From NCBI GenBank assembly GCA_022239325.1, contig JAKOGP010000002.1, positions 103,506-167,505 of the forward strand: DNA of 64,000 bases, in the 5' to 3' direction. The DNA comes from Flavobacteriaceae bacterium LSUCC0859. GTDB taxonomy: Bacteria; Bacteroidota; Bacteroidia; Flavobacteriales; Flavobacteriaceae. Below the pieces are notes generated by a model. It saw nothing but the letters and a program-made list of their open reading frames with translations. It made no database searches and was not told the origin of the DNA. Numbering within the stretch: the first letter of the stretch is position 1; every line of letters begins with the position of its first letter. A program made the translations under genes and the position numbers. Positions 1-64,000 of the stretch are shown here, in pieces.

Positions 1-60
1 AACACCAAAAAAAACCCCCCCGCCCCCGGGCCCCCGCTTTTTTTTTACTGTTAGGGTTAG
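1..60. other. Low-complexity A8 / C-rich / T9 tract
   Basis: An 8-A run (7-14), then a 23-base block made only of C and G (15-37), then a 9-T run (38-46). Read leftwards, downstream of ppiD, the transcript would carry G-runs of 5, 5 and 7 followed by eight U, so a G-rich terminator or G-quadruplex is possible, but only a short GGGCCC self-complement is visible as duplex stem. It differs strongly from the AT-rich surroundings. An assembly artefact cannot be excluded because it lies at the window edge. Confidence 0.4.
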
Positions 61-65
61 AACTA

Positions 66-2186
66 CTAGTAAAATACAGCTCTGTTGTCTTCAATCTCAG
101 CCACTTCTTTTAAAGCGTTGTAACTGCTGAAAAATATACCATTTTGTGCTGCTGCATTTAAAGAACCAGCATATGTACTGTAATTATCTAGGGCTGTAGC
201 TTCCGTCTTTTGAGTTAGCTTTACAAGGAAAACACCTGTTTCTCCAACTAAAAGTTCAGAAGTTGCACCCGCCTCTAAGTTAAAGGCTTTACCCACTACA
301 TATGGCTCTCTACCTGCTCCAGGAATAGTAGGGTTTTTTAAGTTTAAGGCAGAGGCAGTCTCTATGGATTGTCCTGTGCTAGAAGCAAAATCTTCAAGAG
401 ATGTAGCGCCTTTATTCTCTATAATCCAAGCAGCTTTTTTCTCTTTTCTAATTTTGGGTAATGCCGTTAGAGAAGCATCGGCAACGGTCATGGTTCCGGA
501 ACGGTACCTGGCCGTTAGCTGAACAATAGCATAGCCATTATTTACATTAAACCTCTTTATAGCACCTAGATCTGTGTCTTCGTTAAAAGCCCACTGAACT
601 ACAGAGCGCTGGGCAGATAAACCAGGAAGATTTTCATCCATGGCCAATAGTTTTTTAACGGGTTTCACGTCAAAGCCACCTTCTTTTGCCACATCCATAA
701 ATTCTTTTGGAGCCGCTGTCACATCCATCTCAAACTTGGTTGCGTCTGTAAATATCTTATTAATGGTCTCTTCAGAGGCCTCAATATCTCTAGAAAGTGT
801 AGCAATTTTAAATATATCTTGTTTGTCGTCTACTCGAACAATATGGAATCCAAATTCAGTCTCTACCAAGCCAATAGCGTCTACCCTATTGGAGAAAACA
901 AAATCATTGAATTTAGGAGTCATTTCCCCCTCTTGGAAGAAACCTAAGTCTCCACCTCTAGAGGCTGTGGGTCCGTCAGAATTGTCTCTGGCTAATTCAG
1001 CAAATACGGTAGAAGACTTTCTAGCCTCTCTGAGTAATTCATTAGCCTTTGTTCTAGCTTCTTCCTTAGTCCTAGTCACAGCAGGACTTACTCGCTCTGC
1101 TCCTACATAGGCTATCAGAATATGAGACGCCTTAACCGCCCCATTTATTTTTTTATCCATTAATTTTGACACCTTATACGCCTCATTTTCTTTGTAAGGA
1201 CCATAGGTTTCTCCCACTTTTAAGCCTACCAAAGTTTCTCTAAAAGAACTCACAATTTCATTCTTAGAGCTGTAAATAGTGTCGTAAGGCGCATCTGAGT
1301 ATCTCTCTAAGAAGGCTGCCATGTCATTGGTATTGTTAAATCCTAATACCTTTTCTGTTTCCCCTGTTTCTTCATTGTACTCCTCTGTGTCTTCTAGCAA
1401 AGCCATAACGGACTCTTTGATAGTAGCTTCGTCTTCTTCAGAGGCTTTTTCTTCAAAATAAACAAAGCGAATGTCTCTGGCAGGCTCCTGCTTAAAAATA
1501 GCTGGATGGCTGTCTATATAATCTTGAATTTCGTCTGCACTTACTGTAATAGTTGTGTCTGGAACAGCACTAAATGGCATACGTACGTATGAGATGTCTA
1601 CCTTGTCGTTGGCTAATTTGTAGTCAAACTCCCCTTCTTCAAGACTCACATGCATACCGCCTTTAATTAAATTAAAGAACATTTGCTCTTTAGCAGACTG
1701 TATGATGGCTTGCTCGTCTTGCAGCCACAACTCATACCTATATGGGTTATTGGCTTTCCAATCTGCTACTGCTGCCAAAAATAAGGCCTCACTAAAGATC
1801 CCATTTTCATCCTGAAACTCTGGCTGTTGCGCGTAGCTAGGTGTATTTTTAATGAAGCTCATAATTTGATCTCCCTCTACAGAAATACCTAAATTTTCTA
1901 TTTGTTGCCCAAGCAACTCAGATCTGAGCTCACCGTTCCATACTTGGTTTACCAACTGCACAGTGGTTGCACCGTTGCCAGCTCGTTGGGCTGCTACTTC
2001 CAATTTTTGTCTAAATTCATCTATAGAAATTTCTTCTCCATTCACGCTACCAATGGCAGACCCAGCTGTAGGGCCTGAGGCACCACTGTTGGTAAAAACT
2101 CCTGAAATTACAAAGGCAAAAAGTGCCATTCCAATAATGAGTATCAGTACCGTGGTACGCTGTCTAATTTTTTCTAATACTGCCAT
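66..2186 (-). CDS. ppiD: PpiD/SurA-type periplasmic peptidyl-prolyl isomerase
   Basis: A 706-residue membrane-anchored foldase predicted to help outer-membrane proteins fold in the periplasm. One membrane segment spans about residues 12-31, followed by a SurA_N-like chaperone region. A parvulin (PPIC) domain lies at about 351-455, recognisable from the AS(H)IL strand, the GGDLGFF segment near 411-417 and the GFHIVRV strand near 446-452. A long C-terminal region after about 460 resembles a second degenerate rotamase/chaperone part, as in other Bacteroidota PpiD proteins. It is the last gene of a minus-strand envelope block, with 92 bp between it and the preceding corC-like gene, so it may have its own promoter. 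Family assignment is firm; client proteins are inferred. Confidence 0.93.
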   Translation of the reverse strand: MAVLEKIRQRTTVLILIIGMALFAFVISGVFTNSGASGPTAGSAIGSVNGEEISIDEFRQKLEVAAQRAGNGATTVQLVNQVWNGELRSELLGQQIENLGISVEGDQIMSFIKNTPSYAQQPEFQDENGIFSEALFLAAVADWKANNPYRYELWLQDEQAIIQSAKEQMFFNLIKGGMHVSLEEGEFDYKLANDKVDISYVRMPFSAVPDTTITVSADEIQDYIDSHPAIFKQEPARDIRFVYFEEKASEEDEATIKESVMALLEDTEEYNEETGETEKVLGFNNTNDMAAFLERYSDAPYDTIYSSKNEIVSSFRETLVGLKVGETYGPYKENEAYKVSKLMDKKINGAVKASHILIAYVGAERVSPAVTRTKEEARTKANELLREARKSSTVFAELARDNSDGPTASRGGDLGFFQEGEMTPKFNDFVFSNRVDAIGLVETEFGFHIVRVDDKQDIFKIATLSRDIEASEETINKIFTDATKFEMDVTAAPKEFMDVAKEGGFDVKPVKKLLAMDENLPGLSAQRSVVQWAFNEDTDLGAIKRFNVNNGYAIVQLTARYRSGTMTVADASLTALPKIRKEKKAAWIIENKGATSLEDFASSTGQSIETASALNLKNPTIPGAGREPYVVGKAFNLEAGATSELLVGETGVFLVKLTQKTEATALDNYSTYAGSLNAAAQNGIFFSSYNALKEVAEIEDNRAVFY

Positions 2187-2278
2187 AGTCTAAATATATT
2201 TAATCAGTTGGCGAAAATACCATTTTCTTTTTAAATCTGCTTGGCTTCTTTTTATTTTTTAGCCCACAGAAAACCCTT

Positions 2279-3568
2279 TTAGTCGTTTTCTGTCACCTTT
2301 AAAGAAACCAGATCTATTTTATTTCCTGAGACCTCTAAGATGGTAAAACAAAAGCGACCCATTTGAATGCTTTCATTTAAGCTAGGAATTTCCCCAGTTT
2401 GATGAACAATAAGCCCTCCAAGCGTCCCGTATTCGTCGCGTTCAGGCAATTCTAAATGGTACGTCTCATTGAGATAATCTACTTCTAAGCGTGCGGAGAA
2501 TTTAAAATGCTGCTCCCCTATTTGCTCTTCTATTAAATCTGTGGAGTCATGCTCGTCTTCTATCTCGCCAAAAAGCTCCTCTACAATATCTTCTACCGTG
2601 ATCATTCCGGAGGTACCCCCATACTCGTCTAAAACAATCGCTATACTTTTTCGCTTTTTGGTAAGTACGTTTAAAATATCATTGATAAGCATGGTTTCCG
2701 GTACATACTCAATGGGCAATAACATAGATTGTATATTCTTTGGCTTTTTAAATAACTCATAAGAATGTACGTATCCAATAATATTATCAATAGACTCTTT
2801 ATATATTAAAAGTTTTGAATAACCAGTATCAGTAAAAATTTTAACTAAATTCTTAGGCTGCTCGTGAAGGTCTACCCCACAAAGGTCTGTTCTGGGCACC
2901 ATAATTTCCCTGGCTTTAACTGCAGAGAACTCCAAGGCGTTTTGAAAAATTTGTATTTCAGAGTCTAGCTCATCTTCTACCGCCACTGCTTCCATCTGCT
3001 CCGTAATATAATCTCCAATTTCTAATTTACTAAAGGCCATAGGCACCTGATCTCCGTCAGTCTTAAAAAGTAATTTTAAAATGGCGTCTGATATAAAGAT
3101 CACGAAATTAGAGACCCAAGAAAATACAACATAAAACACATAAGCAGGTAAAGCCAATGCTTTAATTAAGGTGTTGGCATAAATCTGAAAAAGTACTTTT
3201 GGCAAGAATTCTGCTGTCAAAAGAATGACTAAAGTAGAGATGAGGGTCTGGGAAAGTAAACTAAAGTCTGTTAGTGCAACATACAAAACGGGGTGGGCAT
3301 TCTCAGACCAGCTCTGAAACCAAGTAAGCAAGAGGTCCCCCATATAAAACCCGTAAACTACCAAGGCTACATTGTTTCCAATAAGCATAGTGGCAATAAA
3401 CTTAGAGGGGCTTTTAGTAAGTCTGCTTAGGATTTTAGACAAAAAGCCATCCTGCTTTTTTTCAATTTCTATATGAATTTTATTGGCAGACACAAAAGCG
3501 ATCTCCATTCCAGAGAAAAAAGCTGAAAAAACTAGAGAAGCAATAATTATCAATGAATCTACACCCAC
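2279..3568 (-). CDS. CNNM/CorC/HlyC-type membrane protein with CBS pair
   Basis: 429 residues. About 170 N-terminal residues form the DUF21/CNNM membrane domain. They are followed by a CBS-domain pair (about 210-335, including the REIMVPRTD segment and the DEYGGTSGMITVEDIVEE signature) and a C-terminal CorC_HlyC domain ending in a short beta-rich tail. Such proteins are linked to Mg2+/Co2+ efflux or adenylate sensing; a GldE-like role in gliding is possible in flavobacteria, but the usual gldE neighbours are not here. The start is GTG, with its G shared with the TAG stop of the upstream small gene, which implies translational coupling. The substrate is unknown. Confidence 0.88.
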   Translation of the reverse strand: MGVDSLIIIASLVFSAFFSGMEIAFVSANKIHIEIEKKQDGFLSKILSRLTKSPSKFIATMLIGNNVALVVYGFYMGDLLLTWFQSWSENAHPVLYVALTDFSLLSQTLISTLVILLTAEFLPKVLFQIYANTLIKALALPAYVFYVVFSWVSNFVIFISDAILKLLFKTDGDQVPMAFSKLEIGDYITEQMEAVAVEDELDSEIQIFQNALEFSAVKAREIMVPRTDLCGVDLHEQPKNLVKIFTDTGYSKLLIYKESIDNIIGYVHSYELFKKPKNIQSMLLPIEYVPETMLINDILNVLTKKRKSIAIVLDEYGGTSGMITVEDIVEELFGEIEDEHDSTDLIEEQIGEQHFKFSARLEVDYLNETYHLELPERDEYGTLGGLIVHQTGEIPSLNESIQMGRFCFTILEVSGNKIDLVSLKVTEND

Positions 3569-3771
3569 TATTTTTTGTTTTCTTTCTGCCTTTTTTCAAA
3601 CTTTAAACGGTAATTTCTTCTAAAGAAGAACATCCCTATAGAAACCACAGCAAAGCCTATAAAAAGCGGCATGCTTTCATCTCCTTGCCCCCATAAGCTC
3701 ACTACTTTATAGGCTGCAAGTACGGCTACTACCAGGTATAAATACTCGGTGTATTTTAAAATTTTAATCAT
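3568..3771 (-). CDS. Small two-span membrane protein, unknown function
   Basis: 67 residues with two hydrophobic segments (about 7-28 and 36-51), then a highly basic tail rich in Arg and Lys, which would place the C-terminus in the cytoplasm. The gene overlaps the lptC stop by 8 bp and touches the next start, so it is embedded in the lptC/corC operon. I do not recognise a family. Tight overlaps at both ends and normal codon use argue that it is real. A role near LPS export or envelope assembly is guessed only from position. Confidence 0.75.
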   Translation of the reverse strand: MIKILKYTEYLYLVVAVLAAYKVVSLWGQGDESMPLFIGFAVVSIGMFFFRRNYRLKFEKRQKENKK

Positions 3772-4399
3772 TTGTTTCTTCTTTTATGGTTACAAATCCA
3801 AAGGTTTTGTGCGCGTTTAATTTACTAAAATCTCTGCTAAAATCCATCCCTTTTCCATCCATCACGGTCTGGTCTTCTGGATTAATATAGGTAAATTTCT
3901 CAGAGGTAAAGACCCATTCAGACGTTTTATCATAATACAATTGTGGTGTTTTTAACACCCGTCCTTCATGGGTGGTAATCACAACATTCCCTCTCAAATC
4001 TATCACATTGGTAGCAGAATAAACAATCCCGTAATCAGAGGTAATTACACTTTTCTGGCCATTAGCGTCAAAGACCTCAAGGACAAGGCCATTTGGAAAG
4101 GTTCTGTAGGGAAAATTAAGGTGCTGAAAATCTTCGCTAAGCTCACTTCTAAGAATAGCGGTCAGATGGGCTGGTTTTTTTAGTGCAGCTCCCATAGCCA
4201 CCTCCATTGGAATTTCTGCTAGGTCTGGGGTTTCTGTATAATACAACACAAAATTCTCTGCAATGCCTTGCGGCGCCACCTCTGTTGGGCCACCAGCAGT
4301 TTTTGAGGGTGCAACCCCATTACAACTAAAAAAAAGTATTGCCGCTACTCCCGTAATGGCAATACTTTTTAAAGTCTGTTGTATTTTGTTTGTATTCAT
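3764..4399 (-). CDS. lptC: LPS export protein LptC (lipoprotein form)
   Basis: 211 residues with a signal peptide and lipobox ending FFSC, Cys26 being the likely lipidated residue. The body matches the LptC/OstA beta-jellyroll pattern, with strands such as VITSDYGIVYSATNVIDLRGNV and a later segment with KTPQLYYD and GKGMDF. LptC is part of the LptBFG-C bridge that passes lipopolysaccharide from inner membrane to LptA. Most LptC proteins have a membrane anchor; a lipoprotein form is common in Bacteroidota. It lies between the TPR protein (next codon boundary upstream) and the small membrane protein, in an envelope operon. Confidence 0.82.
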   Translation of the reverse strand: MNTNKIQQTLKSIAITGVAAILFFSCNGVAPSKTAGGPTEVAPQGIAENFVLYYTETPDLAEIPMEVAMGAALKKPAHLTAILRSELSEDFQHLNFPYRTFPNGLVLEVFDANGQKSVITSDYGIVYSATNVIDLRGNVVITTHEGRVLKTPQLYYDKTSEWVFTSEKFTYINPEDQTVMDGKGMDFSRDFSKLNAHKTFGFVTIKEETND

Positions 4400-5764
4400 T
4401 TAAAGGCTTGGCACCGCAACACTCCCGCCTACCCAGCAATTAAAGCTAACTGTCTTACCGGCCAATCCAGAAGAGAAAATATCTGTCTTAGATGGTGCGC
4501 GTTGCATATAGCTGTCTACGGTTTGGTTTACTCGAGATCTCAAAGAAAGGTCTACTCTAGCTTTCTTAGCCATCTCTGCAGCTTTCCAATACATGGCTCT
4601 CTTTTCAAAAGTAGTACTTCCACAGTCGTTTGCAGAGTCTGCATAAAGCCCAGCAATTAACAAATAGGCCTTTCCTAAACTAGGATTGCTCTCTACTGCT
4701 TTTAAGGCAAAGCTTCTAGATTGGCTCTTGTTGCCATTTTTCTTGTATATGGTGGCAATTTTATAGTAAATATTTGCCTTTTTCTTAGCGTCAGATTCTA
4801 AGCTCACCGCCTTGTTAAAGTCTGCAACAGCTCCATTTAAGTCTCTGTTGTTATTCTTTAACACACCCAAATAAAAGTAGGTATCTGAGGTAGGATCTAA
4901 GGCATTTTGAGCCTCTACCAACTTCACAAATAAGGGGTCTGAAGTACATTCTTTGCTGTACATTCTACCCACTGCAGCTTTCACCCATTTCACATCTCCT
5001 TTTCTCTCCTCAAAGTTTTTCTCATAGAGCGGTATTAGGTTTTCACAATTGGCCAAACTTCCCAATTTACTGTCTATACTTTCTGCAATTTTTACATAAG
5101 TTTCAGACTTACTCTCTGCAATGCTCAACTGTCTTTTTTCTCTAGAAGTCATGGTTCCAGCCTCTTCCTTAGATTGGAGCTTAGACACCATCTGGTTCAA
5201 TTCATCTATTTCTGCAGCAATTTTGTCACCTACCAAATCATAGGTGTTAAATACGTCATCCAGATTTTTTTTACCAGTCTCATTAAGGTCTACTAAATAA
5301 GAAAAATACACATAAAGGGCCTTTGCATTGCTAAAGTGGCTTCTGTCTTCATTAAAAGCTTTGTCCAGCATATTGAAAATTTCTTCTGTAGAAGCTATTT
5401 TCTCGTCGTTTTTCAATAAGGCTTGATCAATTAAAACGTCTGCCAAATGCTCTCTACTAGGATATACTTCTCCATACTTTTGGTACAAAGCCAATAAATC
5501 ATTTATAAAGGCTGTTTTCTCTTCGCCTTGAGACTTTTCAATTTTATATTTTAAAATTCGCTCTCCATACACAAAATTCGCAGGGTTTAAATCTGGACAA
5601 GCATCGTAAACAGACTTCCATGGTGCGTAAGCAGACTCGTAATTTTTAACTTTAGCAAATTCTGAGTAGATGGATAAATTTGTAGTACAATCTTGGGCTT
5701 GAGCAGTGTAAACACTCAGTACCGCAAAGAAGGCGAAAGCGAGTATTTGAAAGTTCTTTTTCAT
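4400..5764 (-). CDS. Secreted TPR-repeat protein
   Basis: 454 residues with a cleavable signal peptide (about 1-23, ending AQAQ). The first half is helical and charged, with a coiled-coil-like stretch near 185-225. The second half has tetratricopeptide-like helices, clearest around residues 290-375 (YFYLGVL, AVADFNKAVSL, ANIYYKIATIY, GKAYLLIAGLYA). The product is predicted to be periplasmic and to act as a protein-interaction scaffold. The gene sits directly upstream of lptC with its stop adjacent to the lptC start, and is separated by 39 bp from the outer-membrane protein gene, so a role in outer-membrane or LPS assembly is plausible but unproven. Confidence 0.82.
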   Translation of the reverse strand: MKKNFQILAFAFFAVLSVYTAQAQDCTTNLSIYSEFAKVKNYESAYAPWKSVYDACPDLNPANFVYGERILKYKIEKSQGEEKTAFINDLLALYQKYGEVYPSREHLADVLIDQALLKNDEKIASTEEIFNMLDKAFNEDRSHFSNAKALYVYFSYLVDLNETGKKNLDDVFNTYDLVGDKIAAEIDELNQMVSKLQSKEEAGTMTSREKRQLSIAESKSETYVKIAESIDSKLGSLANCENLIPLYEKNFEERKGDVKWVKAAVGRMYSKECTSDPLFVKLVEAQNALDPTSDTYFYLGVLKNNNRDLNGAVADFNKAVSLESDAKKKANIYYKIATIYKKNGNKSQSRSFALKAVESNPSLGKAYLLIAGLYADSANDCGSTTFEKRAMYWKAAEMAKKARVDLSLRSRVNQTVDSYMQRAPSKTDIFSSGLAGKTVSFNCWVGGSVAVPSL

Positions 5765-5803
5765 GATATTTTATTAAGATTTGAAAATAAGGGCTAAAAA
5801 TAA

Positions 5804-7069
5804 TTAATTTATTTTTCTTTTGAGGAACCATTTGTCATTTAATGACAATCCAACACGAACACTAAAATAGTTTTCCTTAACCAGACCGGCTTTAGCAGTG
5901 CCTAAACTACCTAGCTCTAATCCTATGTTCACATTGGAGAAAGTACCTCCCATAGGTAAGCCAACACCAATATTTGTGCCAAAATCTGTAATCTGTTCGT
6001 TGTTAATGGTCATACCCGTGTCCAGCATCTTAAATCCAAAACGATAAGTAGCTCTTTTAAAAAAAGAAGCAAAAGGAGCAAAATCAGGAACGTAATAACC
6101 ACCAAGCCTAAAGGCTGTAGCGTCTCCATAGGTAACATTGGCTTGTTTTAAAAACGCACTCTCAAAGTCTCCCATGGCCTGAGAAGTATACGAGGCTCCC
6201 ACCAACCATTTTTTGTTTTCTCCCAATCCAATACCCCATGTGGTCTTAGAGGGAATTGTCACAGTACTATTGGCCAGGTTCAAAGCAGACAAATCTAAAG
6301 AAGTAGTCTCTAAGTCCGTCCCATTAGTTAAAGATATAGACCCTATTTCTTGTGTATTGGTAGACTTTAAGTTCAGCGCACTAGTGTACACCACAGAGGT
6401 ATATAAACTCAGTTTGTCCGTAATTTTAGGGATGTAATTTGCTGCCATTTGCATATTAAATCCATTCATTCTAGAATTCCTTCTGTCTACAGTACCAAAC
6501 AAAACATCAGAGACAGACTGAACGCGCTCTTTGCTAACAGAACCAAAGTTCGCAAAAATAGAGGCACCAATACTCAAGTTTTTAAGCGGCAAAGCACCCA
6601 AAGAAAAATACAGCTTACTAAGCCCGCCACTTCCAGAAAAAACATTATTGATAGACTTTCCCTCTCCATTTTCTATAGAAGAATTTAAAATATACCCCAT
6701 ATTACTCACTGGAGTAACTCCAAAACCCATACCCAAATTAGGCGCGAGCGGCATAGCCACAGACAAATAGTCTATGGCCGTATAGGCAGTGTTGTTATCT
6801 TGGGTTTCTGAACTCAAATTCATTCTTCTATGAGACACTCCCACGGCATAGGTGGTTAGCTTTAACAAACCATAAGACGCCGGATTTTGCAAATTAATGT
6901 GTATGCTATCTCCGTAAATACTCAAGCCACCCATGGCGTTGTTTTCCACGGTATTTGCTGGGTTACTGGTTCCCAAACCAAAGTAGGAATAGGGAGACAC
7001 CGTTCCGTCTTGGGCACTGAGATTGTAAAAAGATAAAACGACTATGGCAAAAAATATATTTCTAAGCAT
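5804..7069 (-). CDS. Outer-membrane beta-barrel protein (FadL/OmpP1-like)
   Basis: 421 residues with a signal peptide (1-19, ending LSAQ), followed by SPYSYFGLG and NNAMGGLSIYGD segments. These are typical of flavobacterial FadL/OmpP1-like barrels, where a small plug region precedes repeated amphipathic strands. Alternating hydrophobic patterns run to the end (LGGYYVPD, YRFGFKMLD, FSVRVGLSLNDKWFLKRK). No catalytic motif is visible. The start codon immediately follows the coaX stop, so the two are co-transcribed. Ligand unknown; the family call is by general pattern rather than a diagnostic motif. Confidence 0.75.
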   Translation of the reverse strand: MLRNIFFAIVVLSFYNLSAQDGTVSPYSYFGLGTSNPANTVENNAMGGLSIYGDSIHINLQNPASYGLLKLTTYAVGVSHRRMNLSSETQDNNTAYTAIDYLSVAMPLAPNLGMGFGVTPVSNMGYILNSSIENGEGKSINNVFSGSGGLSKLYFSLGALPLKNLSIGASIFANFGSVSKERVQSVSDVLFGTVDRRNSRMNGFNMQMAANYIPKITDKLSLYTSVVYTSALNLKSTNTQEIGSISLTNGTDLETTSLDLSALNLANSTVTIPSKTTWGIGLGENKKWLVGASYTSQAMGDFESAFLKQANVTYGDATAFRLGGYYVPDFAPFASFFKRATYRFGFKMLDTGMTINNEQITDFGTNIGVGLPMGGTFSNVNIGLELGSLGTAKAGLVKENYFSVRVGLSLNDKWFLKRKIN

Positions 7070-7798
7070 TTAAACTTGGTTATAATCAAGCAATCGGCGC
7101 AAGCCATCTGCCAAAAAATTAGAATGGGCAAATATGGTATTTTTTAAGCGGTTAGACAAGAATTGCGCGTCTCCACCTGTTAAAATAACTGTTAAATGTT
7201 CATATTTGGCTTTCAAAGATTGCGTCCATCCATCTATCTCAAAAACCAAACCATTCACAGCACCTACCAGCAAACTTTTCTCTGTATTGGTGCCAATTTC
7301 TGCCACATCTTCTACCGCAGTAATTAATGGAAGCTTGTGGGTGTGTTCGTGCATGGCCGTAAAACGCATTTGAAGTCCAGGAGAAATAGCCCCCCCCCTG
7401 TACACCCCGTCTGCAGATAAAAAATCATAGGTAACACAGCTACCAGCGTCTATAATCAAACAGTTTTTTTGTGGATACTCAAAAGCAGCAGCAGCCAAAA
7501 CTGCTATTCGGTCTGCCCCTAAGGTTTCTGGAGACTCATATCTATTGACAAAAGGTAGTTTTAAATTATGATCTACTACAAACAACAGACTTTTTTCTTC
7601 TAAAAAAGGGACGATAGTAGGTTCTAAAGCCCCAACCGCACAAAGAATGCTGCACTTAATTTCTGGGTAAGTTTCAAATAGGTCTAGAAGGGATTTGGCC
7701 ATTCTGGCCGATGCCACTTTGGTGGTAAACAGCAGATCCTCACCTTTGTAAAGAAAGATTTTGCCAAAACTATTCCCTATGTCTAAAACCAAATTCAT
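7070..7798 (-). CDS. coaX: Type III pantothenate kinase
   Basis: 242 residues. The enzyme phosphorylates pantothenate with ATP, the first step of coenzyme A synthesis. It has the ASKHA fold: the N-terminal LDIGNS phosphate-binding strand (5-10), TLGADR (92-97), LIIDAGS (114-120) and YRGGAISPG (133-141) are all CoaX signatures. It is full length for the family. It is the first gene of the leftward envelope block. Residues 134-137 are encoded across a run of nine consecutive G on the coding strand (C9 at 7390-7398), a possible slippage point; the frame is intact here. Confidence 0.95.
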   Translation of the reverse strand: MNLVLDIGNSFGKIFLYKGEDLLFTTKVASARMAKSLLDLFETYPEIKCSILCAVGALEPTIVPFLEEKSLLFVVDHNLKLPFVNRYESPETLGADRIAVLAAAAFEYPQKNCLIIDAGSCVTYDFLSADGVYRGGAISPGLQMRFTAMHEHTHKLPLITAVEDVAEIGTNTEKSLLVGAVNGLVFEIDGWTQSLKAKYEHLTVILTGGDAQFLSNRLKNTIFAHSNFLADGLRRLLDYNQV

Positions 7799-7850
7799 AG
7801 TACAAAGATGGACAAACTAAAAAAACAATTGGCTTTTTTTCTTTTTTTGT

Positions 7851-7880
7851 TTGCATATCCTCAAGAAGCAATTATATTTG
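7851..7880 (+). promoter_or_regulatory. Flavobacterial promoter for tRNA-Phe
   Basis: TTG at 7851-7853, a 19-bp spacer, and TATATTTG at 7873-7880. This matches the Bacteroidota housekeeping consensus (-33 TTG, -7 TAnnTTTG) exactly. Transcription would begin around 7887, about ten bases before the tRNA. Confidence 0.8.
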
Positions 7881-7897
7881 CATCCGCTTAACTGCAT

Positions 7898-7970
7898 GGT
7901 GCCTTAGCTCAGTTGGTAGAGCAATGGACTGAAAATCCATGTGTCCCTGGTTCGATTCCTGGAGGCACCA
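7898..7970 (+). tRNA. tRNA-Phe (GAA)
   Basis: 73 bases folding as a complete cloverleaf: acceptor GGTGCCT (7898-7904) pairs with AGGCACC (7963-7969), discriminator A at 7970. The anticodon arm has stem ATGGA/TCCAT around loop CTGAAAA, giving anticodon GAA. The T arm contains GGTTCGATTCC. The 3' CCA is not encoded. A strong promoter precedes it and a terminator follows within 16 bases, so it is a single-gene transcription unit. Confidence 0.97.
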
Positions 7971-7985
7971 CTTCAAGCACAAAAA

Positions 7986-8010
7986 CCCACTCCAAGGAGT
8001 GGGTTTTTTT
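7986..8010 (+). terminator. Intrinsic terminator of tRNA-Phe
   Basis: Perfect inverted repeat CCCACTC (7986-7992) / GAGTGGG (7997-8003) with loop CAAG, extended by A/T pairs and followed by seven T (8004-8010). This is a canonical rho-independent terminator. Confidence 0.9.
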
Positions 8011-8270
8011 ATACCTAAGAGTTTTAAAAGCTTGCTTTTGTAAGCGCAGAGGCATAAAAAAACAGACGCCTGCAAAGCAAGTGGTTTTTGCTTTTCAGCA
8101 GCGGGGCCAAAGGAAAAGCGAAGCCTGACAAGGCGGAGCTATCTCCTGGTAGGGAGCGAGACGTGAGAGATCTACTAAATTCAGTGACTAAAAAATCTAA
8201 CGATATTTAGGGGAAACTGTAACATTTGCTCTTTTACACTATCTTTAGGTAAAACCTTAACACCGTACTT
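8011..8270 (+). other. Structured non-coding stretch after tRNA-Phe
   Basis: No convincing gene in this gap. Between 8090 and 8156 several short perfect hairpins follow each other: GCTTTTC (8090-8096)/GAAAAGC (8113-8119), GCCT-GACA-AGGC (8123-8134), and GGAG-CTAT-CTCC (8135-8146). The last CTCC can instead pair with a second GGAG at 8153-8156. The stretch is richer in G and C than its flanks. It may be a small structured RNA, a leader of the following gene, or a decayed repeat. Confidence 0.35.
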
Positions 8271-8783
8271 ATGAAATTTTTTATTGTTTTTTTAAGTCTA
8301 TTTCTCCACACGAACACCAAGGAACTAAAAACCTCAGATGGGGGAGAAATCAAATACTACCACACCAATTGCTATGGTTCTGATGGCTCGGATTGTGACA
8401 TTATCATAGAAAAATATGAAGGTGGACAATTGGTCTGGAAAACAAAAATAGGGGGTAACTCTTGGGACTATGTAGAAGATGTTTTAGAAGTAGAAGATGG
8501 CTACCTGGTATTAGGCAACACTGGCTCTTATGGGAAGGGGAATAACGATGTGTACCTCACTAAAATAAATAAAAAAGGAAAAGAGCAATGGTTTAGAACC
8601 TATGGGGGATTTTTTAACGACTATGGAAGAAAAATAGCACCCTCTGAAGATCCTGATGGCGGATATTTAATAACAGGGGAGAAACAACACTGCCTTAAAG
8701 AAAATGTTTCTGAGCAATGTTATATGAAACCCTTACTTATAAAAGTGAATGAGGTGGGTGACAACCTCTTTGACAATTACTAA
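8271..8783 (+). CDS. Small secreted protein with two propeller-like repeats
   Basis: 170 residues starting with a short hydrophobic leader (MKFFIVFLSLFLH), consistent with export. The body has two related units of the form GG-D-V-DGYLVLGNTGSYGKGNNDVYLTKI and YGG-DYG-DGGYLITGE, ending in a LIKVNEVGD strand. This resembles blades of flavobacterial secreted beta-propeller proteins, which normally carry more copies. With only about two blades it is either a truncated relative or a small adaptor. No neighbour suggests a function, and I do not recognise a named family. Confidence 0.65.
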   Translation: MKFFIVFLSLFLHTNTKELKTSDGGEIKYYHTNCYGSDGSDCDIIIEKYEGGQLVWKTKIGGNSWDYVEDVLEVEDGYLVLGNTGSYGKGNNDVYLTKINKKGKEQWFRTYGGFFNDYGRKIAPSEDPDGGYLITGEKQHCLKENVSEQCYMKPLLIKVNEVGDNLFDNY

Positions 8784-8823
8784 GTACGCTCACAAAACAA
8801 ACAAAATTCTTAGCTTAGTTGGT

Positions 8824-8919
8824 ATGAAGCTTCCCTTAAACAAAAAACACACTAAATGGCTTATCGCTTTTGGTGTGCTTAAAAAAATAGTGGTGGTCCT
8901 TTGGGCTTTATACCTCTAA
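8824..8919 (+). CDS. Possible 31-residue basic membrane peptide
   Basis: An ATG-started reading frame of 31 codons encodes a peptide with a Lys/His-rich N-terminus (KLPLNKKHTK) and a hydrophobic second half (WLIAFGVLKKIVVVLWALYL). This is the pattern of a small single-span membrane protein. It lies 40 bp after the preceding gene in the same direction. The amphipathic composition is better than chance, but the length is too short to prove coding and no Shine-Dalgarno site is expected in this group. Confidence 0.35.
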   Translation: MKLPLNKKHTKWLIAFGVLKKIVVVLWALYL

Positions 8920-8967
8920 TTCTTGCTGAAAAAATTTAGAATTTTAATAAGGCAACGCGAACAAAGT

Positions 8968-10524
8968 TTATCTCCATATACTTGGAATGGGTGTCATTTC
9001 AAATGAATTGAGCTTTAAAGGGCTGTTCCCTGGCTGTGAAATCGTTAGATTTTCATAGGGTTTCAAGGGGAAAAACTGGGCCGTGAGCACAGATTGCCCA
9101 CCATTGACAAATACTTCGATAGAGGAAGCGTCCATATAAATGTTTAATTCATTCTTCCCCTCTAGTGGGGTCCATGACATCTGTTGGTCATTTTTAAAGC
9201 GTTCTTCAAAACCTACATACCCACTTTGAGAACGGTCTAATGAAATTGTTTGTTCCTCTTTATCCAAACTCAGACTTAGCACCTGCCCCTCTTCGTTGGT
9301 AAAGTCTAAGTTCACGGACGCTCCGTCCCAATCAAACCTAATCTGAGACTGATTTATATCTTTATTTGAAATAGAAAGAATGTCTTCTACTGGAACTTCA
9401 TAGGTGCTTGTAGAAGCAGAAGCTGGGTTGTGAATGGGGAGTGGCTTACTCACCAATCTAGGAGAAGCTGCAACAGTTTCTAAATGCAGGGTCCTTGGCA
9501 GGGTCATCGCAGAGCGCCAAGCTTGGGTTGGGGTGAGTTGGGCGTAATTCCAATTAGACATCCAACCGATAAATAAGCGAGATCCGTCTGGGGTGTCGTT
9601 ATAGGTAACGCCTGCATAATTGTCTGTACCGCCGTCTATCCACAGGGGTTCTGTTTGGTCTGAAGTAAATGTTTTGCCGTCAAAATCTCCAATAAAATAC
9701 TGGGTGCCAGAGCCGCCATTTGGAGCTCCTGGATTAATACTTATGAGTAGGACCCACTTCTGGGCATCGGCGGCGCCTGCGCCGTCCAAAGACAAAGGAA
9801 ATAAATCTGGACACTCCCAAACACCACCATGGGCCCCCTGGTTTTTTCCAAATTCACTTTGCTGCTCCCAATCTATCAGGTTGTTAGAACCCCAAATTTG
9901 CAAGTGGTCTCCGGCTACCAAAAGCATAGTCCATGCCTGGGTTTGCTCATTCCAAAACACCTTGGGATCTCTAAAATCTTTTATCCCAGGATTACCAATT
10001 ACAGGGTTCCCCTCGTAAACGGTCCAGCTGTCTCCATGGTCTAAACTGTAGGCAATACCCTGAGTCTGATAATCTGTTCTCCCTGCTTTTTCTCCCTCCA
10101 TAAGGTGGTAGGTGAAAATAGCCACCATGGCAGGGTTTTCCTCCGTTCCAAATCCTGTGGTATTTTGGTGGTCTACTACAGCAGAACCAGAAAAAATATA
10201 GCCGTTCTCATCTGGGAATAGGGCAATAGGCTTGTGCTCCCAATGCTTCATGTCTGTAGAAGTAGCGTGCCCCCAGTGCATGGGGCCCCACACAATATCT
10301 TCTGGGTAATACTGATAAAATAAGTGGTACACCCCCTTGTGGTACACCAGACCATTGGGGTCATTCATCCAATGCGTCGGTGGTGAAAAATGGTATTGTG
10401 GCCTGTGGGCCTCGGTATAATATGTAGTCTCTGTCATGGAATCTGGCTTGGGGGTATTTTTACAAGCGCTCAAAACTATCAAAAGAAACACGAATAAGGA
10501 AGGGGGGCGCAATAAAAAGTTCAT
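8968..10524 (-). CDS. GH32 fructan hydrolase (levanase/inulinase type) lipoprotein
   Basis: 518 residues. The three GH32 signatures are present: WMNDPNG (52-58, nucleophile Asp55), FRDPK (184-188, transition-state Asp186) and ECPD (237-240, acid/base Glu237). The five-bladed propeller is followed by a beta-sandwich from about residue 370. A lipobox LSAC places the lipidated Cys at 21, so the enzyme is probably surface- or periplasm-anchored and cleaves beta-fructosides. I chose the ATG at 10522-10524: it gives a clean lipoprotein signal, while a longer in-frame extension to 10737 would run over the start of the divergent gene at 10610. No SusCD pair or fructokinase is adjacent, so it stands alone. 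Exact bond specificity cannot be read. Confidence 0.93.
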   Translation of the reverse strand: MNFLLRPPSLFVFLLIVLSACKNTPKPDSMTETTYYTEAHRPQYHFSPPTHWMNDPNGLVYHKGVYHLFYQYYPEDIVWGPMHWGHATSTDMKHWEHKPIALFPDENGYIFSGSAVVDHQNTTGFGTEENPAMVAIFTYHLMEGEKAGRTDYQTQGIAYSLDHGDSWTVYEGNPVIGNPGIKDFRDPKVFWNEQTQAWTMLLVAGDHLQIWGSNNLIDWEQQSEFGKNQGAHGGVWECPDLFPLSLDGAGAADAQKWVLLISINPGAPNGGSGTQYFIGDFDGKTFTSDQTEPLWIDGGTDNYAGVTYNDTPDGSRLFIGWMSNWNYAQLTPTQAWRSAMTLPRTLHLETVAASPRLVSKPLPIHNPASASTSTYEVPVEDILSISNKDINQSQIRFDWDGASVNLDFTNEEGQVLSLSLDKEEQTISLDRSQSGYVGFEERFKNDQQMSWTPLEGKNELNIYMDASSIEVFVNGGQSVLTAQFFPLKPYENLTISQPGNSPLKLNSFEMTPIPSIWR

Positions 10525-10609
10525 TTTTTTATAATCAGGTTTATTTTTCTCCAAAGTAAGAATAATTTTTGTGATAATTCCGACCTTAGCAGGGTAAAGC
10601 TGCAAGCTT

Positions 10610-11221
10610 ATGAGCCATAAAAACCTTTTAATTGTCTTTGTAAAAAACCCAGTCCTTGGGCATTGCAAAACCCGTTTGGCAAAGCGTATTGGTGCTGAAA
10701 AGGCCTTGGAAGTATATCGTATTTTATTAGACCACACCCATAATATAGCGCTAGAAGTGCCTTGTGATAAGGCTGTTTTTTACTCTCAAGAGGTGATCTC
10801 TGAAGACCTCTGGGAAACAGATATTTTTAAAAAACAAGACCAATGTGAGGGAGATTTGGGAGAAAAAATGCAGGCGGCTTTTCAGTGGGGGTTTTCTCAA
10901 GGCTACACAAAAATTGTGCTCATTGGCTCGGATCTCATAGACCTAACAGCTTCTGATATTACAAACGCTTTTTCCCATTTAGACCATTGTAAAACGGTGT
11001 TTGGACCTGCAGTAGACGGAGGTTACTACCTCATTGGACAAGCCTCTATGAACCGGGCCCTTTTTGATCATATGCCTTGGAGCACCAACCAAGTTTTAAA
11101 AAAGAGCACCGAGCAATTGGCCCCAGGGACCTACCGCTTATTGTCCTATAAAAATGACATAGACACCCTAGAAGACCTTACAGAACACCCTATATTTACC
11201 CCATTTATTTCTCACTCATGA
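10610..11221 (+). CDS. DUF2064 / TIGR04282-type GT-A glycosyltransferase
   Basis: 203 residues with a nucleotide-transferase-like fold. The N-terminal strand plus NPVLGHCKTRLAK (18-30) is the nucleotide-binding loop of the DUF2064 family, followed by GSDLIDL (a variant of the usual GSD/GTD-x-P metal site) and FGPAVDGGYYLIG. Members are commonly annotated as arsenosugar-biosynthesis or radical-SAM-associated glycosyltransferase. The stop overlaps the start of the purine nucleoside phosphorylase gene by four bases (ATGA), indicating coupled translation. The donor and acceptor are unknown. ArsM and ArsS, frequent partners elsewhere, are not in this window. Confidence 0.85.
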   Translation: MSHKNLLIVFVKNPVLGHCKTRLAKRIGAEKALEVYRILLDHTHNIALEVPCDKAVFYSQEVISEDLWETDIFKKQDQCEGDLGEKMQAAFQWGFSQGYTKIVLIGSDLIDLTASDITNAFSHLDHCKTVFGPAVDGGYYLIGQASMNRALFDHMPWSTNQVLKKSTEQLAPGTYRLLSYKNDIDTLEDLTEHPIFTPFISHS

Positions 11222-12033
11222 TTGCAAAACACTTAGAAGACTCCATAGCCTATTTACAAGAAAAAGGATTTGACGCACCAGAGATTGGCATTGTGCTGGG
11301 AACTGGTCTGGGCCAGTTGGTAGCTCAAATAGAGACCCCTATAGAAGCCCATTACAATCAGATTCCTTATTTTCCTCTAGCCACGGTAGAGTTTCACAGT
11401 GGCAAACTCATTTACGGTGAGCTCGGCGGCAAAAAAGTAGTAGTCATGCAGGGCCGTTTTCACGTGTATGAGGGCTACGACCTCATGGATGTAACCTACC
11501 CCATACGGGTGATGCACGGATTGGGTATTAAACACTTACTCATTTCCAATGCGGCTGGAGCTGTGAATCTCCACTATAAAAAAGGAGAGATGATGCTTAT
11601 AGAAGACCATTTAAACCTACAGGGAGGCTCTCCTTTGGCATTTAAAAATGTGGGGGAATTTGGAGATCGCTTTACAGACATGAGTGCCCCTTATGATCCC
11701 AAAATGAATGCCCGCCTTAAAGAGATTGCTGCGGCAGAGGGTATAGGTTTACAAGAAGGGGTCTATGCTGCCGTGGTAGGCCCCCAACTAGAAACCAGAG
11801 CAGAGTACAGAATGATAAAAATGCTGGGGGCAGACGCCGTAGGAATGTCTACCGTACCAGAAGTGATTGTAGCCAACCACCTTAGGCTACCCGTAGCTGC
11901 CATCTCTGTGCTCACCGACGAATGTGACCCAGACCACTTAAAACCGGTAGACATCGCAGAAATTATTGCGATTGCCGGGGCTACCGAGCCAAAAATGATT
12001 ACCCTATTTAGAAAAATGATAGAAAGTTTATAG
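11218..12033 (+). CDS. Purine nucleoside phosphorylase (trimeric type)
   Basis: 271 residues. The enzyme cleaves purine nucleosides with phosphate to free base and ribose-1-phosphate. Signatures: VLGTGLG (26-32), EFHSGKL, GRFHVYEGY (79-87), SNAAGAVN (110-117), GPQLETRAEY (188-197, Glu192 equivalent to human Glu201) and GADAVGMSTVPEVIVA. The base-specificity position, Asn243 in human PNP within S-L-I-T-N, aligns with Asp234 here (S-V-L-T-D). In human PNP the N243D change shifts preference to adenosine, so 6-aminopurine nucleosides are plausible substrates. It is coupled to the DUF2064 gene upstream and converges on the GH113-like gene. Confidence 0.93.
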   Translation: MIAKHLEDSIAYLQEKGFDAPEIGIVLGTGLGQLVAQIETPIEAHYNQIPYFPLATVEFHSGKLIYGELGGKKVVVMQGRFHVYEGYDLMDVTYPIRVMHGLGIKHLLISNAAGAVNLHYKKGEMMLIEDHLNLQGGSPLAFKNVGEFGDRFTDMSAPYDPKMNARLKEIAAAEGIGLQEGVYAAVVGPQLETRAEYRMIKMLGADAVGMSTVPEVIVANHLRLPVAAISVLTDECDPDHLKPVDIAEIIAIAGATEPKMITLFRKMIESL

Positions 12034-12060
12034 ACCCTTGGGTAGCATATCCAAGTCCCG

Positions 12061-13074
12061 CTACAGATATTTGGCATAGGCCCTAGCCAGCACACTAGCA
12101 GCTGGTTTATTTTGTGGGGTGTATCTGTTGTCCTCAGGACCCCCTGCGCTTTCTAAATGCATAAACCACTTCCAAACAAAACCACCAGCAAACCAATCCT
12201 GTGGCCAAAACTCATGCACTATGTTCTCTAAAGCGCGGCTTTGAGCCTCCAAATTTACCGGCTGTTGGTTTCGGTCTATACGCCAAGGCCTGGCCCCAAC
12301 ATAGTCTACAGACCTGTAGCCATACTCTGTAAAAAGCACCTTTTTATTACAGCTCATTGCCATGTTCTTCAAGTCCCTCACATAAGGAGCCCAAGCGGCT
12401 TTCAAAGTGGCTGCGGTGGGGTCCCTTACCTCTGTCAAAGGGAAATAGGCGTCTACACCAATATAATCCAAGGCAGGCCAAAAAGGGGTTTCTGCATACT
12501 CATCCCAGTTGGCTGCATAAGTGAGTTTACCTTTATAGATTCCTCTAATTTCTACAATGAGCTTGTTCCAGAAATTAGGCCGGGCCCTCACAAAATCTTT
12601 GAGCTCTGTTCCTATACAAAAAACACCTACTCCCTCCTGCTGGGCCAGTTTTGCGAAAGGCAATATAAATTCCCTATACCGCTGTTCAAAGGCCAACCAG
12701 TCTGCCTCAGATTGCATTTTAATATGGCCACTAAAGGAGCCGTCTCGCACCCAAATTTGGGGCTTTATCATACTCTCTATTCCGCGGGCTTTCAGAGCCC
12801 TGTAATACTGCCTTACTCCAGCCAATGTCTCTCCATACCATTGGCGGTCCTGCTCAAACCACAGCTGGGGGCTTTGGAGATTAGGCAAAACAGAAAAGGG
12901 CATTAGCGCCGTCCAATTGGCATTCATATTTCTCACGCTCTGCACATGCACAGGCTTTACGGAGTCTCTAGAGGCCACAAAGCTCAGGCCGTTTATTTTT
13001 TGAGCATCGGCCCGCCAGGGCCCAGAAAGACAAAAAAACAAACAAAGTATAGATAGTCTGTGAGAGAAGCTCAT
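12061..13074 (-). CDS. GH113-like glycoside hydrolase, secreted
   Basis: 337 residues with an N-terminal hydrophobic signal (about 6-24). The TIM-barrel pattern fits GH113 (beta-mannanase-like): FCIGTELKDF places a candidate acid/base Glu at 157, and VLFTEYGYRS places a candidate nucleophile Glu at 250. ALDYIGVDAYFPL and the tryptophan-rich FVWKWF end strand also fit. It is on the opposite strand to its neighbours and converges with the PNP gene. GH113 enzymes act on mannan or related beta-linked sugars, but several bacterial homologues are uncharacterised, so the substrate is not asserted. Confidence 0.8.
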   Translation of the reverse strand: MSFSHRLSILCLFFCLSGPWRADAQKINGLSFVASRDSVKPVHVQSVRNMNANWTALMPFSVLPNLQSPQLWFEQDRQWYGETLAGVRQYYRALKARGIESMIKPQIWVRDGSFSGHIKMQSEADWLAFEQRYREFILPFAKLAQQEGVGVFCIGTELKDFVRARPNFWNKLIVEIRGIYKGKLTYAANWDEYAETPFWPALDYIGVDAYFPLTEVRDPTAATLKAAWAPYVRDLKNMAMSCNKKVLFTEYGYRSVDYVGARPWRIDRNQQPVNLEAQSRALENIVHEFWPQDWFAGGFVWKWFMHLESAGGPEDNRYTPQNKPAASVLARAYAKYL

Positions 13075-13142
13075 TTTTTATTTTAAAAGTAAGATATTTA
13101 CATAGATTTTAAGCCCTGTGGCTACTAAAGATCAAAATACCC

Positions 13143-14498
13143 ATGAAACAGATTGTGATTATAGGAAATGGAATTGCTGGAATTACGGCGGCCCGCCATA
13201 TTCGCAAACAATCAGATTTCAAGATTTTAGTGATTTCCTCTGAGAGCGCCCATTTTTACTCCAGAACAGCGCTTATGTATGTCTATATGGGTCATATGAA
13301 ATTAGAACACACCAAACCCTACGAAGATTGGTTTTGGAAAAAAAATCGAATAGATCTATTGCAAGACAGGGTCCTGGCTATAGACCCAGACCACAAAAGC
13401 TTAACACTGGAAAACCACCCTCCCCTATCCTATGACAGTCTCATTATTGCCACAGGCTCTACCCCACAATTTTACGGATGGCCCGGTCAAGAACTTCGTG
13501 GGGTTCAAGGCTTATACAGCCAGCAAGATCTAGCCAGTTTAGAGCAATACGCCCCACATGCCAAACAGTGTAAAAGAGCGGTAGTTGTGGGCGGTGGGCT
13601 CATTGGCGTAGAGTTGGCAGAAATGCTACACAGCCGCCACATTCCGGTGACTTTTTTGGTCAGAGAAACCCATTTTTGGAATGGTGTACTCCCTCAGGAA
13701 AATGCCCAACTGATAAGTAAACACATTCTAAGCAAGGGAATAGACCTAAGAACAGAAACCAGCTTACAAGAAATTATAGGGAAAGACGGAAAGGTAACCG
13801 CCGTACTCACAGATCAGGGGGAAACCATTCCCTGTAATCTAGTAGGTGTCACTACCGGGGTGAGGCCCAATATAGATTTTTTAAAAAACAGCCCCCTGGC
13901 CCTAGACAAAGGGGTGCTGGTAAACGCCTATCTAGAGACCAATCTCCCGGATGTTTATGCCATTGGAGACTGTGCCCAACAGCAAGAGCCCATGCCTGGT
14001 AGGCGTGCTATAGAAGCTGTTTGGTATACGGGCCGTATGATGGGAGAAACCCTAGCGCAGACTATTTGTGGGCAACGCAGACCTTACCGCCCGGGCCACT
14101 GGTTTAATTCTGCTAAATTTTTTGACATGGAATATCAAACCTATGGTGCCGTACCGTCTGCACGGGAAAATACCAAAGAGGTTTCTTTATTTCACTGGGA
14201 GCACCCAGATAAAGCCCTGGCCTTGAGCCTAGCTTACCATTCCCAGAGTGAGCAATTTTTGGGTGTAAACAGCTTTGGTATGCGGCTGCGTCACGAAATG
14301 GTAGACCGCTGGCTTAGCGAGAAAAAAAGTCTCTCCTATGTCCTGGTCCATTGGGCCGATGCCAATTTTGATCCTGAATTTTACCGCAGCTACCACCATG
14401 AAATTATAAAGGCTTATACCCATAAGACCGGGCAGCAGATTCAACTTCAAAAAAAATCCTGGAAGCGCATATTTAATCTCCAATCTGAAAAAACATGA
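13143..14498 (+). CDS. FAD-dependent pyridine nucleotide-disulfide-type oxidoreductase
   Basis: 451 residues. The N-terminal GNGIAG (8-13) binds FAD, IIATGS (101-106) follows, a second dinucleotide motif GGGLIG (150-155) binds NAD(P)H, and YAIGDCA closes the FAD domain near 272-278. The pattern resembles nitrite-reductase-type or rubredoxin-reductase-type NAD(P)H reductases and lacks the CxxC pair of thioredoxin reductases. A C-terminal extension (about 310-451) is not part of the core fold and may dock a partner. The gene overlaps the membrane polyferredoxin gene by four bases, so the two most likely form an electron-transfer pair. Confidence 0.88.
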   Translation: MKQIVIIGNGIAGITAARHIRKQSDFKILVISSESAHFYSRTALMYVYMGHMKLEHTKPYEDWFWKKNRIDLLQDRVLAIDPDHKSLTLENHPPLSYDSLIIATGSTPQFYGWPGQELRGVQGLYSQQDLASLEQYAPHAKQCKRAVVVGGGLIGVELAEMLHSRHIPVTFLVRETHFWNGVLPQENAQLISKHILSKGIDLRTETSLQEIIGKDGKVTAVLTDQGETIPCNLVGVTTGVRPNIDFLKNSPLALDKGVLVNAYLETNLPDVYAIGDCAQQQEPMPGRRAIEAVWYTGRMMGETLAQTICGQRRPYRPGHWFNSAKFFDMEYQTYGAVPSARENTKEVSLFHWEHPDKALALSLAYHSQSEQFLGVNSFGMRLRHEMVDRWLSEKKSLSYVLVHWADANFDPEFYRSYHHEIIKAYTHKTGQQIQLQKKSWKRIFNLQSEKT

Positions 14499-16114
14499 AA
14501 ACGCTCCAAAAAATAGGCTTGCTTTTATTTGTGGTGGGGCTCACTCAGTTTACGGCCCTCACCCTCATGGGGGAATTTGAAATGAAGTCCCAGCATTTTG
14601 AGCAAGTTGCAGAAAAGCACGGCATTCGCTCCTCTGTTTTTATCCAAAAGTCAAAGGAAGTTTTTTATCGCAATAGCTACCTACAACTAAGCGATCTAAC
14701 CAAAGGCATAGAAAACTTAGTGCAGCTAAGTAATGACCACTATAGAGCAGCTGCCCGTGAGCCAAATCTTTCTAAAGAAGCCAAAAGAGCGGCCTATCAA
14801 AAAATCATATATGCCAACCCCAAAGAATTGACTTTAGACTTGGCCAGACTAAGTAGCGTAGGCTGGGTAAAAGAGCATCCGAATCTATTTTGGTGGCTCA
14901 GCTTTGGCCTGGGTATTATAGGCGCCCTGTTTTTTATACTCCCAGCAGCCTGGAATACAGTTAGTGCTGCAGAAAAAAATAATAAAATATACCAGACCTC
15001 TGCCACAGCTAGAGGTTGGGTAGCTTGGTTGGTTTTTGCCTATCTAGTAGGCTTTTATTTGCTGCTCTATTTTGCCCCACAGTACAGCCACCATTGGACC
15101 TTAATTTTAGACCCCATCTCAGAAGCACTAAACGGTGGGCCAGCCAGCAGATGGTTTGTGTATGGCTTTATGTACTGTGTGGTCATGCTGGTGATGGCCC
15201 TGCGCATGTATATTAAATACCGCCACAATGCCTACCAGCTCTTGAGAACTAGCTCGGTGCTTTTCTTCCAAATAGTCTTTGCTTTTCTCATTCCAGAGAT
15301 CATGACCCGCCTGCAATTGCCGGCCACCGATTTTAAAAACGCCTTCCCATTAGACTACGACTTTTTCTTTAGTTGGAACCTGAAAAACCTCATCAGTTCA
15401 GGAGGCTTAGGCCTATTCATTTTGGTTTGGGGCATCGTACTCACGCTAGTAGTAGTGCCTGTGATGGTCTACTTCTTTGGAAAAAGATGGTATTGCTCCT
15501 GGGTATGTGGCTGCGGTGGTTTGGCAGAAACCTTAGGAGACCCCTACCGGCAACATTCTAGTAAATCCCTCTTCTCTTGGAGGGTAGAGCGCTGGTTGGT
15601 ACATGGGGTACTGCTCTTTGCTTTGGTCATGACTGCAGCCACCCTATACAGTTACTTTACAGGAGCTTCTAGCCTGTGGGGGCTCAAAACCCAATCCATC
15701 CAAAACACCTATAGTTTTCTTATAGGGGCCGTATTTGCCGGAGTAATTGGAACTGGCTTCTATCCCATTTTTGGCAACCGAGTATGGTGCCGTTTTGGTT
15801 GTCCTTTAGCAGCTTATTTAGGTTTTGTACAACGTTTTAAATCTCGGTTTAGAATCACAACAAATGGTGGCCAATGTATTTCTTGTGGGAATTGCAGTAC
15901 TTACTGTGAGATGGGAATAGACGTAAGAGCCTACGCTCAAAAGGGAGAAAATATTGTCCGTTCCAGCTGTGTAGGCTGTGGAATTTGTGCAGACGTTTGC
16001 CCTAGAGGGGTACTTAAATTAGAACAGGGACCAGAAAAAGGGAGAATTAATCCCACCGAAATTTTGCTTGGAAACGATGTCTCCCTCCTAAATTTATTAA
16101 ACCAAAAAAAATAG
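14495..16114 (+). CDS. Membrane polyferredoxin (NapH/NosR/RdxA-like)
   Basis: 539 residues. It has about eight membrane segments (for example 5-22, 132-152, 176-194, 220-238, 252-268, 303-328, 368-388 and 408-424). After these come NapH-type cysteine sites C334-x3-C338-x-C340 and C432-x3-C436-P. The C-terminal domain carries two complete 4Fe-4S binding sets: C461-x2-C464-x2-C467-x3-C471 and C492-x2-C495-x2-C498-x3-C502. Such proteins pass electrons across or along the cytoplasmic membrane. A periplasmic loop of about 100 residues lies after the first span. Translation is coupled to the FAD reductase upstream, so NAD(P)H to Fe-S to an unknown acceptor is the likely route. Confidence 0.85.
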   Translation: MKTLQKIGLLLFVVGLTQFTALTLMGEFEMKSQHFEQVAEKHGIRSSVFIQKSKEVFYRNSYLQLSDLTKGIENLVQLSNDHYRAAAREPNLSKEAKRAAYQKIIYANPKELTLDLARLSSVGWVKEHPNLFWWLSFGLGIIGALFFILPAAWNTVSAAEKNNKIYQTSATARGWVAWLVFAYLVGFYLLLYFAPQYSHHWTLILDPISEALNGGPASRWFVYGFMYCVVMLVMALRMYIKYRHNAYQLLRTSSVLFFQIVFAFLIPEIMTRLQLPATDFKNAFPLDYDFFFSWNLKNLISSGGLGLFILVWGIVLTLVVVPVMVYFFGKRWYCSWVCGCGGLAETLGDPYRQHSSKSLFSWRVERWLVHGVLLFALVMTAATLYSYFTGASSLWGLKTQSIQNTYSFLIGAVFAGVIGTGFYPIFGNRVWCRFGCPLAAYLGFVQRFKSRFRITTNGGQCISCGNCSTYCEMGIDVRAYAQKGENIVRSSCVGCGICADVCPRGVLKLEQGPEKGRINPTEILLGNDVSLLNLLNQKK

Positions 16115-16183
16115 AAAACAAGAGGGCCATACCTCATAAAGCTCCAGAAGCACTACCCGTACTAGTTTTCAACCCCATAGCAT

Positions 16184-16885
16184 ATGCCTGAGAAAACACC
16201 CAAAATTAGCCTGATTATTCCTGCCTATAACGAGGCAGACGCCATTGGCCAAGTCTTAGCAGAAATTCCTGAGTCTGTTTCAGAGATTATTGTAGTGAAT
16301 AATGGTTCTACAGACGCCACCCCCCTTGCTGCTGCGGCGGCTGGCGCCACCGTGCTTACAGAAAACCAAAAAGGCTACGGCCACGCCTGCTTAAAAGGCC
16401 TTGAATATATAGCCCAGCAAGAAACACAACCAGATATTGTAGTTTTTTTAGACGGCGATTATTCAGACTACCCCGAGGAACTCACCAAAATTATTGCACC
16501 CATTCTCACAGAGGGCTATGACATGGTCATAGGTGCCAGAGTAAAAGAACTCCGTGAGCCAGGCAGCATGACCCCTCAGCAAATCTTCGGAAATGCCTTA
16601 GCCTGCTGGCTTATGAAGATCATGTTTGCTGCAAAATACACAGACCTGGGCCCTTTTAGAGCCATTCGTTACGCATCTCTATTATCTTTACACATGCAAG
16701 ACACCACCTATGGTTGGACGGTAGAAATGCAGTTAAAGGCCCTGCGCAATCACCTAAAATACAAAGAAGTAGCCGTTCGTTATAAAAAAAGAATTGGTAT
16801 TTCTAAGGTGTCAGGAACCGTAAAAGGCACTATATTTGCCGGCGTAAAGATCCTGGGTTGGATTTTTAAATACAGTTTTAAATAA
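16184..16885 (+). CDS. GT2 glycosyltransferase (polyprenyl-phosphate sugar synthase-like)
   Basis: 233 residues. A GT-A family 2 domain is clear from SLIIPAYNEADAIG (8-21), IIVVNNGSTDAT, the metal-binding FLDGDYSDYP and LGPFRAIR. The short length and overall form match dolichyl/undecaprenyl-phosphate hexose synthases, which make lipid-linked mannose or glucose. A C-terminal hydrophobic stretch (about 211-233) could associate with the membrane. The stop codon overlaps the start of the next glycosyltransferase by one base. The sugar cannot be read from sequence; with the GT87-like gene downstream, a mannosyl carrier is a reasonable guess. Confidence 0.85.
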   Translation: MPEKTPKISLIIPAYNEADAIGQVLAEIPESVSEIIVVNNGSTDATPLAAAAAGATVLTENQKGYGHACLKGLEYIAQQETQPDIVVFLDGDYSDYPEELTKIIAPILTEGYDMVIGARVKELREPGSMTPQQIFGNALACWLMKIMFAAKYTDLGPFRAIRYASLLSLHMQDTTYGWTVEMQLKALRNHLKYKEVAVRYKKRIGISKVSGTVKGTIFAGVKILGWIFKYSFK

Positions 16886-18369
16886 TGGGGTATCTCATCA
16901 CTTATTTTATCATTAGCGTTTACTCCTTAGCCCTTTTAGGCATTTTCTTTTACAGCCTAGCGCAACTAAACCTGCTTTTTAATTATTTAAAATTCAAAAA
17001 GAAAACAGTAGAAGGACCTGTTTGGAATTTAAAAGATCCTGCGCAAACTCCTTATGTTACTATACAGCTGCCTCTGTACAATGAGGCCTATGTAGTAGAG
17101 CGACTACTAGATAATATAGCTCAGATACAATACCCAAAAGAAAAATTAGAAATCCAAGTTTTAGATGACTCTACCGATGAGTCCGTACAAGACAACGCCC
17201 AACAAATAGCCAAACTGCAAGCCAGTGGCCTAGATATTGTTCACATTAGGAGAAGCAATAGAGAAGGCTACAAGGCAGGAGCTCTCAAAGAGGGACTAGT
17301 GGTGGCCAAAGGAGAATTTATTGCCATATTTGACGCAGACTTTCTACCGCAAAAAGACTGGTTGTTAAAAACCGTCCCACACTTTGCCCAACCAGAAATA
17401 GGAGTAGTACAAACCCGCTGGGGACACCTCAACAGAGACTACTCTGTACTGACTAAAATTCAAGCCTTTGCCCTAGACGCTCATTTTACCTTAGAACAGG
17501 TAGGGAGAAACTCCAAAGGGCATTTTATTAATTTTAATGGAACCGCTGGTATTTGGAGAAAGCAATGTATTATAGATGCCGGAAACTGGGAAGGCGACAC
17601 CCTCACTGAAGATTTAGATCTCTCCTACAGGGCCCAACTAAAAGGTTGGAAATTCAAGTATTTAGAGGAGGTAGAAACCCCTGCAGAGCTCCCCATGGTT
17701 ATTAGCGCTGCCAGGTCTCAACAATTTAGATGGAACAAAGGAGGCGCAGAAAACTTTAGAAAATCTGCCAGAAAGGTACTAGGAGCCAAAAATCTGCCTT
17801 TCAAAACCAAATTTCACGGTTTCATGCATTTATTAAACTCCTCCATGTTTTTATTTGTCTTTACGGTAGCCCTGCTAAGCATCCCTATGATGTTTATTAA
17901 GAGTAGCTACCCTGAACTAGCCTGGGTCTTTGAAGTGACCAGTTTTTTTATAGTGAGTACCCTTATTTTATTTTTTTGTTATTGGTTCACTTATAAGAAT
18001 ATTCAGGGGGGTGGTTTTGAAAAGTTCTTGGAGTATATAGCCCTCTTTTTTACCTTTTTTTCTGTAGCCCTCGGCTTCTCGCTACACAATTCACTGGCGG
18101 TATTAGAGGGACACATGGGCAAGCGATCTGAGTTTGTTCGCACCCCTAAGTTTAATATCACACAGCTCAAAGACTCTTGGAAGAGCAATCGATATCTCAA
18201 CAAAAAAATCTCACCCAATGTACTTATTGAAGGAGCCCTAATGGGGTATTTTTTATACGGTATGTACGTGGCTGTTCCTTTGAACGACTTTGGTTTATTT
18301 CCCTTTCACTTTATGCTATTTTTAGGTTTTGGATTTGTATTTTTCAAGTCCATAAGCGCTAAAATATAG
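16885..18369 (+). CDS. Membrane GT2 glycosyltransferase (cellulose-synthase-like)
   Basis: 494 residues. An N-terminal span (about 5-30) precedes a GT2 domain with VTIQLPLYNEAYVVERLL, VLDDSTDES, FDADFLP, TEDLDLSYRAQLKGW and the processive-type QQFRW motif. Four to five C-terminal membrane segments follow (about 308-330, 343-365, 380-400 and 445-490). The layout resembles bacterial processive beta-glycosyltransferases and ceramide glucosyltransferase-like proteins. It sits between the small GT2 gene (1-bp overlap) and the GT87-like gene (2-bp gap), so all three should be co-translated. The product could be a glycolipid or a polysaccharide; not decidable here. Confidence 0.87.
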   Translation: MGYLITYFIISVYSLALLGIFFYSLAQLNLLFNYLKFKKKTVEGPVWNLKDPAQTPYVTIQLPLYNEAYVVERLLDNIAQIQYPKEKLEIQVLDDSTDESVQDNAQQIAKLQASGLDIVHIRRSNREGYKAGALKEGLVVAKGEFIAIFDADFLPQKDWLLKTVPHFAQPEIGVVQTRWGHLNRDYSVLTKIQAFALDAHFTLEQVGRNSKGHFINFNGTAGIWRKQCIIDAGNWEGDTLTEDLDLSYRAQLKGWKFKYLEEVETPAELPMVISAARSQQFRWNKGGAENFRKSARKVLGAKNLPFKTKFHGFMHLLNSSMFLFVFTVALLSIPMMFIKSSYPELAWVFEVTSFFIVSTLILFFCYWFTYKNIQGGGFEKFLEYIALFFTFFSVALGFSLHNSLAVLEGHMGKRSEFVRTPKFNITQLKDSWKSNRYLNKKISPNVLIEGALMGYFLYGMYVAVPLNDFGLFPFHFMLFLGFGFVFFKSISAKI

Positions 18370-18371
18370 CC

Positions 18372-19799
18372 ATGATTGCCTATTTTAAGACCCATTTATT
18401 CCCTATTGGACTGCTGCTATTATGCAGTGTGTGCTATCTAATTTTTGGGTACGACCTAGTTAGAGAAGACTACTTAAAACTAATATGCTTGGCAGTAGCC
18501 TGCTTTTATGCAAGCTATAAATTACTAAGCATAGCGCGAGAAAGCTTTGGCTTATTGCTTTTTGCTGGAATTTTATACCGATTGGTATTATTTTTTTCTA
18601 TTCCTGAGCTTTCTCAAGATTTTTATAGATACCTATGGGATGGCTCCATTTTTTTAAAGGGTATAAATCCTTTTTTATACTCCCCTAATGAACTGATAGA
18701 CCAGCTTAGAGAAACCCTACCCAACGCTCCATTTTTATATGAGCAGATGGGGGAACTCAGTCAGAAACACTACTCCAATTACCCTCCTGTAAGCCAATAT
18801 CTCTATGCTTTAGCGGCTTATATTGGGCAAGAAAGTGTATTGGTATCTGTAGGTGTTTTTAGGGTATTCATTCTCGGAGCAGATGTTGCCATATTATTTC
18901 TAAGCCGCTGGCTGATGCAGCAGCTAGGACTCCCCAAATGGAAAGCATTTTGGTATTTTTTAAATCCTTTAGTAGTCCTAGAGCTCTCTGGTAATCTGCA
19001 TTTGGAAGGGATCATGATTGCATTTTTTCTAGCGGGCATCTGTGTCTTGCTTCTAGCGCAACAAAAACTATCAAAAGGTATATTAAACTCCAACACTTCA
19101 TGGCTTATGGATCTTGTTATGGCCCTGTGTATTTCATTGGCCATCATGACCAAACTCATTCCCATCTTATTCTATCCCTTTTTATTGAGAATTATGAGGC
19201 TTAAACGCTGGTTTATAAGTGGTCTGTATATTGTACTTTTTAGTGCACTTCTGCTTTGGCCTTTATTGGGAACGGGCTTTTTTAGTCATTATATTCAAAC
19301 CATAGGATTGTGGTTTAACAATTTTGAATTTAATGCCTCTCTCTACAACCTTATAAAATCCATTTCCCAGCTAGCAGGCCACTCTGCTTACAGAACCATT
19401 CTTACTTATGGTAAAATTTTACCCATCCTAATAGTGAGTTGTGCCATAGGAGTGTGGGTTTGGCAATACAGAAAAACAAAAGTACTAAAGGATCAAAAGC
19501 AGCAGATAAAGTGGGCACTAACAGCCATGCTATTTATGTATACAGGGCATTTATTTTTGGCAACAACGGTGCACCCTTGGTATCTTATATTCGGTCTGTT
19601 GTTAAGTCTCTTTACCCCATATAGATATTTTATTGTATGGAGCCTATGTGTATTTTTAAGCTATGTGACCTATGCACACCCAGACTTCAAGGAAAACCTT
19701 TGGGTTCTAGGTTTTGAGTATCTATGCGTTTTTGCAGTGCTCATTTATGAAATTGTTAGAATAAATCCTGTAGAATATTTTTCTGTTAAAAATGTTTAA
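18372..19799 (+). CDS. Multi-span GT-C glycosyltransferase (GT87/mannosyltransferase-like)
   Basis: 475 residues with about ten to twelve hydrophobic segments and the early-loop pattern of GT-C enzymes. After the second or third span comes SQDFYRYLWDGSIFLKGINPF, where an acidic residue follows the membrane segment (ELSQD). Later, VHPWYLIFGLLL is a segment conserved in GT87/mannosyltransferase-like proteins. These use polyprenyl-phosphate sugar donors on the outer face of the inner membrane. It is the last gene of the glycosyltransferase trio, and the small GT2 at the start of the trio could make its donor. Sugar and acceptor are inferred only at class level. Confidence 0.8.
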   Translation: MIAYFKTHLFPIGLLLLCSVCYLIFGYDLVREDYLKLICLAVACFYASYKLLSIARESFGLLLFAGILYRLVLFFSIPELSQDFYRYLWDGSIFLKGINPFLYSPNELIDQLRETLPNAPFLYEQMGELSQKHYSNYPPVSQYLYALAAYIGQESVLVSVGVFRVFILGADVAILFLSRWLMQQLGLPKWKAFWYFLNPLVVLELSGNLHLEGIMIAFFLAGICVLLLAQQKLSKGILNSNTSWLMDLVMALCISLAIMTKLIPILFYPFLLRIMRLKRWFISGLYIVLFSALLLWPLLGTGFFSHYIQTIGLWFNNFEFNASLYNLIKSISQLAGHSAYRTILTYGKILPILIVSCAIGVWVWQYRKTKVLKDQKQQIKWALTAMLFMYTGHLFLATTVHPWYLIFGLLLSLFTPYRYFIVWSLCVFLSYVTYAHPDFKENLWVLGFEYLCVFAVLIYEIVRINPVEYFSVKNV

Positions 19800-19821
19800 A
19801 AAATAGGCTTAAATAAGACCC

Positions 19822-19845
19822 AAAGGTAAAACGACCTTATTTTTT
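19822..19845 (+). terminator. Weak terminator after the glycosyltransferase operon
   Basis: Stem AAGGT (19822-19826) / ACCTT (19833-19837) with loop AAAACG, followed by A and a run of six T. An outer AATAAG/CTTATT pairing is also possible. The stem is short, so termination may be partial. Confidence 0.4.
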
Positions 19846-19860
19846 GTATACATTTACATC

Positions 19861-19947
19861 GTGATAAACGCTAATTCATATACTACAACATTAACAACAG
19901 CTCCTGCTGTTGCGCGTTTATTTGCCCCAAGGCGCCGCCGCCCGTAA
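19861..19947 (+). CDS. Candidate arginine leader peptide of the arg operon
   Basis: A GTG-started frame of 28 codons ends Ala-Pro-Arg-Arg-Arg-Arg-Pro-stop; the Arg codons are AGG CGC CGC CGC at 19930-19941, and the whole peptide has five Arg in the last ten residues. It lies 87 bp before the first gene of an arginine biosynthesis operon, in the same direction, and is followed by a strong hairpin. This is the layout of a translational attenuator, in which ribosome stalling at Arg codons reports arginine supply. GTG is the only usual start in the open frame (19816-19947). No ATG is present and the promoter is not obvious, so expression is unproven. Confidence 0.5.
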   Translation: MINANSYTTTLTTAPAVARLFAPRRRRP

Positions 19948-19963
19948 GGGTGTTTTCTATTTA

Positions 19964-19985
19964 GGAATTAGGTGTGTCCAATTCC
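19964..19985 (+). promoter_or_regulatory. Hairpin in the arg operon leader
   Basis: GGAATT (19964-19969) pairs with AATTCC (19980-19985); with one bulged A, inner GG (19971-19972) pairs with CC (19978-19979), giving an 8-bp stem and loop TGTGT. It begins 17 bases after the leader-peptide stop. No T-run follows, so it may act on translation or on alternative pairing (the AGGG just after the stop can pair with the C-run at 19984-19989) rather than as a simple terminator. Confidence 0.45.
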
Positions 19986-20034
19986 CCCCTGAGAATTCAT
20001 TTTATATTATTTATTCTAATTTCAAAGTCCTTCA

Positions 20035-20712
20035 ATGAAAATTGTTACGGCCAACGCTTCTCATTTTAAATATGCCCCTATTATTTGTGACACCATCGCA
20101 GCCTCTGCATTGGTTAGAGGTACGGGTATTGCTAAGAGAACCCCAGAATACATTCAGAAAAAACTAGAGAATGGCAATGCCATCATTGCCCTAGAGGGGC
20201 AAACTTTTGCTGGTTTTTGTTATATAGAGGTATGGAGTCACGAAAAATTCGTAGCCCATTCCGGACTTATTGTACATCCTGATTTTAGAAATCAAGGATT
20301 GGCAAAAAAAATTAAAAAAGCGGTTTTAGATCTCTCTTTACAAAAATTCCCTAAGGCCAAAATATTTGGAATTACTACTGGCTTGGCGGTTATGAAGATC
20401 AATTATGAGCTGGGCTACAAACCCGTCACTTTTTCAGAACTCACCACAGATCCAGATTTTTGGAAAGGCTGCCAGACTTGTAAAAACTTTGACGTTCTTA
20501 CAAGAACAGAGCAAAAAATGTGTCTGTGTACCGGCATGTTGTACGAAAAGAATGTGGTTAAAAAAAGTTTTAACTCCAAAGCATTTCAAAGACTTAAAAG
20601 CATAAAAGAACAATTGTTTCTCAAAAAAAATAAAGAAAGTCAAAAGGCTTCACTAAGCCTTAATCCAGGCTCGAAATATATGGAGAGCGCCAAACAAAAA
20701 ATGAAAAAATGA
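20035..20712 (+). CDS. GNAT acyltransferase, likely N-acylglutamate synthase
   Basis: 225 residues. A GNAT core is visible: the acyl-CoA-binding motif A is GLIVHPDFRNQGLAKKI (77-93; R85, N86, Q87, G88). A C-terminal cysteine set, C146-x2-C149 and C163-x-C165, resembles a metal-binding knuckle, and a basic tail follows. As first gene of an operon that otherwise holds argCDB, argF', argE, argG and argH but no argJ or classic argA, it is the best candidate for acylating glutamate with acetyl-CoA or succinyl-CoA. It overlaps argG by four bases. The acyl donor is not decided by the sequence; the argF' residue discussed separately hints at succinyl. Confidence 0.75.
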   Translation: MKIVTANASHFKYAPIICDTIAASALVRGTGIAKRTPEYIQKKLENGNAIIALEGQTFAGFCYIEVWSHEKFVAHSGLIVHPDFRNQGLAKKIKKAVLDLSLQKFPKAKIFGITTGLAVMKINYELGYKPVTFSELTTDPDFWKGCQTCKNFDVLTRTEQKMCLCTGMLYEKNVVKKSFNSKAFQRLKSIKEQLFLKKNKESQKASLSLNPGSKYMESAKQKMKK

Positions 20713-21899
20713 AAAAATTAGTACTCGCTTACAGTGGAGGCTTAGACACCTCTTACTGTGCCAAATACCTCAGTGCAGACCAAGGCTTTGAAGTGCATGC
20801 AGTTAGTGTAAACACCGGTGGCTTTACAGATCTTGATTTTAAAGAAATGGAAGCCAAAGCCTATGCGCTGGGAGTTTCAAATTTCAAAGCTATAGACGCC
20901 GTGCAAACTTTCTATGAAAAAGTGGTCAAATACCTCATCTTTGGAAACGTTCTCAAGAACAACACCTACCCACTTTCTGTTAGTGCAGAAAGGATTGTAC
21001 AGGCTATAGAAATCATTAGTTATGCTAAAAAAATTGGAGCGGGCTTTATTGCCCATGGGAGCACCGGGGCAGGTAATGACCAGGTGCGATTTGACCTTAT
21101 TTTTAGTATTCTAGCTCCAGAAATTCAGATTATTACTCCCATACGGGACCAGCACCTCTCCAGGGAAACAGAAATTGCCTATCTGCAATCTCAAGGCATA
21201 GACTATTCTTGGGAAAAAGCCAAATACTCTATTAATAAAGGACTTTGGGGAACCTCTGTTGGAGGGGTAGAAACCCTGGGCTCCTCAGAACCCCTTCCCG
21301 AGGAAGCCTATCCTTCTCCCCTTACAGAGACTAAGCCCCGAAAAATACAATTGAGTTTTGAACGGGGGGAGCTCTCTGCCATAGATGGAAAAAAAGACCT
21401 GGCTGTGACCCTCATTCAAAACTTAGAGAAGATAGCGGCGGCCTACGCTATAGGACGGGACATACATGTGGGAGACACCATCATCGGAATTAAAGGACGG
21501 GTGGGCTTTGAGGCCGCCGCAGCTCAGATTATAATAAAGGCGCACCACCTTTTGGAAAAACACACCTTAAGTAAATGGCAGCAGCAACAAAAAGAGCAGC
21601 TTTCAAGTTTTTACGGCATGCTTTTACATGAAGGTCAATACCTGGACCCTGTTATGCGAGACACAGAGGCCTTTCTAAACAGCAGTCAATCTAAAGTAAG
21701 TGGTGAGGTGTACATAAGCCTTCATCCCTACAGATTTACCCTAGACGGCATAGCCTCTAAAAACGACCTTATGGGTGCTGGTTTTGGCACCTATGGAGAA
21801 GAGAACAAAGCCTGGTCTGCACAAGACGCCAAAGGCTTTATTAAAATTACTGCCAATGCAGGCAGCATATACAACCACAAACACCCCTTAGATGATTAA
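20709..21899 (+). CDS. argG: Argininosuccinate synthase
   Basis: 396 residues. It joins citrulline and aspartate using ATP, giving argininosuccinate, AMP and pyrophosphate. The N-terminal PP-loop LAYSGGLDTS (6-15) and the GSTGAGNDQVRFDL segment, which contacts ATP, aspartate and citrulline, are intact, and the length is normal. Start and stop both overlap neighbours (4 bp with the GNAT gene, 8 bp with argC), so the operon is tightly coupled. In many bacteria argG sits apart; placement near the front of the full arg operon is usual in Bacteroidota. Confidence 0.97.
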   Translation: MKKLVLAYSGGLDTSYCAKYLSADQGFEVHAVSVNTGGFTDLDFKEMEAKAYALGVSNFKAIDAVQTFYEKVVKYLIFGNVLKNNTYPLSVSAERIVQAIEIISYAKKIGAGFIAHGSTGAGNDQVRFDLIFSILAPEIQIITPIRDQHLSRETEIAYLQSQGIDYSWEKAKYSINKGLWGTSVGGVETLGSSEPLPEEAYPSPLTETKPRKIQLSFERGELSAIDGKKDLAVTLIQNLEKIAAAYAIGRDIHVGDTIIGIKGRVGFEAAAAQIIIKAHHLLEKHTLSKWQQQQKEQLSSFYGMLLHEGQYLDPVMRDTEAFLNSSQSKVSGEVYISLHPYRFTLDGIASKNDLMGAGFGTYGEENKAWSAQDAKGFIKITANAGSIYNHKHPLDD

Positions 21900-22968
21900 G
21901 ATAGGAATTATAGGAGGTTCCGGTTACACCGGAGGAGAACTGATCAGACTACTGCTGCATCACCCTGCGGTAGAAATAGATTTTGTATACTCTAGAACCC
22001 AGTCGGGAGCACTTTTGAGCAAAGCCCATCCAGATCTGTTAGGCCTTACAAATCTGTGTTTCACAGACCAAATAAACCCCGAGGTATCCGTGGTATTTTT
22101 ATGTCTAGGTCATGGAAACTCCAGAGCTTTCTTAGAAGCGCATTCTTTTTCGGAGCACAGCCTTATTATTGATCTCAGCACAGACTTTAGACACAAAAAA
22201 AACAATCCATTCTTGGGTAAAACATTTGTCTATGGGCTCCCTGAAAAAAATAAAAATAGCATTACCCAAGCGAAATACATTGCCAATCCTGGGTGTTTTG
22301 CCACTGCGCTACAACTGGCACTACTGCCTTTAGCAGCCAACCAGCAATTAAAAAATCCGGTGCACATAAACGGCACCACAGGAAGCACAGGTGCTGGTGT
22401 TATCCCTACAGCCACTACACATTACAGTTGGAGGGACAACAACTTGTCTTGGTATAAGGCCTTTGACCACCAGCACTTAGAAGAAGTCATAGAGCAATTA
22501 ACAGAAGCTTCAAAAGCCTATGCAGAAAATAAAGAAAGTAACTGGAATAGTGTGGTTCAAATAAACACACCTCCCAAATCTGAAGCAGACTTAGAAAAGC
22601 TGGCTCAGGGAACAGATCCTTTACCACCCTTGTACTTTATCCCTCAACGTGGGAATTTTAGTCGTGGCATTTATGCCACCTTATACACTCCTTATGAAGG
22701 CTCCCTAGAACAAGCCTACTCCTACTTTTACAGCTACTACTCTCAGACCCCCTTTACCCATATTTCTGAGGAACCCATTAGCTTAAAACAGGTAGTAAAC
22801 ACCAATCAATGCCACCTGCACTTGCACAAACACCAGGATCAGTTATTAATAACTGTAGCCATAGACAATCTCTTAAAGGGAGCCAGTGGTCAGGCCATAC
22901 AAAACATGAATTTAGCCTTGGGCTTGGAAGAGGAACTAGGCTTGGGCCTAAAAGGCAGCGCTTTTTAA
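21892..22968 (+). CDS. argC: N-acyl-gamma-glutamyl-phosphate reductase
   Basis: 358 residues. NADPH-dependent reduction of N-acyl-glutamyl phosphate to the semialdehyde. The Rossmann motif GIIGGSGYTGGELIRLL starts at residue 5, and the catalytic cysteine lies in ANPGCFATA (Cys135). The STDFR segment near 96-100 and the HQHLEEV helix fit ArgC. It overlaps argG by 8 bp and is followed 48 bp later by proC. Whether the acyl group is acetyl or succinyl is not shown by this enzyme. Confidence 0.96.
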   Translation: MIKIGIIGGSGYTGGELIRLLLHHPAVEIDFVYSRTQSGALLSKAHPDLLGLTNLCFTDQINPEVSVVFLCLGHGNSRAFLEAHSFSEHSLIIDLSTDFRHKKNNPFLGKTFVYGLPEKNKNSITQAKYIANPGCFATALQLALLPLAANQQLKNPVHINGTTGSTGAGVIPTATTHYSWRDNNLSWYKAFDHQHLEEVIEQLTEASKAYAENKESNWNSVVQINTPPKSEADLEKLAQGTDPLPPLYFIPQRGNFSRGIYATLYTPYEGSLEQAYSYFYSYYSQTPFTHISEEPISLKQVVNTNQCHLHLHKHQDQLLITVAIDNLLKGASGQAIQNMNLALGLEEELGLGLKGSAF

Positions 22969-23016
22969 TAATAGGAAAAGAAAAACTCCCATATAACAAC
23001 AAACCGAAAAGAACAG

Positions 23017-23817
23017 ATGAAGATTGGAATTATTGGAACAGGAAATCTCGGGCAGTCTATAGCAAAAGGTATATTGCAAACAGACGGAGCCACCAGCATG
23101 TATTTGAGTAAACGAAACACGGCGGCTTTAAAGTCTTTTGAGGCCTTTGACAAGGTACACATAACCTCTGACAACAGAAAGGCGGTAGCTCAGTCAGATA
23201 TTTTAATCTTTGCCGTACAGCCTGCTCAATTTCAAGACATCTTAGAAGAGGTTAAAGACTTACTTACAGACAAACATGTGCTTATTTCTACCATTACCGG
23301 ATTTTCTATAGAGAAAATAGAGGCAGTGGTTGGTTCTGCGCATTTTATTGTGAGGGCCATGCCCAATACAGCCATAGCAGTGGGACAGTCTATGACCTGC
23401 CTTTGTGCCAATAGCCCGGGAGAAAAACGCATTTCCATAGCCAAAGCTATATTTGATAGAATGGGACATAGCATGATTATTGCAGAGTCCAAAATGCAGG
23501 CAGCGACAGTCATATGTGCCAGTGGAATTGCTTTTTGGATGCGACTGATACGCGCCAACACCCAGGGGGCTGTACAGCTTGGTTTTGAAGCCCATAACGC
23601 CTTGGAATTAGTAGTGCAAACCGCACTTGGGGCAGCGAGTTTACTTCAGGAAAACCAGAGCCACCCAGAGGCAGAAATAGACCTGGTCACCACCCCACAG
23701 GGTTGTACTATTTCTGGCTTAAATGAGATGGAGCACCAAGGCATGAGTGCTGCCCTTATTCAGGGGATTCAAAAATCATATGAGAAAATCAGCCACATTA
23801 CAAAAAATCAATTATGA
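23017..23817 (+). CDS. proC: Pyrroline-5-carboxylate reductase
   Basis: 266 residues. It reduces pyrroline-5-carboxylate to proline. The N-terminal IGIIGTGNLGQSIAKG (3-18) is the dinucleotide fold. VRAMPNTA and the C-terminal TTPQGCTISGLNEME region (the usual T-x-GG-T-x-x-GL signature, here with Gln-Gly-Cys in place of Gly-Gly-Thr) identify ProC. It is inserted between argC and argD with a 4-bp overlap to argD. This joins proline synthesis to arginine control, a common Bacteroidota arrangement that makes sense because both routes share glutamate semialdehyde chemistry. Confidence 0.93.
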   Translation: MKIGIIGTGNLGQSIAKGILQTDGATSMYLSKRNTAALKSFEAFDKVHITSDNRKAVAQSDILIFAVQPAQFQDILEEVKDLLTDKHVLISTITGFSIEKIEAVVGSAHFIVRAMPNTAIAVGQSMTCLCANSPGEKRISIAKAIFDRMGHSMIIAESKMQAATVICASGIAFWMRLIRANTQGAVQLGFEAHNALELVVQTALGAASLLQENQSHPEAEIDLVTTPQGCTISGLNEMEHQGMSAALIQGIQKSYEKISHITKNQL

Positions 23818-24953
23818 AACTATTTGACGTATACCCCTTATATGACATAAGCCCTGTAGTGGCCAAAGGGTCTGTAATCACCGATGAGAAAGGCCAAGAG
23901 TACCTAGACCTTTACGGAGGCCATGCTGTGATATCTATTGGACACAACCATCCCCACTACAGCAGTGCCCTTAAAGACCAACTAGACAAAATTAGCTTCT
24001 ACAGCAATGCAGTACAAAACCCGGTACAAAAGGCCTACGCAAAAAAACTGGGTGCCATTTCAGGCTGTGATGACTATCAACTATTTCTGTGCAATTCCGG
24101 TGCAGAAGCCAATGAAAACGCTATTAAATTGGCCTCATTTATTAGTGGAAAATCTAAGCTTATTGCTTTTAGGAACAGTTTTCACGGAAGGACATCGGCG
24201 GCGGTAGCCGCCACAGATAACCCTGCTATTCAGGCACCGATTAACAGAGGGCATGAGGTGCTTTTTTTAGATTTTGAAGATGAAAAATCACTAGAGACAG
24301 CCTTGCAAACCGAAGCCTATTGTGGGGTCATTATAGAGTCCATTCAGGGAGTGGGTGGTCTAGACCAGCCCAGTACTTCTTTTTTTAAATGCATAGAAAG
24401 GCTCTGTCATAAACATGGTGCCCTACTCATTGCAGACGAAGTTCAGACTGGTTTTGGTAGGAGTGGTCACTTTTTTGGGTTTCAACATCATGGGGTGGTA
24501 CCAGACCTTATTCCCATGGCTAAAGGTATGGGGAATGGGTTTCCTATTGGGGGGCTTTTAGTGCACCCAAAATACAAAGGGAACCATGGACAACTGGGAA
24601 CCACCTTTGGTGGGAATCACCTAGCCTGTAGGGCTGGATTGGCGGTATTAGAGGTTATAGAGACAGAGGGACTTGTTAAAAAAGCGGCAGAGATGGAAAC
24701 ATATGTTCGCTCTAAAATGGCTAGCCTCCCTGCAGACATACGTCTTAAAGGCAGGGGGCTGATGCTGGGACTCTCTTTTCCTTTTGAGGTGGGAAATCTC
24801 CGGAAAGAGTTACTATATAGCCATCACATATTCACCGGCGCTGCCAAGGATAAAAAAGTCTTGAGAATTCTCCCTGCATTAAACATAGAAAAGGAGCATA
24901 TAGATCAGTTTTTTGAAGCTCTGAAAGAAGCACTAAAAACGCTAAAATCATAA
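23814..24953 (+). CDS. argD: N-acylornithine aminotransferase
   Basis: 379 residues. Class III PLP-dependent aminotransferase converting N-acyl-glutamate semialdehyde to N-acyl-ornithine. Visible features: FLCNSGAEANENAIKLA (substrate/PLP phosphate region), NSFHGRT, the LLIADEVQTGFGRSG stretch with the PLP-contacting Asp, IPMAKGMGNGFPIGG with the Schiff-base lysine, and GTTFGGNHLAC. Slightly short compared with about 400 residues but complete. It is the fifth gene of the operon, overlapping proC by 4 bp. Confidence 0.95.
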   Translation: MKLFDVYPLYDISPVVAKGSVITDEKGQEYLDLYGGHAVISIGHNHPHYSSALKDQLDKISFYSNAVQNPVQKAYAKKLGAISGCDDYQLFLCNSGAEANENAIKLASFISGKSKLIAFRNSFHGRTSAAVAATDNPAIQAPINRGHEVLFLDFEDEKSLETALQTEAYCGVIIESIQGVGGLDQPSTSFFKCIERLCHKHGALLIADEVQTGFGRSGHFFGFQHHGVVPDLIPMAKGMGNGFPIGGLLVHPKYKGNHGQLGTTFGGNHLACRAGLAVLEVIETEGLVKKAAEMETYVRSKMASLPADIRLKGRGLMLGLSFPFEVGNLRKELLYSHHIFTGAAKDKKVLRILPALNIEKEHIDQFFEALKEALKTLKS

Positions 24954-24963
24954 ATAGAATAGC

Positions 24964-25956
24964 ATGAAACACTATCTGTCTTTAGAAGACCTTCCAGATT
25001 TTGACCAGGCCATTACCCAGGCCATTGCACTTAAAAAGGAACCCAGGGCACAAACCCATTTGGGAAGGGCTAAAACCCTTGGCTTGCTCTTTTTTAACAA
25101 CAGCCTTAGAACCCGTCTTAGCACTCAAAAAGCAGCTAAGAACCTTGGCATGGAGGTCATGATCATGAACTTTTCCGAGGAGGGCTGGCAGCTGGAATTT
25201 GAAAACGGTGCGGTGATGGATCAAGGAAAGGCAGAACACGTAAAAGAGGCTGCTGGAGTACTTTCTCAATACTGTGATATTATAGGAATAAGGGCCTTTG
25301 CAGGTTTAAAAGATTATGAGGAAGACCGTCAAGAAAAAGTACTGCATTATTTTGCAAAGTACGCCTCAGTGCCAGTAGTGAATTTAGAAAGCGCTCTTGG
25401 GCACCCCTTACAGGCTTTAGCAGACGCCATGACCATTACAGAGCAGGCGGGAGCAAATGAGGTGTTGCACTCACAAAGAAATGAGAATGAAGCATGGGAG
25501 CCAAGGCCAAAAACCAAGGTGGTATTAAGTTGGGCGCCGCACCCAAGGGCCTTACCCCATGCGGTAGCAAATAGTTTTGTGCAGGCGATGAAAAAAATGG
25601 AGGTCCATTTTGTAATTAGCCATCCAGAAGGCTATGAATTAGATCCAGAAATAACAGCCGGAGTACCAATAGAAACTGACCAAAATAAAGCTTTAGAAGG
25701 CGCCCATTTTGTGTATGTAAAGAACTGGAGCAGCTTTAAAGACTATGGACAAGTTCGGTCTCAAGACCCCTCCTGGACCCTGAGCTCACAGAAACTCAAA
25801 AACGCAAAGTGCATGCATTGTCTGCCGGTAAGACGAAATGTGGTTATAGCAGATAGCGTTTTAGACGGACCCAATAGCCTTGTACTTGAGCAGGCCAACA
25901 ACAGAACCTATGCGGCACAATGGGTGCTAGGCCGTTTGTTAGAAGATAATCATTAA
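24964..25956 (+). CDS. argF': N-acyl-L-ornithine carbamoyltransferase (SOTCase/AOTCase type)
   Basis: 330 residues. It carbamoylates N-acyl-ornithine instead of ornithine. The carbamoyl-phosphate loop SLRTR (47-51) is followed by LSTQKAAKNLGM, and HCLPVRR near 284-290 replaces the HCLP-x-H pattern. These match Bacteroides succinylornithine transcarbamylase rather than ordinary ArgF. The residue that sets acyl specificity (Glu92 in Xanthomonas acetyl enzyme, Pro90 in the Bacteroides succinyl enzyme) aligns with Ala90 here, in MDQGKAEH. A small residue argues for succinylornithine, or at least against the acetyl-type Glu. ArgE downstream would then act on N-acyl-citrulline. Confidence 0.93.
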   Translation: MKHYLSLEDLPDFDQAITQAIALKKEPRAQTHLGRAKTLGLLFFNNSLRTRLSTQKAAKNLGMEVMIMNFSEEGWQLEFENGAVMDQGKAEHVKEAAGVLSQYCDIIGIRAFAGLKDYEEDRQEKVLHYFAKYASVPVVNLESALGHPLQALADAMTITEQAGANEVLHSQRNENEAWEPRPKTKVVLSWAPHPRALPHAVANSFVQAMKKMEVHFVISHPEGYELDPEITAGVPIETDQNKALEGAHFVYVKNWSSFKDYGQVRSQDPSWTLSSQKLKNAKCMHCLPVRRNVVIADSVLDGPNSLVLEQANNRTYAAQWVLGRLLEDNH

Positions 25957-25966
25957 AAGCCTTACA

Positions 25967-26737
25967 ATGAAAAAACAACTAAGCATTGTTAAAATAGGTG
26001 GCGGGCTTATTGAGAACCCTCAAGCATTAAGACGTTTTTGTGAGCTATTTGCTGCCCTAAAAGGGCCTAAGGTTTTAGTCCATGGAGGGGGGAAATCTGC
26101 CACAGCTCTGGCCAGCAAACTGGGAATAAAAACTAAAATGGTACATGGAAGACGCATTACTGACAAGGAAAGTCTTGAGGTCACCACCATGTCCTATGCT
26201 GGCTGGGCCAACAAGACTATTGTGGCATGTCTGCAATCTTTTGGTTGTAATGCTTTAGGATTGAGCGGTGCAGATGGCAATAGTATTTCTGCAGTAAAAA
26301 GAGCTGTTTCAGAGATAGATTACGGATTTGTAGGAGACATCACTGCCGTGAATTACAGCCTCATAGAAAAGCTTATAAAAGCGGAGATATGTCCGGTATT
26401 TTGCGCTCTTACTCACGACGGAAAGGGACAGTTACTTAACACCAATGCAGACACCATAGCCAGTGCCCTCTCCGCTGCCATGGTAGTGGGTTATAGCTGT
26501 AGGCTTTTGTACTGCTTTGAAAAAGACGGAGTGCTTTCAGACCTAAAAAAAAATACGGTGATACCGCTGCTCACAGAGGAACTATTGGAAGAGGGAGTGG
26601 GCAATGGAAGCATACATGCGGGTATGATTCCCAAATTAGAAAATGGGTTTAAGGCACTTCAAGCTGGTGTAGCAGAAGTGATTATAGGAAACGAAAACAT
26701 CTTAAAAGAAAAGGGGCATGGCACCCAATTAAAATAA
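25967..26737 (+). CDS. argB: N-acylglutamate kinase
   Basis: 256 residues. Amino-acid kinase fold: VKIGGGLIEN at the N-terminus, KVLVHGGGKSATALASKLG (phosphate and acyl binding), MVHGRRITD, LGLSGADGN and LLNTNADTIASALSAA. It phosphorylates the gamma-carboxyl of N-acyl-glutamate. The N-terminal helix that mediates arginine feedback in hexameric forms is missing, so arginine inhibition of this step is unlikely; that would leave leader control as the more probable regulation. It starts 10 bp after the carbamoyltransferase. Confidence 0.94.
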   Translation: MKKQLSIVKIGGGLIENPQALRRFCELFAALKGPKVLVHGGGKSATALASKLGIKTKMVHGRRITDKESLEVTTMSYAGWANKTIVACLQSFGCNALGLSGADGNSISAVKRAVSEIDYGFVGDITAVNYSLIEKLIKAEICPVFCALTHDGKGQLLNTNADTIASALSAAMVVGYSCRLLYCFEKDGVLSDLKKNTVIPLLTEELLEEGVGNGSIHAGMIPKLENGFKALQAGVAEVIIGNENILKEKGHGTQLK

Positions 26738-26738
26738 T

Positions 26739-27821
26739 ATGGAGAACCAACACACTTTAGAAACCTATTATCAGGACGCTTTAAGGCTTTTACAAAGTCT
26801 CATTGAAACTCCCTCTTTTTCTTCTCAGGAAAATGGAACAGCTGCGCTATTAGAGGCTTGGTTTTCACGTCATGAGATTTCTTTTAAAAGAACTCATAAC
26901 AACCTCTACGCCTTTAATGCGCATTACAACCCCAATAAGCCAAACCTGCTGTTAAACTCACATCATGACACCGTAAAGCCAAACAAGGCTTATACCTTAG
27001 ATCCTTTTAAGGCCCAAATCACAAAAGAAAAATTATATGGTTTAGGAGCTAACGACGCTGGGGGCAGCCTGGTGTCGCTCCTGGCTACCTTTAGCCATTT
27101 TTACAATCGTAAAGACCTGAGTCACAACCTAATTATAGTGGCCTCTGCAGAGGAAGAGAGCTCTGGACCACTGGGACTAAACTCCATGCTCCCCATTTTA
27201 CCCCCCATAGACATAGCCATTGTGGGGGAACCTACGCTTATGAATTTGGCCGTTGCAGAAAAAGGCTTAGTAGTCTTTGATGGAAAAATAAGCGGCACGC
27301 CTTCTCATGCAGCACACCCAAATGACAATCAGGCCATTTACAAAGCGGCAAAGGTATTGCAGTGGTTTGAAAACTACCGCTTTAATAAAGTGTCAGATTT
27401 CTTAGGTCCTGTAAAAATGACGGTAACACAAATACAGGCAGGCAGCCAACACAATGTGATCCCTTCAGAGGTAGATATTGTGGTAGATGTTAGAGTGAAT
27501 GACTGTTATACCAACCGTGAAATTAATGACATTTTGGTGTCTGAGGCCCCCTGCCAAATGAGGGCTCGCTCCCTTAGACTAGGCGCTTCTTCCGTACCAA
27601 CAGATCACCCCATAGTTTTGGCAGCCAAGGCTTTAGGAAGAAGCACTTATGGTTCTCCCACCCTCTCTGATCAGGCCGTACTCTCTTGTCCGTCTGTTAA
27701 GTTAGGCCCTGGCGACAGTAGCCGTTCTCATACCGCAGACGAATTTATTTACTGTGAGGAAATAAAAGAAGGAATTTCAATATACATAGCGTTATTAGAA
27801 CGCTTTTTAAATCAAAAATAG
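26739..27821 (+). CDS. argE: M20 deacylase acting on N-acylcitrulline/ornithine
   Basis: 360 residues, M20 metallopeptidase family. Metal ligands lie in LLLNSHHDTVKP (first His-x-Asp), GLGANDAGGSLVSLL (bridging Asp) and ASAEEESSGPLGLNS (catalytic Glu-Glu). A dimerisation domain lies in the middle (about 175-285), with a C-terminal His in SSRSHTADEF. In an operon where carbamoylation precedes deacylation, its likely substrate is N-acetyl- or N-succinyl-citrulline, giving citrulline for ArgG. It is one base after argB and six bases before argH. Confidence 0.9.
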   Translation: MENQHTLETYYQDALRLLQSLIETPSFSSQENGTAALLEAWFSRHEISFKRTHNNLYAFNAHYNPNKPNLLLNSHHDTVKPNKAYTLDPFKAQITKEKLYGLGANDAGGSLVSLLATFSHFYNRKDLSHNLIIVASAEEESSGPLGLNSMLPILPPIDIAIVGEPTLMNLAVAEKGLVVFDGKISGTPSHAAHPNDNQAIYKAAKVLQWFENYRFNKVSDFLGPVKMTVTQIQAGSQHNVIPSEVDIVVDVRVNDCYTNREINDILVSEAPCQMRARSLRLGASSVPTDHPIVLAAKALGRSTYGSPTLSDQAVLSCPSVKLGPGDSSRSHTADEFIYCEEIKEGISIYIALLERFLNQK

Positions 27822-27826
27822 CAGCG

Positions 27827-29113
27827 ATGAAACTTTGGGACAAAGGGGGTAGCACCCACGAAAAAATTGATCAATTTACAGTAGGGAATGACAGGGCTTT
27901 AGACCTATTTTTAGCCCCTTACGATGTTAGGGCTTCCATAGCACACGCGCAAATGTTGGCCAAAGTAGGCCTGCTAAGCCAGGAAGAAGCACTGCGTTTG
28001 GTGGGTGGTCTGGAGCAAATAGGAAAAGAAATTGCCATAGGGGAATTCCAAATAGAAAATGAGTTTGAAGACGTACATTCAAAAATTGAATTCTTGCTCA
28101 CTCAAAGACTGGGTGAGGTAGGTAAAAAAATTCACTCTGCCAGGTCTAGAAATGACCAAGTTTTGGTGGCCATGCAACTGTTTTTAAAAGATGTAATTCT
28201 AGATCTAAAAACAGGAACCCAGAACTTGTTCGAGTTGCTTTTAGACTTGGCAGAAACCCATAAGAGCAAGATACTGCCGGGCTATACGCACCTTCAGCTG
28301 GCCATGCCTTCTTCCTTTGGGCTTTGGTTTTCAAGTTATGCAGAGAGTCTTATAGACGATGTCTATTTTTTAGAAGCGGCTTATAAGGTCTGTGATCAAA
28401 ATCCCTTGGGGTCTGCAGCCGGATATGGAAGCTCCTTTCCAATAGACCGGAAAATGACTACCCAGGCACTTGAATTTAGCACCCTTAAATACAACGTGGT
28501 TGCGGCACAAATGGGACGTGGTAAAACTGAAAAAGCCATGGCCTTTGGAATGAGCGGGCTAGCTGCTACCCTGGGTAAAATGGCTATGGATATTTGTTTG
28601 TACATGAGTCAAGATATGAATTTTATCCGTTTTCCAGACACCCTCACCACTGGGTCTAGTATTATGCCTCATAAAAAGAATCCCGATGTATTTGAGCTTA
28701 TTAGAGCCAAGTGCAATAAAATACAATCTTTACCCGGCCAACTCAGTTTGCTTACTACCAATTTACCCAGTGGTTATCACAGGGACCTTCAATTGCTCAA
28801 GGAAATTCTGCTCCCCTCCATCACAGAATTACAAAGCTGCTTAGATCTCATGCATTTTACCTTAAAGGACATCATACCCAATCCAAATTTAGGAGAAGAC
28901 CCTAAGTACGAAGCCATGTATTCTGTAGACACCCTGAACCAAATGGTCTTGGACGGCATACCTTTTAGAGAAGCCTATCAAAAAATGGCCACACATATAG
29001 CCAATGGAAGTTATGTACCCATGAAAGAGCTGTCTCATAGCCATGAGGGAAGCATGGGTAATTTGTGTCTAAAAGAAATTAAATTTAAAATGAAACGTGC
29101 CTGCAAATTTTAA
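27827..29113 (+). CDS. argH: Argininosuccinate lyase
   Basis: 428 residues. It splits argininosuccinate to arginine and fumarate, the last step of the pathway. The fumarase/aspartase superfamily signature GSSIMPHKKNPD is present, together with HSARSRNDQV and GYTHLQLAMPSSFG. The family average is slightly longer (about 450-470), and the C-terminus here is short and basic, ending in KMKRACKF, but all three conserved regions are intact. It is the terminal gene of the operon; no clear terminator follows in the next 160 bases. Confidence 0.95.
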   Translation: MKLWDKGGSTHEKIDQFTVGNDRALDLFLAPYDVRASIAHAQMLAKVGLLSQEEALRLVGGLEQIGKEIAIGEFQIENEFEDVHSKIEFLLTQRLGEVGKKIHSARSRNDQVLVAMQLFLKDVILDLKTGTQNLFELLLDLAETHKSKILPGYTHLQLAMPSSFGLWFSSYAESLIDDVYFLEAAYKVCDQNPLGSAAGYGSSFPIDRKMTTQALEFSTLKYNVVAAQMGRGKTEKAMAFGMSGLAATLGKMAMDICLYMSQDMNFIRFPDTLTTGSSIMPHKKNPDVFELIRAKCNKIQSLPGQLSLLTTNLPSGYHRDLQLLKEILLPSITELQSCLDLMHFTLKDIIPNPNLGEDPKYEAMYSVDTLNQMVLDGIPFREAYQKMATHIANGSYVPMKELSHSHEGSMGNLCLKEIKFKMKRACKF

Positions 29114-29187
29114 CTCAATGTAAAAAGCCCATATTAAAAAGAGACTCCGTCTAAAAACTCTGCCTGATTGCTATGAGGAGACCTCTA

Positions 29188-29260
29188 ACTTAATTATGGG
29201 TAAGAAGCCTTCGATTTAACTATAGTATAAAGGCCACTTACTTAATTGTGGGAAAAGAAG
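29188..29260. repeat. Short imperfect direct repeat
   Basis: ACTTAATTATGGGTAAGAAG (29188-29207) recurs as a near-copy at 29240-29260 (ACTTAATTGTGGG then AAAAGAAG), 52 bases apart. It lies in the 166-bp gap between the convergent argH and pseudouridine synthase genes. I see no gene in that gap. Confidence 0.5.
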
Positions 29261-29279
29261 TCTATAACTTTTTGTGGTA

Positions 29280-30236
29280 TTACTGGATCATTTTTAGGTT
29301 AATGACCTCCTGCTCGGTAAGCATTCGCCACTGGCCTCTAGGAAGATCTTTCTTGGTAAGACCAGCATATACCACACGGTCTAATTTAAGGAGCTCATAA
29401 CCCAAATGCTCAAAAATACGCTTTATGATGTTGTTTTTAGAGCTGAGAATTTCAATTCCTATTTCCGTAGCTGGAGCGTCTTTTATGAGTGAAATTTCAT
29501 GAACCCGAACAGGACCATCTTCTAGCACCAATCCCTTTCTGATTTTTTCAAGATCTGCTTCTTTTAATGCCTTATTAAGAGAAGCTTGATAAATTTTTCT
29601 AAAGCCATTTTTGGGCTTCGTAAGCTTGGTAATAAGCTCCCCATCATTGGAAAAGAGCAACAATCCAGAAGCTGTTTTGTCTAGGCGCCCCACGGGTTTT
29701 ATGGCTGCTTTTGTAGCGTTGGCTACAAGGCCTAAGGCAGATTTTGGATGGTTCACGTCCTTGGAGGCACTGTCAAAATCTTTGGGTTTGTTAAGGAGTA
29801 CATACACTCTTTTTTCAGGGTTTAATACCCGACCATCAAAGGTCACAATGTCGGTTTGACCCACCTGGTATCCCATTTCTACAACCGCTTTACCATTCAC
29901 TTTCACAGAACCTGCTGCAATAAAGATATCTGCCTCTCTCCTAGAACACACACCAGAGTTGGAGATGTATCTATTGAGCCTCATGGTGCCGTCTTTGGGG
30001 TTAGGGTTCTGTTTCTGTCCCTCTTTATTTTTGGCTTGGGAGGCTGAGGAGCCACTGGCAAAGGTATCCCTTTTTACCACCTTCCTAAAGCCTTTTTTAT
30101 TTGCTCCACTAGGGGTATTAGGGCGCTCCTCTGACTTACCTAAAGGAGCGTTTCCTCTTACACTGCTACTCTTTCTAAAAGTTCCAGCGCCCCTTCCCGA
30201 AGCTTTTTTCCCCTTATTAAAATCATTCCTTGCCAT
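29280..30236 (-). CDS. RluB/RsuA-family pseudouridine synthase
   Basis: 318 residues. An S4 RNA-binding domain (about 85-135, starting MRLNRYISNSGVCSRREA) precedes the RsuA/RluB catalytic domain. The catalytic Asp lies in PVGRLDKTASGLLLF (Asp186). The first about 80 residues are low complexity and rich in Lys, Gly, Ser, Asn and Pro, a common RNA-binding extension in Bacteroidota. The target is probably 23S rRNA by analogy to RluB; it could be 16S or 23S RluF-like. It is the last gene of the mevalonate block, 48 bp after the prenyltransferase. Confidence 0.92.
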   Translation of the reverse strand: MARNDFNKGKKASGRGAGTFRKSSSVRGNAPLGKSEERPNTPSGANKKGFRKVVKRDTFASGSSASQAKNKEGQKQNPNPKDGTMRLNRYISNSGVCSRREADIFIAAGSVKVNGKAVVEMGYQVGQTDIVTFDGRVLNPEKRVYVLLNKPKDFDSASKDVNHPKSALGLVANATKAAIKPVGRLDKTASGLLLFSNDGELITKLTKPKNGFRKIYQASLNKALKEADLEKIRKGLVLEDGPVRVHEISLIKDAPATEIGIEILSSKNNIIKRIFEHLGYELLKLDRVVYAGLTKKDLPRGQWRMLTEQEVINLKMIQ

Positions 30237-30284
30237 TGGCTTATATTTTCTGCAAAGGTAGTGTATTGTTTTAGAATGAGGTCA

Positions 30285-31190
30285 TTAAAAAAAACGGCCT
30301 AAAACCAAGTCTGGTTTTATAAGTAAAATTCCAAAAACACCACAAACAATCACTAGTTTAATGAGGTTGTGTAAACCCACATAATGCCTCTTGCTTTTGG
30401 CCATCCACAACCCTATAACGCAAAAGGCTATGAGCCCAAAAGCTGCTGTAAAATAGAGATCCATTTTTCCTATATCAAAATTAGTGACTAAGGCTGCTGT
30501 GGGCACAAAAGAGGCTAATAGAAGTAAACTAATACAAAGCTTAGCGGTGTTTACCCCATAGGTGACAGCTACAGTTTTGTAATCTAAGGTAAAGTCACCC
30601 GCCAAATTTTCAAGGTCCTTGATCATGTCTCTGGCCAAGATAAGGAGGAATAAAAATGAGGCATGAACAAAAATAACGGGTTCCAAATTTTTATAGTATA
30701 CGAAAACCGTAAAGAAGGGTGTAATGGCCAGGCAGGCAGACACAAAGTTCCCAACAAATGCCATTTTTTTAAGTTTGTGAGAGTACAGCCAAATTCCAAA
30801 AATATAAGCAGAGAAAAAAAGTACAGCTCTAAAAGACACGGCACTGGCAATAAAAACGGCAGAGAAATTAAAAACAAAGTAGGCGCTAATCTTTGCCCTC
30901 TGAGAAATGTGCCTATCTAGCATGGTCTTAGTAGGCTTATTAATCAAGTCTTTCTCTGCGTCATAAAAACTATTGATCATATAACCTGCAGCAATTACGA
31001 TGGCTGTAGCCAATACCAATAAGGCCAAATGTGGGTCCCACAAAAGGGCAGCCAGAGGCTTCTCAGGAGCCAAAATAAAAATGGAACACAGATACTGCGC
31101 TAAAATAATGAGCGCAATATTGTAAGCGCGGAGCACAGAAATGAATGCCAATGCCTTTAGGGCAATTCTTGCTAAAGGTCTTTGGGACAT
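30285..31190 (-). CDS. UbiA-family prenyltransferase (DGGGP synthase-like)
   Basis: 301 residues with eight or nine membrane segments. The two aspartate-rich motifs are N73-x3-D77-x3-D81 (in INSFYDAEKD) and D189-x3-D193 (in RDMIKDLENLAGD), as in UbiA enzymes that transfer prenyl chains. Its position next to mevalonate kinase and mevalonate decarboxylase fits digeranylgeranylglyceryl-phosphate-synthase-like UbiA proteins described in archaea and found in flavobacteria. Menaquinone MenA is the alternative. No menaquinone genes are nearby, so the ether-lipid-like role is favoured but not proven. Confidence 0.83.
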   Translation of the reverse strand: MSQRPLARIALKALAFISVLRAYNIALIILAQYLCSIFILAPEKPLAALLWDPHLALLVLATAIVIAAGYMINSFYDAEKDLINKPTKTMLDRHISQRAKISAYFVFNFSAVFIASAVSFRAVLFFSAYIFGIWLYSHKLKKMAFVGNFVSACLAITPFFTVFVYYKNLEPVIFVHASFLFLLILARDMIKDLENLAGDFTLDYKTVAVTYGVNTAKLCISLLLLASFVPTAALVTNFDIGKMDLYFTAAFGLIAFCVIGLWMAKSKRHYVGLHNLIKLVIVCGVFGILLIKPDLVLGRFF

Positions 31191-31199
31191 TTGTGAAAT

Positions 31200-32138
31200 T
31201 TAAAAATTGTAAACGACTTCTAATTTATAAGAAGACAATGCCTTTTTAGCCTTTTCTAGGTCTTCTGTAAATCCTAGAATATACCCACCACCGCCAGAAC
31301 CGCAAAGTTTAAGATAGTAATCGTTCGTGGCTAAACCTTGCTGCCATAAAGAGTGAAATTCAGCAGGAATCATGGGTTTAAAATGATCTAAAACTACCTT
31401 AGAAAGCTGTCTCATATTAGAAAAAAGAGAGCCGATATTGCCACTTACAAAGTCTTCTACACAGGCGTCTGTATGTTTAATAAACTGCTCTTTGAGCATA
31501 TTTCTAAAGCCTTCCTGTTTCATTTGCTCCATAAAAAGCTGTACCATGGGTGCTGTCTCTCCTACCTGTCCAGAGTCTATTAAAAACACAGCCCCTTTTC
31601 CAGCACTAAACTGAGATGGTATGGCGGTAGAGGCAATATGGTCTTGGGCGTGAATGAGAATGGGGAGGCTTAAATAAGAATTGAGAGGGTCTAATCCGGA
31701 GGATTTGCCATGAAAATAAGACTCCATTTTTCCAAATAATTCTTTGAGTCTCAGTAATTTTTCTCTTGTTAAATTTTCTAAGACCGTAATTTTTTGGGTG
31801 GCGTAATTGTCATAGATAGCCGCTACCAAAGCTCCACTACTGCCAATTCCATAGCCCTGAGGGATGGAAGAGTCAAAGTACAGGCCAGCTTGAATGTCTG
31901 CTTCTAAGCGCTCTAAATCAAAGGAAAAACTAAGCCCATCTGAAGCCACTAAGCTTTTCAAGTGGCCTAAAAAGCCTTGAAGGCTTTGGTTAGATGCAGG
32001 CTGGGTAGCTTCTCCTGGAGCAGGAATAATTAGAGATCCCTTTGCAGCGTTGTATGGAATGGAAAGTCCTTTGGAATCTTTAATAATTCCATACTCTCCA
32101 AACAATAAAATCTTAGCGTAAAATAAAGGTCCTTTCAT
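31200..32138 (-). CDS. mvk: Mevalonate kinase (GHMP kinase)
   Basis: 312 residues. GHMP kinase: N-terminal KILLFGEYGIIKD, the glycine-rich ATP loop YGIGSSGALVAA (96-107) and a C-terminal CGSGGGGYILGF motif. It phosphorylates mevalonate in isoprenoid synthesis. The neighbour on the 5' side encodes diphosphomevalonate decarboxylase (6-bp gap), so the identity as mevalonate rather than galacto- or homoserine kinase is well supported. The glycine-rich loop is one base class shorter than human MVK, as in bacterial forms. Confidence 0.88.
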   Translation of the reverse strand: MKGPLFYAKILLFGEYGIIKDSKGLSIPYNAAKGSLIIPAPGEATQPASNQSLQGFLGHLKSLVASDGLSFSFDLERLEADIQAGLYFDSSIPQGYGIGSSGALVAAIYDNYATQKITVLENLTREKLLRLKELFGKMESYFHGKSSGLDPLNSYLSLPILIHAQDHIASTAIPSQFSAGKGAVFLIDSGQVGETAPMVQLFMEQMKQEGFRNMLKEQFIKHTDACVEDFVSGNIGSLFSNMRQLSKVVLDHFKPMIPAEFHSLWQQGLATNDYYLKLCGSGGGGYILGFTEDLEKAKKALSSYKLEVVYNF

Positions 32139-32144
32139 AGCTTT

Positions 32145-33254
32145 TTATTCAAAAACAGGGCTACTGCCTGTTCCAACACTGTCACAAATATACTGCTCAT
32201 TTTCACAATGGGCAACTAATTCGTTTTCAATAAATTGGACCACCACTTCTCGCTGCTGCTCTGGGTACAATAAATGTACATTGGCTCCTGCGTCTAAAGT
32301 AAAACAAAGCGGTACGGAGGTTTCCTTTCTAAAGGCCCAAACCTTCTCAATAATAGATAAAGTATGGGGTTTCATGAGAATAAAATATGGACTACTGCTA
32401 AGCATCATCGCGTGTAATGTAAGTGCTTCCTGCTCTACAATATGGATAAAACTAGGCAGGTCTCCAGACTTCAAAGCCTTTGCCAATAGGGCTATTTGGC
32501 TGTGTGCTTGCGCAAATCTAGCAGCGGCGTATGGATGATTTTCCATGAGTCCATGACCCACCGTACTACTCACTACTTTTGCACCTTTGTCTACCAAAAG
32601 AATGCTATCCTGATAACTCCTAAAGACTTCATGAATCTCCTCGTATTTTAAAGCCGTTATATCGCTAGAAGCTTCAATAGAAGGGGTATTTCCCCACTGC
32701 ATGAGCGGTCCCTGAATACTTCTAGAAGCACTCCCAGAGCCTAATCTGGCTAAAAAAGAGGCTTTCCCATAAAAAGAATCCCCTTTTTCGGGAAACTCTC
32801 CAGACAAATCTAAAAGGCATAGGGACAAAGCAGCCATTGCGCTAGCAGAGGAAGCTATCCCACTGGAATGCGGAAAACTGTTTTCACTTTCTATACTAAA
32901 ATGATACTCGCTAAGAAAGGGCAAATAGCTGTGTACCCTATTAAAAAACGCTTTGATTTTAGGATGAAAATCTGGCTTTGCAGTTCCCTCGAACTTAAAA
33001 TCAAAAGAGAATTCAGAAGTCCCGTTCTGGCTTTCTGCGACCTGAGACCCTAAATGAGGTGCTTTTTCCTGGAGCGTCACCTTGGTTTTGGTCTTACAGT
33101 GGCTTAGGGTAAAACTCAATGAGGGATTGGCGGGAATTTGAGGCTCGTACTTTCCCCAATATTTAACCAATGCTATATTACTTGGGGCCTGCCAAAAAGC
33201 GGTTTCCCCCAATTTAGGGTTTTGGTTTTTTGGTATATAGGAGGCGGCTTCCAT
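32145..33254 (-). CDS. mvaD: Diphosphomevalonate decarboxylase
   Basis: 369 residues from the ATG chosen here. GHMP fold: WQAPSNIALVKYWGK (21-35), SLSFTLSHCKTKT, PHSSGIASSASAMAALS (phosphate loop) and a C-terminal LDAGANVHLLYP segment are diagnostic. It decarboxylates mevalonate diphosphate to isopentenyl diphosphate. A 12-residue longer start (33290) is possible, but TATATTTG (a -7 box on the minus strand at 33270-33277) lies just upstream of the shorter start, which favours 33254. First gene of the leftward operon mvaD-mvk-ubiA-rluB. Confidence 0.92.
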   Translation of the reverse strand: MEAASYIPKNQNPKLGETAFWQAPSNIALVKYWGKYEPQIPANPSLSFTLSHCKTKTKVTLQEKAPHLGSQVAESQNGTSEFSFDFKFEGTAKPDFHPKIKAFFNRVHSYLPFLSEYHFSIESENSFPHSSGIASSASAMAALSLCLLDLSGEFPEKGDSFYGKASFLARLGSGSASRSIQGPLMQWGNTPSIEASSDITALKYEEIHEVFRSYQDSILLVDKGAKVVSSTVGHGLMENHPYAAARFAQAHSQIALLAKALKSGDLPSFIHIVEQEALTLHAMMLSSSPYFILMKPHTLSIIEKVWAFRKETSVPLCFTLDAGANVHLLYPEQQREVVVQFIENELVAHCENEQYICDSVGTGSSPVFE

Positions 33255-33379
33255 AGAGATATTTTTTAGCAAATATAAGGGTTCTAGCAAGATATACTGG
33301 CGCCCTGATAAAAATGAAGGATTAAAACAAATAGGGTGGTTTTTTTTGGTAATTTAGGGGTTCTTTAAAAAACAACTTT

Positions 33380-33853
33380 TTGAAAAAAAGTATTTATTAC
33401 ATCCTCATCTCTGTAGCCATTTGTTTGTTGGTAGGCTTTTTATCTGGATTTGCCACACAAAGCTCCGTAAATGACTGGTACCTCACCTTAAATAAGCCTT
33501 TTTTTAACCCGCCTAACTGGGTGTTTGCACCAGTATGGTCTGCCTTGTATATTCTCATGGGTATAGCTGCTGGTATGGTTTGGGCAAAGGGGTATTACCA
33601 CATATGGGTAAAAACTGCCCTGTATCATTTTGTATTTCAATTGCTCTTGAACGCCCTATGGTCTATTGTATTTTTTGGGCTTAAAAGTCCCTTAGGTGCT
33701 TTATTTATTATCATAGCGCTGAATATTTTACTGGTATTTACCTTTAAGTGGTTTAGGGTGGTAAAAGCTGCAGCCGCCTATCTGCTGCTACCCTATATAG
33801 CTTGGGTGGCTTTTGCAAGCCTGCTCAATGCTGCTATTTGGTACTTAAATTAA
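33380..33853 (+). CDS. tspO: TspO/MBR-family membrane protein
   Basis: 157 residues with five membrane spans and the aromatic-rich TspO signature: NDWYLTLNKPFFNPPNWVFAPVW in the first loop, then WSALYILMGIAAGMVW, LNALWSIVFFGLKSP and LPYIAWVAFASLLNAAIWYLN. TspO proteins bind porphyrins and sterols and modulate tetrapyrrole, carotenoid or stress responses. The start codon is TTG with no in-frame ATG nearby. It is divergent from the mevalonate genes, 89-125 bp away, and may share the regulatory gap. Confidence 0.92.
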   Translation: MKKSIYYILISVAICLLVGFLSGFATQSSVNDWYLTLNKPFFNPPNWVFAPVWSALYILMGIAAGMVWAKGYYHIWVKTALYHFVFQLLLNALWSIVFFGLKSPLGALFIIIALNILLVFTFKWFRVVKAAAAYLLLPYIAWVAFASLLNAAIWYLN

Positions 33854-33880
33854 CGCAGTAGGAATCTCTTTTTAAAGCAT

Positions 33881-35119
33881 CTATTTATCTAAGGCGTTTA
33901 CCATGCCTTGAGCCGCCAGAAACCCTGTAGTCCAAGCGCTTTGAAAATTGAATCCGCCAGTAATGGCGTCAATATTAAGAATCTCACCAGCAAAATATAA
34001 ACCCGGGAATAATTTGCTCTGTAGGTCTTTAAAGGAGACTTCTTTGAGGCTCACTCCTCCAGCTGTCACAAACTCCTCTTTAAAGGTGCTTTTCCCTGTA
34101 ACCGCTAAGCTAGCCTGAGTGAGTTGTTTTCCTAATGCAGCTAGTTGGTCTTTGGTGATATTGGCCCACTCCACGTCTTCTGAAATACCACTAAAAGCAA
34201 CTAATCTTTGCCACAATCGCTTGGGTAACTCAAAATCATAACTGCTGTAAATTTTCTTCTTGGCCTGCTTTTTCTTATGTACAAAAAGTTGCTCCAATAT
34301 GCTTGTGGGACTGTATTGTGGTAAAAAATTAATCTCTATATTAAAGTCGTAATGCGCTTCTGCCAACACCCTAGCACCCCAGGCAGAAAGCTTCAGAATA
34401 GCGGGGCCACTTAGACCCCAGTGGGTAATGAGTAGAGCACCAGAGGTCAATAAGGACTTTTTAGCAGCCTCACCTGGCAAGCGCAAACGCACCAAAGCAG
34501 GAGTGCTTAAACCAGCCAAACCTTCCAAACGCGGGTCTGAAATATGAAACGTAAACAAAGATGGAACGGCGGGTACCATCTCATGACCCAGACTAGAGAG
34601 CATGGAAAATATTTTGGAATTACTACCTGTAGCCAATAGGATTTTTTTAGCAGAAATCTCTTGATTGGCGGTATGAAGCAGCCAGGAGCCATCTGAGTTT
34701 TGAGCTAAAGCCTTGAGAGCACATTTGTCAAAAAGAGAAATTCCCAAAGATTCTCTCAGTCTAACAAAGCAATTAATAATGGCCTCAGAGCTGTTGGCCA
34801 CCGGAAACATGCGACCGTCCGACTCTATTTTTAGTGGAACCCCCTGCTGCTCAAAAAAAGCAATTACCTCTGCGGGACCGTAATGGTGAAAGGGACCTAA
34901 TAAAGCCTTTTCTCCACGGGGGTAATGGGTGCTGAGATGCTTAGGATCTAAGGCATGGTGCGTCACATTACAACGACCTCCTCCCGAAACCCGGACCTTG
35001 TCTAAACCCAAAGTTCCTCTCTCTAAAATGGCTATTTGAAGTCCCGGTTGTTTTAATGCTGCCTGAATGGCGGCAAAATAACCTGCGGCTCCCCCGCCAA
35101 CAATTGCAATATCTAACAT
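33881..35119 (-). CDS. HI0933/BaiN-type NAD(P)/FAD flavoprotein
   Basis: 412 residues. FAD-binding GGGAAG (8-13) and the HI0933-family signature VRVSGGGRCNVTH (42-54) are intact. Later segments include ILLATGSNSKIFSML, the TAGGV loop and the C-terminal GLYFAGEILNIDAITGGFNFQSAWTTG region that covers the flavin. The family (PF03486) includes many proteins of unknown substrate; BaiN-type members reduce steroid double bonds and others act on tRNA or unknown substrates. It converges with tspO, separated by 27 bp. Confidence 0.9.
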   Translation of the reverse strand: MLDIAIVGGGAAGYFAAIQAALKQPGLQIAILERGTLGLDKVRVSGGGRCNVTHHALDPKHLSTHYPRGEKALLGPFHHYGPAEVIAFFEQQGVPLKIESDGRMFPVANSSEAIINCFVRLRESLGISLFDKCALKALAQNSDGSWLLHTANQEISAKKILLATGSNSKIFSMLSSLGHEMVPAVPSLFTFHISDPRLEGLAGLSTPALVRLRLPGEAAKKSLLTSGALLITHWGLSGPAILKLSAWGARVLAEAHYDFNIEINFLPQYSPTSILEQLFVHKKKQAKKKIYSSYDFELPKRLWQRLVAFSGISEDVEWANITKDQLAALGKQLTQASLAVTGKSTFKEEFVTAGGVSLKEVSFKDLQSKLFPGLYFAGEILNIDAITGGFNFQSAWTTGFLAAQGMVNALDK

Positions 35120-35173
35120 CTAAATATATTACTTAAGCAAAGTAGTGACCCAAAGCAACAAGCCCTTACATAG

Positions 35174-35935
35174 CTAAAAACGGCGATCTGGGAAATTGGT
35201 AATAATTCCGTCTACCCCCATGGCTTTGATAGCCGCCAGATCTTGAGGACGGTTTACCGTCCAGGCAAAAACCTGGAAACCTGCCCCCTGTATGGTCTGA
35301 ACAATCTCTACACTTAAATTTTTAAAATACGCATTTATAGCAACAGCCTGTACCGATCTAGCCATTTCTACAGCCTCTAAAGGGTCTTCCTCAGTGAGCA
35401 CCGCAATGGGAATACTACTGTTTTGCAATCGGGCCTGTAACAATTGAGGCCAATCAAAACTTGAGAGCACTATATCTTCCAAGTCCCATGCTCCAGAGGC
35501 AACCAAAGGTTCTATAAGGGCTAAAACAGGAAGGGCCGTATGAGGTCCTTTTAATTCAATGTTGAGTTTGGCCTTCCCCTGTACCACCTCCAGTACCTCA
35601 GAGAGTAAAGGAATGCAATGCCCACCCTCTAAAACAATCTTAGAAAGGCTTTCCCAATCGTAGTCCACAATAGGACCTGTTCCATTGGAGAGTCTCTCCA
35701 TAGTGTCATCGTGAAACACCACCAACTCCCCACTAGCAATTTGGAAAACATCAATTTCTATCATAGGCGCCTTCAGTTCTAATGCCTTTTCTACAGAGGC
35801 TATGGTGTTTTCCATTTCATAGCCCATGGCTCCTCTGTGGGCCACAATTATTGGATTATTCATCTCTGTGTCTTTACAAGACAGGAACCCAAAAAATAAT
35901 ACAAGAAGGTAACCTGCTTTTTTAAAATACCTCAT
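35174..35935 (-). CDS. Glycerophosphodiester phosphodiesterase lipoprotein
   Basis: 253 residues from the ATG at 35935. GDPD TIM barrel: IVAHRGAMGYEMENT (His33, Arg34, Glu43, Asn44), IEIDVFQ (Glu60, Asp62), VVFHDDTM (His75) and a final MGVDGIITNFP. A lipobox FLSC gives lipidated Cys20, so it sits in the periplasm or outer membrane and hydrolyses glycerophosphodiesters. A start six codons upstream would lie inside the preceding gene; the chosen ATG comes right after its stop. It is downstream of the maltose phosphorylase gene in the same direction, probably by chance of operon order. Confidence 0.9.
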   Translation of the reverse strand: MRYFKKAGYLLVLFFGFLSCKDTEMNNPIIVAHRGAMGYEMENTIASVEKALELKAPMIEIDVFQIASGELVVFHDDTMERLSNGTGPIVDYDWESLSKIVLEGGHCIPLLSEVLEVVQGKAKLNIELKGPHTALPVLALIEPLVASGAWDLEDIVLSSFDWPQLLQARLQNSSIPIAVLTEEDPLEAVEMARSVQAVAINAYFKNLSVEIVQTIQGAGFQVFAWTVNRPQDLAAIKAMGVDGIITNFPDRRF

Positions 35936-35936
35936 A

Positions 35937-38246
35937 TTAAATTTTAATATCATAGGCTTTGGATGGACTTAAAACATGACGCTCTCCAAAAACTCTAATA
36001 GATAAATCTGTTTGGCCGTTAAGTTCAAATCTGACGACGTCCTTTTGGACAGCCACCTTTATAATTCTATTCCTAAAATTAATTTTGAAGGAATACGCCT
36101 TCCATTGTGCTGGAATTCTCGGTTCAAAAGACAACTTGTCTTCTCTCATTCTCAATCCTGCAAAGCCTTCTACAATACTCATCCAAGTGCCTGCCATGGA
36201 GGTAATGTGTAAGCCCTCTTCCACTTCTTTATTGTAGTCGTCCAAATCTAATCTGGAGGTGCGCAAATAGAATTGATACGCCTGCTCCATCCTGCCCAAC
36301 TTAGCCGCCTGAATGGCATGCACACAAGGAGACAAGGAAGACTCATGCACGGTGAGTGGTTCATAAAAATCAAAATGGCGCTCTAGGCTAGCTAGGTCAA
36401 AATGATCTTCAAAAAAATAAAAGCCCTGTAAAACGTCTGCTTGTTTAATGTAAGGAGATCTCAAAATTCTATCCCAGCTCCACTTTTGATTAATAGGCCT
36501 ATCTGATTTGTCTAATTCTCTCACAGTGGTAAGCTCTTTGTCTAAAAAGCCATCTTGCTGTAAAAAGATATCTCTAGTGAGATCTTTTGGGTAATACATA
36601 TTTTGAGCCACCTTAGCCCATTTATTTAACTCAGGATCCTTGAGTTTACACACCCCCATAATTCTGTGGTAATCCTCTGGATACCCATCTTTCACCTTTT
36701 GAATTTGAGTTAGCGCGTAGTCTATACACCAGCTGGCCAAGTAGTTGGTGTACCAGTTGTTATTTACATTGTTTTCATATTCGTTAGGCCCTGTTACTCC
36801 CAAAATCACATAGGCGTTTTTGTCCTTTGAAAAAGTAGCCCGCTGATGCCAAAATCTGGCAATACCAATGAGCACCTCTAGCCCCATTTCTGGAATGTAA
36901 GTATAGTCTCCCGTATAGCGGTAGTAATTAAAAATGGCGAAAGCAATAGCCCCATTTCTGTGAATTTCCTCAAAGGTAATCTCCCACTCGTTATGACATT
37001 CCTCCCCATTCATAGTAACCATTGGATAGAGTGCCGCACCATTAGAAAACCCTAATTTTGCTGCATTTTCAATGGCCTTATCCAACTGATTATAGCGGTA
37101 TTGCAAGAGGTTCCTAGCTACTTTTTGGTCTTTAGTTGCCATATAAAAAGGAATACAATAGGCCTCTGTGTCCCAGTAGGTACTCCCTCCGTATTTTTCT
37201 CCTGTAAAGCCCTTGGGCCCAATGTTTAAAGTGGCGTCTTTTCCTGTGTAGGTCTGATTGAGCTGAAAAATATTAAAACGAATGCCTTGCTGCGCCTTCA
37301 CATCTCCTTCTATGACAATGTCTGCCATGTCCCAAACCTGTTTCCAAGCTTTTTCTTGTGCGGCCAATAGGGCCGGAAATCCGGCCGATGCAGCCTGGTC
37401 TACCAACTCAAACGCTACCTCTTGTAAAGGCTTGTTGTGTTTTCTTTGCAAGACATATCCTGCATATTTATATGCTACTACTTCCTCGCCCGCTTTTAGA
37501 GAACACTCATACAAATGACCCACTTCCAAATCTTCCTTTATGGTTTGGCTGGGAGTTTGTCTGTCATGGGTGTTTACAAATACCTGGGTGCCTTGGTAGG
37601 TAGCTGTTTTAAAATGGGTCTTATTAGTTTGAGCTTCAATGAGTGCTTTTTCTTCTTGTGCATGTAGGGTTGTGGTCTGCCAAAAAGCGTCGTCCCAATT
37701 AGAGTCTTCATTCTTTACCCCACTGTTTAGGAAACTTTTTATTTCTAGACTTGCTGTTCCTTCGAGTACCATCACTTTGTACTCTATGGCTCCCAGAGCA
37801 TATTGGTCCATGCTCAAAAAACGGCAGCTCTCTACTCTAATTTTGGTATGGTCAGATAAAGTAGCCTCAAAATGTCTTTTTAAAAGCCCTTTTTGCATAT
37901 CTAACTCTCTGCGAAACACAGACACCTCTTTAGCGGTATACAAATCTAATTCTTGGCCGTTTACCTTAACATGAATGCCTATCCAACTTGGAGCATTGAG
38001 CACCTTGGCAAAATATTCAGGGTACCCATTTTTCCACCAACCCACTCTGGTTTTGTCTGGATAATAAACCCCTCCAATATAGCTCCCTTGAAAGCTAGGG
38101 CCAGAGTAGTATTCTTCAAAATTGGCTCTTTGGCCCATAGCGCCGTTGCCTATGCTGAATAAACTTTCTGAAGATTTAACATGTTTGGGATTAAAGCCTT
38201 CCTCTACCAGGCTCCATGCCTGAGGCTGTATATAAGATGCATTCAT
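35937..38246 (-). CDS. GH65 maltose phosphorylase
   Basis: 769 residues. Phosphorolysis of maltose to beta-glucose-1-phosphate and glucose. The catalytic acid is Glu489 in GVTGPNEYENNVNNNW; phosphate- and glucose-binding loops include GGSTYWDTEAY, HNEWEITFEEIHRNGAIAF and CVHAIQAAKLGR, which are the maltose-type loop sequences rather than trehalose or kojibiose ones. It is followed five bases upstream in transcription order by the beta-phosphoglucomutase gene, whose product uses its beta-glucose-1-phosphate. Under control of the neighbouring LacI regulator by position. Confidence 0.93.
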   Translation of the reverse strand: MNASYIQPQAWSLVEEGFNPKHVKSSESLFSIGNGAMGQRANFEEYYSGPSFQGSYIGGVYYPDKTRVGWWKNGYPEYFAKVLNAPSWIGIHVKVNGQELDLYTAKEVSVFRRELDMQKGLLKRHFEATLSDHTKIRVESCRFLSMDQYALGAIEYKVMVLEGTASLEIKSFLNSGVKNEDSNWDDAFWQTTTLHAQEEKALIEAQTNKTHFKTATYQGTQVFVNTHDRQTPSQTIKEDLEVGHLYECSLKAGEEVVAYKYAGYVLQRKHNKPLQEVAFELVDQAASAGFPALLAAQEKAWKQVWDMADIVIEGDVKAQQGIRFNIFQLNQTYTGKDATLNIGPKGFTGEKYGGSTYWDTEAYCIPFYMATKDQKVARNLLQYRYNQLDKAIENAAKLGFSNGAALYPMVTMNGEECHNEWEITFEEIHRNGAIAFAIFNYYRYTGDYTYIPEMGLEVLIGIARFWHQRATFSKDKNAYVILGVTGPNEYENNVNNNWYTNYLASWCIDYALTQIQKVKDGYPEDYHRIMGVCKLKDPELNKWAKVAQNMYYPKDLTRDIFLQQDGFLDKELTTVRELDKSDRPINQKWSWDRILRSPYIKQADVLQGFYFFEDHFDLASLERHFDFYEPLTVHESSLSPCVHAIQAAKLGRMEQAYQFYLRTSRLDLDDYNKEVEEGLHITSMAGTWMSIVEGFAGLRMREDKLSFEPRIPAQWKAYSFKINFRNRIIKVAVQKDVVRFELNGQTDLSIRVFGERHVLSPSKAYDIKI

Positions 38247-38250
38247 ATAT

Positions 38251-38901
38251 TTACTGCGATAATTCTTTAATTAAACTTAATGGGATGGCGGCCGTGGTCT
38301 CAAAACAATAGTCTGCAAGCTTTAAAATGGTGGCGTCTCCAACCCCTATGCACTGCATTCCTGCCGCTTTCGCGGCCGCCACTCCTGCCTTGGCGTCTTC
38401 AAGTACGACACAATCCTCTGGAGGCAATCCTAACTGTTGGGCAGCTTTGAGAAATACTTCCGGGTCTGGTTTGGCCTTTGAAACAGAGTTACCGTCTACT
38501 AATGTATTAAAATAAGACAATAATCCCACTTTCTCCAAAATAGGTTCTGCGTTTTTACTAGCAGAACCGAGGGCTATTAAATTGCCTTGGCGTTGGAGAA
38601 GATCCAAAATTTGTGGAATGCCTGGGAGTATTTCCTTGTCATTCATATGGGAAATCAGCGCCAAATAAGCAGTGTTTTTTTCGGAGAGCCAACGGTCTTT
38701 TTGCTCTGGAGTAGCTTTGTATTGTGCCATTTCTAGAAGTAATTCTAAAGACTTTACCCGGCTCACCCCTTTAAAATGTTCGTTATCTTGGGGGGTAAAA
38801 TCATATCCAAATTGTTGTGCTAGAGATTTCCAAGCTTCATAGTGGTATTTGGCAGTGTCTACTATAACACCGTCTAGATCAAAAATAAATCCTTTACTCA
38901 T
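38251..38901 (-). CDS. pgmB: Beta-phosphoglucomutase
   Basis: 216 residues, HAD superfamily. The nucleophile and acid/base Asp are Asp8 and Asp10 in FDLDGVIVDTAKYHYEAW, and the cap domain carries GVSRVKSLELLLE. Later motifs are LGSASKN (motif II) and VVLEDAKAGVAAAKAAGM (motif IV). It turns beta-glucose-1-phosphate from maltose phosphorylase into glucose-6-phosphate. It lies between lacI (18-bp gap) and the GH65 gene (4-bp gap), so all three genes form one operon. Confidence 0.95.
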   Translation of the reverse strand: MSKGFIFDLDGVIVDTAKYHYEAWKSLAQQFGYDFTPQDNEHFKGVSRVKSLELLLEMAQYKATPEQKDRWLSEKNTAYLALISHMNDKEILPGIPQILDLLQRQGNLIALGSASKNAEPILEKVGLLSYFNTLVDGNSVSKAKPDPEVFLKAAQQLGLPPEDCVVLEDAKAGVAAAKAAGMQCIGVGDATILKLADYCFETTAAIPLSLIKELSQ

Positions 38902-38919
38902 ATTCCTTTATCAATCTTA

Positions 38920-39936
38920 TTATTTAGTAGACTCTCTTTCCATTAGGGTGGGCTGCAATACGGTAGTACTAAATTGTTCTTCCTCTGTTTCTATCTCTAC
39001 CTTTTCTATGAGCATTTTAGCCGCTTCTTCGCCCATAATTTCTCCGTGCTGCGCAATAGAGGTTAGCGAAGGCATGGCATACTTTGAAAGTAAGCCATCT
39101 GTAAAACCAATAAATGAAATATCTTCTGGAATACGCTTGCCTTTGAGCTGAACCAAACGCATAGCGTGTATGGCAAAAATTTCATTGACACACAAAACAG
39201 CATCGACCTTTTTGTCAGAAAAAAAAGCTTCAAAAGCCTCCTCTTCTACTTCCATACTAGGTAGTTTTAAAATCAAAGATGGATCTAAAGAAATTCCATG
39301 TGATTTTAGGGCTTTTTCATAGCCCATGGCCCTAGCTTTACTCACGCTCAGGTAGTCGTCTGTGGTTACCAGTGCAATGCGCTTTTTGCCACTTTCTATA
39401 AATTTTTTAACGGCTAAAAAGGCGCCTTGCTCGTCATCTATCACTACCTTGTCGCAGGCAATTTCTGGAGTAACCCTGTCAAACATCACGAGCGGAATAC
39501 CCTGCTGTGTTACCTCTTTTATATGGTTGTAATCTTTTTTTAGTTGGGTCTCGGAGGAAAGTGACATGATAAACCCATCTATAGAACCGTTGGCCAAGAG
39601 CTCCATATTGATTACCTCTCGGTCAAAACTTTCGTTAGACACGCAAACCAATACGTTATATCCTTTGGCGTTGGCGTACTTTTCAATACCGCTTATCACC
39701 GTAGTAAAAAAATGGTGAACAATGTCTGGAATAATGACCCCGATGTTTTTAGTGCGCCTATTTTTAAGGCTTACCGCAATATTATTGGGCTTGTAATTAT
39801 ACAACTTGGCAAAAGCTTGAATTTTGTCTTTGGTGTCCCTACTGATCTCCTCACTGTTCTTTAGTGCTTTAGAAACAGTAGAAATAGAGACTTCTAACTC
39901 ACGAGCAATGTCTTTTAAAGTGATTTTTGGCTTCAC
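38920..39936 (-). CDS. LacI-family transcriptional regulator
   Basis: 338 residues. An N-terminal helix-turn-helix (about 4-25, TLKDIARELEVSISTVSKALKN) and hinge helix (PNNIAVSLKNRRT) precede a periplasmic-binding-protein-like sensor domain (IGVIIPDIVHHFF onward). The start codon is GTG. A LacI-type palindrome lies 255 bp away in the divergent gap, close to the susC promoters, so it likely represses or activates both the malP-pgmB operon and susCD. The inducer is probably a sugar; maltose or a related glucoside is inferred from its own operon. Confidence 0.92.
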   Translation of the reverse strand: MKPKITLKDIARELEVSISTVSKALKNSEEISRDTKDKIQAFAKLYNYKPNNIAVSLKNRRTKNIGVIIPDIVHHFFTTVISGIEKYANAKGYNVLVCVSNESFDREVINMELLANGSIDGFIMSLSSETQLKKDYNHIKEVTQQGIPLVMFDRVTPEIACDKVVIDDEQGAFLAVKKFIESGKKRIALVTTDDYLSVSKARAMGYEKALKSHGISLDPSLILKLPSMEVEEEAFEAFFSDKKVDAVLCVNEIFAIHAMRLVQLKGKRIPEDISFIGFTDGLLSKYAMPSLTSIAQHGEIMGEEAAKMLIEKVEIETEEEQFSTTVLQPTLMERESTK

Positions 39937-40053
39937 AACAATAAAATTTCTTGCAAGGTAAGATTCTTAGGATTTACAAGTCTATAGACCTGATAAATTT
40001 TTAGTAATAAAGTTAAATAATAGTTAAAAAAAACAAATGAAGTTTTGGTATTG

Positions 40054-40086
40054 TTGGAGTCTACAATTATTATTTTGTTATATTTG
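40054..40086 (+). promoter_or_regulatory. Distal flavobacterial promoter upstream of susC
   Basis: TTG (40054-40056), 22-bp spacer, TATATTTG (40079-40086), matching the -33/-7 consensus. Transcription would begin near 40093 and give a leader of about 210 bases, with the palindrome at 40191 inside it. Confidence 0.5.
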
Positions 40087-40155
40087 GAGAGGATTTATGT
40101 TAAAAAAACAATTGCAGTCAAATTTTTTACGAGCTTCATAATGTTGGTACCCTCA

Positions 40156-40174
40156 AATTATCAGGATGATAATT
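40156..40174. promoter_or_regulatory. Perfect 8-bp inverted repeat before susC
   Basis: AATTATCA (40156-40163), loop GGA, TGATAATT (40167-40174). It may be a second protein-binding site or an RNA hairpin. It lies 17 bases before the LacI-type operator. Confidence 0.5.
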
Positions 40175-40190
40175 AGCGGGACTTATCAAC

Positions 40191-40206
40191 ACGAAACCGT
40201 TTTCGT
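40191..40206. promoter_or_regulatory. LacI-type operator
   Basis: ACGAAACC (40191-40198) and GTTTTCGT (40199-40206) form a palindrome centred on CG with seven of eight positions symmetric. This is the typical ACGAAA-n-CG-n-TTTCGT pattern of LacI/GalR operators. It lies between the divergent lacI and susC genes. Confidence 0.75.
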
Positions 40207-40228
40207 AACAATTTATTACAGTCTTTGT

Positions 40229-40260
40229 TTGACCTTTAACACAAAATTTACATATGTTTA
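40229..40260 (+). promoter_or_regulatory. Proximal candidate promoter of susC
   Basis: TTG (40229-40231), 21-bp spacer, TATGTTTA (40253-40260), one mismatch to TAnnTTTG. The start site would be about 35 bases before the susC ATG, with the LacI-type operator about 60-75 bases upstream of it. Confidence 0.4.
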
Positions 40261-40301
40261 ACGCCTAAACTAAAATTAACTAAACTTAAAATTAATTATT
40301 T

Positions 40302-43232
40302 ATGAAAATTATGCTACTCAAAAGCTTTTTGTTGGTTGGAGCCATTATGTGCTTTGGCTTTGCAAAGGCACAGACAGTATCTGGTAATGTTTCAGACGCC
40401 AATGGTCCTTTATTAGGAGCATCTGTTGTTGTGAAAGGTACTGCCAATGGAACAACAGCAGATTTTGATGGTAATTTTACCATTAATGCTGGAAGTGGAG
40501 ACACTTTAGTTTTTTCCTATGTAGGTTACACTGCTCAGGAAGTTGTAGTTGGAAATCAAACTACTATTAACGTAGTACTAGTTGCCAACAACGAATTGGA
40601 TGAAGTAATCGTTACAGGTTATGGAGGCCAGAAAGAAAAGGAGATTACCTCTGCGGTAGTTGCCGTTAGCGAAGAAGAATTTAACCAAGGGGTTGTAAAC
40701 GACGCCGCGGGTCTTGTTCAAGGTAAGGTAGCAGGTCTTCAGATTTACAACAAAGGGGGGAACCCTAACTCTGGTGCTCAAATTCGTTTGAGAGGTCTTT
40801 CTACGGTTGGAGCGAATTCTTCTCCATTAGTAGTTATTGACGGAGTTATCGGAGCTTCTTTGGCCAACGTAGATCCAACAGACATCGCTTCTATTAACGT
40901 ACTTAAGGATGCCTCTGCAGCAGCGATCTACGGTTCTCGTGGTTCCTCTGGTGTTATCTTAGTAACTACCAAAAAGGGGGTTGCTGGTGAGACAAAGATT
41001 TCTTATAACGTACAGTACTCTAACGCGAGCAGATTAAATACGATTGATTTAATGAGCCCAGATGAATTCTTGGCTGCTGGAGGTCGTGACTTAGGTTCAC
41101 GTACAGACTGGTTAGACGAGGTAACTAGAACGGCTGCTTCTACCATTCACAACATTTCTATGGCAGGTGGAGCTGGTTCTACAAGCTACCGTGTTTCTGC
41201 TAACTACAGAGATGTAGAGGGTATTTTACAGAACAATGGCTTTACGCAAATGAATGCGCGTTTGAACTTCTCTACAAGAGCTTTAAATGACAAATTAAAA
41301 ATCGAATTCTCTTCTTCTTTCACAGATAGAGATCAGAAAAATGGTTTTAACGAGGCACTTAGATATGCTACCTTGTACAACCCTACCGCACCTGTATTTG
41401 CTGCAGATGCTCCATATGCGTTTAACGGGGAGCAATTTGGTGGGTACTTTGAAACTTTAGGATTGTTTGACTCATTCAACCCTGTTTCTATTATAAACCA
41501 AAACATCAATGAAGGTAAAAAAGTAGAATACAACTACTCTGCTAACTTCACCTATAACCTTACTGACAACTTTGACCTTCACTTCAATGCGGCCAACCAG
41601 TTGTCTAAGTACGGAAATAGATTGTATTATAGAGGTACCTCTTTATGGAATGGTGGTGCTGCATCACCTTCTAGAAAAGGATCTGCTACTTTCTATGACG
41701 ACGAGTACAGCTTCCAATTATACGAAGCATATGCTACTTGGAATAAATCTTTTGGAAACTCAAATGTTGTGTTAACAGGAGGATATTCTTACCAAAAGCA
41801 AAACTTTAACTCTCACTCTGTAACAGTAGGTGACTTCCCAAACAACGACTTTGACTACATTAATGCAATTGAGTTAGGTCAGGATTTATTAAATCAAGGT
41901 TTTGTTGGAGCGAACTCTGACATGGCGCCAGACAATGAAATTGAAGCTTACTTCTTAAGAGCGAACGTAACGATAGCTGACAACTTCTTTGTAAATGCTT
42001 CTTTGAGAAGAGAGGGATCTACTAAATTAGGAGACGGTAACAAATACGGTACCTTCCCTGCAATTGGTTTGGGTACAGACTTAAATAAATACTTAAACCT
42101 TGAAGGAGTAAACCAATTAAAAGCTCGTGTTTCTTACGGGGTAACTGGTAACTTACCTGCTGCCAATGGTCTTTCTCAAGAAGTGAGAGGATTTGCATGG
42201 GCCGGTGGTGGTACCTCTGGAGGTACAACATCTTTAGTAAGAGCTGCAAACCCAGATCTTAAATGGGAAGAAAAATCTGAAACTAACTTTGGTATTGACT
42301 TAAATACAGACAGATTAACAGCTTCCTTAGATATTTACTCTCAAACTTCTAAAGATTTTATCTTAGAAAGACAAGTAGATGCTACGGTATTTGGTTTTGA
42401 CAGAAGATGGGAAAACGCAGGTCAAGTAACTTCTAAAGGGGTAGAATTGGCTGTGAACTACGATCTAATTCAAAATGACGGTTTCACCTACAACACTGGT
42501 GTGGTTTGGTCTACCAATGAGACGGTATTAGATGAGTACGTTTCTGAGCAAGAGCGTTTTGCTAACTTGGGAGCGCCAGGTCAGAATGACACTTATGCCA
42601 TTAGAGTTAAAGTAGGAGAAGAAATTGGTCAAATTTACGCTCCAGTATGGGACGGTACAGTGACTAACGGAACTCAAAACTTCGTGGATGTTAACGGAGA
42701 TGGTGTCATTAACACCAACCAAGCTAACATGCTTAATGACGACGCAGACTATGCAGTAGTGGGTAGAGGTACTCCTGATTTTGAATTGGGATGGACCAAC
42801 CAACTTACCTTTGGTGACTGGTCTGTAAATGCTTTCTTTAGAGGAGCTTTCGGACACAGCTTAGTAAACACTTTCCGTGTATTTTACGAGCCAAGAGTAG
42901 GATCTCAGAAGTCTTATAACTACATCAATACTGAATTGGCTAATCCAGAGATTACCAATGCACAATTTAGTTCTCTATATGTTGAAAAAGCAGACTTTTT
43001 CAAGTTAGATAACTTAACTGTAGCCAGAAAATTAAACTTGAACAGTGGTGTGATTGACAATGCCACCTTATCATTAAATGTTCAAAATGCTTTTGTACTG
43101 ACTAAATATACAGGATCTGATCCAGAGCCTTCTTTATCTGACAATGGCAATGTATTAGCTCCTGGTATGGACAGAAGAAATAACTACTATTCTGCTCGTA
43201 CATTTACAGTAGGACTTAATATTAACTTTTAA
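40302..43232 (+). CDS. susC: SusC/RagA-family TonB-dependent transporter
   Basis: 976 residues. Signal peptide about 1-23 (ending FAKAQ). A CarboxypepD_reg-like domain follows (about 25-100, GNVSDANGPLLGASVVVKGT), then the TonB box region and plug (ELDEVIVTGYG, LQIYNKGGNP, PLVVIDGV, LKDASAAAIYGSRGSSGVILVTTKKG) and a 22-strand barrel to the C-terminal GLNINF. It moves ligands delivered by SusD across the outer membrane using TonB energy. The codons are strongly biased, suggesting high expression. susD follows after 15 bp, and the operator and promoters lie upstream. Substrate unknown; control by a maltose-linked LacI is only positional. Confidence 0.95.
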   Translation: MKIMLLKSFLLVGAIMCFGFAKAQTVSGNVSDANGPLLGASVVVKGTANGTTADFDGNFTINAGSGDTLVFSYVGYTAQEVVVGNQTTINVVLVANNELDEVIVTGYGGQKEKEITSAVVAVSEEEFNQGVVNDAAGLVQGKVAGLQIYNKGGNPNSGAQIRLRGLSTVGANSSPLVVIDGVIGASLANVDPTDIASINVLKDASAAAIYGSRGSSGVILVTTKKGVAGETKISYNVQYSNASRLNTIDLMSPDEFLAAGGRDLGSRTDWLDEVTRTAASTIHNISMAGGAGSTSYRVSANYRDVEGILQNNGFTQMNARLNFSTRALNDKLKIEFSSSFTDRDQKNGFNEALRYATLYNPTAPVFAADAPYAFNGEQFGGYFETLGLFDSFNPVSIINQNINEGKKVEYNYSANFTYNLTDNFDLHFNAANQLSKYGNRLYYRGTSLWNGGAASPSRKGSATFYDDEYSFQLYEAYATWNKSFGNSNVVLTGGYSYQKQNFNSHSVTVGDFPNNDFDYINAIELGQDLLNQGFVGANSDMAPDNEIEAYFLRANVTIADNFFVNASLRREGSTKLGDGNKYGTFPAIGLGTDLNKYLNLEGVNQLKARVSYGVTGNLPAANGLSQEVRGFAWAGGGTSGGTTSLVRAANPDLKWEEKSETNFGIDLNTDRLTASLDIYSQTSKDFILERQVDATVFGFDRRWENAGQVTSKGVELAVNYDLIQNDGFTYNTGVVWSTNETVLDEYVSEQERFANLGAPGQNDTYAIRVKVGEEIGQIYAPVWDGTVTNGTQNFVDVNGDGVINTNQANMLNDDADYAVVGRGTPDFELGWTNQLTFGDWSVNAFFRGAFGHSLVNTFRVFYEPRVGSQKSYNYINTELANPEITNAQFSSLYVEKADFFKLDNLTVARKLNLNSGVIDNATLSLNVQNAFVLTKYTGSDPEPSLSDNGNVLAPGMDRRNNYYSARTFTVGLNINF

Positions 43233-43247
43233 AAAATAAAAAATTAT

Positions 43248-44855
43248 ATGAAAACTTTTAACAAAATACTTTTAGGTATAGGATTAGTAGGTCTAACTTA
43301 CTCTTGTACTGACTTAGAGGAAGATTTGGTAGGAGATTTGACTACCGACTTCACTGTAGACGGTGTAACAAATGCTTCTTACAGTGGAAGTGCCTTCACC
43401 GTTTCTGACGGACTAACCAATGCTTTTGGTGCCCTAAGAGGTACTGGAACAGCTGGTCACGGAGGGTACTTTGCCGTTCAATCTGTTTCTTCAGATGAAA
43501 TGGCCGTAACTCAAAAAGGTGGTGACTGGTATGATGGTGGAATCTGGATTGACATTCACAGACACAACCAAACTGCTGCTAACGGACCTATTAAAGACGT
43601 TTGGAATGGTGGTTATAACGCCATTGCACAGGTAAACAATGCCATTGAAAACGGAGGTTTAGATGCAAACCTAATGGCGCAAGCCAAAGTATTGCGTGCC
43701 TACCTACATTGGAGGTTGTTAGATATGTACGGAAGAATCCGTTTTGTAGACGAGTCTGGAACCAGCGCTCAGTTATCTAGAACAGCTGGATTTGAGAGAA
43801 TTGAAAGTGAACTCTTATCTGCTATTGGAATTTCTGGAGTTACAGCTAACATGGATCTTTCTGGTTCTGCCTTAGGAACCGACGACGTAAAATACAGAGT
43901 AAACCAATTTGCTGCACTAGGTGTATTGGCTAAGTTGTATTTAAACGCAGAGGTATATACAGGTACTGCCAGATGGCAAGAAGCGCATGACGCAGCCAAC
44001 TACATTATTGAGAATTCTTCTTACAGATTATCTGATAGCTCTGTTTCTGTACCTAACCCAGCAAAGAGACCAGCTGTAGCATCAGATCCAGATAATTTAA
44101 CAGGATATGCTGCTGTGTTCTCACCATCTAACTATGACAACCCAGAAATCATCTGGTCTGTAGAGTACGATGAGGCTACTGCTGGAGGAATGAACTTTCA
44201 CCAAATGACCTTACACTACGGTTCTCAGTTTACTTACTTATTCCAAGACCAACCTTGGAATGGTTACTCTGCCTTAGAGGAGTTTTACAACTCATACTCA
44301 GATGGAGATGCTCGTAAAGAGGCGAACTTTATTGTAGGACCTCAAACAGACTTTGGAGGTAGTGTAATTGTAGATTTAGCATCTGACGCTGCAGATCCAG
44401 CAATTGACTACTCTATTTCTATAAACGAATTAGAGCCAAACGCAGGAAGAACTGCTGGAGCTAGACTTGGTAAATTTGCCTTCAAAAACTTCGCAAGACC
44501 AGACTTAGACAATGACTACCCACTTGTAAGATTGGGAGATATTTACTTAGTGAGAGCAGAAGCTAAAGCTAGAGTAGCAGGAGATTGGTCTATGGCCTTA
44601 GCAGACGTAAACACTATTAGAGCTAGAGCAGGAGTTTCTGCCTTAGCATCTATCACAGCTGAAGAATTTTTAGCAGAAAGAGGTAGAGAAATGTTTATGG
44701 AAAGCTCAAGAAGAACAGATCTTATCCGTTTTGGAAAATGGAATGACTCTTGGTGGGAAAAAACAAATTCTGACGCTTACAGAATTGTAATGCCTATTCC
44801 ACAAGACGCTATACAAAACTCAAACGGGGCTTTAACTCAAAACCCTGGATACTAA
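43248..44855 (+). CDS. susD: SusD/RagB-family surface lipoprotein
   Basis: 535 residues with a lipoprotein signal (LTYSC, Cys20). The N-terminal region (NAFGALRG) and the TPR-like repeats are typical of RagB/SusD: KVLRAYLHWRLLDMYGRIRF, AALGVLAKLYLNAEVY and the C-terminal LVRLGDIYLVRAEAKARVAGDWSMALADVN, RGREMFMESSRRTDLIRFGKW and MPIPQDAIQNS. It binds ligand on the surface as partner of the SusC barrel. A strong terminator follows, so susCD is a bicistronic unit, though read-through to the next genes is possible. Confidence 0.95.
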   Translation: MKTFNKILLGIGLVGLTYSCTDLEEDLVGDLTTDFTVDGVTNASYSGSAFTVSDGLTNAFGALRGTGTAGHGGYFAVQSVSSDEMAVTQKGGDWYDGGIWIDIHRHNQTAANGPIKDVWNGGYNAIAQVNNAIENGGLDANLMAQAKVLRAYLHWRLLDMYGRIRFVDESGTSAQLSRTAGFERIESELLSAIGISGVTANMDLSGSALGTDDVKYRVNQFAALGVLAKLYLNAEVYTGTARWQEAHDAANYIIENSSYRLSDSSVSVPNPAKRPAVASDPDNLTGYAAVFSPSNYDNPEIIWSVEYDEATAGGMNFHQMTLHYGSQFTYLFQDQPWNGYSALEEFYNSYSDGDARKEANFIVGPQTDFGGSVIVDLASDAADPAIDYSISINELEPNAGRTAGARLGKFAFKNFARPDLDNDYPLVRLGDIYLVRAEAKARVAGDWSMALADVNTIRARAGVSALASITAEEFLAERGREMFMESSRRTDLIRFGKWNDSWWEKTNSDAYRIVMPIPQDAIQNSNGALTQNPGY

Positions 44856-44875
44856 TTAATAGTATAGATTCATTT

Positions 44876-44906
44876 AAAAGCGGCCCAATTGGGCCGCTTT
44901 TTTTTT
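44876..44906 (+). terminator. Intrinsic terminator after susD
   Basis: Perfect stem AAAAGCGGCCC (44876-44886) / GGGCCGCTTTT (44891-44901), loop AATT, with nine T ending at 44906. One of the strongest terminators in the window. Confidence 0.93.
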
Positions 44907-44940
44907 GCTTTAAAGTCAAAAAAATAAGCCTGCAAAGCGC

Positions 44941-44970
44941 TTGAAATAAAGTATAATTTTAATTATATTG
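44941..44970 (+). promoter_or_regulatory. Candidate promoter of the ASPIC/UnbV operon
   Basis: TTG (44941-44943), 20-bp spacer, TATATTG (44964-44970), one base short of TAnnTTTG. It lies between the susD terminator and the first FG-GAP gene, which suggests the downstream operon can be expressed separately from susCD. Confidence 0.35.
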
Positions 44971-45013
44971 CCTGTTATACCAGCCTCCCACCAAAAACTT
45001 AATAAACTCATTT

Positions 45014-48000
45014 ATGCGAAGAGCTTCACACATATTTGCTCGGGTATTTGCAAGTGCTTGCTTGTGTATTTTATGGAGCTGTAAGGAGGAAAAATATCTC
45101 TTTGAATTGCGTAGTGGGTCAGAGACGGGTATCCTATTTGAAAACACCTTATCCTACACAGAAGAATTTAATCCATATACCTATAGAAACTTTTACAATG
45201 GTGGAGGTGTGGCCTTAGGAGATATTAACAACGACGGATTAGTAGATATTTACTTTACTGGCAATTTAGTTTCCAACGCCTTATACCTTAACAAAGGAAA
45301 CTTCCAATTTGAAGACATCACTGAAAAAGCGGGAGTGGCCTGCAAAGGAGTATGGTCCTCAGGGGCTACTTTTGTAGACATTAATCAGGACGGCTTATTA
45401 GATATCTATGTGAGTAAATCTGGAATGCCAGGAGGAGAAAATCGCCACAACGAACTTTTTATTAATCAGGGAGACAACACTTTTAAAGAGGCTTCAAAAT
45501 CTTATGGATTAGACATTACAGGGCTTTCCGTGCAGGCCGCTTTTTTTGATTACGACAGAGATGGAGATTTAGACTGTTACCTACTCAATAACTCCATGCG
45601 CTCTGTGGGTGCCTATGACCTCATAGAAAACCAGCGATTGATTCCAGATCCTGACGGAAACAGTCTTCTTGAAAATCAAGATGGATATTTTGTAAATGTC
45701 TCTGAAAAAGCTGGCATATATTCCAGCAAAATAGGTTTTGGATTGGGCATTACCCTTTCGGATTTTAACGACGACCAATGGCCAGATTTATTTATTTCGA
45801 ATGACTTTTTTGAGAAAGATTATCTGTATATAAACCAACAAGACGGAAGTTTTAAAGAAGAAGGAGACCATTATTTCAATGCCCTTTCTATGGGCTCTAT
45901 GGGAGCAGACGCTGCAGACATAGACAACGACTTACGAACAGACCTTATGGTCACAGAAATGCTTCCAGAGAACTTGGAGCGAAAAAAGTTAAAAACGGCC
46001 TACGAAAACTGGGACAAACATCAATTGGCATTTGAGAAAGGCTATGGAAAACAACTTCCCAGAAATGTACTTCAGAGAAATATGGGGCCTACAGGTTTTG
46101 CTGAAATTGGCAGAAGCACAGGAATAGAAGGTTCGGAATGGAGTTGGGCTGCCTTATTTTTTGACATGGACAACGACGGGCTCAAAGATTTGTACATCAG
46201 CAATGGGATACATAAAGATTTATTAGACAGAGACTATTTGAGTTTTATGGCCAACGATGAAAAGGTACGCCAACTTATAGAAGAGGACGAAGAAGTGCTT
46301 AGTAAACTCATAGATGTCATGCCCTCTGCTGCTGTGCCTAACGCAGCCTTTCAAAACACGGGTGCGTTTACATTTAAAAATGTAAGAGACACTTGGGGCT
46401 TTAATACCCCTAGTTTTAGTAATGGAAGTGCCTATGGAGATTTAGACAATGATGGAGATCTAGATCTGGTAGTTAATAACATTAACAAGCAGGCCTTTGT
46501 ATATGAAAACACTGCCGCTAGCAAAGGAAATAATTACCTTTCTATTGGCCTAAAGGGAAGCGGGAAAAACACTTTTGCCATTGGAGCCAAAGTCATAGGA
46601 TATTTTAAAGACTCTCATATCTTAGTGGAACAATTTCCCTCTAGAGGCTTCCAGAGCGCTATCAGCCACAGGCTTCATATGGGGCTTGGAAATCATACAA
46701 AATTAGATAGTGTAGAAATTTACTGGCCAAGGGGTACTAAGAGTGTACTCTATGATATAGCCTCCAACCAACATATTGTAATAGAAGAGCTAAACACAAA
46801 AGTCAGAAAACACAAACAGCAGCGCACAGAAGCAGCTAAGACAGAAGACTTAGCACAATCCAAAAAATGGAATTTGCGATTTAAACACCTGGAAAACAGC
46901 TATATAGATTTTAACAACGAACGCTTGTTACCCCAAATGTTTAGCAATGAAGGCCCAGTGATAGTAAGTGGAGATCTCAATGGAGATGGAGTTGAAGATT
47001 TCTTTTTTGGAGGCGCCAAAAATCAAGCCTCAGAAATCTGGTTAAGTAATGCCAGCAACAATACCCATAAAAAAACAAATGAAAAGCTACTCCAGACAGA
47101 CGCCGTAAGCGAAGACACAGAAGCTTTGTTTTTAGATGTAGATGGAGACTCAGACCTAGATATTTATATTGGTAGCGGAGGCAAAGCCTTTTCAAAATTT
47201 TCATTCAACCTTCACGATAGAATTTATATCAATGACGGCCAAGGCCATTTTAGCAAACAAGTTGCTCCTGCTTTCAAAAGACCGCTAAGTACTGGGGCCT
47301 TAGCCAAATTAGATGTAAATAAAGATGGCCGTATAGATCTCTTTGTAGGAGAACGCTATCGTGTGGAAACCTATGGTTTAGACGGCAATGGCCATATCTT
47401 ATTAAATGAAGGAGGGGGGAATTTTAAGATCACTAATCCAATACCCTTCCAAAATCTTGGAATGATTACGGACGCCAAAGCCATAGACCTCAACAAGGAT
47501 GGATGGGAAGATCTCATTGTAGTTGGGGAATGGATGGGGGTAAGAGTATTTCTCAATGAAAGGGGGAATTTTAAAGAGGCCACTGAAGCTTATGGACTTC
47601 AAAAAACCTCTGGAATTTGGAGTAGTTTGCTTGTTAAAGATCTAAATGAGGACGGTTTTACAGATCTAGTCATTGGCAATACGGGCACGAATAGTTTTTA
47701 CAAAGCGCATATGAAATTATATGTGGGAGATTATGACCTCAATGGAAGTATGGAGCAAATTTACACCCAAGAGTTCCAAGGCAAAGATTACCCAATTGTA
47801 GACAAGGACGAGCTTACAAAACAAATTCCATCTTTAAAAAAAGACTTTTTATATTATAAAGACTATGCTAAAGCAAGCTTTGAGGATATTTTTAAAAACA
47901 AAAATATACAAAACCAAACGGTAAAAACATTAGACATCACAGAAAGTAGTATTTTCTGGGGGTCTAAAGACGGATTTAAAAGAGAGGCTTTTGCAGCAGA

Positions 48001-48289
48001 AATTCAATATTCAAATGTCTCTGCCATCCTCACAGAAGACGTAAACAAAGATGGATATCCAGATGTCATTCTAGGAGGTAACCAAAGTAGAGTGAAACCT
48101 CAGTTTGGTGCAACAGAATCTTCTATGGGGTGGCTCCTAATAAACAAAAAGAACGGTATATTTGAATCTCCAAGGTCTCTTGAAATAAAAGGCGAGATCA
48201 GAGACTTTAGTATCTTAAAAGAAAAGAACAAATCATTTCTAATTATCGGTATAAACAATGACAGTATTCAGATTAAAAAACTTCACTAA
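45014..48289 (+). CDS. FG-GAP/ASPIC-UnbV lipoprotein, paralogue 1
   Basis: 1091 residues with a lipoprotein signal (LWSC, about residue 22). It has about 14 FG-GAP/VCBS-type units with the calcium-binding D-x-N/D-x-DG-x-x-D pattern (for example DINNDGLVDIYF, DYDRDGDLDCYL, DLNKDGWEDLIV). They form two beta-propeller sets separated by an ASPIC/UnbV domain at about 505-590 (FPSRGFQSAISHRLHMGLG, VEIYWPRG). It is predicted to lie on the cell surface or in the periplasm and to bind Ca2+ and a ligand or matrix; no catalytic site is known for the family. It overlaps the next gene by 32 bp. Confidence 0.88.
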   Translation: MRRASHIFARVFASACLCILWSCKEEKYLFELRSGSETGILFENTLSYTEEFNPYTYRNFYNGGGVALGDINNDGLVDIYFTGNLVSNALYLNKGNFQFEDITEKAGVACKGVWSSGATFVDINQDGLLDIYVSKSGMPGGENRHNELFINQGDNTFKEASKSYGLDITGLSVQAAFFDYDRDGDLDCYLLNNSMRSVGAYDLIENQRLIPDPDGNSLLENQDGYFVNVSEKAGIYSSKIGFGLGITLSDFNDDQWPDLFISNDFFEKDYLYINQQDGSFKEEGDHYFNALSMGSMGADAADIDNDLRTDLMVTEMLPENLERKKLKTAYENWDKHQLAFEKGYGKQLPRNVLQRNMGPTGFAEIGRSTGIEGSEWSWAALFFDMDNDGLKDLYISNGIHKDLLDRDYLSFMANDEKVRQLIEEDEEVLSKLIDVMPSAAVPNAAFQNTGAFTFKNVRDTWGFNTPSFSNGSAYGDLDNDGDLDLVVNNINKQAFVYENTAASKGNNYLSIGLKGSGKNTFAIGAKVIGYFKDSHILVEQFPSRGFQSAISHRLHMGLGNHTKLDSVEIYWPRGTKSVLYDIASNQHIVIEELNTKVRKHKQQRTEAAKTEDLAQSKKWNLRFKHLENSYIDFNNERLLPQMFSNEGPVIVSGDLNGDGVEDFFFGGAKNQASEIWLSNASNNTHKKTNEKLLQTDAVSEDTEALFLDVDGDSDLDIYIGSGGKAFSKFSFNLHDRIYINDGQGHFSKQVAPAFKRPLSTGALAKLDVNKDGRIDLFVGERYRVETYGLDGNGHILLNEGGGNFKITNPIPFQNLGMITDAKAIDLNKDGWEDLIVVGEWMGVRVFLNERGNFKEATEAYGLQKTSGIWSSLLVKDLNEDGFTDLVIGNTGTNSFYKAHMKLYVGDYDLNGSMEQIYTQEFQGKDYPIVDKDELTKQIPSLKKDFLYYKDYAKASFEDIFKNKNIQNQTVKTLDITESSIFWGSKDGFKREAFAAEIQYSNVSAILTEDVNKDGYPDVILGGNQSRVKPQFGATESSMGWLLINKKNGIFESPRSLEIKGEIRDFSILKEKNKSFLIIGINNDSIQIKKLH

Positions 48290-48848
48290 ACTCCTATGTG
48301 TATTAATGATCATGATGGCTGGGCTTCAAAGCTGTCAATCTACCTATGACAAAACTGTAAAAAATGAAATGGCTCATGGAGAGCGTCATGACATTTTAAA
48401 GTTTGATTTATCTTTTGGAGATACTAAAAAAGAATTTTTTGCCAAATGCTGGGAGCTGAACAAGAAAGGGCTTATCACACAAGGTCCAAAAAACCAATAT
48501 GTGGCCTATGAACTCAAAAACGATAGCACTCAAAACATCACCCATTTGTTTTATGGCATTTTTGACGACAACCAAAAAATGGTAGGCTTAGATATGGAAT
48601 TTGCCTATGATGGATGGTCTCCTTGGACCCCAGAATTACAATCTGACAAATTGATGTTTGTAGCCATGGATACCCTTAAAAGTTGGTATCCGGGGAATGA
48701 CTTTTTTAAAGTGACTAATGAAAAACTAAATAAAGACACCTATGTTAAAATTGACGGAAATAGACAGATTATAGTGCAAACGGCAACCGATAAAGATGTT
48801 AAAGTTACCTTAGAAGATCTAAGACATAAATTTCCAAAACTAAAGTAA
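48258..48848 (+). CDS. Small lipoprotein between FG-GAP paralogues
   Basis: 196 residues. The signal peptide ends LQSC (Cys26), so it is probably lipidated. The rest is a compact alpha/beta domain with DILKFDLSFGDTKKEFFAKCWELNKKGLI and a C-terminal KDVKVTLEDLRHKF; no family recognised. The start lies within the end of paralogue 1 (32-bp overlap) and the stop is 4 bp before paralogue 2, so it is translated as part of this operon. It may be a partner or chaperone of the large proteins. Function unknown. Confidence 0.75.
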   Translation: MTVFRLKNFTKLLCVLMIMMAGLQSCQSTYDKTVKNEMAHGERHDILKFDLSFGDTKKEFFAKCWELNKKGLITQGPKNQYVAYELKNDSTQNITHLFYGIFDDNQKMVGLDMEFAYDGWSPWTPELQSDKLMFVAMDTLKSWYPGNDFFKVTNEKLNKDTYVKIDGNRQIIVQTATDKDVKVTLEDLRHKFPKLK

Positions 48849-48852
48849 GAAT

Positions 48853-51800
48853 ATGCAAATAAAAGCATTCGCCACCTGTATTCTACTCCTGTTGTGCCTT
48901 TGGAGCTGCGACAAGCAAACCAATACCCTATTTGAGCTTCAAGACAATAAAAGCATTGGTTTAGAATTTGAAAACAAACTTAGTTTTTCCAATGAGTTTA
49001 ATGTGTACACCTATAGAAACTTTTACAATGGTGGGGGTGTGGCTATTGGAGATATTAATAACGATGGCTTAGTAGATATTTACCTCACAGCCAATCAGGA
49101 AAGCAACCAACTCTTTTTAAACAAAGGCAATTTCCAATTCGAAAATATCACGGAAACCTCAGGAGTTGGAGGAAACCGAGCCTGGTCTACTGGCGTAACT
49201 ATGGCAGACGTTAACGCAGACGGATTATTAGATATTTATGTGTGTAACTCAGGAGATGTAAAGGGAGATAGCAAGCAAAATGAACTCTTTATAAATCAAG
49301 GAGACCTCAAGTTTATAGAGTCTGCAGAGAAATATGGACTGGCAGACCAAGGCTTTTCTACACATGCCTCTTTCTTTGACTATGACAAGGATGGAGATCT
49401 AGATGTATACTTACTAAATAACTCTTACCAAGCCATCGGGAGCTTTGATTTGAGAAGAAACGAAAGGCCAAAGAGGGATGTTAAAGGTGGAGACAAACTC
49501 TTAGAAAATCAAGATGGTATTTATGTAGACGTAAGTGAAAAGGCAGGTATTTACGGCTCTGTGATTGGATTTGGACTTGGGGTAACCGTAGGAGATGTGA
49601 ATAACGACGGCTGGGAAGACATTTATGTCTCTAATGATTTTTTTGAAAGAGACTATCTCTATATAAACAATCAGAATGGTACTTTTAAAGAGACTTTAAC
49701 AAGCGCTATTAATTCTATTTCTGGGGCCTCCATGGGGGCCGATATGGCAGACATAAACAACGATCAAAAAGCAGATATCTTCGTCACAGAGATGCTACCA
49801 TCCGACTATGAAAGACTGAAGTCTGTTACCACTTTTGAGGACTGGGACAAATACACCTACAATGTAAAAAATGGGTATTATCACCAGTACACCAGAAACA
49901 CCTTACAGCTAAACAATGGGGACAACACCTTTAGTGAGGTTGGCCGTCTAGCGGGAGTAGAGGCCTCAGATTGGAGCTGGGGGGCTTTGTTTTTTGACAT
50001 GGACAACGACGGTCTCAAAGATCTGTTTATTGCCAATGGGATATACAGAGATCTTACAGATCAGGATTATTTACAATACGTCTCCAGTGACGAGGTAATT
50101 AATTCCATTGTGGCAAACAATCAGGTAGACTATGCTAGGCTTATAGATATTATTCCTTCTAACCCTATAGAGAACCAAGCTTATAAAAATTTAGGGGATC
50201 TAAACTTTAGTAGGGATAAAAATTTAGGTTTAGAAACCAAAGGTTTCTCTAATGGAGCAGCTTACGGAGATTTGGACAATGACGGAGACCTGGACCTTGT
50301 GGTAAACAATGTGAATATGCCTCTGTTTGTCTATAAAAATCAGAGTGAAAAAAATCCAAAAAACCATTTTATACAGTTCAAAATTAAAGGAGCAGACAAA
50401 AACACCCAGGGGATTGGTGCACAAATAACAGTGGTTCAGGAAGGAAACACCTACACCGTAGCACAGCAGCCCATTAGAGGCTTTCAATCTAGTATGGACC
50501 TTAAACCCCATATTGGACTCCCCTCTGCAAGTCCTGTAGACATCTCTGTACTATGGCCCAATGGGAAAAAGACTGCTCTAAATAAAGTGACTCCCAATAC
50601 CCTCCTTACTTTAGATATGGCCACGGGCAAATCTGAAAAGCCTACGGAAACACTTCCCAAGGATATTGTTTTTACTCCTACAAAAGAGGGACCGGCCTAT
50701 GTACATCAAGAAAATAAATTCATAGACTTTAACAGAGACCGTTTATTGCACCATATGATGAGTACTCCAGGACCAAAAACTACCAAAGGAGATATTAATG
50801 GGGACGGTTTTGAAGATCTAATTATTGGTGGTAGTAAAGGAAATCGTTCTGAGATATTTATGGCAGACTCCAATGGAATGTTTACGGTGAATAACCATTT
50901 TATCTTTAACAAAGATTTAGCCTCTGAGGTTACAGACCTCACCCTATTAGATATAGATCAAGACGGCGATTTAGACCTATATATGGGACATGGAGGGATT
51001 GAATTTTCTAAGTTCTCTCCAGAATTAGCAGACCAAATCTATCTCAATGACGGCCAAGGGAATTTTAGTGAAAGTAAGCAGGAACTACCTACGGCAGTAC
51101 AATTTTTTAATACTGGGGTGGTTAAAAGTGGAGATATAGACGGAGATGGAGATATAGACTTATTCGTGGGAGAACGTTCCATAAATGGCGCATACGGACT
51201 TCCAGGGAGTGGCCATTTACTGGTTAATAATGGCCAAGGCGTCTTTGAAGATCAAACCGAGACCCTAGCTCCAATGCTGCAAAAAATTGGAATGATTAGC
51301 ATTGCAGATTTTTCAGATATAGATGGAGATTCTGACCTAGATTTAGTGCTAAGTGGGGAATTTATGGGAGTTCACATCTTATTAAACGAAGGCTCAAAAT
51401 TCACCGCTATGGCAGGGGAACTAAACCAGGAAAAAGGCTGGTGGTCTGCTTTGAACATTACGGATTTAAATGCAGATGGCTATCCTGATCTCATTATAGG
51501 AAACCATGGTGAAAACTCTAGGTTTAAAGCCTCTAGAGAAAGGCCATTAGCCCTTTTTGTAAAAGATTATGACGAAAATGGAGCCCTAGACCCTATTCTG
51601 AGTTTTATGGGGGAAGACAACAAATACTATCCATTTAACCTCCGACACAACCTCATTGATCAAATGAAAGGCTTAAAAAAGCGTTTTCCAGACTACAAGA
51701 GTTTTAAAAATGCAGACCTTAGCCAAATTCTGACCCAAGAGGCCATGGATCAAAGTTTAAAATTGGAAGCCAATGAATTGAGAACTAAAATTTTCATAAA

Positions 51801-52125
51801 TCAGGGTGGGACTCAGTTTAGAGCATTAGACCTTCCAGTTTCTGTTCAAATGGCGCCGGTTTTTGCTATAGAGAGTTTTGACTTTGACCATGATGGAGAC
51901 TTAGACATTGTCATGGGAGGGAATCTATTTAGAGTGAAGCCAGAAGTTGGAAGATACGACGCTAGTTTTGGCACCTATCTGGAAAATAAAGGCAATGATG
52001 TATTTAGTAGCTTTCCAGGGAACAAAGGCTTTACTCTAAGAGGAGAAATCAGGTCTTTCCAACGTATAAAAAACCGCTTAATAGTGACTAGAAACAGTGA
52101 TTCTATTTCATCATTTAAATTTTAA
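48853..52125 (+). CDS. FG-GAP/ASPIC-UnbV lipoprotein, paralogue 2
   Basis: 1090 residues, very similar in layout to paralogue 1: lipobox LWSC (Cys19), opening LFELQDNKSIGLEFENKLSFSNEFN, about 14 FG-GAP units (DINNDGLVDIYL, DYDKDGDLDVYL, DIDGDGDIDLFV and others), and an ASPIC/UnbV domain near 505-590 (QQPIRGFQSSMDLKPHIGL, ISVLWPNG). The near-identical length and order of repeats point to tandem duplication. Predicted surface or periplasmic Ca2+-binding protein. Functional difference from paralogue 1 is not visible. Confidence 0.87.
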   Translation: MQIKAFATCILLLLCLWSCDKQTNTLFELQDNKSIGLEFENKLSFSNEFNVYTYRNFYNGGGVAIGDINNDGLVDIYLTANQESNQLFLNKGNFQFENITETSGVGGNRAWSTGVTMADVNADGLLDIYVCNSGDVKGDSKQNELFINQGDLKFIESAEKYGLADQGFSTHASFFDYDKDGDLDVYLLNNSYQAIGSFDLRRNERPKRDVKGGDKLLENQDGIYVDVSEKAGIYGSVIGFGLGVTVGDVNNDGWEDIYVSNDFFERDYLYINNQNGTFKETLTSAINSISGASMGADMADINNDQKADIFVTEMLPSDYERLKSVTTFEDWDKYTYNVKNGYYHQYTRNTLQLNNGDNTFSEVGRLAGVEASDWSWGALFFDMDNDGLKDLFIANGIYRDLTDQDYLQYVSSDEVINSIVANNQVDYARLIDIIPSNPIENQAYKNLGDLNFSRDKNLGLETKGFSNGAAYGDLDNDGDLDLVVNNVNMPLFVYKNQSEKNPKNHFIQFKIKGADKNTQGIGAQITVVQEGNTYTVAQQPIRGFQSSMDLKPHIGLPSASPVDISVLWPNGKKTALNKVTPNTLLTLDMATGKSEKPTETLPKDIVFTPTKEGPAYVHQENKFIDFNRDRLLHHMMSTPGPKTTKGDINGDGFEDLIIGGSKGNRSEIFMADSNGMFTVNNHFIFNKDLASEVTDLTLLDIDQDGDLDLYMGHGGIEFSKFSPELADQIYLNDGQGNFSESKQELPTAVQFFNTGVVKSGDIDGDGDIDLFVGERSINGAYGLPGSGHLLVNNGQGVFEDQTETLAPMLQKIGMISIADFSDIDGDSDLDLVLSGEFMGVHILLNEGSKFTAMAGELNQEKGWWSALNITDLNADGYPDLIIGNHGENSRFKASRERPLALFVKDYDENGALDPILSFMGEDNKYYPFNLRHNLIDQMKGLKKRFPDYKSFKNADLSQILTQEAMDQSLKLEANELRTKIFINQGGTQFRALDLPVSVQMAPVFAIESFDFDHDGDLDIVMGGNLFRVKPEVGRYDASFGTYLENKGNDVFSSFPGNKGFTLRGEIRSFQRIKNRLIVTRNSDSISSFKF

Positions 52126-52126
52126 T

Positions 52127-55100
52127 ATGTCTTTACATCCAACATACAAAAAGGGGCCCATACTAAAGAAATGGACTTTGCTTTTATTTACGGCCACCCT
52201 ATTAATAGCCTGTAACAAAGAAATAGAAAAGGGGCCTATATATTTTGAAGCACTCTCCCCCACTCAAACTGGTATTGACTTTACCAATAGCTTAGAACCT
52301 ACTTCTGATCTCAATATTATTGAATACTTATATTTCTATAATGGAGCTGGAGTGGCCATTGGAGACCTAGACAATGACGGACTGGAAGATGTATTCTTTA
52401 CAGGGAATCAAGTTCAAGACCAATTGTATAAAAACCTGGGCGAGCTCCGTTTTTCAAATATCACTGCATCTGCTGGCATATTGAATTCAGACAGCTGGTC
52501 TAATGGGGTCACTATGGCAGACGTTAATAATGACGGGCTATTGGATATTTATGTCTCTGTCGTAGGGCAATATAAATCCCTTAAAGGCCACAATAAACTG
52601 TACCTGAACAAGGGTGATATGCAGTTTGAAGAAGTGTCAAAAGAGGTTCACTTAGATTTTTCTGGTTTTGGTACCCAGGCTAGTTTTTTTGACTACGACA
52701 ATGACGGAGACCTAGATGTATACTTACTAAACCACACCGTACACACCCCAAGAAGCTACGGCAAAATAGACAAAAGATCAGAGAAGGACCTACTATCTGG
52801 AGATCGCTTCTATGAAAACACCCTAGAAACTGGGGTATTAGACTTTAAAGAAGTAAGCGCAGAGGCAGGCATTTTTAGCAGCCCTTTAGGTTATGGATTG
52901 GGATTGGCCACTGCAGATTTTAATAAAGATGGTTTTATTGACATATACATTGGGAATGATTTTCACGAAAACGACTATCTGTTTTTGAATAACGGAGACA
53001 AAACTTTTAAAGAAGTTAGTAAGCAAATGATCAGTCACAGTTCCAGATTTACCATGGGATTAGATGTTGCAGATTTAAATAACGACGCTCAATTAGATAT
53101 TTTTAGCTTGGACATGATGCCAGATCAGGCTAAAATTTTACTTAAGTCTGGAGGAGAAGACACAGATAAGGTGGCTCAAATAAAATCAAATTTTGGATAC
53201 CAACCGCAGTACTCTAGAAACCATTTACAACTAAACAATGGTCGTGGGGCGTTTAAAGAAATAGCCTTACTCACTCAAACCTATGCCACCGATTGGAGTT
53301 GGTCTGCGCTTATTGAAGATTTTGATAATGATGGCCAATCTGATATTTTTATCAGTAATGGAATTTACAGAAGGCCTAATGACTTGGATTACATTAATTA
53401 TATGAGTAATGTAAACTTTAGCCAATACCAACAAAACCAACAAGACGCCCTAGAAAAAAAGCTTATTGAGGAAATGCCTCAATTACATATTGGCAATGTC
53501 ATTTTAAGAAATGAAGGTCAAATGATCTTTTCTAAATACAGCCAAGAGGCCGGTTTAAACAACACCTACTCTAATGGAGCAGCTTACAGTGACCTGGACC
53601 TGGATGGAGACATAGATCTGCTGATAAACAATATTAATAGTCCTGCTCAACTATTAGAAAACACTACTAACCCTCAAAATTTTGTAGGGTTCCAAGTGAG
53701 TCCGTCTGCTGAGGTACCCAATACGCAAGGCGCCAAAATTAGTGTATATAGCCAAGATAAAGTATGGTATAAAGAAGTTACGGCAAGCAGAGGGTTTGCA
53801 TCGGCGTCTAGCCAGAACATTCACTTTGGATTGGGTCAAAAGAACCGTATAGATTCTGTTCATATAGAATATCTAGGAGGCAAAAAACAAAGATTTACGA
53901 ATCTGAAAGCCAATCAGTACCACAAGATAGACTCACAAACGGCACAATTTACACAAATTAAGCCGCAAATAATCTATGAGGCTACCGAGAGCTTCCCCTT
54001 TACCCATACGGAAAACACCTATTATGACTATGAGCGAGAGCCACTGATGCTAGAAAAATTATCTATAGAGGGACCCGCTTACGTCTTCGAAGACTTTGAC
54101 GGAGACGGTCTTAAAGACTTGTATTTGGGAGCGGCCAAATACCAGGAAAGTAGTTATTTTAAACAAAATGAAAACCACAGCTTTAGCCGCATTCCCTCTG
54201 AAGCCTTTTTAGAAGACGCACTTTATGAAGACGTAGACGCTGCAGCTATTGACTATGACAATGACGGAGATTTAGATCTATACGTAATGAGTGGTGGAAA
54301 TGACAGCCCCGAAGGAGACATACAATTGGCAGACCGACTCTACATTAACAACGGACTAGGCCAATTTACCAGATCTGCTGCCGTACTGCCCAAATCTAAT
54401 GGCGGTAGCATCTCTGTAGCAGACTTTAACAATGATGGATATGACGATCTCTTTCTAGGGTCTCGATCTATGCCAGGCGCCTATGGCGTAGCTCCATATA
54501 GTGTGATCTTGAAAAACACCCAAAAAGGGAATTTTGAGCTACTAGATAGGGTAGAATTTGGTATGATTACGGACAGTGCTTGGGGAGACTTAAACTCAGA
54601 TGGTTTTCTAGACTTAGTATTGGTGGGTGATTTTATGCCCGTAACCGTCTTAATGAACCAGCAAGGAGTTCGCTTTGAAAACCAAACCATTGCTCTTGGC
54701 CTAGAACACAGCAGTGGCTTGTGGAACACCCTTGCCCTAGAAGACCTTAACGGAGATGGACGCTTAGATATTTTGGCTGGGAATGCTGGCTTAAATATGA
54801 AATTAACAGCCTCTGTAGAAGCACCTGTGGTATTACATTTGGCAGATTTTGACGCCAATGGTCAAATAGATCCAGTGTTTTTTTATGACTATGAGGGCCA
54901 ACATATCCCCTTTGCTACTAAAGATCAGTTGGCAGGGCAAATGCCCCTCATCAAAAAGAAGTTTACCTCCTACGAGGCGTTTTCTAAGGTAAGATCTTTG
55001 AAACAATTGTTTGATCTAATTCCTGAAGACACCGAAACCAAAAAAATAGAGGAACTCAGATCTATGGTATATCTTAATCAGACCAGTGGGTTTCAGGGAC

Positions 55101-55399
55101 AGCCATTACCAAGAGCTGCTCAAATGAGTAGTATTGAAGATTTCCACTACGAGCCTGTAACAGAAAGACTGTATTATGTAGGAAATTACAAAGGCTATGT
55201 GACCCAATTAGGACAAACTACCGCAAATCCTGGAGGCGTATTATCTGAATTTAAACAAGGTACTTTTACCCAGCATAAAGAGCTCCCTATTGCACCCTTT
55301 GAAGAAGGTAGGGCTTTGGTCAAACTTCCAGAAAACAAGCTTCTTATCTTATACAACAACAGCACTGCTGTAACTTTAAATCTAACACAATTACAATAA
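52127..55399 (+). CDS. FG-GAP/ASPIC-UnbV lipoprotein, paralogue 3
   Basis: 1090 residues from the ATG at 52127, directly after the previous stop; a start ten codons upstream would overlap it and adds no signal features. A lipobox LIAC gives lipidated Cys30. Some 13 FG-GAP units (DLDNDGLEDVFF, DYDNDGDLDVYL, DFNNDGYDDLFL and others) flank an ASPIC/UnbV domain (about 545-600, SRGFASASSQNIHFGLG). It is the most divergent of the three, opening with GIDFTNSLEPTSDLNI. Together they form a three-paralogue operon ahead of the haloperoxidase gene. Confidence 0.87.
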   Translation: MSLHPTYKKGPILKKWTLLLFTATLLIACNKEIEKGPIYFEALSPTQTGIDFTNSLEPTSDLNIIEYLYFYNGAGVAIGDLDNDGLEDVFFTGNQVQDQLYKNLGELRFSNITASAGILNSDSWSNGVTMADVNNDGLLDIYVSVVGQYKSLKGHNKLYLNKGDMQFEEVSKEVHLDFSGFGTQASFFDYDNDGDLDVYLLNHTVHTPRSYGKIDKRSEKDLLSGDRFYENTLETGVLDFKEVSAEAGIFSSPLGYGLGLATADFNKDGFIDIYIGNDFHENDYLFLNNGDKTFKEVSKQMISHSSRFTMGLDVADLNNDAQLDIFSLDMMPDQAKILLKSGGEDTDKVAQIKSNFGYQPQYSRNHLQLNNGRGAFKEIALLTQTYATDWSWSALIEDFDNDGQSDIFISNGIYRRPNDLDYINYMSNVNFSQYQQNQQDALEKKLIEEMPQLHIGNVILRNEGQMIFSKYSQEAGLNNTYSNGAAYSDLDLDGDIDLLINNINSPAQLLENTTNPQNFVGFQVSPSAEVPNTQGAKISVYSQDKVWYKEVTASRGFASASSQNIHFGLGQKNRIDSVHIEYLGGKKQRFTNLKANQYHKIDSQTAQFTQIKPQIIYEATESFPFTHTENTYYDYEREPLMLEKLSIEGPAYVFEDFDGDGLKDLYLGAAKYQESSYFKQNENHSFSRIPSEAFLEDALYEDVDAAAIDYDNDGDLDLYVMSGGNDSPEGDIQLADRLYINNGLGQFTRSAAVLPKSNGGSISVADFNNDGYDDLFLGSRSMPGAYGVAPYSVILKNTQKGNFELLDRVEFGMITDSAWGDLNSDGFLDLVLVGDFMPVTVLMNQQGVRFENQTIALGLEHSSGLWNTLALEDLNGDGRLDILAGNAGLNMKLTASVEAPVVLHLADFDANGQIDPVFFYDYEGQHIPFATKDQLAGQMPLIKKKFTSYEAFSKVRSLKQLFDLIPEDTETKKIEELRSMVYLNQTSGFQGQPLPRAAQMSSIEDFHYEPVTERLYYVGNYKGYVTQLGQTTANPGGVLSEFKQGTFTQHKELPIAPFEEGRALVKLPENKLLILYNNSTAVTLNLTQLQ

Positions 55400-55403
55400 A
55401 AAA

Positions 55404-56744
55404 ATGAAACACTTCTCCATTACAAGCCTCTTTTTAAGCTTATTTGGTTTATTATTTATCCTTAGCTGTGAGGAAAACAACACCTACATCCAAAGTCTGG
55501 AAGACCCTGTTTTGTTTAATGAAAGCATGCAGCAACTTTCAGATGTGATTGTTTACGACATTTTTTCTCCTCCAGTAGCCTCTAGAGTCTATATGTACCC
55601 TACCGTGGCCGCCTACAGCATTATGCAACAAGCCTTCCCTGAGAAATATGAAGATTTAGAGGGTCAGATAAGTGGGTTTACAAGCATTCCAAGCCTTTCT
55701 GACCCAAAAGTAAATCCCCATTTGGCTGCCATACATGCTTTTCTTAAAGTAGGAACTGCACTCATTTTTTCAGAAAACAAAATGGATAGCTACCGAGAGG
55801 CCTTGTATGAAAAATTAGAAGAAGAGGGGCTTCCCTCTGCAGTTAAAGAAGCATCTTTAGCCTATGGAGAGGCGGTGGCTGCACATATATTGGGCTGGGC
55901 AGACACAGATTTTTACAAGCAAACCAGAACCTATCCTAAATACACCATTCAGGAAGGAACTGCATTTTGGAAACCTACCCCTCCAGATTATATGGAGGGT
56001 ATAGAACCCCATTGGAATAAAATTAGAACGCTGGTTCTTGAAAGTGCAGACCAGTTTGAACCAGCTGCTCCATACCCGGTAGACATGGATAAGAACAGTC
56101 CGTTTTACAAAGAACTACTTGAAGTGTACGAATTGGGAGAAAAGATAGATGGCAGTACAGAGGCTACACAAATTGCTAGTTTCTGGGACTGTAACCCCTA
56201 TGTGTCTCACCACAGAGGGCACGCTATGTTCGCCACCAAAAAAATTACTCCAGGAGGCCATTGGATAGGAATAACTAAAATTGCAACTACCCAAGCGGCT
56301 AGCAGTTTTGACGAAACCGTTCATGCCTACACAAGAGTTTCCGCGGCCTTATTTGACGGATTCATTTCTTGCTGGAATACCAAGTGGAATAAGCTAATTG
56401 TGAGGCCAGAAACGCTCATTAATGAGTTCTTAGACGAAACCTGGTTGCCCTTATTACAGACCCCTCCCTTTCCTGAGTACACCTCTGGACACTCTGTAAT
56501 CTCGAGAGCAGCAGCTGTGGCTCTAACAGATATTTACGGAGATAATTTTGCTTTTGAAGACACCACTGAAGAGGTATACGGACTAGGCGTTCGCTCTTAT
56601 CCTTCTTTCTTGGCCGCCTCTGAGGAAGCTGCCATCTCAAGACTCTATGGCGGCATTCATTATAGAAGAGCTATTGAAGAAGGGGTGAAGCAGGGAGAAG
56701 CTGTAGGTAATTACCAAGTATCTAAGCTTAAAACACTAAAATAA
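55404..56744 (+). CDS. Vanadium haloperoxidase/PAP2-family lipoprotein
   Basis: 446 residues, lipobox ILSC (Cys22). The vanadate/phosphate-binding set is complete: Lys327 and Arg334 (K-x6-R in KWNKLIVRP), His363 in EYTSGHS, Arg413 and His419 in SRLYGGIH. Relative to Curvularia vanadium chloroperoxidase these match Lys353, Arg360, His404, Arg490 and His496. Trp324 and Phe356 match its Trp350 and Phe397, which line the halide site. Vanadate-dependent halide oxidation with H2O2 is therefore plausible; acid phosphatase activity of the same fold is the alternative. It follows paralogue 3 by 4 bp in the same operon. Confidence 0.85.
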   Translation: MKHFSITSLFLSLFGLLFILSCEENNTYIQSLEDPVLFNESMQQLSDVIVYDIFSPPVASRVYMYPTVAAYSIMQQAFPEKYEDLEGQISGFTSIPSLSDPKVNPHLAAIHAFLKVGTALIFSENKMDSYREALYEKLEEEGLPSAVKEASLAYGEAVAAHILGWADTDFYKQTRTYPKYTIQEGTAFWKPTPPDYMEGIEPHWNKIRTLVLESADQFEPAAPYPVDMDKNSPFYKELLEVYELGEKIDGSTEATQIASFWDCNPYVSHHRGHAMFATKKITPGGHWIGITKIATTQAASSFDETVHAYTRVSAALFDGFISCWNTKWNKLIVRPETLINEFLDETWLPLLQTPPFPEYTSGHSVISRAAAVALTDIYGDNFAFEDTTEEVYGLGVRSYPSFLAASEEAAISRLYGGIHYRRAIEEGVKQGEAVGNYQVSKLKTLK

Positions 56745-56776
56745 TTTATATTTACCAACCTTAAAAAAAACCAACC

Positions 56777-58366
56777 ATGATAGGAATACTCTCCTTTGTA
56801 GGCTTTACCCTGCTTGTTGCTTTAATTGCATATTTAGCTACCAAAAAAACAGATGAGCGCTCCTCAGACGGATATTTCTTGGGTGGGAGAAGCCTTACTG
56901 CAGGAGTCATTGCAGGCTCCTTATTACTCACTAACCTGTCTACGGAACAAATCGTAGGACTCAATGGCTCTGCCTACGAAAGTGGCCTTTCTGTAATGGC
57001 CTGGGAAACTATGGCCGCTATTGCCATGGTACTCACTGCTATTTTCTTGCTTCCCAGATATCTCACAGGAGGTCTAACCACGGTCCCACAATTTTTGGCT
57101 AGTCGTTTTGACGTAACTACCAAGACCATTACCTCTATCTTGTTTCTAACAGGCTATGCTGTAGTGCTTTTACCAGTAGTTTTGTACTCTGGTTCTGTAG
57201 CCATCAGTGGTATGTTTGACATTCCAGAACTCCTAGGAGTCTCTGAGAGCGCAGCCATTTGGATTTGTGTGTGGGGTATTGGTATCACTGGAGGTATCTA
57301 TGCGGTATTTGGAGGCTTAAAGGCCGTAGCGGTTTCAGATTCTATCAATGCCATAGGGCTGCTTATAGGAGGGCTTATGATCCCATTTTTTGGACTTCTG
57401 GCCATTGGTGATGGAAATGTCATGGGAGGAATACAAATTTTAGTAGAAAGCAACCCGGAGAAATTTAAATCTATGGGTTCTGAAACAGATCCAGTGCCAT
57501 TTCATACCCTTTTTACAGGGATGATGCTCGTTCATATGTTTTACTGGGGCACCAACCAACAGATTATACAAAGGGCTTTGGCTGCTAAAAACCTAGCAGA
57601 AGGCCAAAAAGGACTTTTACTGGCCGGGTTTATCAAGGTCTTAGGTCCCTTATTGGTTGTTCTTCCTGGACTTATAGCCTATCATCTATTTGAGGGTGGC
57701 TTGGACAAGGCAGACAGTGCCTACCCCATGCTGGTAGCAGAAGTTTTGCCATTGCCTTTGGTTGGTTTTTTTGCTGCAGTCTTATTTGGAGCTATTTTAA
57801 GCTCTTTTAACTCCGTGTTAAACTCATCAGTGACCCTTTATGGGGTAGATATTTATAAGCAGCACATAAATCCCAATGCCAGCGAATTAGAGATGGTAAA
57901 AAACGGAAAACGTTTTGGGCTAATTTTAGCCATTGCAGCCATGTGTATTGCACCCTTAATAGCCAATGCAGGCACCCTTTTTGACTACCTGCAAGAGGTG
58001 AATGGTATTTATAGCATCCCTATTTTAACAGTGATATTTGTAGGCTACACCACCAAAAAAGTCCCTGCCATCGCAGCTAAAATTGGGGTGATCTCTGGAT
58101 CTTTACTCTATATTATTAGCCAATTTATACTCCAACCTATGGTAGAGGATAATGGAGGTACCTACCCACATTACTTAGATGTCATGGCTGTGCTATTTTT
58201 ATTAAACACAGGCATTATGCTGCTCATTGGAAAATTAAAACCAAGAGAAACGCCTTTTGAGCTTAGTTACACCAAGCAGGTAAACATTGAGCCCTTTAAA
58301 TATGTAAAGCAAATGGGGCTAGGAGTTTGTGTATTGGTGATTGCTATCTATGTGTACTTTGCCTAA
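56777..58366 (+). CDS. SSS-family sodium:solute symporter
   Basis: 529 residues with 13-14 membrane segments. SLC5/SSS features: GRSLTAGVIAGSLLLTNLSTEQIVGLNGSAY near the N-terminus, the GGIYAVFGGLKAVAVSDSINAI segment, and the SFNSVLNSSVTLYGVDIYK stretch, which includes the sodium-site serines. Similar proteins carry galactose, sialic acid or other small solutes with Na+. It starts 32 bp after the haloperoxidase gene. Together with SusCD it gives an uptake route across both membranes; the substrate is not decided. Confidence 0.92.
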   Translation: MIGILSFVGFTLLVALIAYLATKKTDERSSDGYFLGGRSLTAGVIAGSLLLTNLSTEQIVGLNGSAYESGLSVMAWETMAAIAMVLTAIFLLPRYLTGGLTTVPQFLASRFDVTTKTITSILFLTGYAVVLLPVVLYSGSVAISGMFDIPELLGVSESAAIWICVWGIGITGGIYAVFGGLKAVAVSDSINAIGLLIGGLMIPFFGLLAIGDGNVMGGIQILVESNPEKFKSMGSETDPVPFHTLFTGMMLVHMFYWGTNQQIIQRALAAKNLAEGQKGLLLAGFIKVLGPLLVVLPGLIAYHLFEGGLDKADSAYPMLVAEVLPLPLVGFFAAVLFGAILSSFNSVLNSSVTLYGVDIYKQHINPNASELEMVKNGKRFGLILAIAAMCIAPLIANAGTLFDYLQEVNGIYSIPILTVIFVGYTTKKVPAIAAKIGVISGSLLYIISQFILQPMVEDNGGTYPHYLDVMAVLFLLNTGIMLLIGKLKPRETPFELSYTKQVNIEPFKYVKQMGLGVCVLVIAIYVYFA

Positions 58367-58385
58367 ACCTTAGTACCTTTATGGC

Positions 58386-59030
58386 ATGAAAGTGCCCAAG
58401 CGTTTTTTATTAGTCTGTGTTTGTAGCCTATGCTGCATAGGACTCTATGGCCAAGAAAATAGCAGCAAATCCATTAAAATAGGGAAGAAAGATCCTGCCA
58501 AAACTTCTGAAAATCCTTTTAAACTGCCTGCAGCTAACGCCAAGGACCAACCCAAGCTCTTGTATCCCATAGACGTTACTATGGAAAAAAATCAGATACA
58601 AATGCTGCCCAACAGAACACTGGTACAAGCTGGAGCCTTTTTAAAAATTGATCCTAAGATTCGAGAAAAAGAGAATAAAAAAGCTAAACAATATTTTGGA
58701 GACGTCCATCTGGGCAGTATTAAAACCGTTTCTAAATTTGTTGGAGTGGTTTGCAGAGACCATGAATACGTAGACGGAGACCGAGTTAAAATTTACCTCA
58801 ACGGCAATATTATAGAACAAAACCTCACCCTTACTGCTGGTTTTCAAGGGCTCAATGTAGACCTTAAAGAAGGGGTTAATATTTTAATCTTCGAAGCCTT
58901 AAATCAGGGAGCTTCAGGGCCCAATACGGCCCAAGTAGATGTCTATGATGAAAAGGGAAACCTCATGTACCAAAACATCTGGAACCTCTCTACAGGTGCA
59001 AGAGGCACCATGACTGTAATTAGAGAATAA
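58386..59030 (+). CDS. Small secreted protein of unknown function
   Basis: 214 residues with a cleavable signal peptide (about 1-22, ending LYGQ). The mature part is rich in Lys and has two beta-rich stretches: DGDRVKIYLNGNIIEQNLTL and VDLKEGVNILIFEALNQGASGPNTAQVDVYDEKGNLMYQN. The second resembles a carbohydrate-binding-like or jelly-roll sandwich. No catalytic motif recognised. It is the last gene of the plus-strand locus, 19 bp after the symporter. Its stop codon lies in an inverted repeat shared with the convergent acylase gene. Confidence 0.75.
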   Translation: MKVPKRFLLVCVCSLCCIGLYGQENSSKSIKIGKKDPAKTSENPFKLPAANAKDQPKLLYPIDVTMEKNQIQMLPNRTLVQAGAFLKIDPKIREKENKKAKQYFGDVHLGSIKTVSKFVGVVCRDHEYVDGDRVKIYLNGNIIEQNLTLTAGFQGLNVDLKEGVNILIFEALNQGASGPNTAQVDVYDEKGNLMYQNIWNLSTGARGTMTVIRE

Positions 59031-59049
59031 AATAGAACTAATTCTCTAA
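59020..59049. terminator. Bidirectional terminator-like inverted repeat
   Basis: TTAGAGAAT (59020-59028) and ATTCTCTAA (59041-59049) are perfect 9-bp arms around a 12-bp AT-rich loop. The repeat sits exactly across the stop codons of two convergent genes (59028-59030 plus strand, 59038-59040 minus strand). It lacks a T-run, so termination in either direction is only possible, not certain. Confidence 0.4.
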
Positions 59050-61230
59050 AGCCATACGCTCTCCAGGACGATAGCTTTGCCTAGCGTCTTTTAATACGTC
59101 TTCCTTATAAAACAAAACCTCTTTGAATTGCTGGTCTGCGTAAGCTTGCGCTTGGTCATTAAAATGAGGAGATTTAGGGTCTCCACTTTGCCCCCCAGCC
59201 AGTATGCTCTTGGCCTGCAGCCTTTCTCCAAAAGAGACCACTGCCACAAAACTATTCCCACGAGTCCCGTAAATTTTCTTTGTGTTGTTGGTATAACGCG
59301 CTCCATAGGCCGCCAAGGCACCCCACCTGCCTGAGGCCATACCAATTCCAATACTGGGCAGGCTGTCATTAAAAGCTTGCCTAGGGTCTCCATTCAAACG
59401 CTGATACCTATTAATTTCTCCCCAAGGGGTATTCCAAGTGCCAAAATCTGTGGTCATTTGGCTCAGGGTTTCTTGAAAAATCTGTAGCCTTTCTTTCAAA
59501 GGAGACTGGGTACCAAAGTAAATCATGTGTTCCATATCTGAAGATAGCCCCTCAGGCCTTTCCCCCTTTGCGCCATATAGCGTTCCGTAAAAATGAGCCA
59601 AAGACATGGCCACAGAAGCTTTAGATGTTTTGTAGTCCCAGCTTCTGAGTACTTCTATAGCAGCCTTCATCTCTGTAGAAGCACCTCCAATCGCGTCATA
59701 GGCAGCCACCAATCCAGGAATTAAAGCCTCGAAAGCAGGCAAATAGGGGTCATGTGCCAGACTAATAAGTCCATCTAAATCTATAGGAGGCATGTCTTTC
59801 AGTAGAGAAATGGCGTGAACACCTCTGAAATTTTCCTGATCCTTAGACATATATACAGGATAATTTTCACGCTTTGGACTGTAGTTCAAGGCCGCTGTAT
59901 AAGGTGTAGAATTACAGTTTTGGAGCCAACCATTGGGAGGGTTAAGCAACAAAATATTTTCGTCTACCGAGTGTAACCCCTTCCAATCCGTAGCGGGGTT
60001 GCTGCCGTCTACAGGCTGTGTAAAATCAAAAGTCACATCTCTTTTAGGAATAAAATTCCCGTGAAAGTAGGCAATATTCCCCGAAGCGTCTGCGTAAACT
60101 GTATTGTTGGAAGAGTTGGTTCTCAGATCCATCATGGCTCTAAACCCGTCGTAATTAGATTGTTTGGTCCTAATATAAGACTGCTCCAAAGCCGTTACAG
60201 GGTCCCACATCATAGCAGAGGCCACCCACTTGTCGCCTTCCATATGCGTAATGGGCCCATGGTGGGTTCGGTATAGTGGAAAACTCTTTTGTTGTAGGTT
60301 TCCGTCCAGGTCCTTGAAAGCCAGAGTAACCACTTGCTGTTCTACCCTTCTATCTTCCTCTCCATAACGGTACACCAAACTGTCGCCTTGCTGGCGGATG
60401 CTTTCTACATACTCATCCATCACATCTGTATAAGTAGAAGTGTGCATCCATCCTGTTTTTTCATTAAATCCCTGATACACAAAAAACTGCCCCCAGGTAA
60501 CCGCCCCATAGGCGTTTAAACCCTCTTTGGAATTTACGTGCACCTCGCCCCTAAAGAAAAAAGAGGTGTGGGGGTTTATAAGTAGCAGGGTCTCGCCACT
60601 TTTAGTGCGCGAGCCACTAATGGCTATGCCATTAGAGCCGGACGGCTCTGCTGCCTCCTGAGCTCTGGCTATTGCGAGAGACTCCTTTTTTGGGAGGGCC
60701 ACTCCACGCTCGTAAAAAGCCTGTATCTTTTTGGTAGAAATACGTTCAATATCCCCGCCAATAGAACCCTCACTAAAGTACATGGGCATCCAGGGTTCAA
60801 AATGAGTAATGAGTTTAGGGGTCACCTCTGGGTGGGTTCTTAAATAGTAATTTATTCCGTCTGCAAAAGCCACACAGAGAGATTTCACAGAGGCTGGAGC
60901 GGCTTCATAGCGAGCAATAGCCTCCTGCTTGGTCATAAAAAGTCGCGCTCTCAAATCAGAATAAATGGCCGCTTCTCCTTCTACCTCTGCCAGACGTCCA
61001 ATGGCCCAAATATAATTGTCCTCTACCCGTCCAAAATCGTCTTCACATTGGGCGTACAACAGACCAAAAACAGCGTCTTCGTCAGTCTCTCCATAGATAT
61101 GAGGCACTCCATAAGAATCTCTAATAATAGTAGTTTGCTCCGCATGAGCCTGCTGCCTGTCTGCCTCAGACATAGTTTGGGGTTGGCAGGAGATCAAAAC
61201 AAACAAAAGGGAGACAAGGAATGGTTTCAT
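59038..61230 (-). CDS. Penicillin-acylase-family Ntn hydrolase, lipoprotein
   Basis: 730 residues with lipobox LISC (Cys15). Following the A-chain, autocatalytic cleavage should occur before Ser199 in PSGSNGIAISGSR, giving the N-terminal nucleophile of the B chain; downstream INPHTSF and NEKTGWMHTSTYTD match the family. Members hydrolyse amides such as beta-lactams, bile acids or acyl-homoserine lactones (PvdQ/aculeacin acylase). A substrate cannot be read from sequence. The gene converges on the secreted-protein gene, with an inverted repeat between. Confidence 0.9.
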   Translation of the reverse strand: MKPFLVSLLFVLISCQPQTMSEADRQQAHAEQTTIIRDSYGVPHIYGETDEDAVFGLLYAQCEDDFGRVEDNYIWAIGRLAEVEGEAAIYSDLRARLFMTKQEAIARYEAAPASVKSLCVAFADGINYYLRTHPEVTPKLITHFEPWMPMYFSEGSIGGDIERISTKKIQAFYERGVALPKKESLAIARAQEAAEPSGSNGIAISGSRTKSGETLLLINPHTSFFFRGEVHVNSKEGLNAYGAVTWGQFFVYQGFNEKTGWMHTSTYTDVMDEYVESIRQQGDSLVYRYGEEDRRVEQQVVTLAFKDLDGNLQQKSFPLYRTHHGPITHMEGDKWVASAMMWDPVTALEQSYIRTKQSNYDGFRAMMDLRTNSSNNTVYADASGNIAYFHGNFIPKRDVTFDFTQPVDGSNPATDWKGLHSVDENILLLNPPNGWLQNCNSTPYTAALNYSPKRENYPVYMSKDQENFRGVHAISLLKDMPPIDLDGLISLAHDPYLPAFEALIPGLVAAYDAIGGASTEMKAAIEVLRSWDYKTSKASVAMSLAHFYGTLYGAKGERPEGLSSDMEHMIYFGTQSPLKERLQIFQETLSQMTTDFGTWNTPWGEINRYQRLNGDPRQAFNDSLPSIGIGMASGRWGALAAYGARYTNNTKKIYGTRGNSFVAVVSFGERLQAKSILAGGQSGDPKSPHFNDQAQAYADQQFKEVLFYKEDVLKDARQSYRPGERMALEN

Positions 61231-61310
61231 AATAGGCTGGAGTTAATTAAAAAGAAAAATAAAATAGAAAGATACAAAAAAAGTACCTTTACCTTTTAGC
61301 TGCTGCACTT

Positions 61311-63071
61311 ATGAAACAAGATAAAAATTCCACTAAAAAGAAACACAAAGTATCTATCCTTACTGCCTTTAAAACCATCATTTGGCCCAGGCGTTCTATG
61401 GTTTTTTTAGGGCTTTTACTCATTGTAATTAGTAAGGTGGCGAGTTTTGTTGCCCCGCTCTCCCTAAAAATATTTATGGATGAGATTATTCCCAATAAAG
61501 ACATCGATAGGCTTAAGATCTTAGTGGCTGTGGTAATTTTTGCCATTTTAGTACAGGCCGTCACCTCCTTTTTACTCACTAAAATTCTCTCTGTTCAGGC
61601 ACAATACCTCATTGCAGAACTACGGGCGCAGGTACAGCAAAAAATTCTTGGCCTGCCTATTCGATTTTTTGACAACACCAAATCTGGGGCTCTGGTCTCT
61701 AGAATAATGACAGATGTAGAAGGGGTGAGAAACCTCATAGGTACCGGACTGGTACAACTGGTAGGTGGGACTATTACGGCCGTAGTCTCTTTGGTGCTGC
61801 TCTTACAAATATCGGTGTCCATGACGCTATTCACCCTTATTCCGCTGGCCATATTTGCCGTTATAGCACTCAAAGCCTTTAAAGTCATCCGGCCTATTTT
61901 TAGAGCGAGAGGAAAAATTAATGCAGAGGTCACAGGGCGTCTCACAGAAACCTTGGGCGGTATACGTGTCATTAAAGGGTTTAACGCAGCTCCACAGGAA
62001 GCCAAAGTATTTGAAAAAGGGGTACATGAGCTTTTTGTGAACGTCAAAAAAAGTCTCACAGCCACTGCGTTTATGACCTCTTCTGCCACCTTCCTCTTGG
62101 GTCTAGCAACCACTGGAATTCTGGGAATAGGCGGCTATAAAATCATGATAGATGAATTGAGCTTGGGAGAATTTTTAAGTTTCACCTTTTTACTAGGTCT
62201 CATGGTGGCCCCCATTGTACAGATGAGCAATATTGGAAGCCAACTCACGGAGGCCTTGGCTGGTCTTGACCGCACCGAAGAGCTCATGAATGAAACTGCA
62301 GAGGAAGAAGACCCAAACAGACATATTTCTATAGAACAGCTTCAAGGAGCCATTAGCTTTGAAAAGGTGTCTTTTGCCTATGAAGAAGATAAAGACGTAT
62401 TACACGAGATTAGTTTTAACGCAGCTGCTGGAGAAACCATTGCTCTTGTGGGAAGCTCAGGGTCTGGGAAGTCTACCATTGCTGGGCTGGTGGCCACCTT
62501 TATAAATCCAGACTCAGGCCGTATTTTATTAGATGGCCAGGAGCTCTCTAGTATTACTTTAGAAAGCTATAGAAAACACTTAGGTGTTGTTCTACAGGAC
62601 GAATTCCTCTTTGAGGGCACCATCAGAGAAAATATTTTATACGCCAGACCTCAGGCCTCTGAAAAGGAGCTTCAAGCGGCAGTAGAGGGAGCTTATGTAA
62701 ACGAATTTACAGATCGTTTTGAAGCAGGCCTAGACACGGTTATTGGAGAGCGAGGGGTAAAGCTATCTGGAGGGCAACGCCAAAGAATTGCCATTGCGAG
62801 AGCCATACTGGCCAATCCCAGTATTTTAATTTTAGACGAGGCCACCTCCAATTTAGACACCGAAAGTGAAGCCCTTATTCAGAAAAGTTTGGGAACGCTC
62901 ACCCAAGGCAGGACCACCTTTGTGATTGCTCACAGACTCAGTACCATTAGAAAAGCGCATCAGATTTTGGTCGTAGAAGGGGGTCGTATAGCAGAGCAAG
63001 GTACGCATGAAGAACTCATTGCTTCACAGGGAAGGTATTTCGAGCTTTTTACCTATCAGGCTAAAATATAG
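61311..63071 (+). CDS. ABC exporter, fused membrane and ATPase domains
   Basis: 586 residues. Six membrane spans (about 28-320) form a type IV ABC transmembrane domain, then an ATPase domain with Walker A GSSGSGKST (381-389), Q-loop VLQDEFLFEGT, signature LSGGQRQR and Walker B ILILDEATS. It is a half-transporter that works as a dimer, like MsbA or multidrug exporters. An N-terminal basic tail precedes the first span. The cargo is unknown. It starts 80 bp from the divergent acylase gene and converges with the ferredoxin gene. Confidence 0.92.
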   Translation: MKQDKNSTKKKHKVSILTAFKTIIWPRRSMVFLGLLLIVISKVASFVAPLSLKIFMDEIIPNKDIDRLKILVAVVIFAILVQAVTSFLLTKILSVQAQYLIAELRAQVQQKILGLPIRFFDNTKSGALVSRIMTDVEGVRNLIGTGLVQLVGGTITAVVSLVLLLQISVSMTLFTLIPLAIFAVIALKAFKVIRPIFRARGKINAEVTGRLTETLGGIRVIKGFNAAPQEAKVFEKGVHELFVNVKKSLTATAFMTSSATFLLGLATTGILGIGGYKIMIDELSLGEFLSFTFLLGLMVAPIVQMSNIGSQLTEALAGLDRTEELMNETAEEEDPNRHISIEQLQGAISFEKVSFAYEEDKDVLHEISFNAAAGETIALVGSSGSGKSTIAGLVATFINPDSGRILLDGQELSSITLESYRKHLGVVLQDEFLFEGTIRENILYARPQASEKELQAAVEGAYVNEFTDRFEAGLDTVIGERGVKLSGGQRQRIAIARAILANPSILILDEATSNLDTESEALIQKSLGTLTQGRTTFVIAHRLSTIRKAHQILVVEGGRIAEQGTHEELIASQGRYFELFTYQAKI

Positions 63072-63074
63072 GAG

Positions 63075-63407
63075 CTATTCCTCAGGGGCTAAGCTTACAA
63101 TGAGACCCTCCAGATCTTCTGTCAGAGGAATTTGACATCCCAATCGGCTATTTTCCCTCACATTAAAGGCTTCAGAGAGCATGGCTTCTTCCTCTTCAGA
63201 CTTCTCTGGTAAGCTGTGTTGGCTATTTACATAACATTGGCAGGAGGCACACATGGCCATACCCCCGCAAATCCCAATAGTTCCCTCTGGCGCTAGTTCA
63301 TAAGAACGCACCAATTCCATAAGGTTCATATTCATATCTGTGGGGGCCTGAACTAGATGCTGCTCCCCCGCCCGGTCTACGATTGTGATGTTTATGTCTT
63401 GTGCCAT
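63075..63407 (-). CDS. 2Fe-2S ferredoxin (adrenodoxin type)
   Basis: 110 residues. The cluster ligands are Cys47, Cys53, Cys56 and Cys91 (C-x5-C-x2-C and a distant C in RLGCQIP), with an extra Cys58. The motif ICGGMAMCASC plus the acidic ending match vertebrate-type and bacterial adrenodoxins, which feed electrons to P450s or Fe-S assembly. The adjacent gene encodes a flavin NADP reductase on the same strand, so the two likely form a reductase-ferredoxin pair. Confidence 0.93.
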   Translation of the reverse strand: MAQDINITIVDRAGEQHLVQAPTDMNMNLMELVRSYELAPEGTIGICGGMAMCASCQCYVNSQHSLPEKSEEEEAMLSEAFNVRENSRLGCQIPLTEDLEGLIVSLAPEE

Positions 63408-63469
63408 GGATGTGCTTTTTTAGTAGGACTTTCTACATTCGCTTTGCCTGAGCGCCCAACCTCATTGTA

Positions 63470-64000
63470 TTATTCAATTTTCTTGACCACCGCTTTTGGG
63501 GCTTCTTTTTTAGAGCCATCAAAACCAGTAACTCCTCCTACTGTAGTGTATTTCATCACATATCTTTTCTCAGGAAATATTCTTTGGTAGGCACTCTGGC
63601 ACATGAGGGTGGCCTCATGAAAACCACAGAGAATTAATTTGAGCTTTCCTGGATAGGTATTTACATCTCCAATAGCGTATATTCCAGGAACATTGGTCAT
63701 ATAATCTAGAGTGTTGTCTACCACTATGGCATTTTTTTCTATTTCTATACCCCAATTAGCAATTGGCCCCAGTTTGGGAGACAGTCCAAAAAGAGGAATA
63801 AAAGCGTCTACCTCTTGGGTAATCACTTCCTTGTGACCAGCCATTAGAATGTCTACTGCAGTTAAACGATCTGCTCCGTGAACTCCTACTATTTCTGCGG
63901 GTGTTATGAGCTTTATCTTACCCATATTCTTAAGTTCCTGAACTTTTTCTACGGAGTCTAGAGCCCCTCTAAATTCGTTCCTTCTATGAACCAATGTTAC
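63470..64000 (-). CDS. Ferredoxin-NADP reductase, thioredoxin-reductase-like (partial)
   Basis: At least 177 residues, running off the right edge of the window (the frame is open through 64000). The visible part is the C-terminal half: VTLVHRR-NEFRG (NADP-domain strand), a DAFIPLFGLSP segment, and GIYAIGDVNTYPGKLKLILCGFHEA, the FAD-binding closing motif. The CxxC redox pair of thioredoxin reductase would lie outside the window, but the Lys-rich C-terminal tail and the adjacent ferredoxin support a ferredoxin-NADP reductase of the TrxB-like type. The 5' part is not seen. Confidence 0.85.
   Translation of the reverse strand, partial: VTLVHRRNEFRGALDSVEKVQELKNMGKIKLITPAEIVGVHGADRLTAVDILMAGHKEVITQEVDAFIPLFGLSPKLGPIANWGIEIEKNAIVVDNTLDYMTNVPGIYAIGDVNTYPGKLKLILCGFHEATLMCQSAYQRIFPEKRYVMKYTTVGGVTGFDGSKKEAPKAVVKKIE

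Follow-up and report, generated by a model that had tools for sequence, protein, structure and literature searches.

A SusCD locus with three ASPIC lipoproteins and an iodoperoxidase-type haloperoxidase as the putative outer-membrane half of a LacI-controlled alpha-glucoside regulon in Flavobacteriaceae bacterium LSUCC0859

Introduction

The substrates of SusCD loci are usually interpreted from the enzymes that the loci encode. In Flavobacteriaceae bacterium LSUCC0859, a block of nine genes starting with SusC contains no recognisable polysaccharide-degrading enzyme, and the question arises of what such a locus imports. We analysed the block within a window of 64,000 nucleotides (contig JAKOGP010000002.1, positions 103,506 to 167,505), together with its relatives in other genomes.

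Results and discussion

Gene content of the block

All nine plus-strand genes were confirmed as open reading frames at their coordinates, and Pfam and NCBIfam agreed with the families named in the preliminary description. The first two encode a SusC/RagA-type TonB-dependent transporter (40302-43232; TIGR04056, E 1e-181) and a SusD/RagB-type surface lipoprotein (43248-44855; PF07980, E 4e-21), whose closest solved structures are 3jys and the SusD structure 3ck7. The two genes adjoin each other, as in the pair by which a PUL is recognised. A strong terminator-like hairpin on the plus strand (44876-44901), with an 11-pair stem followed by a T-run, parts SusCD from the downstream genes. A comparable hairpin with a T-run was found in 17 of the 19 SusD-ASPIC1 gaps examined, and the element may act as a read-through attenuator.

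Three FG-GAP/UnbV_ASPIC lipoproteins (PF13517 and PF07593 in each) are encoded downstream: ASPIC1 (45014-48289, 1091 residues), ASPIC2 (48853-52125, 1090 residues), and ASPIC3 (52127-55399). The ASPIC3 frame was listed from a GTG at 52097, but the ATG at 52127 is the more likely start. A small lipoprotein of no known family (48258-48848) overlaps ASPIC1 by 32 bp. The remaining genes encode a vanadium haloperoxidase lipoprotein of the PAP2 and iodoperoxidase type (55404-56744), an SGLT-type sodium:solute symporter (56777-58366; NF007790, 771 bits), and a small secreted protein without a Pfam or NCBIfam family (58386-59030), whose label occurred in none of the 19 relatives' stretches and in 1 of 80 named loci. 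A lipobox-like cysteine was found in SusD, the three ASPIC proteins, the small lipoprotein, and the haloperoxidase. Pfam and NCBIfam recognised no hydrolase or lyase in the nine genes, as had been noted before.

The ASPIC proteins and the small lipoprotein

The FG-GAP repeats and the UnbV_ASPIC domain place the three large lipoproteins in the CRTAC1/ASPIC-UnbV family. Each has its own orthologue clade, with a support of 0.56 for ASPIC1 and 1.0 for both ASPIC2 and ASPIC3. The AF2 model of ASPIC2 (pLDDT 88.4) is a double propeller, and its best fold match was CRTAC1 (9ETN; E 4e-26, TM 0.69 by target); no hydrolase or lyase appeared in the best 50 of its 437 matches at E <= 0.001. Many aspartates of the ASPIC2 FG-GAP repeats are invariant, and we take them to be of the calcium-binding type.

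The small lipoprotein was found in 19 of 149 genomes of the same family, and in each of these an ASPIC gene lay no more than 300 bp away on either side. Beyond the family, such flanking was not always observed: the order ASPIC-small lipoprotein-ASPIC occurred in 67 of 80 loci, some of them cut. No Pfam family matched more than two of its 55 members (best E 0.0025). Its AF2 model had a pLDDT of 94.3, and the one PDB match below E 0.001 was 4YGT (DUF4309; probability 0.99, but TM 0.28/0.35). The ASPIC trio, the small lipoprotein, and the peroxidase apparently form an undescribed surface module, for which the small lipoprotein serves as a locating marker.

Adjacent sugar enzymes, the LacI regulator, and its putative operator

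Upstream of SusC, three genes lie on the minus strand. The GH65 phosphorylase (P0010, 35937-38246) was assigned to the maltose phosphorylase type (NF010380, 1153 bits), and its closest solved relative was the maltose phosphorylase 1H54 with 735 bits, the runner-up scoring 415. A 17-residue stretch, ECHNEWEITFEEIHRNG, presumably the acceptor loop, is identical in 1H54 and unlike both kojibiose phosphorylases aligned; trehalose phosphorylase is less well excluded because it was absent among the solved matches. The second gene encodes a beta-phosphoglucomutase (38251-38901; TIGR01990 equivalog, 232 bits against a cut-off of 189). The LacI-family regulator (38920-39936; PF00356/PF00532/PF13377) is divergent from SusC and heads the operon of these two enzymes. 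It was the sole match in a search of its own genome.

A putative LacI-type operator, ACGAAACCGTTTTCGT, occupies positions 40191-40206 and begins 111 bp upstream of the SusC start. The palindrome CGAAANCGNTTTCG has one exact copy in the 2.17 Mb genome, that upstream of SusC; two copies with one mismatch both lie within coding ORFs. A CG-centred palindrome with up to two arm mismatches was found in the LacI-SusC gap of 17 of 19 genomes, the misses being G064 and G065. Furthermore, the 767 kb of compared stretches contained 23 exact copies, against none in 10 order-1 Markov shuffles. In G024, G140, and G070, extra exact palindromes precede sugar-porter/GH32 genes and GH13 or GH97 genes. Another one precedes a weakly PfkB-like gene (23-25% identity) in G140 and G070. 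The palindrome was absent at up to one mismatch from 17 of 32 named loci.

From the sequence, LacI would be expected to bind at 40191-40206. One LacI and one exact operator-type site were found, and SusCD is probably tied to the regulator of the GH65 operon. The preliminary description had regarded the link to the maltose genes as only positional; this is not supported, given that LacI heads the GH65/beta-phosphoglucomutase operon and that the sole exact palindrome lies upstream of SusC.

Regarding the symporter, the closest solved structure was vSGLT (2XQ2/3DH4). The aligned Q, E, N, K, and Q positions and a Ser-Ser pair, which we take to be the sugar-site and sodium-site residues of vSGLT, are kept, and the gate Tyr is replaced by Gln. 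The SGLT type suggests a hexose substrate rather than maltose, which speaks against the maltose class, and the symporter is not constant in the module.

Conservation and neighbouring genes

The order SusC-SusD-ASPIC1-small lipoprotein-ASPIC2-ASPIC3 was found in Flavobacteriaceae, Cytophagales, and Saprospiraceae, and in most cases a haloperoxidase gene lies close by. The reading as one block built on a SusCD outer-membrane system was thus borne out, and so was the expected co-occurrence in other Bacteroidota: among the 41 named loci that reach 23.1 kb or more, 33 show the uninterrupted row from SusC to the third ASPIC gene, and 30 of the 41 carry a haloperoxidase. All 19 small-lipoprotein genomes possess a haloperoxidase, all 60 haloperoxidase genomes fall among the 91 of 149 with ASPIC genes (Fisher 9e-19), and at least 51 of 62 haloperoxidase matches have an ASPIC gene within 15 kb.

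The preliminary description had also set the locus apart from classical glycan loci, and the neighbouring genes argue against this together with the LacI and its operator. Of the 53 genomes that have both GH65 and the haloperoxidase, 15 carry the two no more than 20 kb apart, where random placement predicts 0.74. A GH65, GH32, GH37, GH97, or GH13 enzyme of the alpha-glucosidic type was found in the stretch read for 10 of 19 relatives with an ASPIC2 orthologue; such an enzyme was absent from the other nine stretches, three of which end at contig ends. In some relatives a sucrase, trehalase, GH97, or GH13 takes the place of GH65, partly behind the same palindrome, and the sugar class of these widespread loci is partly readable from neighbour genes. 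Sugar enzymes accompany only some occurrences of the module: within flanks that stop about 10 kb from ASPIC2, and with unlabelled ORFs sampled, 16 of the 41 named long loci carried labels for sugar metabolism or carriers and 8 carried glycosidases. GDPD and HI0933 genes keep company with GH65 too.

Gene order may be conserved by inheritance without function. The maltose genes might accordingly be mere inherited neighbours of a module that imports a peptide, lipid, or glycoprotein fragment. GDPD and HI0933 indeed hold the same place by GH65 with no obvious function there, and sulfatase, amidase, and cytochrome-type genes adjoin the module in other loci. Moreover, 78 of 103 GH65 genes had no haloperoxidase or ASPIC gene, among the matches listed, within 40 kb on the same contig. 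The 25 that did comprise 5 in the 19 small-lipoprotein genomes and 20 beside ASPIC/haloperoxidase loci of genomes without the small lipoprotein. However, the neighbours vary (GH65, GH32 with fructokinase, GH37 trehalase, GH97, GH13) and are all alpha-glucoside enzymes, and in three genomes the palindrome accompanies the changing sugar enzymes. We therefore consider this explanation improbable, although it fares best among the alternatives.

The haloperoxidase and iodine

The vanadium-peroxidase assignment was corroborated by near full-length homology (residues 3-445) to the Zobellia vanadium iodoperoxidase 4CIT/4USZ, with 490 bits and E 5e-146. K327, R334, S361, G362, H363, and R413 were present in 60 of 60 aligned rows, and H419 in 59, the remaining row having a gap. 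We take K, R, S-G-H, R, and H to be the vanadate-binding motif of vanadium haloperoxidases. Hence the protein belongs to the vanadium haloperoxidase family with iodoperoxidase as its closest relative, and is probably iodine-oxidising. Zobellia vIPO3, a vanadium iodoperoxidase, is reported to be upregulated on a brown alga as compared with alginate, which its authors discuss in the context of algal defence (PMC9296495).

A bolder alternative is sugar-coupled iodine acquisition, in which the peroxidase would oxidise iodide using sugar-derived peroxide and the propellers and SusCD would capture and import the iodinated product; the block would then be the gene set behind the glucose-, oxygen-, and calcium-dependent iodine accumulation of marine flavobacteria. 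Iodine uptake by Arenibacter sp. C-21 depends on glucose, oxygen, and calcium, and the strain encodes no fewer than five homologues of the Zobellia iodoperoxidase (PMC5064120). In another strain, Arenibacter sp. ARW7G5Y1, a search at E 1e-40 gave a single haloperoxidase, which sits in a locus composed of GH65-beta-phosphoglucomutase-LacI on one side and SusC-SusD, an SSS gene, two ASPIC genes, and the haloperoxidase on the other, with an operator-like site at one mismatch. The invariant ASPIC2 aspartates and two GMC oxidoreductase domains in the LSUCC0859 genome are also compatible with it. On the other hand, C-21 can do without glucose when a system that generates peroxide or oxidises iodide is supplied (PMC5064120), and therefore glucose may be the peroxide source there rather than an inducer. 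In addition, the locus contains no recognisable sugar oxidase, the ARW7G5Y1 locus shows no small lipoprotein, 11 of the 41 named long loci have no haloperoxidase inside the flank, and three proteins of 1090 residues plus SusD would be unnecessary for iodine. We regard iodine acquisition as unlikely. A combined form would be a hitherto undescribed surface machine of Bacteroidota, in which three non-exchangeable ASPIC proteins and the small lipoprotein, as a new family, dock on SusCD, and the iodoperoxidase belongs to the alpha-glucoside regulon and underlies the iodine accumulation of marine flavobacteria. It appears equally hard to credit, partly because peroxide can stand in for glucose in C-21; if true, sugar uptake and halide/peroxide chemistry would be co-induced.

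The original proposal of a ligand oxidised or halogenated by the peroxidase, captured by the propellers, and imported beside unrelated maltose genes draws on the strong co-occurrence of peroxidase, SusCD, and ASPIC genes, but is very unlikely in view of the LacI-operator tie and the recurrent sugar enzymes, and Pfam and NCBIfam recognised no dehalogenase in the block, the adjoining HAD protein being the beta-phosphoglucomutase.

Proposed function

Taken together, these findings make it fairly probable that the block is the outer-membrane half of a LacI-controlled uptake regulon for alpha-glucosides, here of the maltose class, equipped with a surface module. In this regulon, LacI on the operator would repress SusCD and the downstream genes when sugar is absent. 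With sugar, SusC and SusD would be produced at a high level, and the conserved terminator would allow partial transcription into ASPIC1, the small lipoprotein, ASPIC2, ASPIC3, the haloperoxidase, and the symporter. The three ASPIC proteins and the small lipoprotein may surround SusCD as an assembly on the cell surface and capture an alpha-glucoside, free or conjugated, and SusCD would pass this ligand across the outer membrane. At the inner membrane, the SGLT-type symporter and further carriers would take up the sugar, and maltose phosphorylase and beta-phosphoglucomutase would lead into glycolysis.

The surface iodoperoxidase, made during feeding, would use iodide (or bromide) to consume peroxide at the cell surface, which may protect the cell or inhibit competitors. 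We consider such chemistry on the surface of a feeding cell more probable than the preparation of a ligand; nevertheless, the role of the peroxidase is the weakest step of our explanation and is put forward tentatively. The proposed LacI switch would connect the oxidation of iodide by bacteria with a regulator of sugar use and could give a gene-level handle on an observation of the marine iodine cycle.

Comparison with known systems

As described in two reports, alpha-glucan loci of North Sea Flavobacteriia combine a SusCD pair with GH65 and GH13, trehalose-like loci occur as well, and Maribacter has a reduced alpha-glucan locus with one GH13 and one GH65 (PMC6298971, PMC6794258). SusCD with a GH65 theme is common to these loci and the window. 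The words FG-GAP and haloperoxidase do not occur in the main texts of PMC6298971, presumably Kappelmann et al. 2019, and PMC6794258, presumably Krueger et al. 2019. The module also occurs in four Maribacter loci of our set (L091, L092, L097, and L131), where the LacI is 58-66% like that of the window.

By sequence comparison, the haloperoxidase resembles that of Zobellia galactanivorans over nearly its full length, with the same vanadate-site residues. The ASPIC proteins share the FG-GAP propeller and the ASPIC domain with CRTAC1, whereas they are about twice as long, with further propeller-type strands behind, carry a lipoprotein signal, and occur as three tandem paralogues. The starch (Sus) locus of Bacteroides thetaiotaomicron comprises SusC, SusD, and cell-surface lipoproteins with an alpha-glucan theme, all of which it has in common with the block. 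In contrast to that locus, neither SusE/SusF nor a surface amylase could be recognised among the genes of the block; a LacI stands in place of SusR, and the ASPIC trio, the small lipoprotein, and the peroxidase are present instead.

Composition of the gene block

ORF calling in the window gave nine ORFs on the plus strand at 40302-59030, the same block of nine genes as in the preliminary description. According to Pfam and NCBIfam, the block contains SusC, SusD, three FG-GAP/UnbV_ASPIC proteins of ~1090 residues each (ASPIC1, 45014-48289; ASPIC2, 48853-52125; ASPIC3, 52127-55399), a PAP2-type protein (the haloperoxidase, 55404-56744), and a sodium symporter; the remaining two ORFs encode a small lipoprotein (48258-48848) and a small secreted protein. 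Lipoprotein-like signal sequences lie at the N-termini of SusD, all three ASPIC proteins, the small lipoprotein, and the PAP2-type protein. The intergenic gaps were 1-32 bp, except for 158 bp 3' of SusD and a 32-bp overlap between ASPIC1 and the small lipoprotein. The 158-bp gap contains a strong terminator-like hairpin, and a hairpin with a T-run was observed in 17 of the 19 SusD-ASPIC1 gaps compared. This conservation suggests partial transcriptional read-through.

The block had also been described as lacking a depolymerase, which holds in family, profile, and ASPIC2 fold searches. A depolymerase hidden in the ASPIC proteins was rejected: Pfam and NCBIfam gave no hydrolase or lyase family, the profile search gave CRTAC1, integrins, and one EscC chain, and the 50 fold-search matches listed for the ASPIC2 model were CRTAC1 and then unrelated low-TM proteins. 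The ASPIC2 model (pLDDT 88.4) matched CRTAC1 with a TM of 0.69 by target and 0.36 by query, and further propeller-type strands were present beyond the CRTAC1-like part. The model of the small lipoprotein (pLDDT 94.3) gave one weak PDB match, 4YGT (E 8.5e-4, TM 0.28/0.35), and may thus bear a remote likeness to DUF4309. No Pfam family was found for it, and its assignment to a known family was rejected on the basis of the Pfam and fold searches. Neither the ASPIC2 model nor the small lipoprotein fold suggests enzyme activity.

A fourth ASPIC gene is present in the same genome (contig C4, ~296654-299806; L072/L073). It is accompanied by a separate pair of SusC and SusD-like genes, and nothing there was labelled as haloperoxidase; this stretch also holds PSD-like, DUF1501, NHL, and PSCyt1 genes. 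In the marine loci L046 (5716-8970 onward), L038, L090, and L109, an ASPIC trio is followed by a ~1090-residue protein and by DUF1501, NHL, and planctomycete-type cytochrome genes. Convergent with the block, on the minus strand, lies a gene for a penicillin-amidase family protein (59038-61230); this family includes signal-molecule acylases. The penicillin-amidase and MsbA-type neighbours were dropped as block members because such labels were absent in the stretches of 19 relatives.

Conservation of the module

The small lipoprotein was found in 19 of 149 genomes evenly drawn from one family, the genome under study counted. In all 19 carriers, an ASPIC gene flanked it on either side at a distance of up to 300 bp, as judged among the ASPIC matches listed (at most five candidates scored per genome), and the haloperoxidase was also present in all 19. 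Stretches of 19 relatives, taken around their ASPIC2 orthologues, were compared. Here, as in the named loci and the Arenibacter locus below, genes were labelled by the best BLAST match to our own reference set, and unmatched ORFs were annotated in part. SusC, SusD, ASPIC1, the small lipoprotein, ASPIC2, and ASPIC3 stood in a row in 17 of the 19 stretches, two of which (genomes G124 and G064) were cut by contig ends; of the other two, G035 was without ASPIC3 and G081 starts at a contig edge. The haloperoxidase was within the same stretch in 15 of the 19 relatives (in G095 on the far side of LacI), and a LacI label was likewise found in 15. In genome G032 (L051/L052), SusC appeared as two overlapping ORFs, indicating a frameshift or an assembly error.

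ASPIC1, ASPIC2, and ASPIC3 formed separate clades with support of 0.56, 1.0, and 1.0, respectively, in a midpoint-rooted tree of 57 orthologues and five outlying paralogues (one 276-residue row removed; 154 X letters in total in one or more rows). Accordingly, the three proteins appear to have long been separate components, ASPIC1 weakly so.

A scan of named genomes extends the module to Maribacter, Algibacter, Winogradskyella, Marinoscillum, Fulvivirga, Roseivirga, Algoriphagus, Phaeodactylibacter, and Saprospiraceae. The 80 loci taken were the best 80 of 587, picked by likeness to ASPIC2, so that the counts of ASPIC genes and their neighbours are favoured, and they share genomes with the family sample (L093/G099 and L135/G035). 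Among the 41 of at least 23.1 kb, SusC and SusD were each found in 41, the small lipoprotein in 40, ASPIC-small lipoprotein-ASPIC in 36, all six genes in a row in 33, the haloperoxidase in 30, and LacI in 15. In the family sample, all 60 haloperoxidase genomes fall within the 91 of 149 genomes with ASPIC (Fisher, 9e-19). A commoner second variant is without the small lipoprotein, which was absent in 41 of the 60 haloperoxidase genomes (for example, G120); it also occurs in Arenibacter.

LacI and the candidate operator

The LacI gene (38920-39936), the single one found by searching the genome, heads the divergent operon with beta-phosphoglucomutase and GH65. The gap between LacI and SusC contains the palindrome ACGAAACCGTTTTCGT (40191-40206), a candidate LacI-type site. 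The pattern CGAAANCGNTTTCG had one exact copy in the genome, that in the LacI-SusC gap, and two one-mismatch copies, which were rejected as extra LacI targets as both lie within coding ORFs. When the pattern was read backwards as a control, 26 matches per strand with at most one mismatch were obtained versus 3 for CGAAANCGNTTTCG, indicating that the pattern is rare in this genome.

A palindrome of this type was found in the LacI-SusC gap in 17 of 19 genomes. With SusC starts assigned mechanically, 17 of 32 named loci had no copy with one mismatch or fewer (11 outside Flavobacteriales, 3 within, and 3 unplaced), which counts against the link with the maltose genes. In three genomes of the family sample (G024, G140, and G070), further exact copies precede sugar-porter/GH32 genes and GH13 or GH97 genes, and in the latter two genomes a copy also precedes a weakly PfkB-like gene. 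A genome-wide search of LSUCC0859 gave no match for GH97 and four for GH13, none of them at the operator copy; both were rejected as partners in this genome.

Sugar-enzyme neighbours

The closest solved relative of the GH65 protein was maltose phosphorylase 1H54, with the stretch ECHNEWEITFEEIHRNG identical. Of the 53 genomes having both genes, 15 had GH65 no more than 20 kb from the haloperoxidase, against 0.74 expected and a maximum of 6 in 20,000 simulations of random placement disregarding contigs. The maltose genes had been set aside in the preliminary description as linked by position only. This was not supported: LacI with its candidate operator and the recurrent GH65 point to an association, and on sequence evidence the block appears to belong together with the maltose genes. 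The other neighbours were GH32 with fructokinase and a sugar porter, GH37 trehalase, GH97, GH13, and a second GH65 type; at least one such alpha-glucoside-type gene was present in 10 of the 19 relatives' stretches. These neighbours point mostly to small alpha-glucosides.

Several neighbours do not fit this pattern, namely cytochrome-type genes and DUF1501 genes next to the module (G065 and G095), GH20 5' of it (G052), xylose isomerase and xylulokinase (G011 and G018), and, in named loci, a sulfatase (L112), an amidase (L110), and an aldo/keto reductase with a 3-keto-disaccharide hydrolase (L089).

In Algoriphagus aquimarinus (L141, 18197-20371), a trehalose-6-phosphate synthase/phosphatase fusion is encoded directly 3' of the haloperoxidase, and ORFs of similar length occupy the same place in L142, L143, L151, and L158. 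In the window, GH32 and GH113-like glycosidases are encoded on the minus strand ~27-31 kb upstream of the block (8968-10737 and 12061-13074). An HI0933-type flavoprotein and a glycerophosphodiester phosphodiesterase are also encoded on the minus strand (33881-35953); this pair beyond GH65 is also present in G037, G011, G032, and G018.

Alternatively, the maltose-gene neighbourhood would be inherited gene order without joint function. Against the link, 78 of 103 GH65 genes had no haloperoxidase or ASPIC gene among the matches listed within 40 kb. Of the 25 GH65 genes near the matches listed, 5 belonged to genomes with the small lipoprotein and 20 to genomes lacking it; this distribution slightly raised the standing of inherited order and slightly lowered that of the association, and we consider inherited order unlikely. 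The block is probably a sugar-switched outer-membrane importer for alpha-glucosides with an unusual combination of surface parts.

Peroxidase and comparison with known systems

The nearest solved relative of the peroxidase was the vanadium iodoperoxidase of Zobellia (4CIT/4USZ, 490 bits). The vanadate-site residues were invariant, one gap excepted, over 60 rows of an alignment that omits a 25%-identical protein of contig C8 and rows of up to 400 residues. By homology, the protein is a putative iodoperoxidase. Among plasmid-borne relatives (86 records), the sole neighbourhood inspected, that of Adhaeribacter swui, showed no SusD or ASPIC gene in its gene table, and this lead was rejected.

Arenibacter sp. 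ARW7G5Y1 carries GH65-bPGM-LacI divergent from SusC-SusD-symporter-ASPIC-ASPIC-haloperoxidase, with the symporter reversed and a one-mismatch operator-like site 5' of SusC. Iodine uptake by Arenibacter sp. C-21 requires glucose, oxygen, and calcium, and was attributed by the authors to glucose oxidase and haloperoxidase (PMC5064120). A peroxide-generating or iodide-oxidising system bypasses the glucose need (PMC5064120); hence, glucose would be a peroxide source rather than an inducer in C-21, and the iodine-uptake reading of the block was lowered in probability. We regard the Arenibacter parallel as a lead and not as a test of this reading. The LSUCC0859 genome also encodes two GMC-type oxidoreductase domains (C4:112503 and C8:109434), which are possible peroxide sources.

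No published account of this gene set was found among the matches listed in open-licence literature. A word search of the main texts of PMC6298971 and PMC6794258 gave 0 occurrences of FG-GAP and haloperoxidase; the loci described in these papers include those of North Sea flavobacteria with GH13 and GH65, among them reduced ones of Maribacter, and trehalose-like loci.
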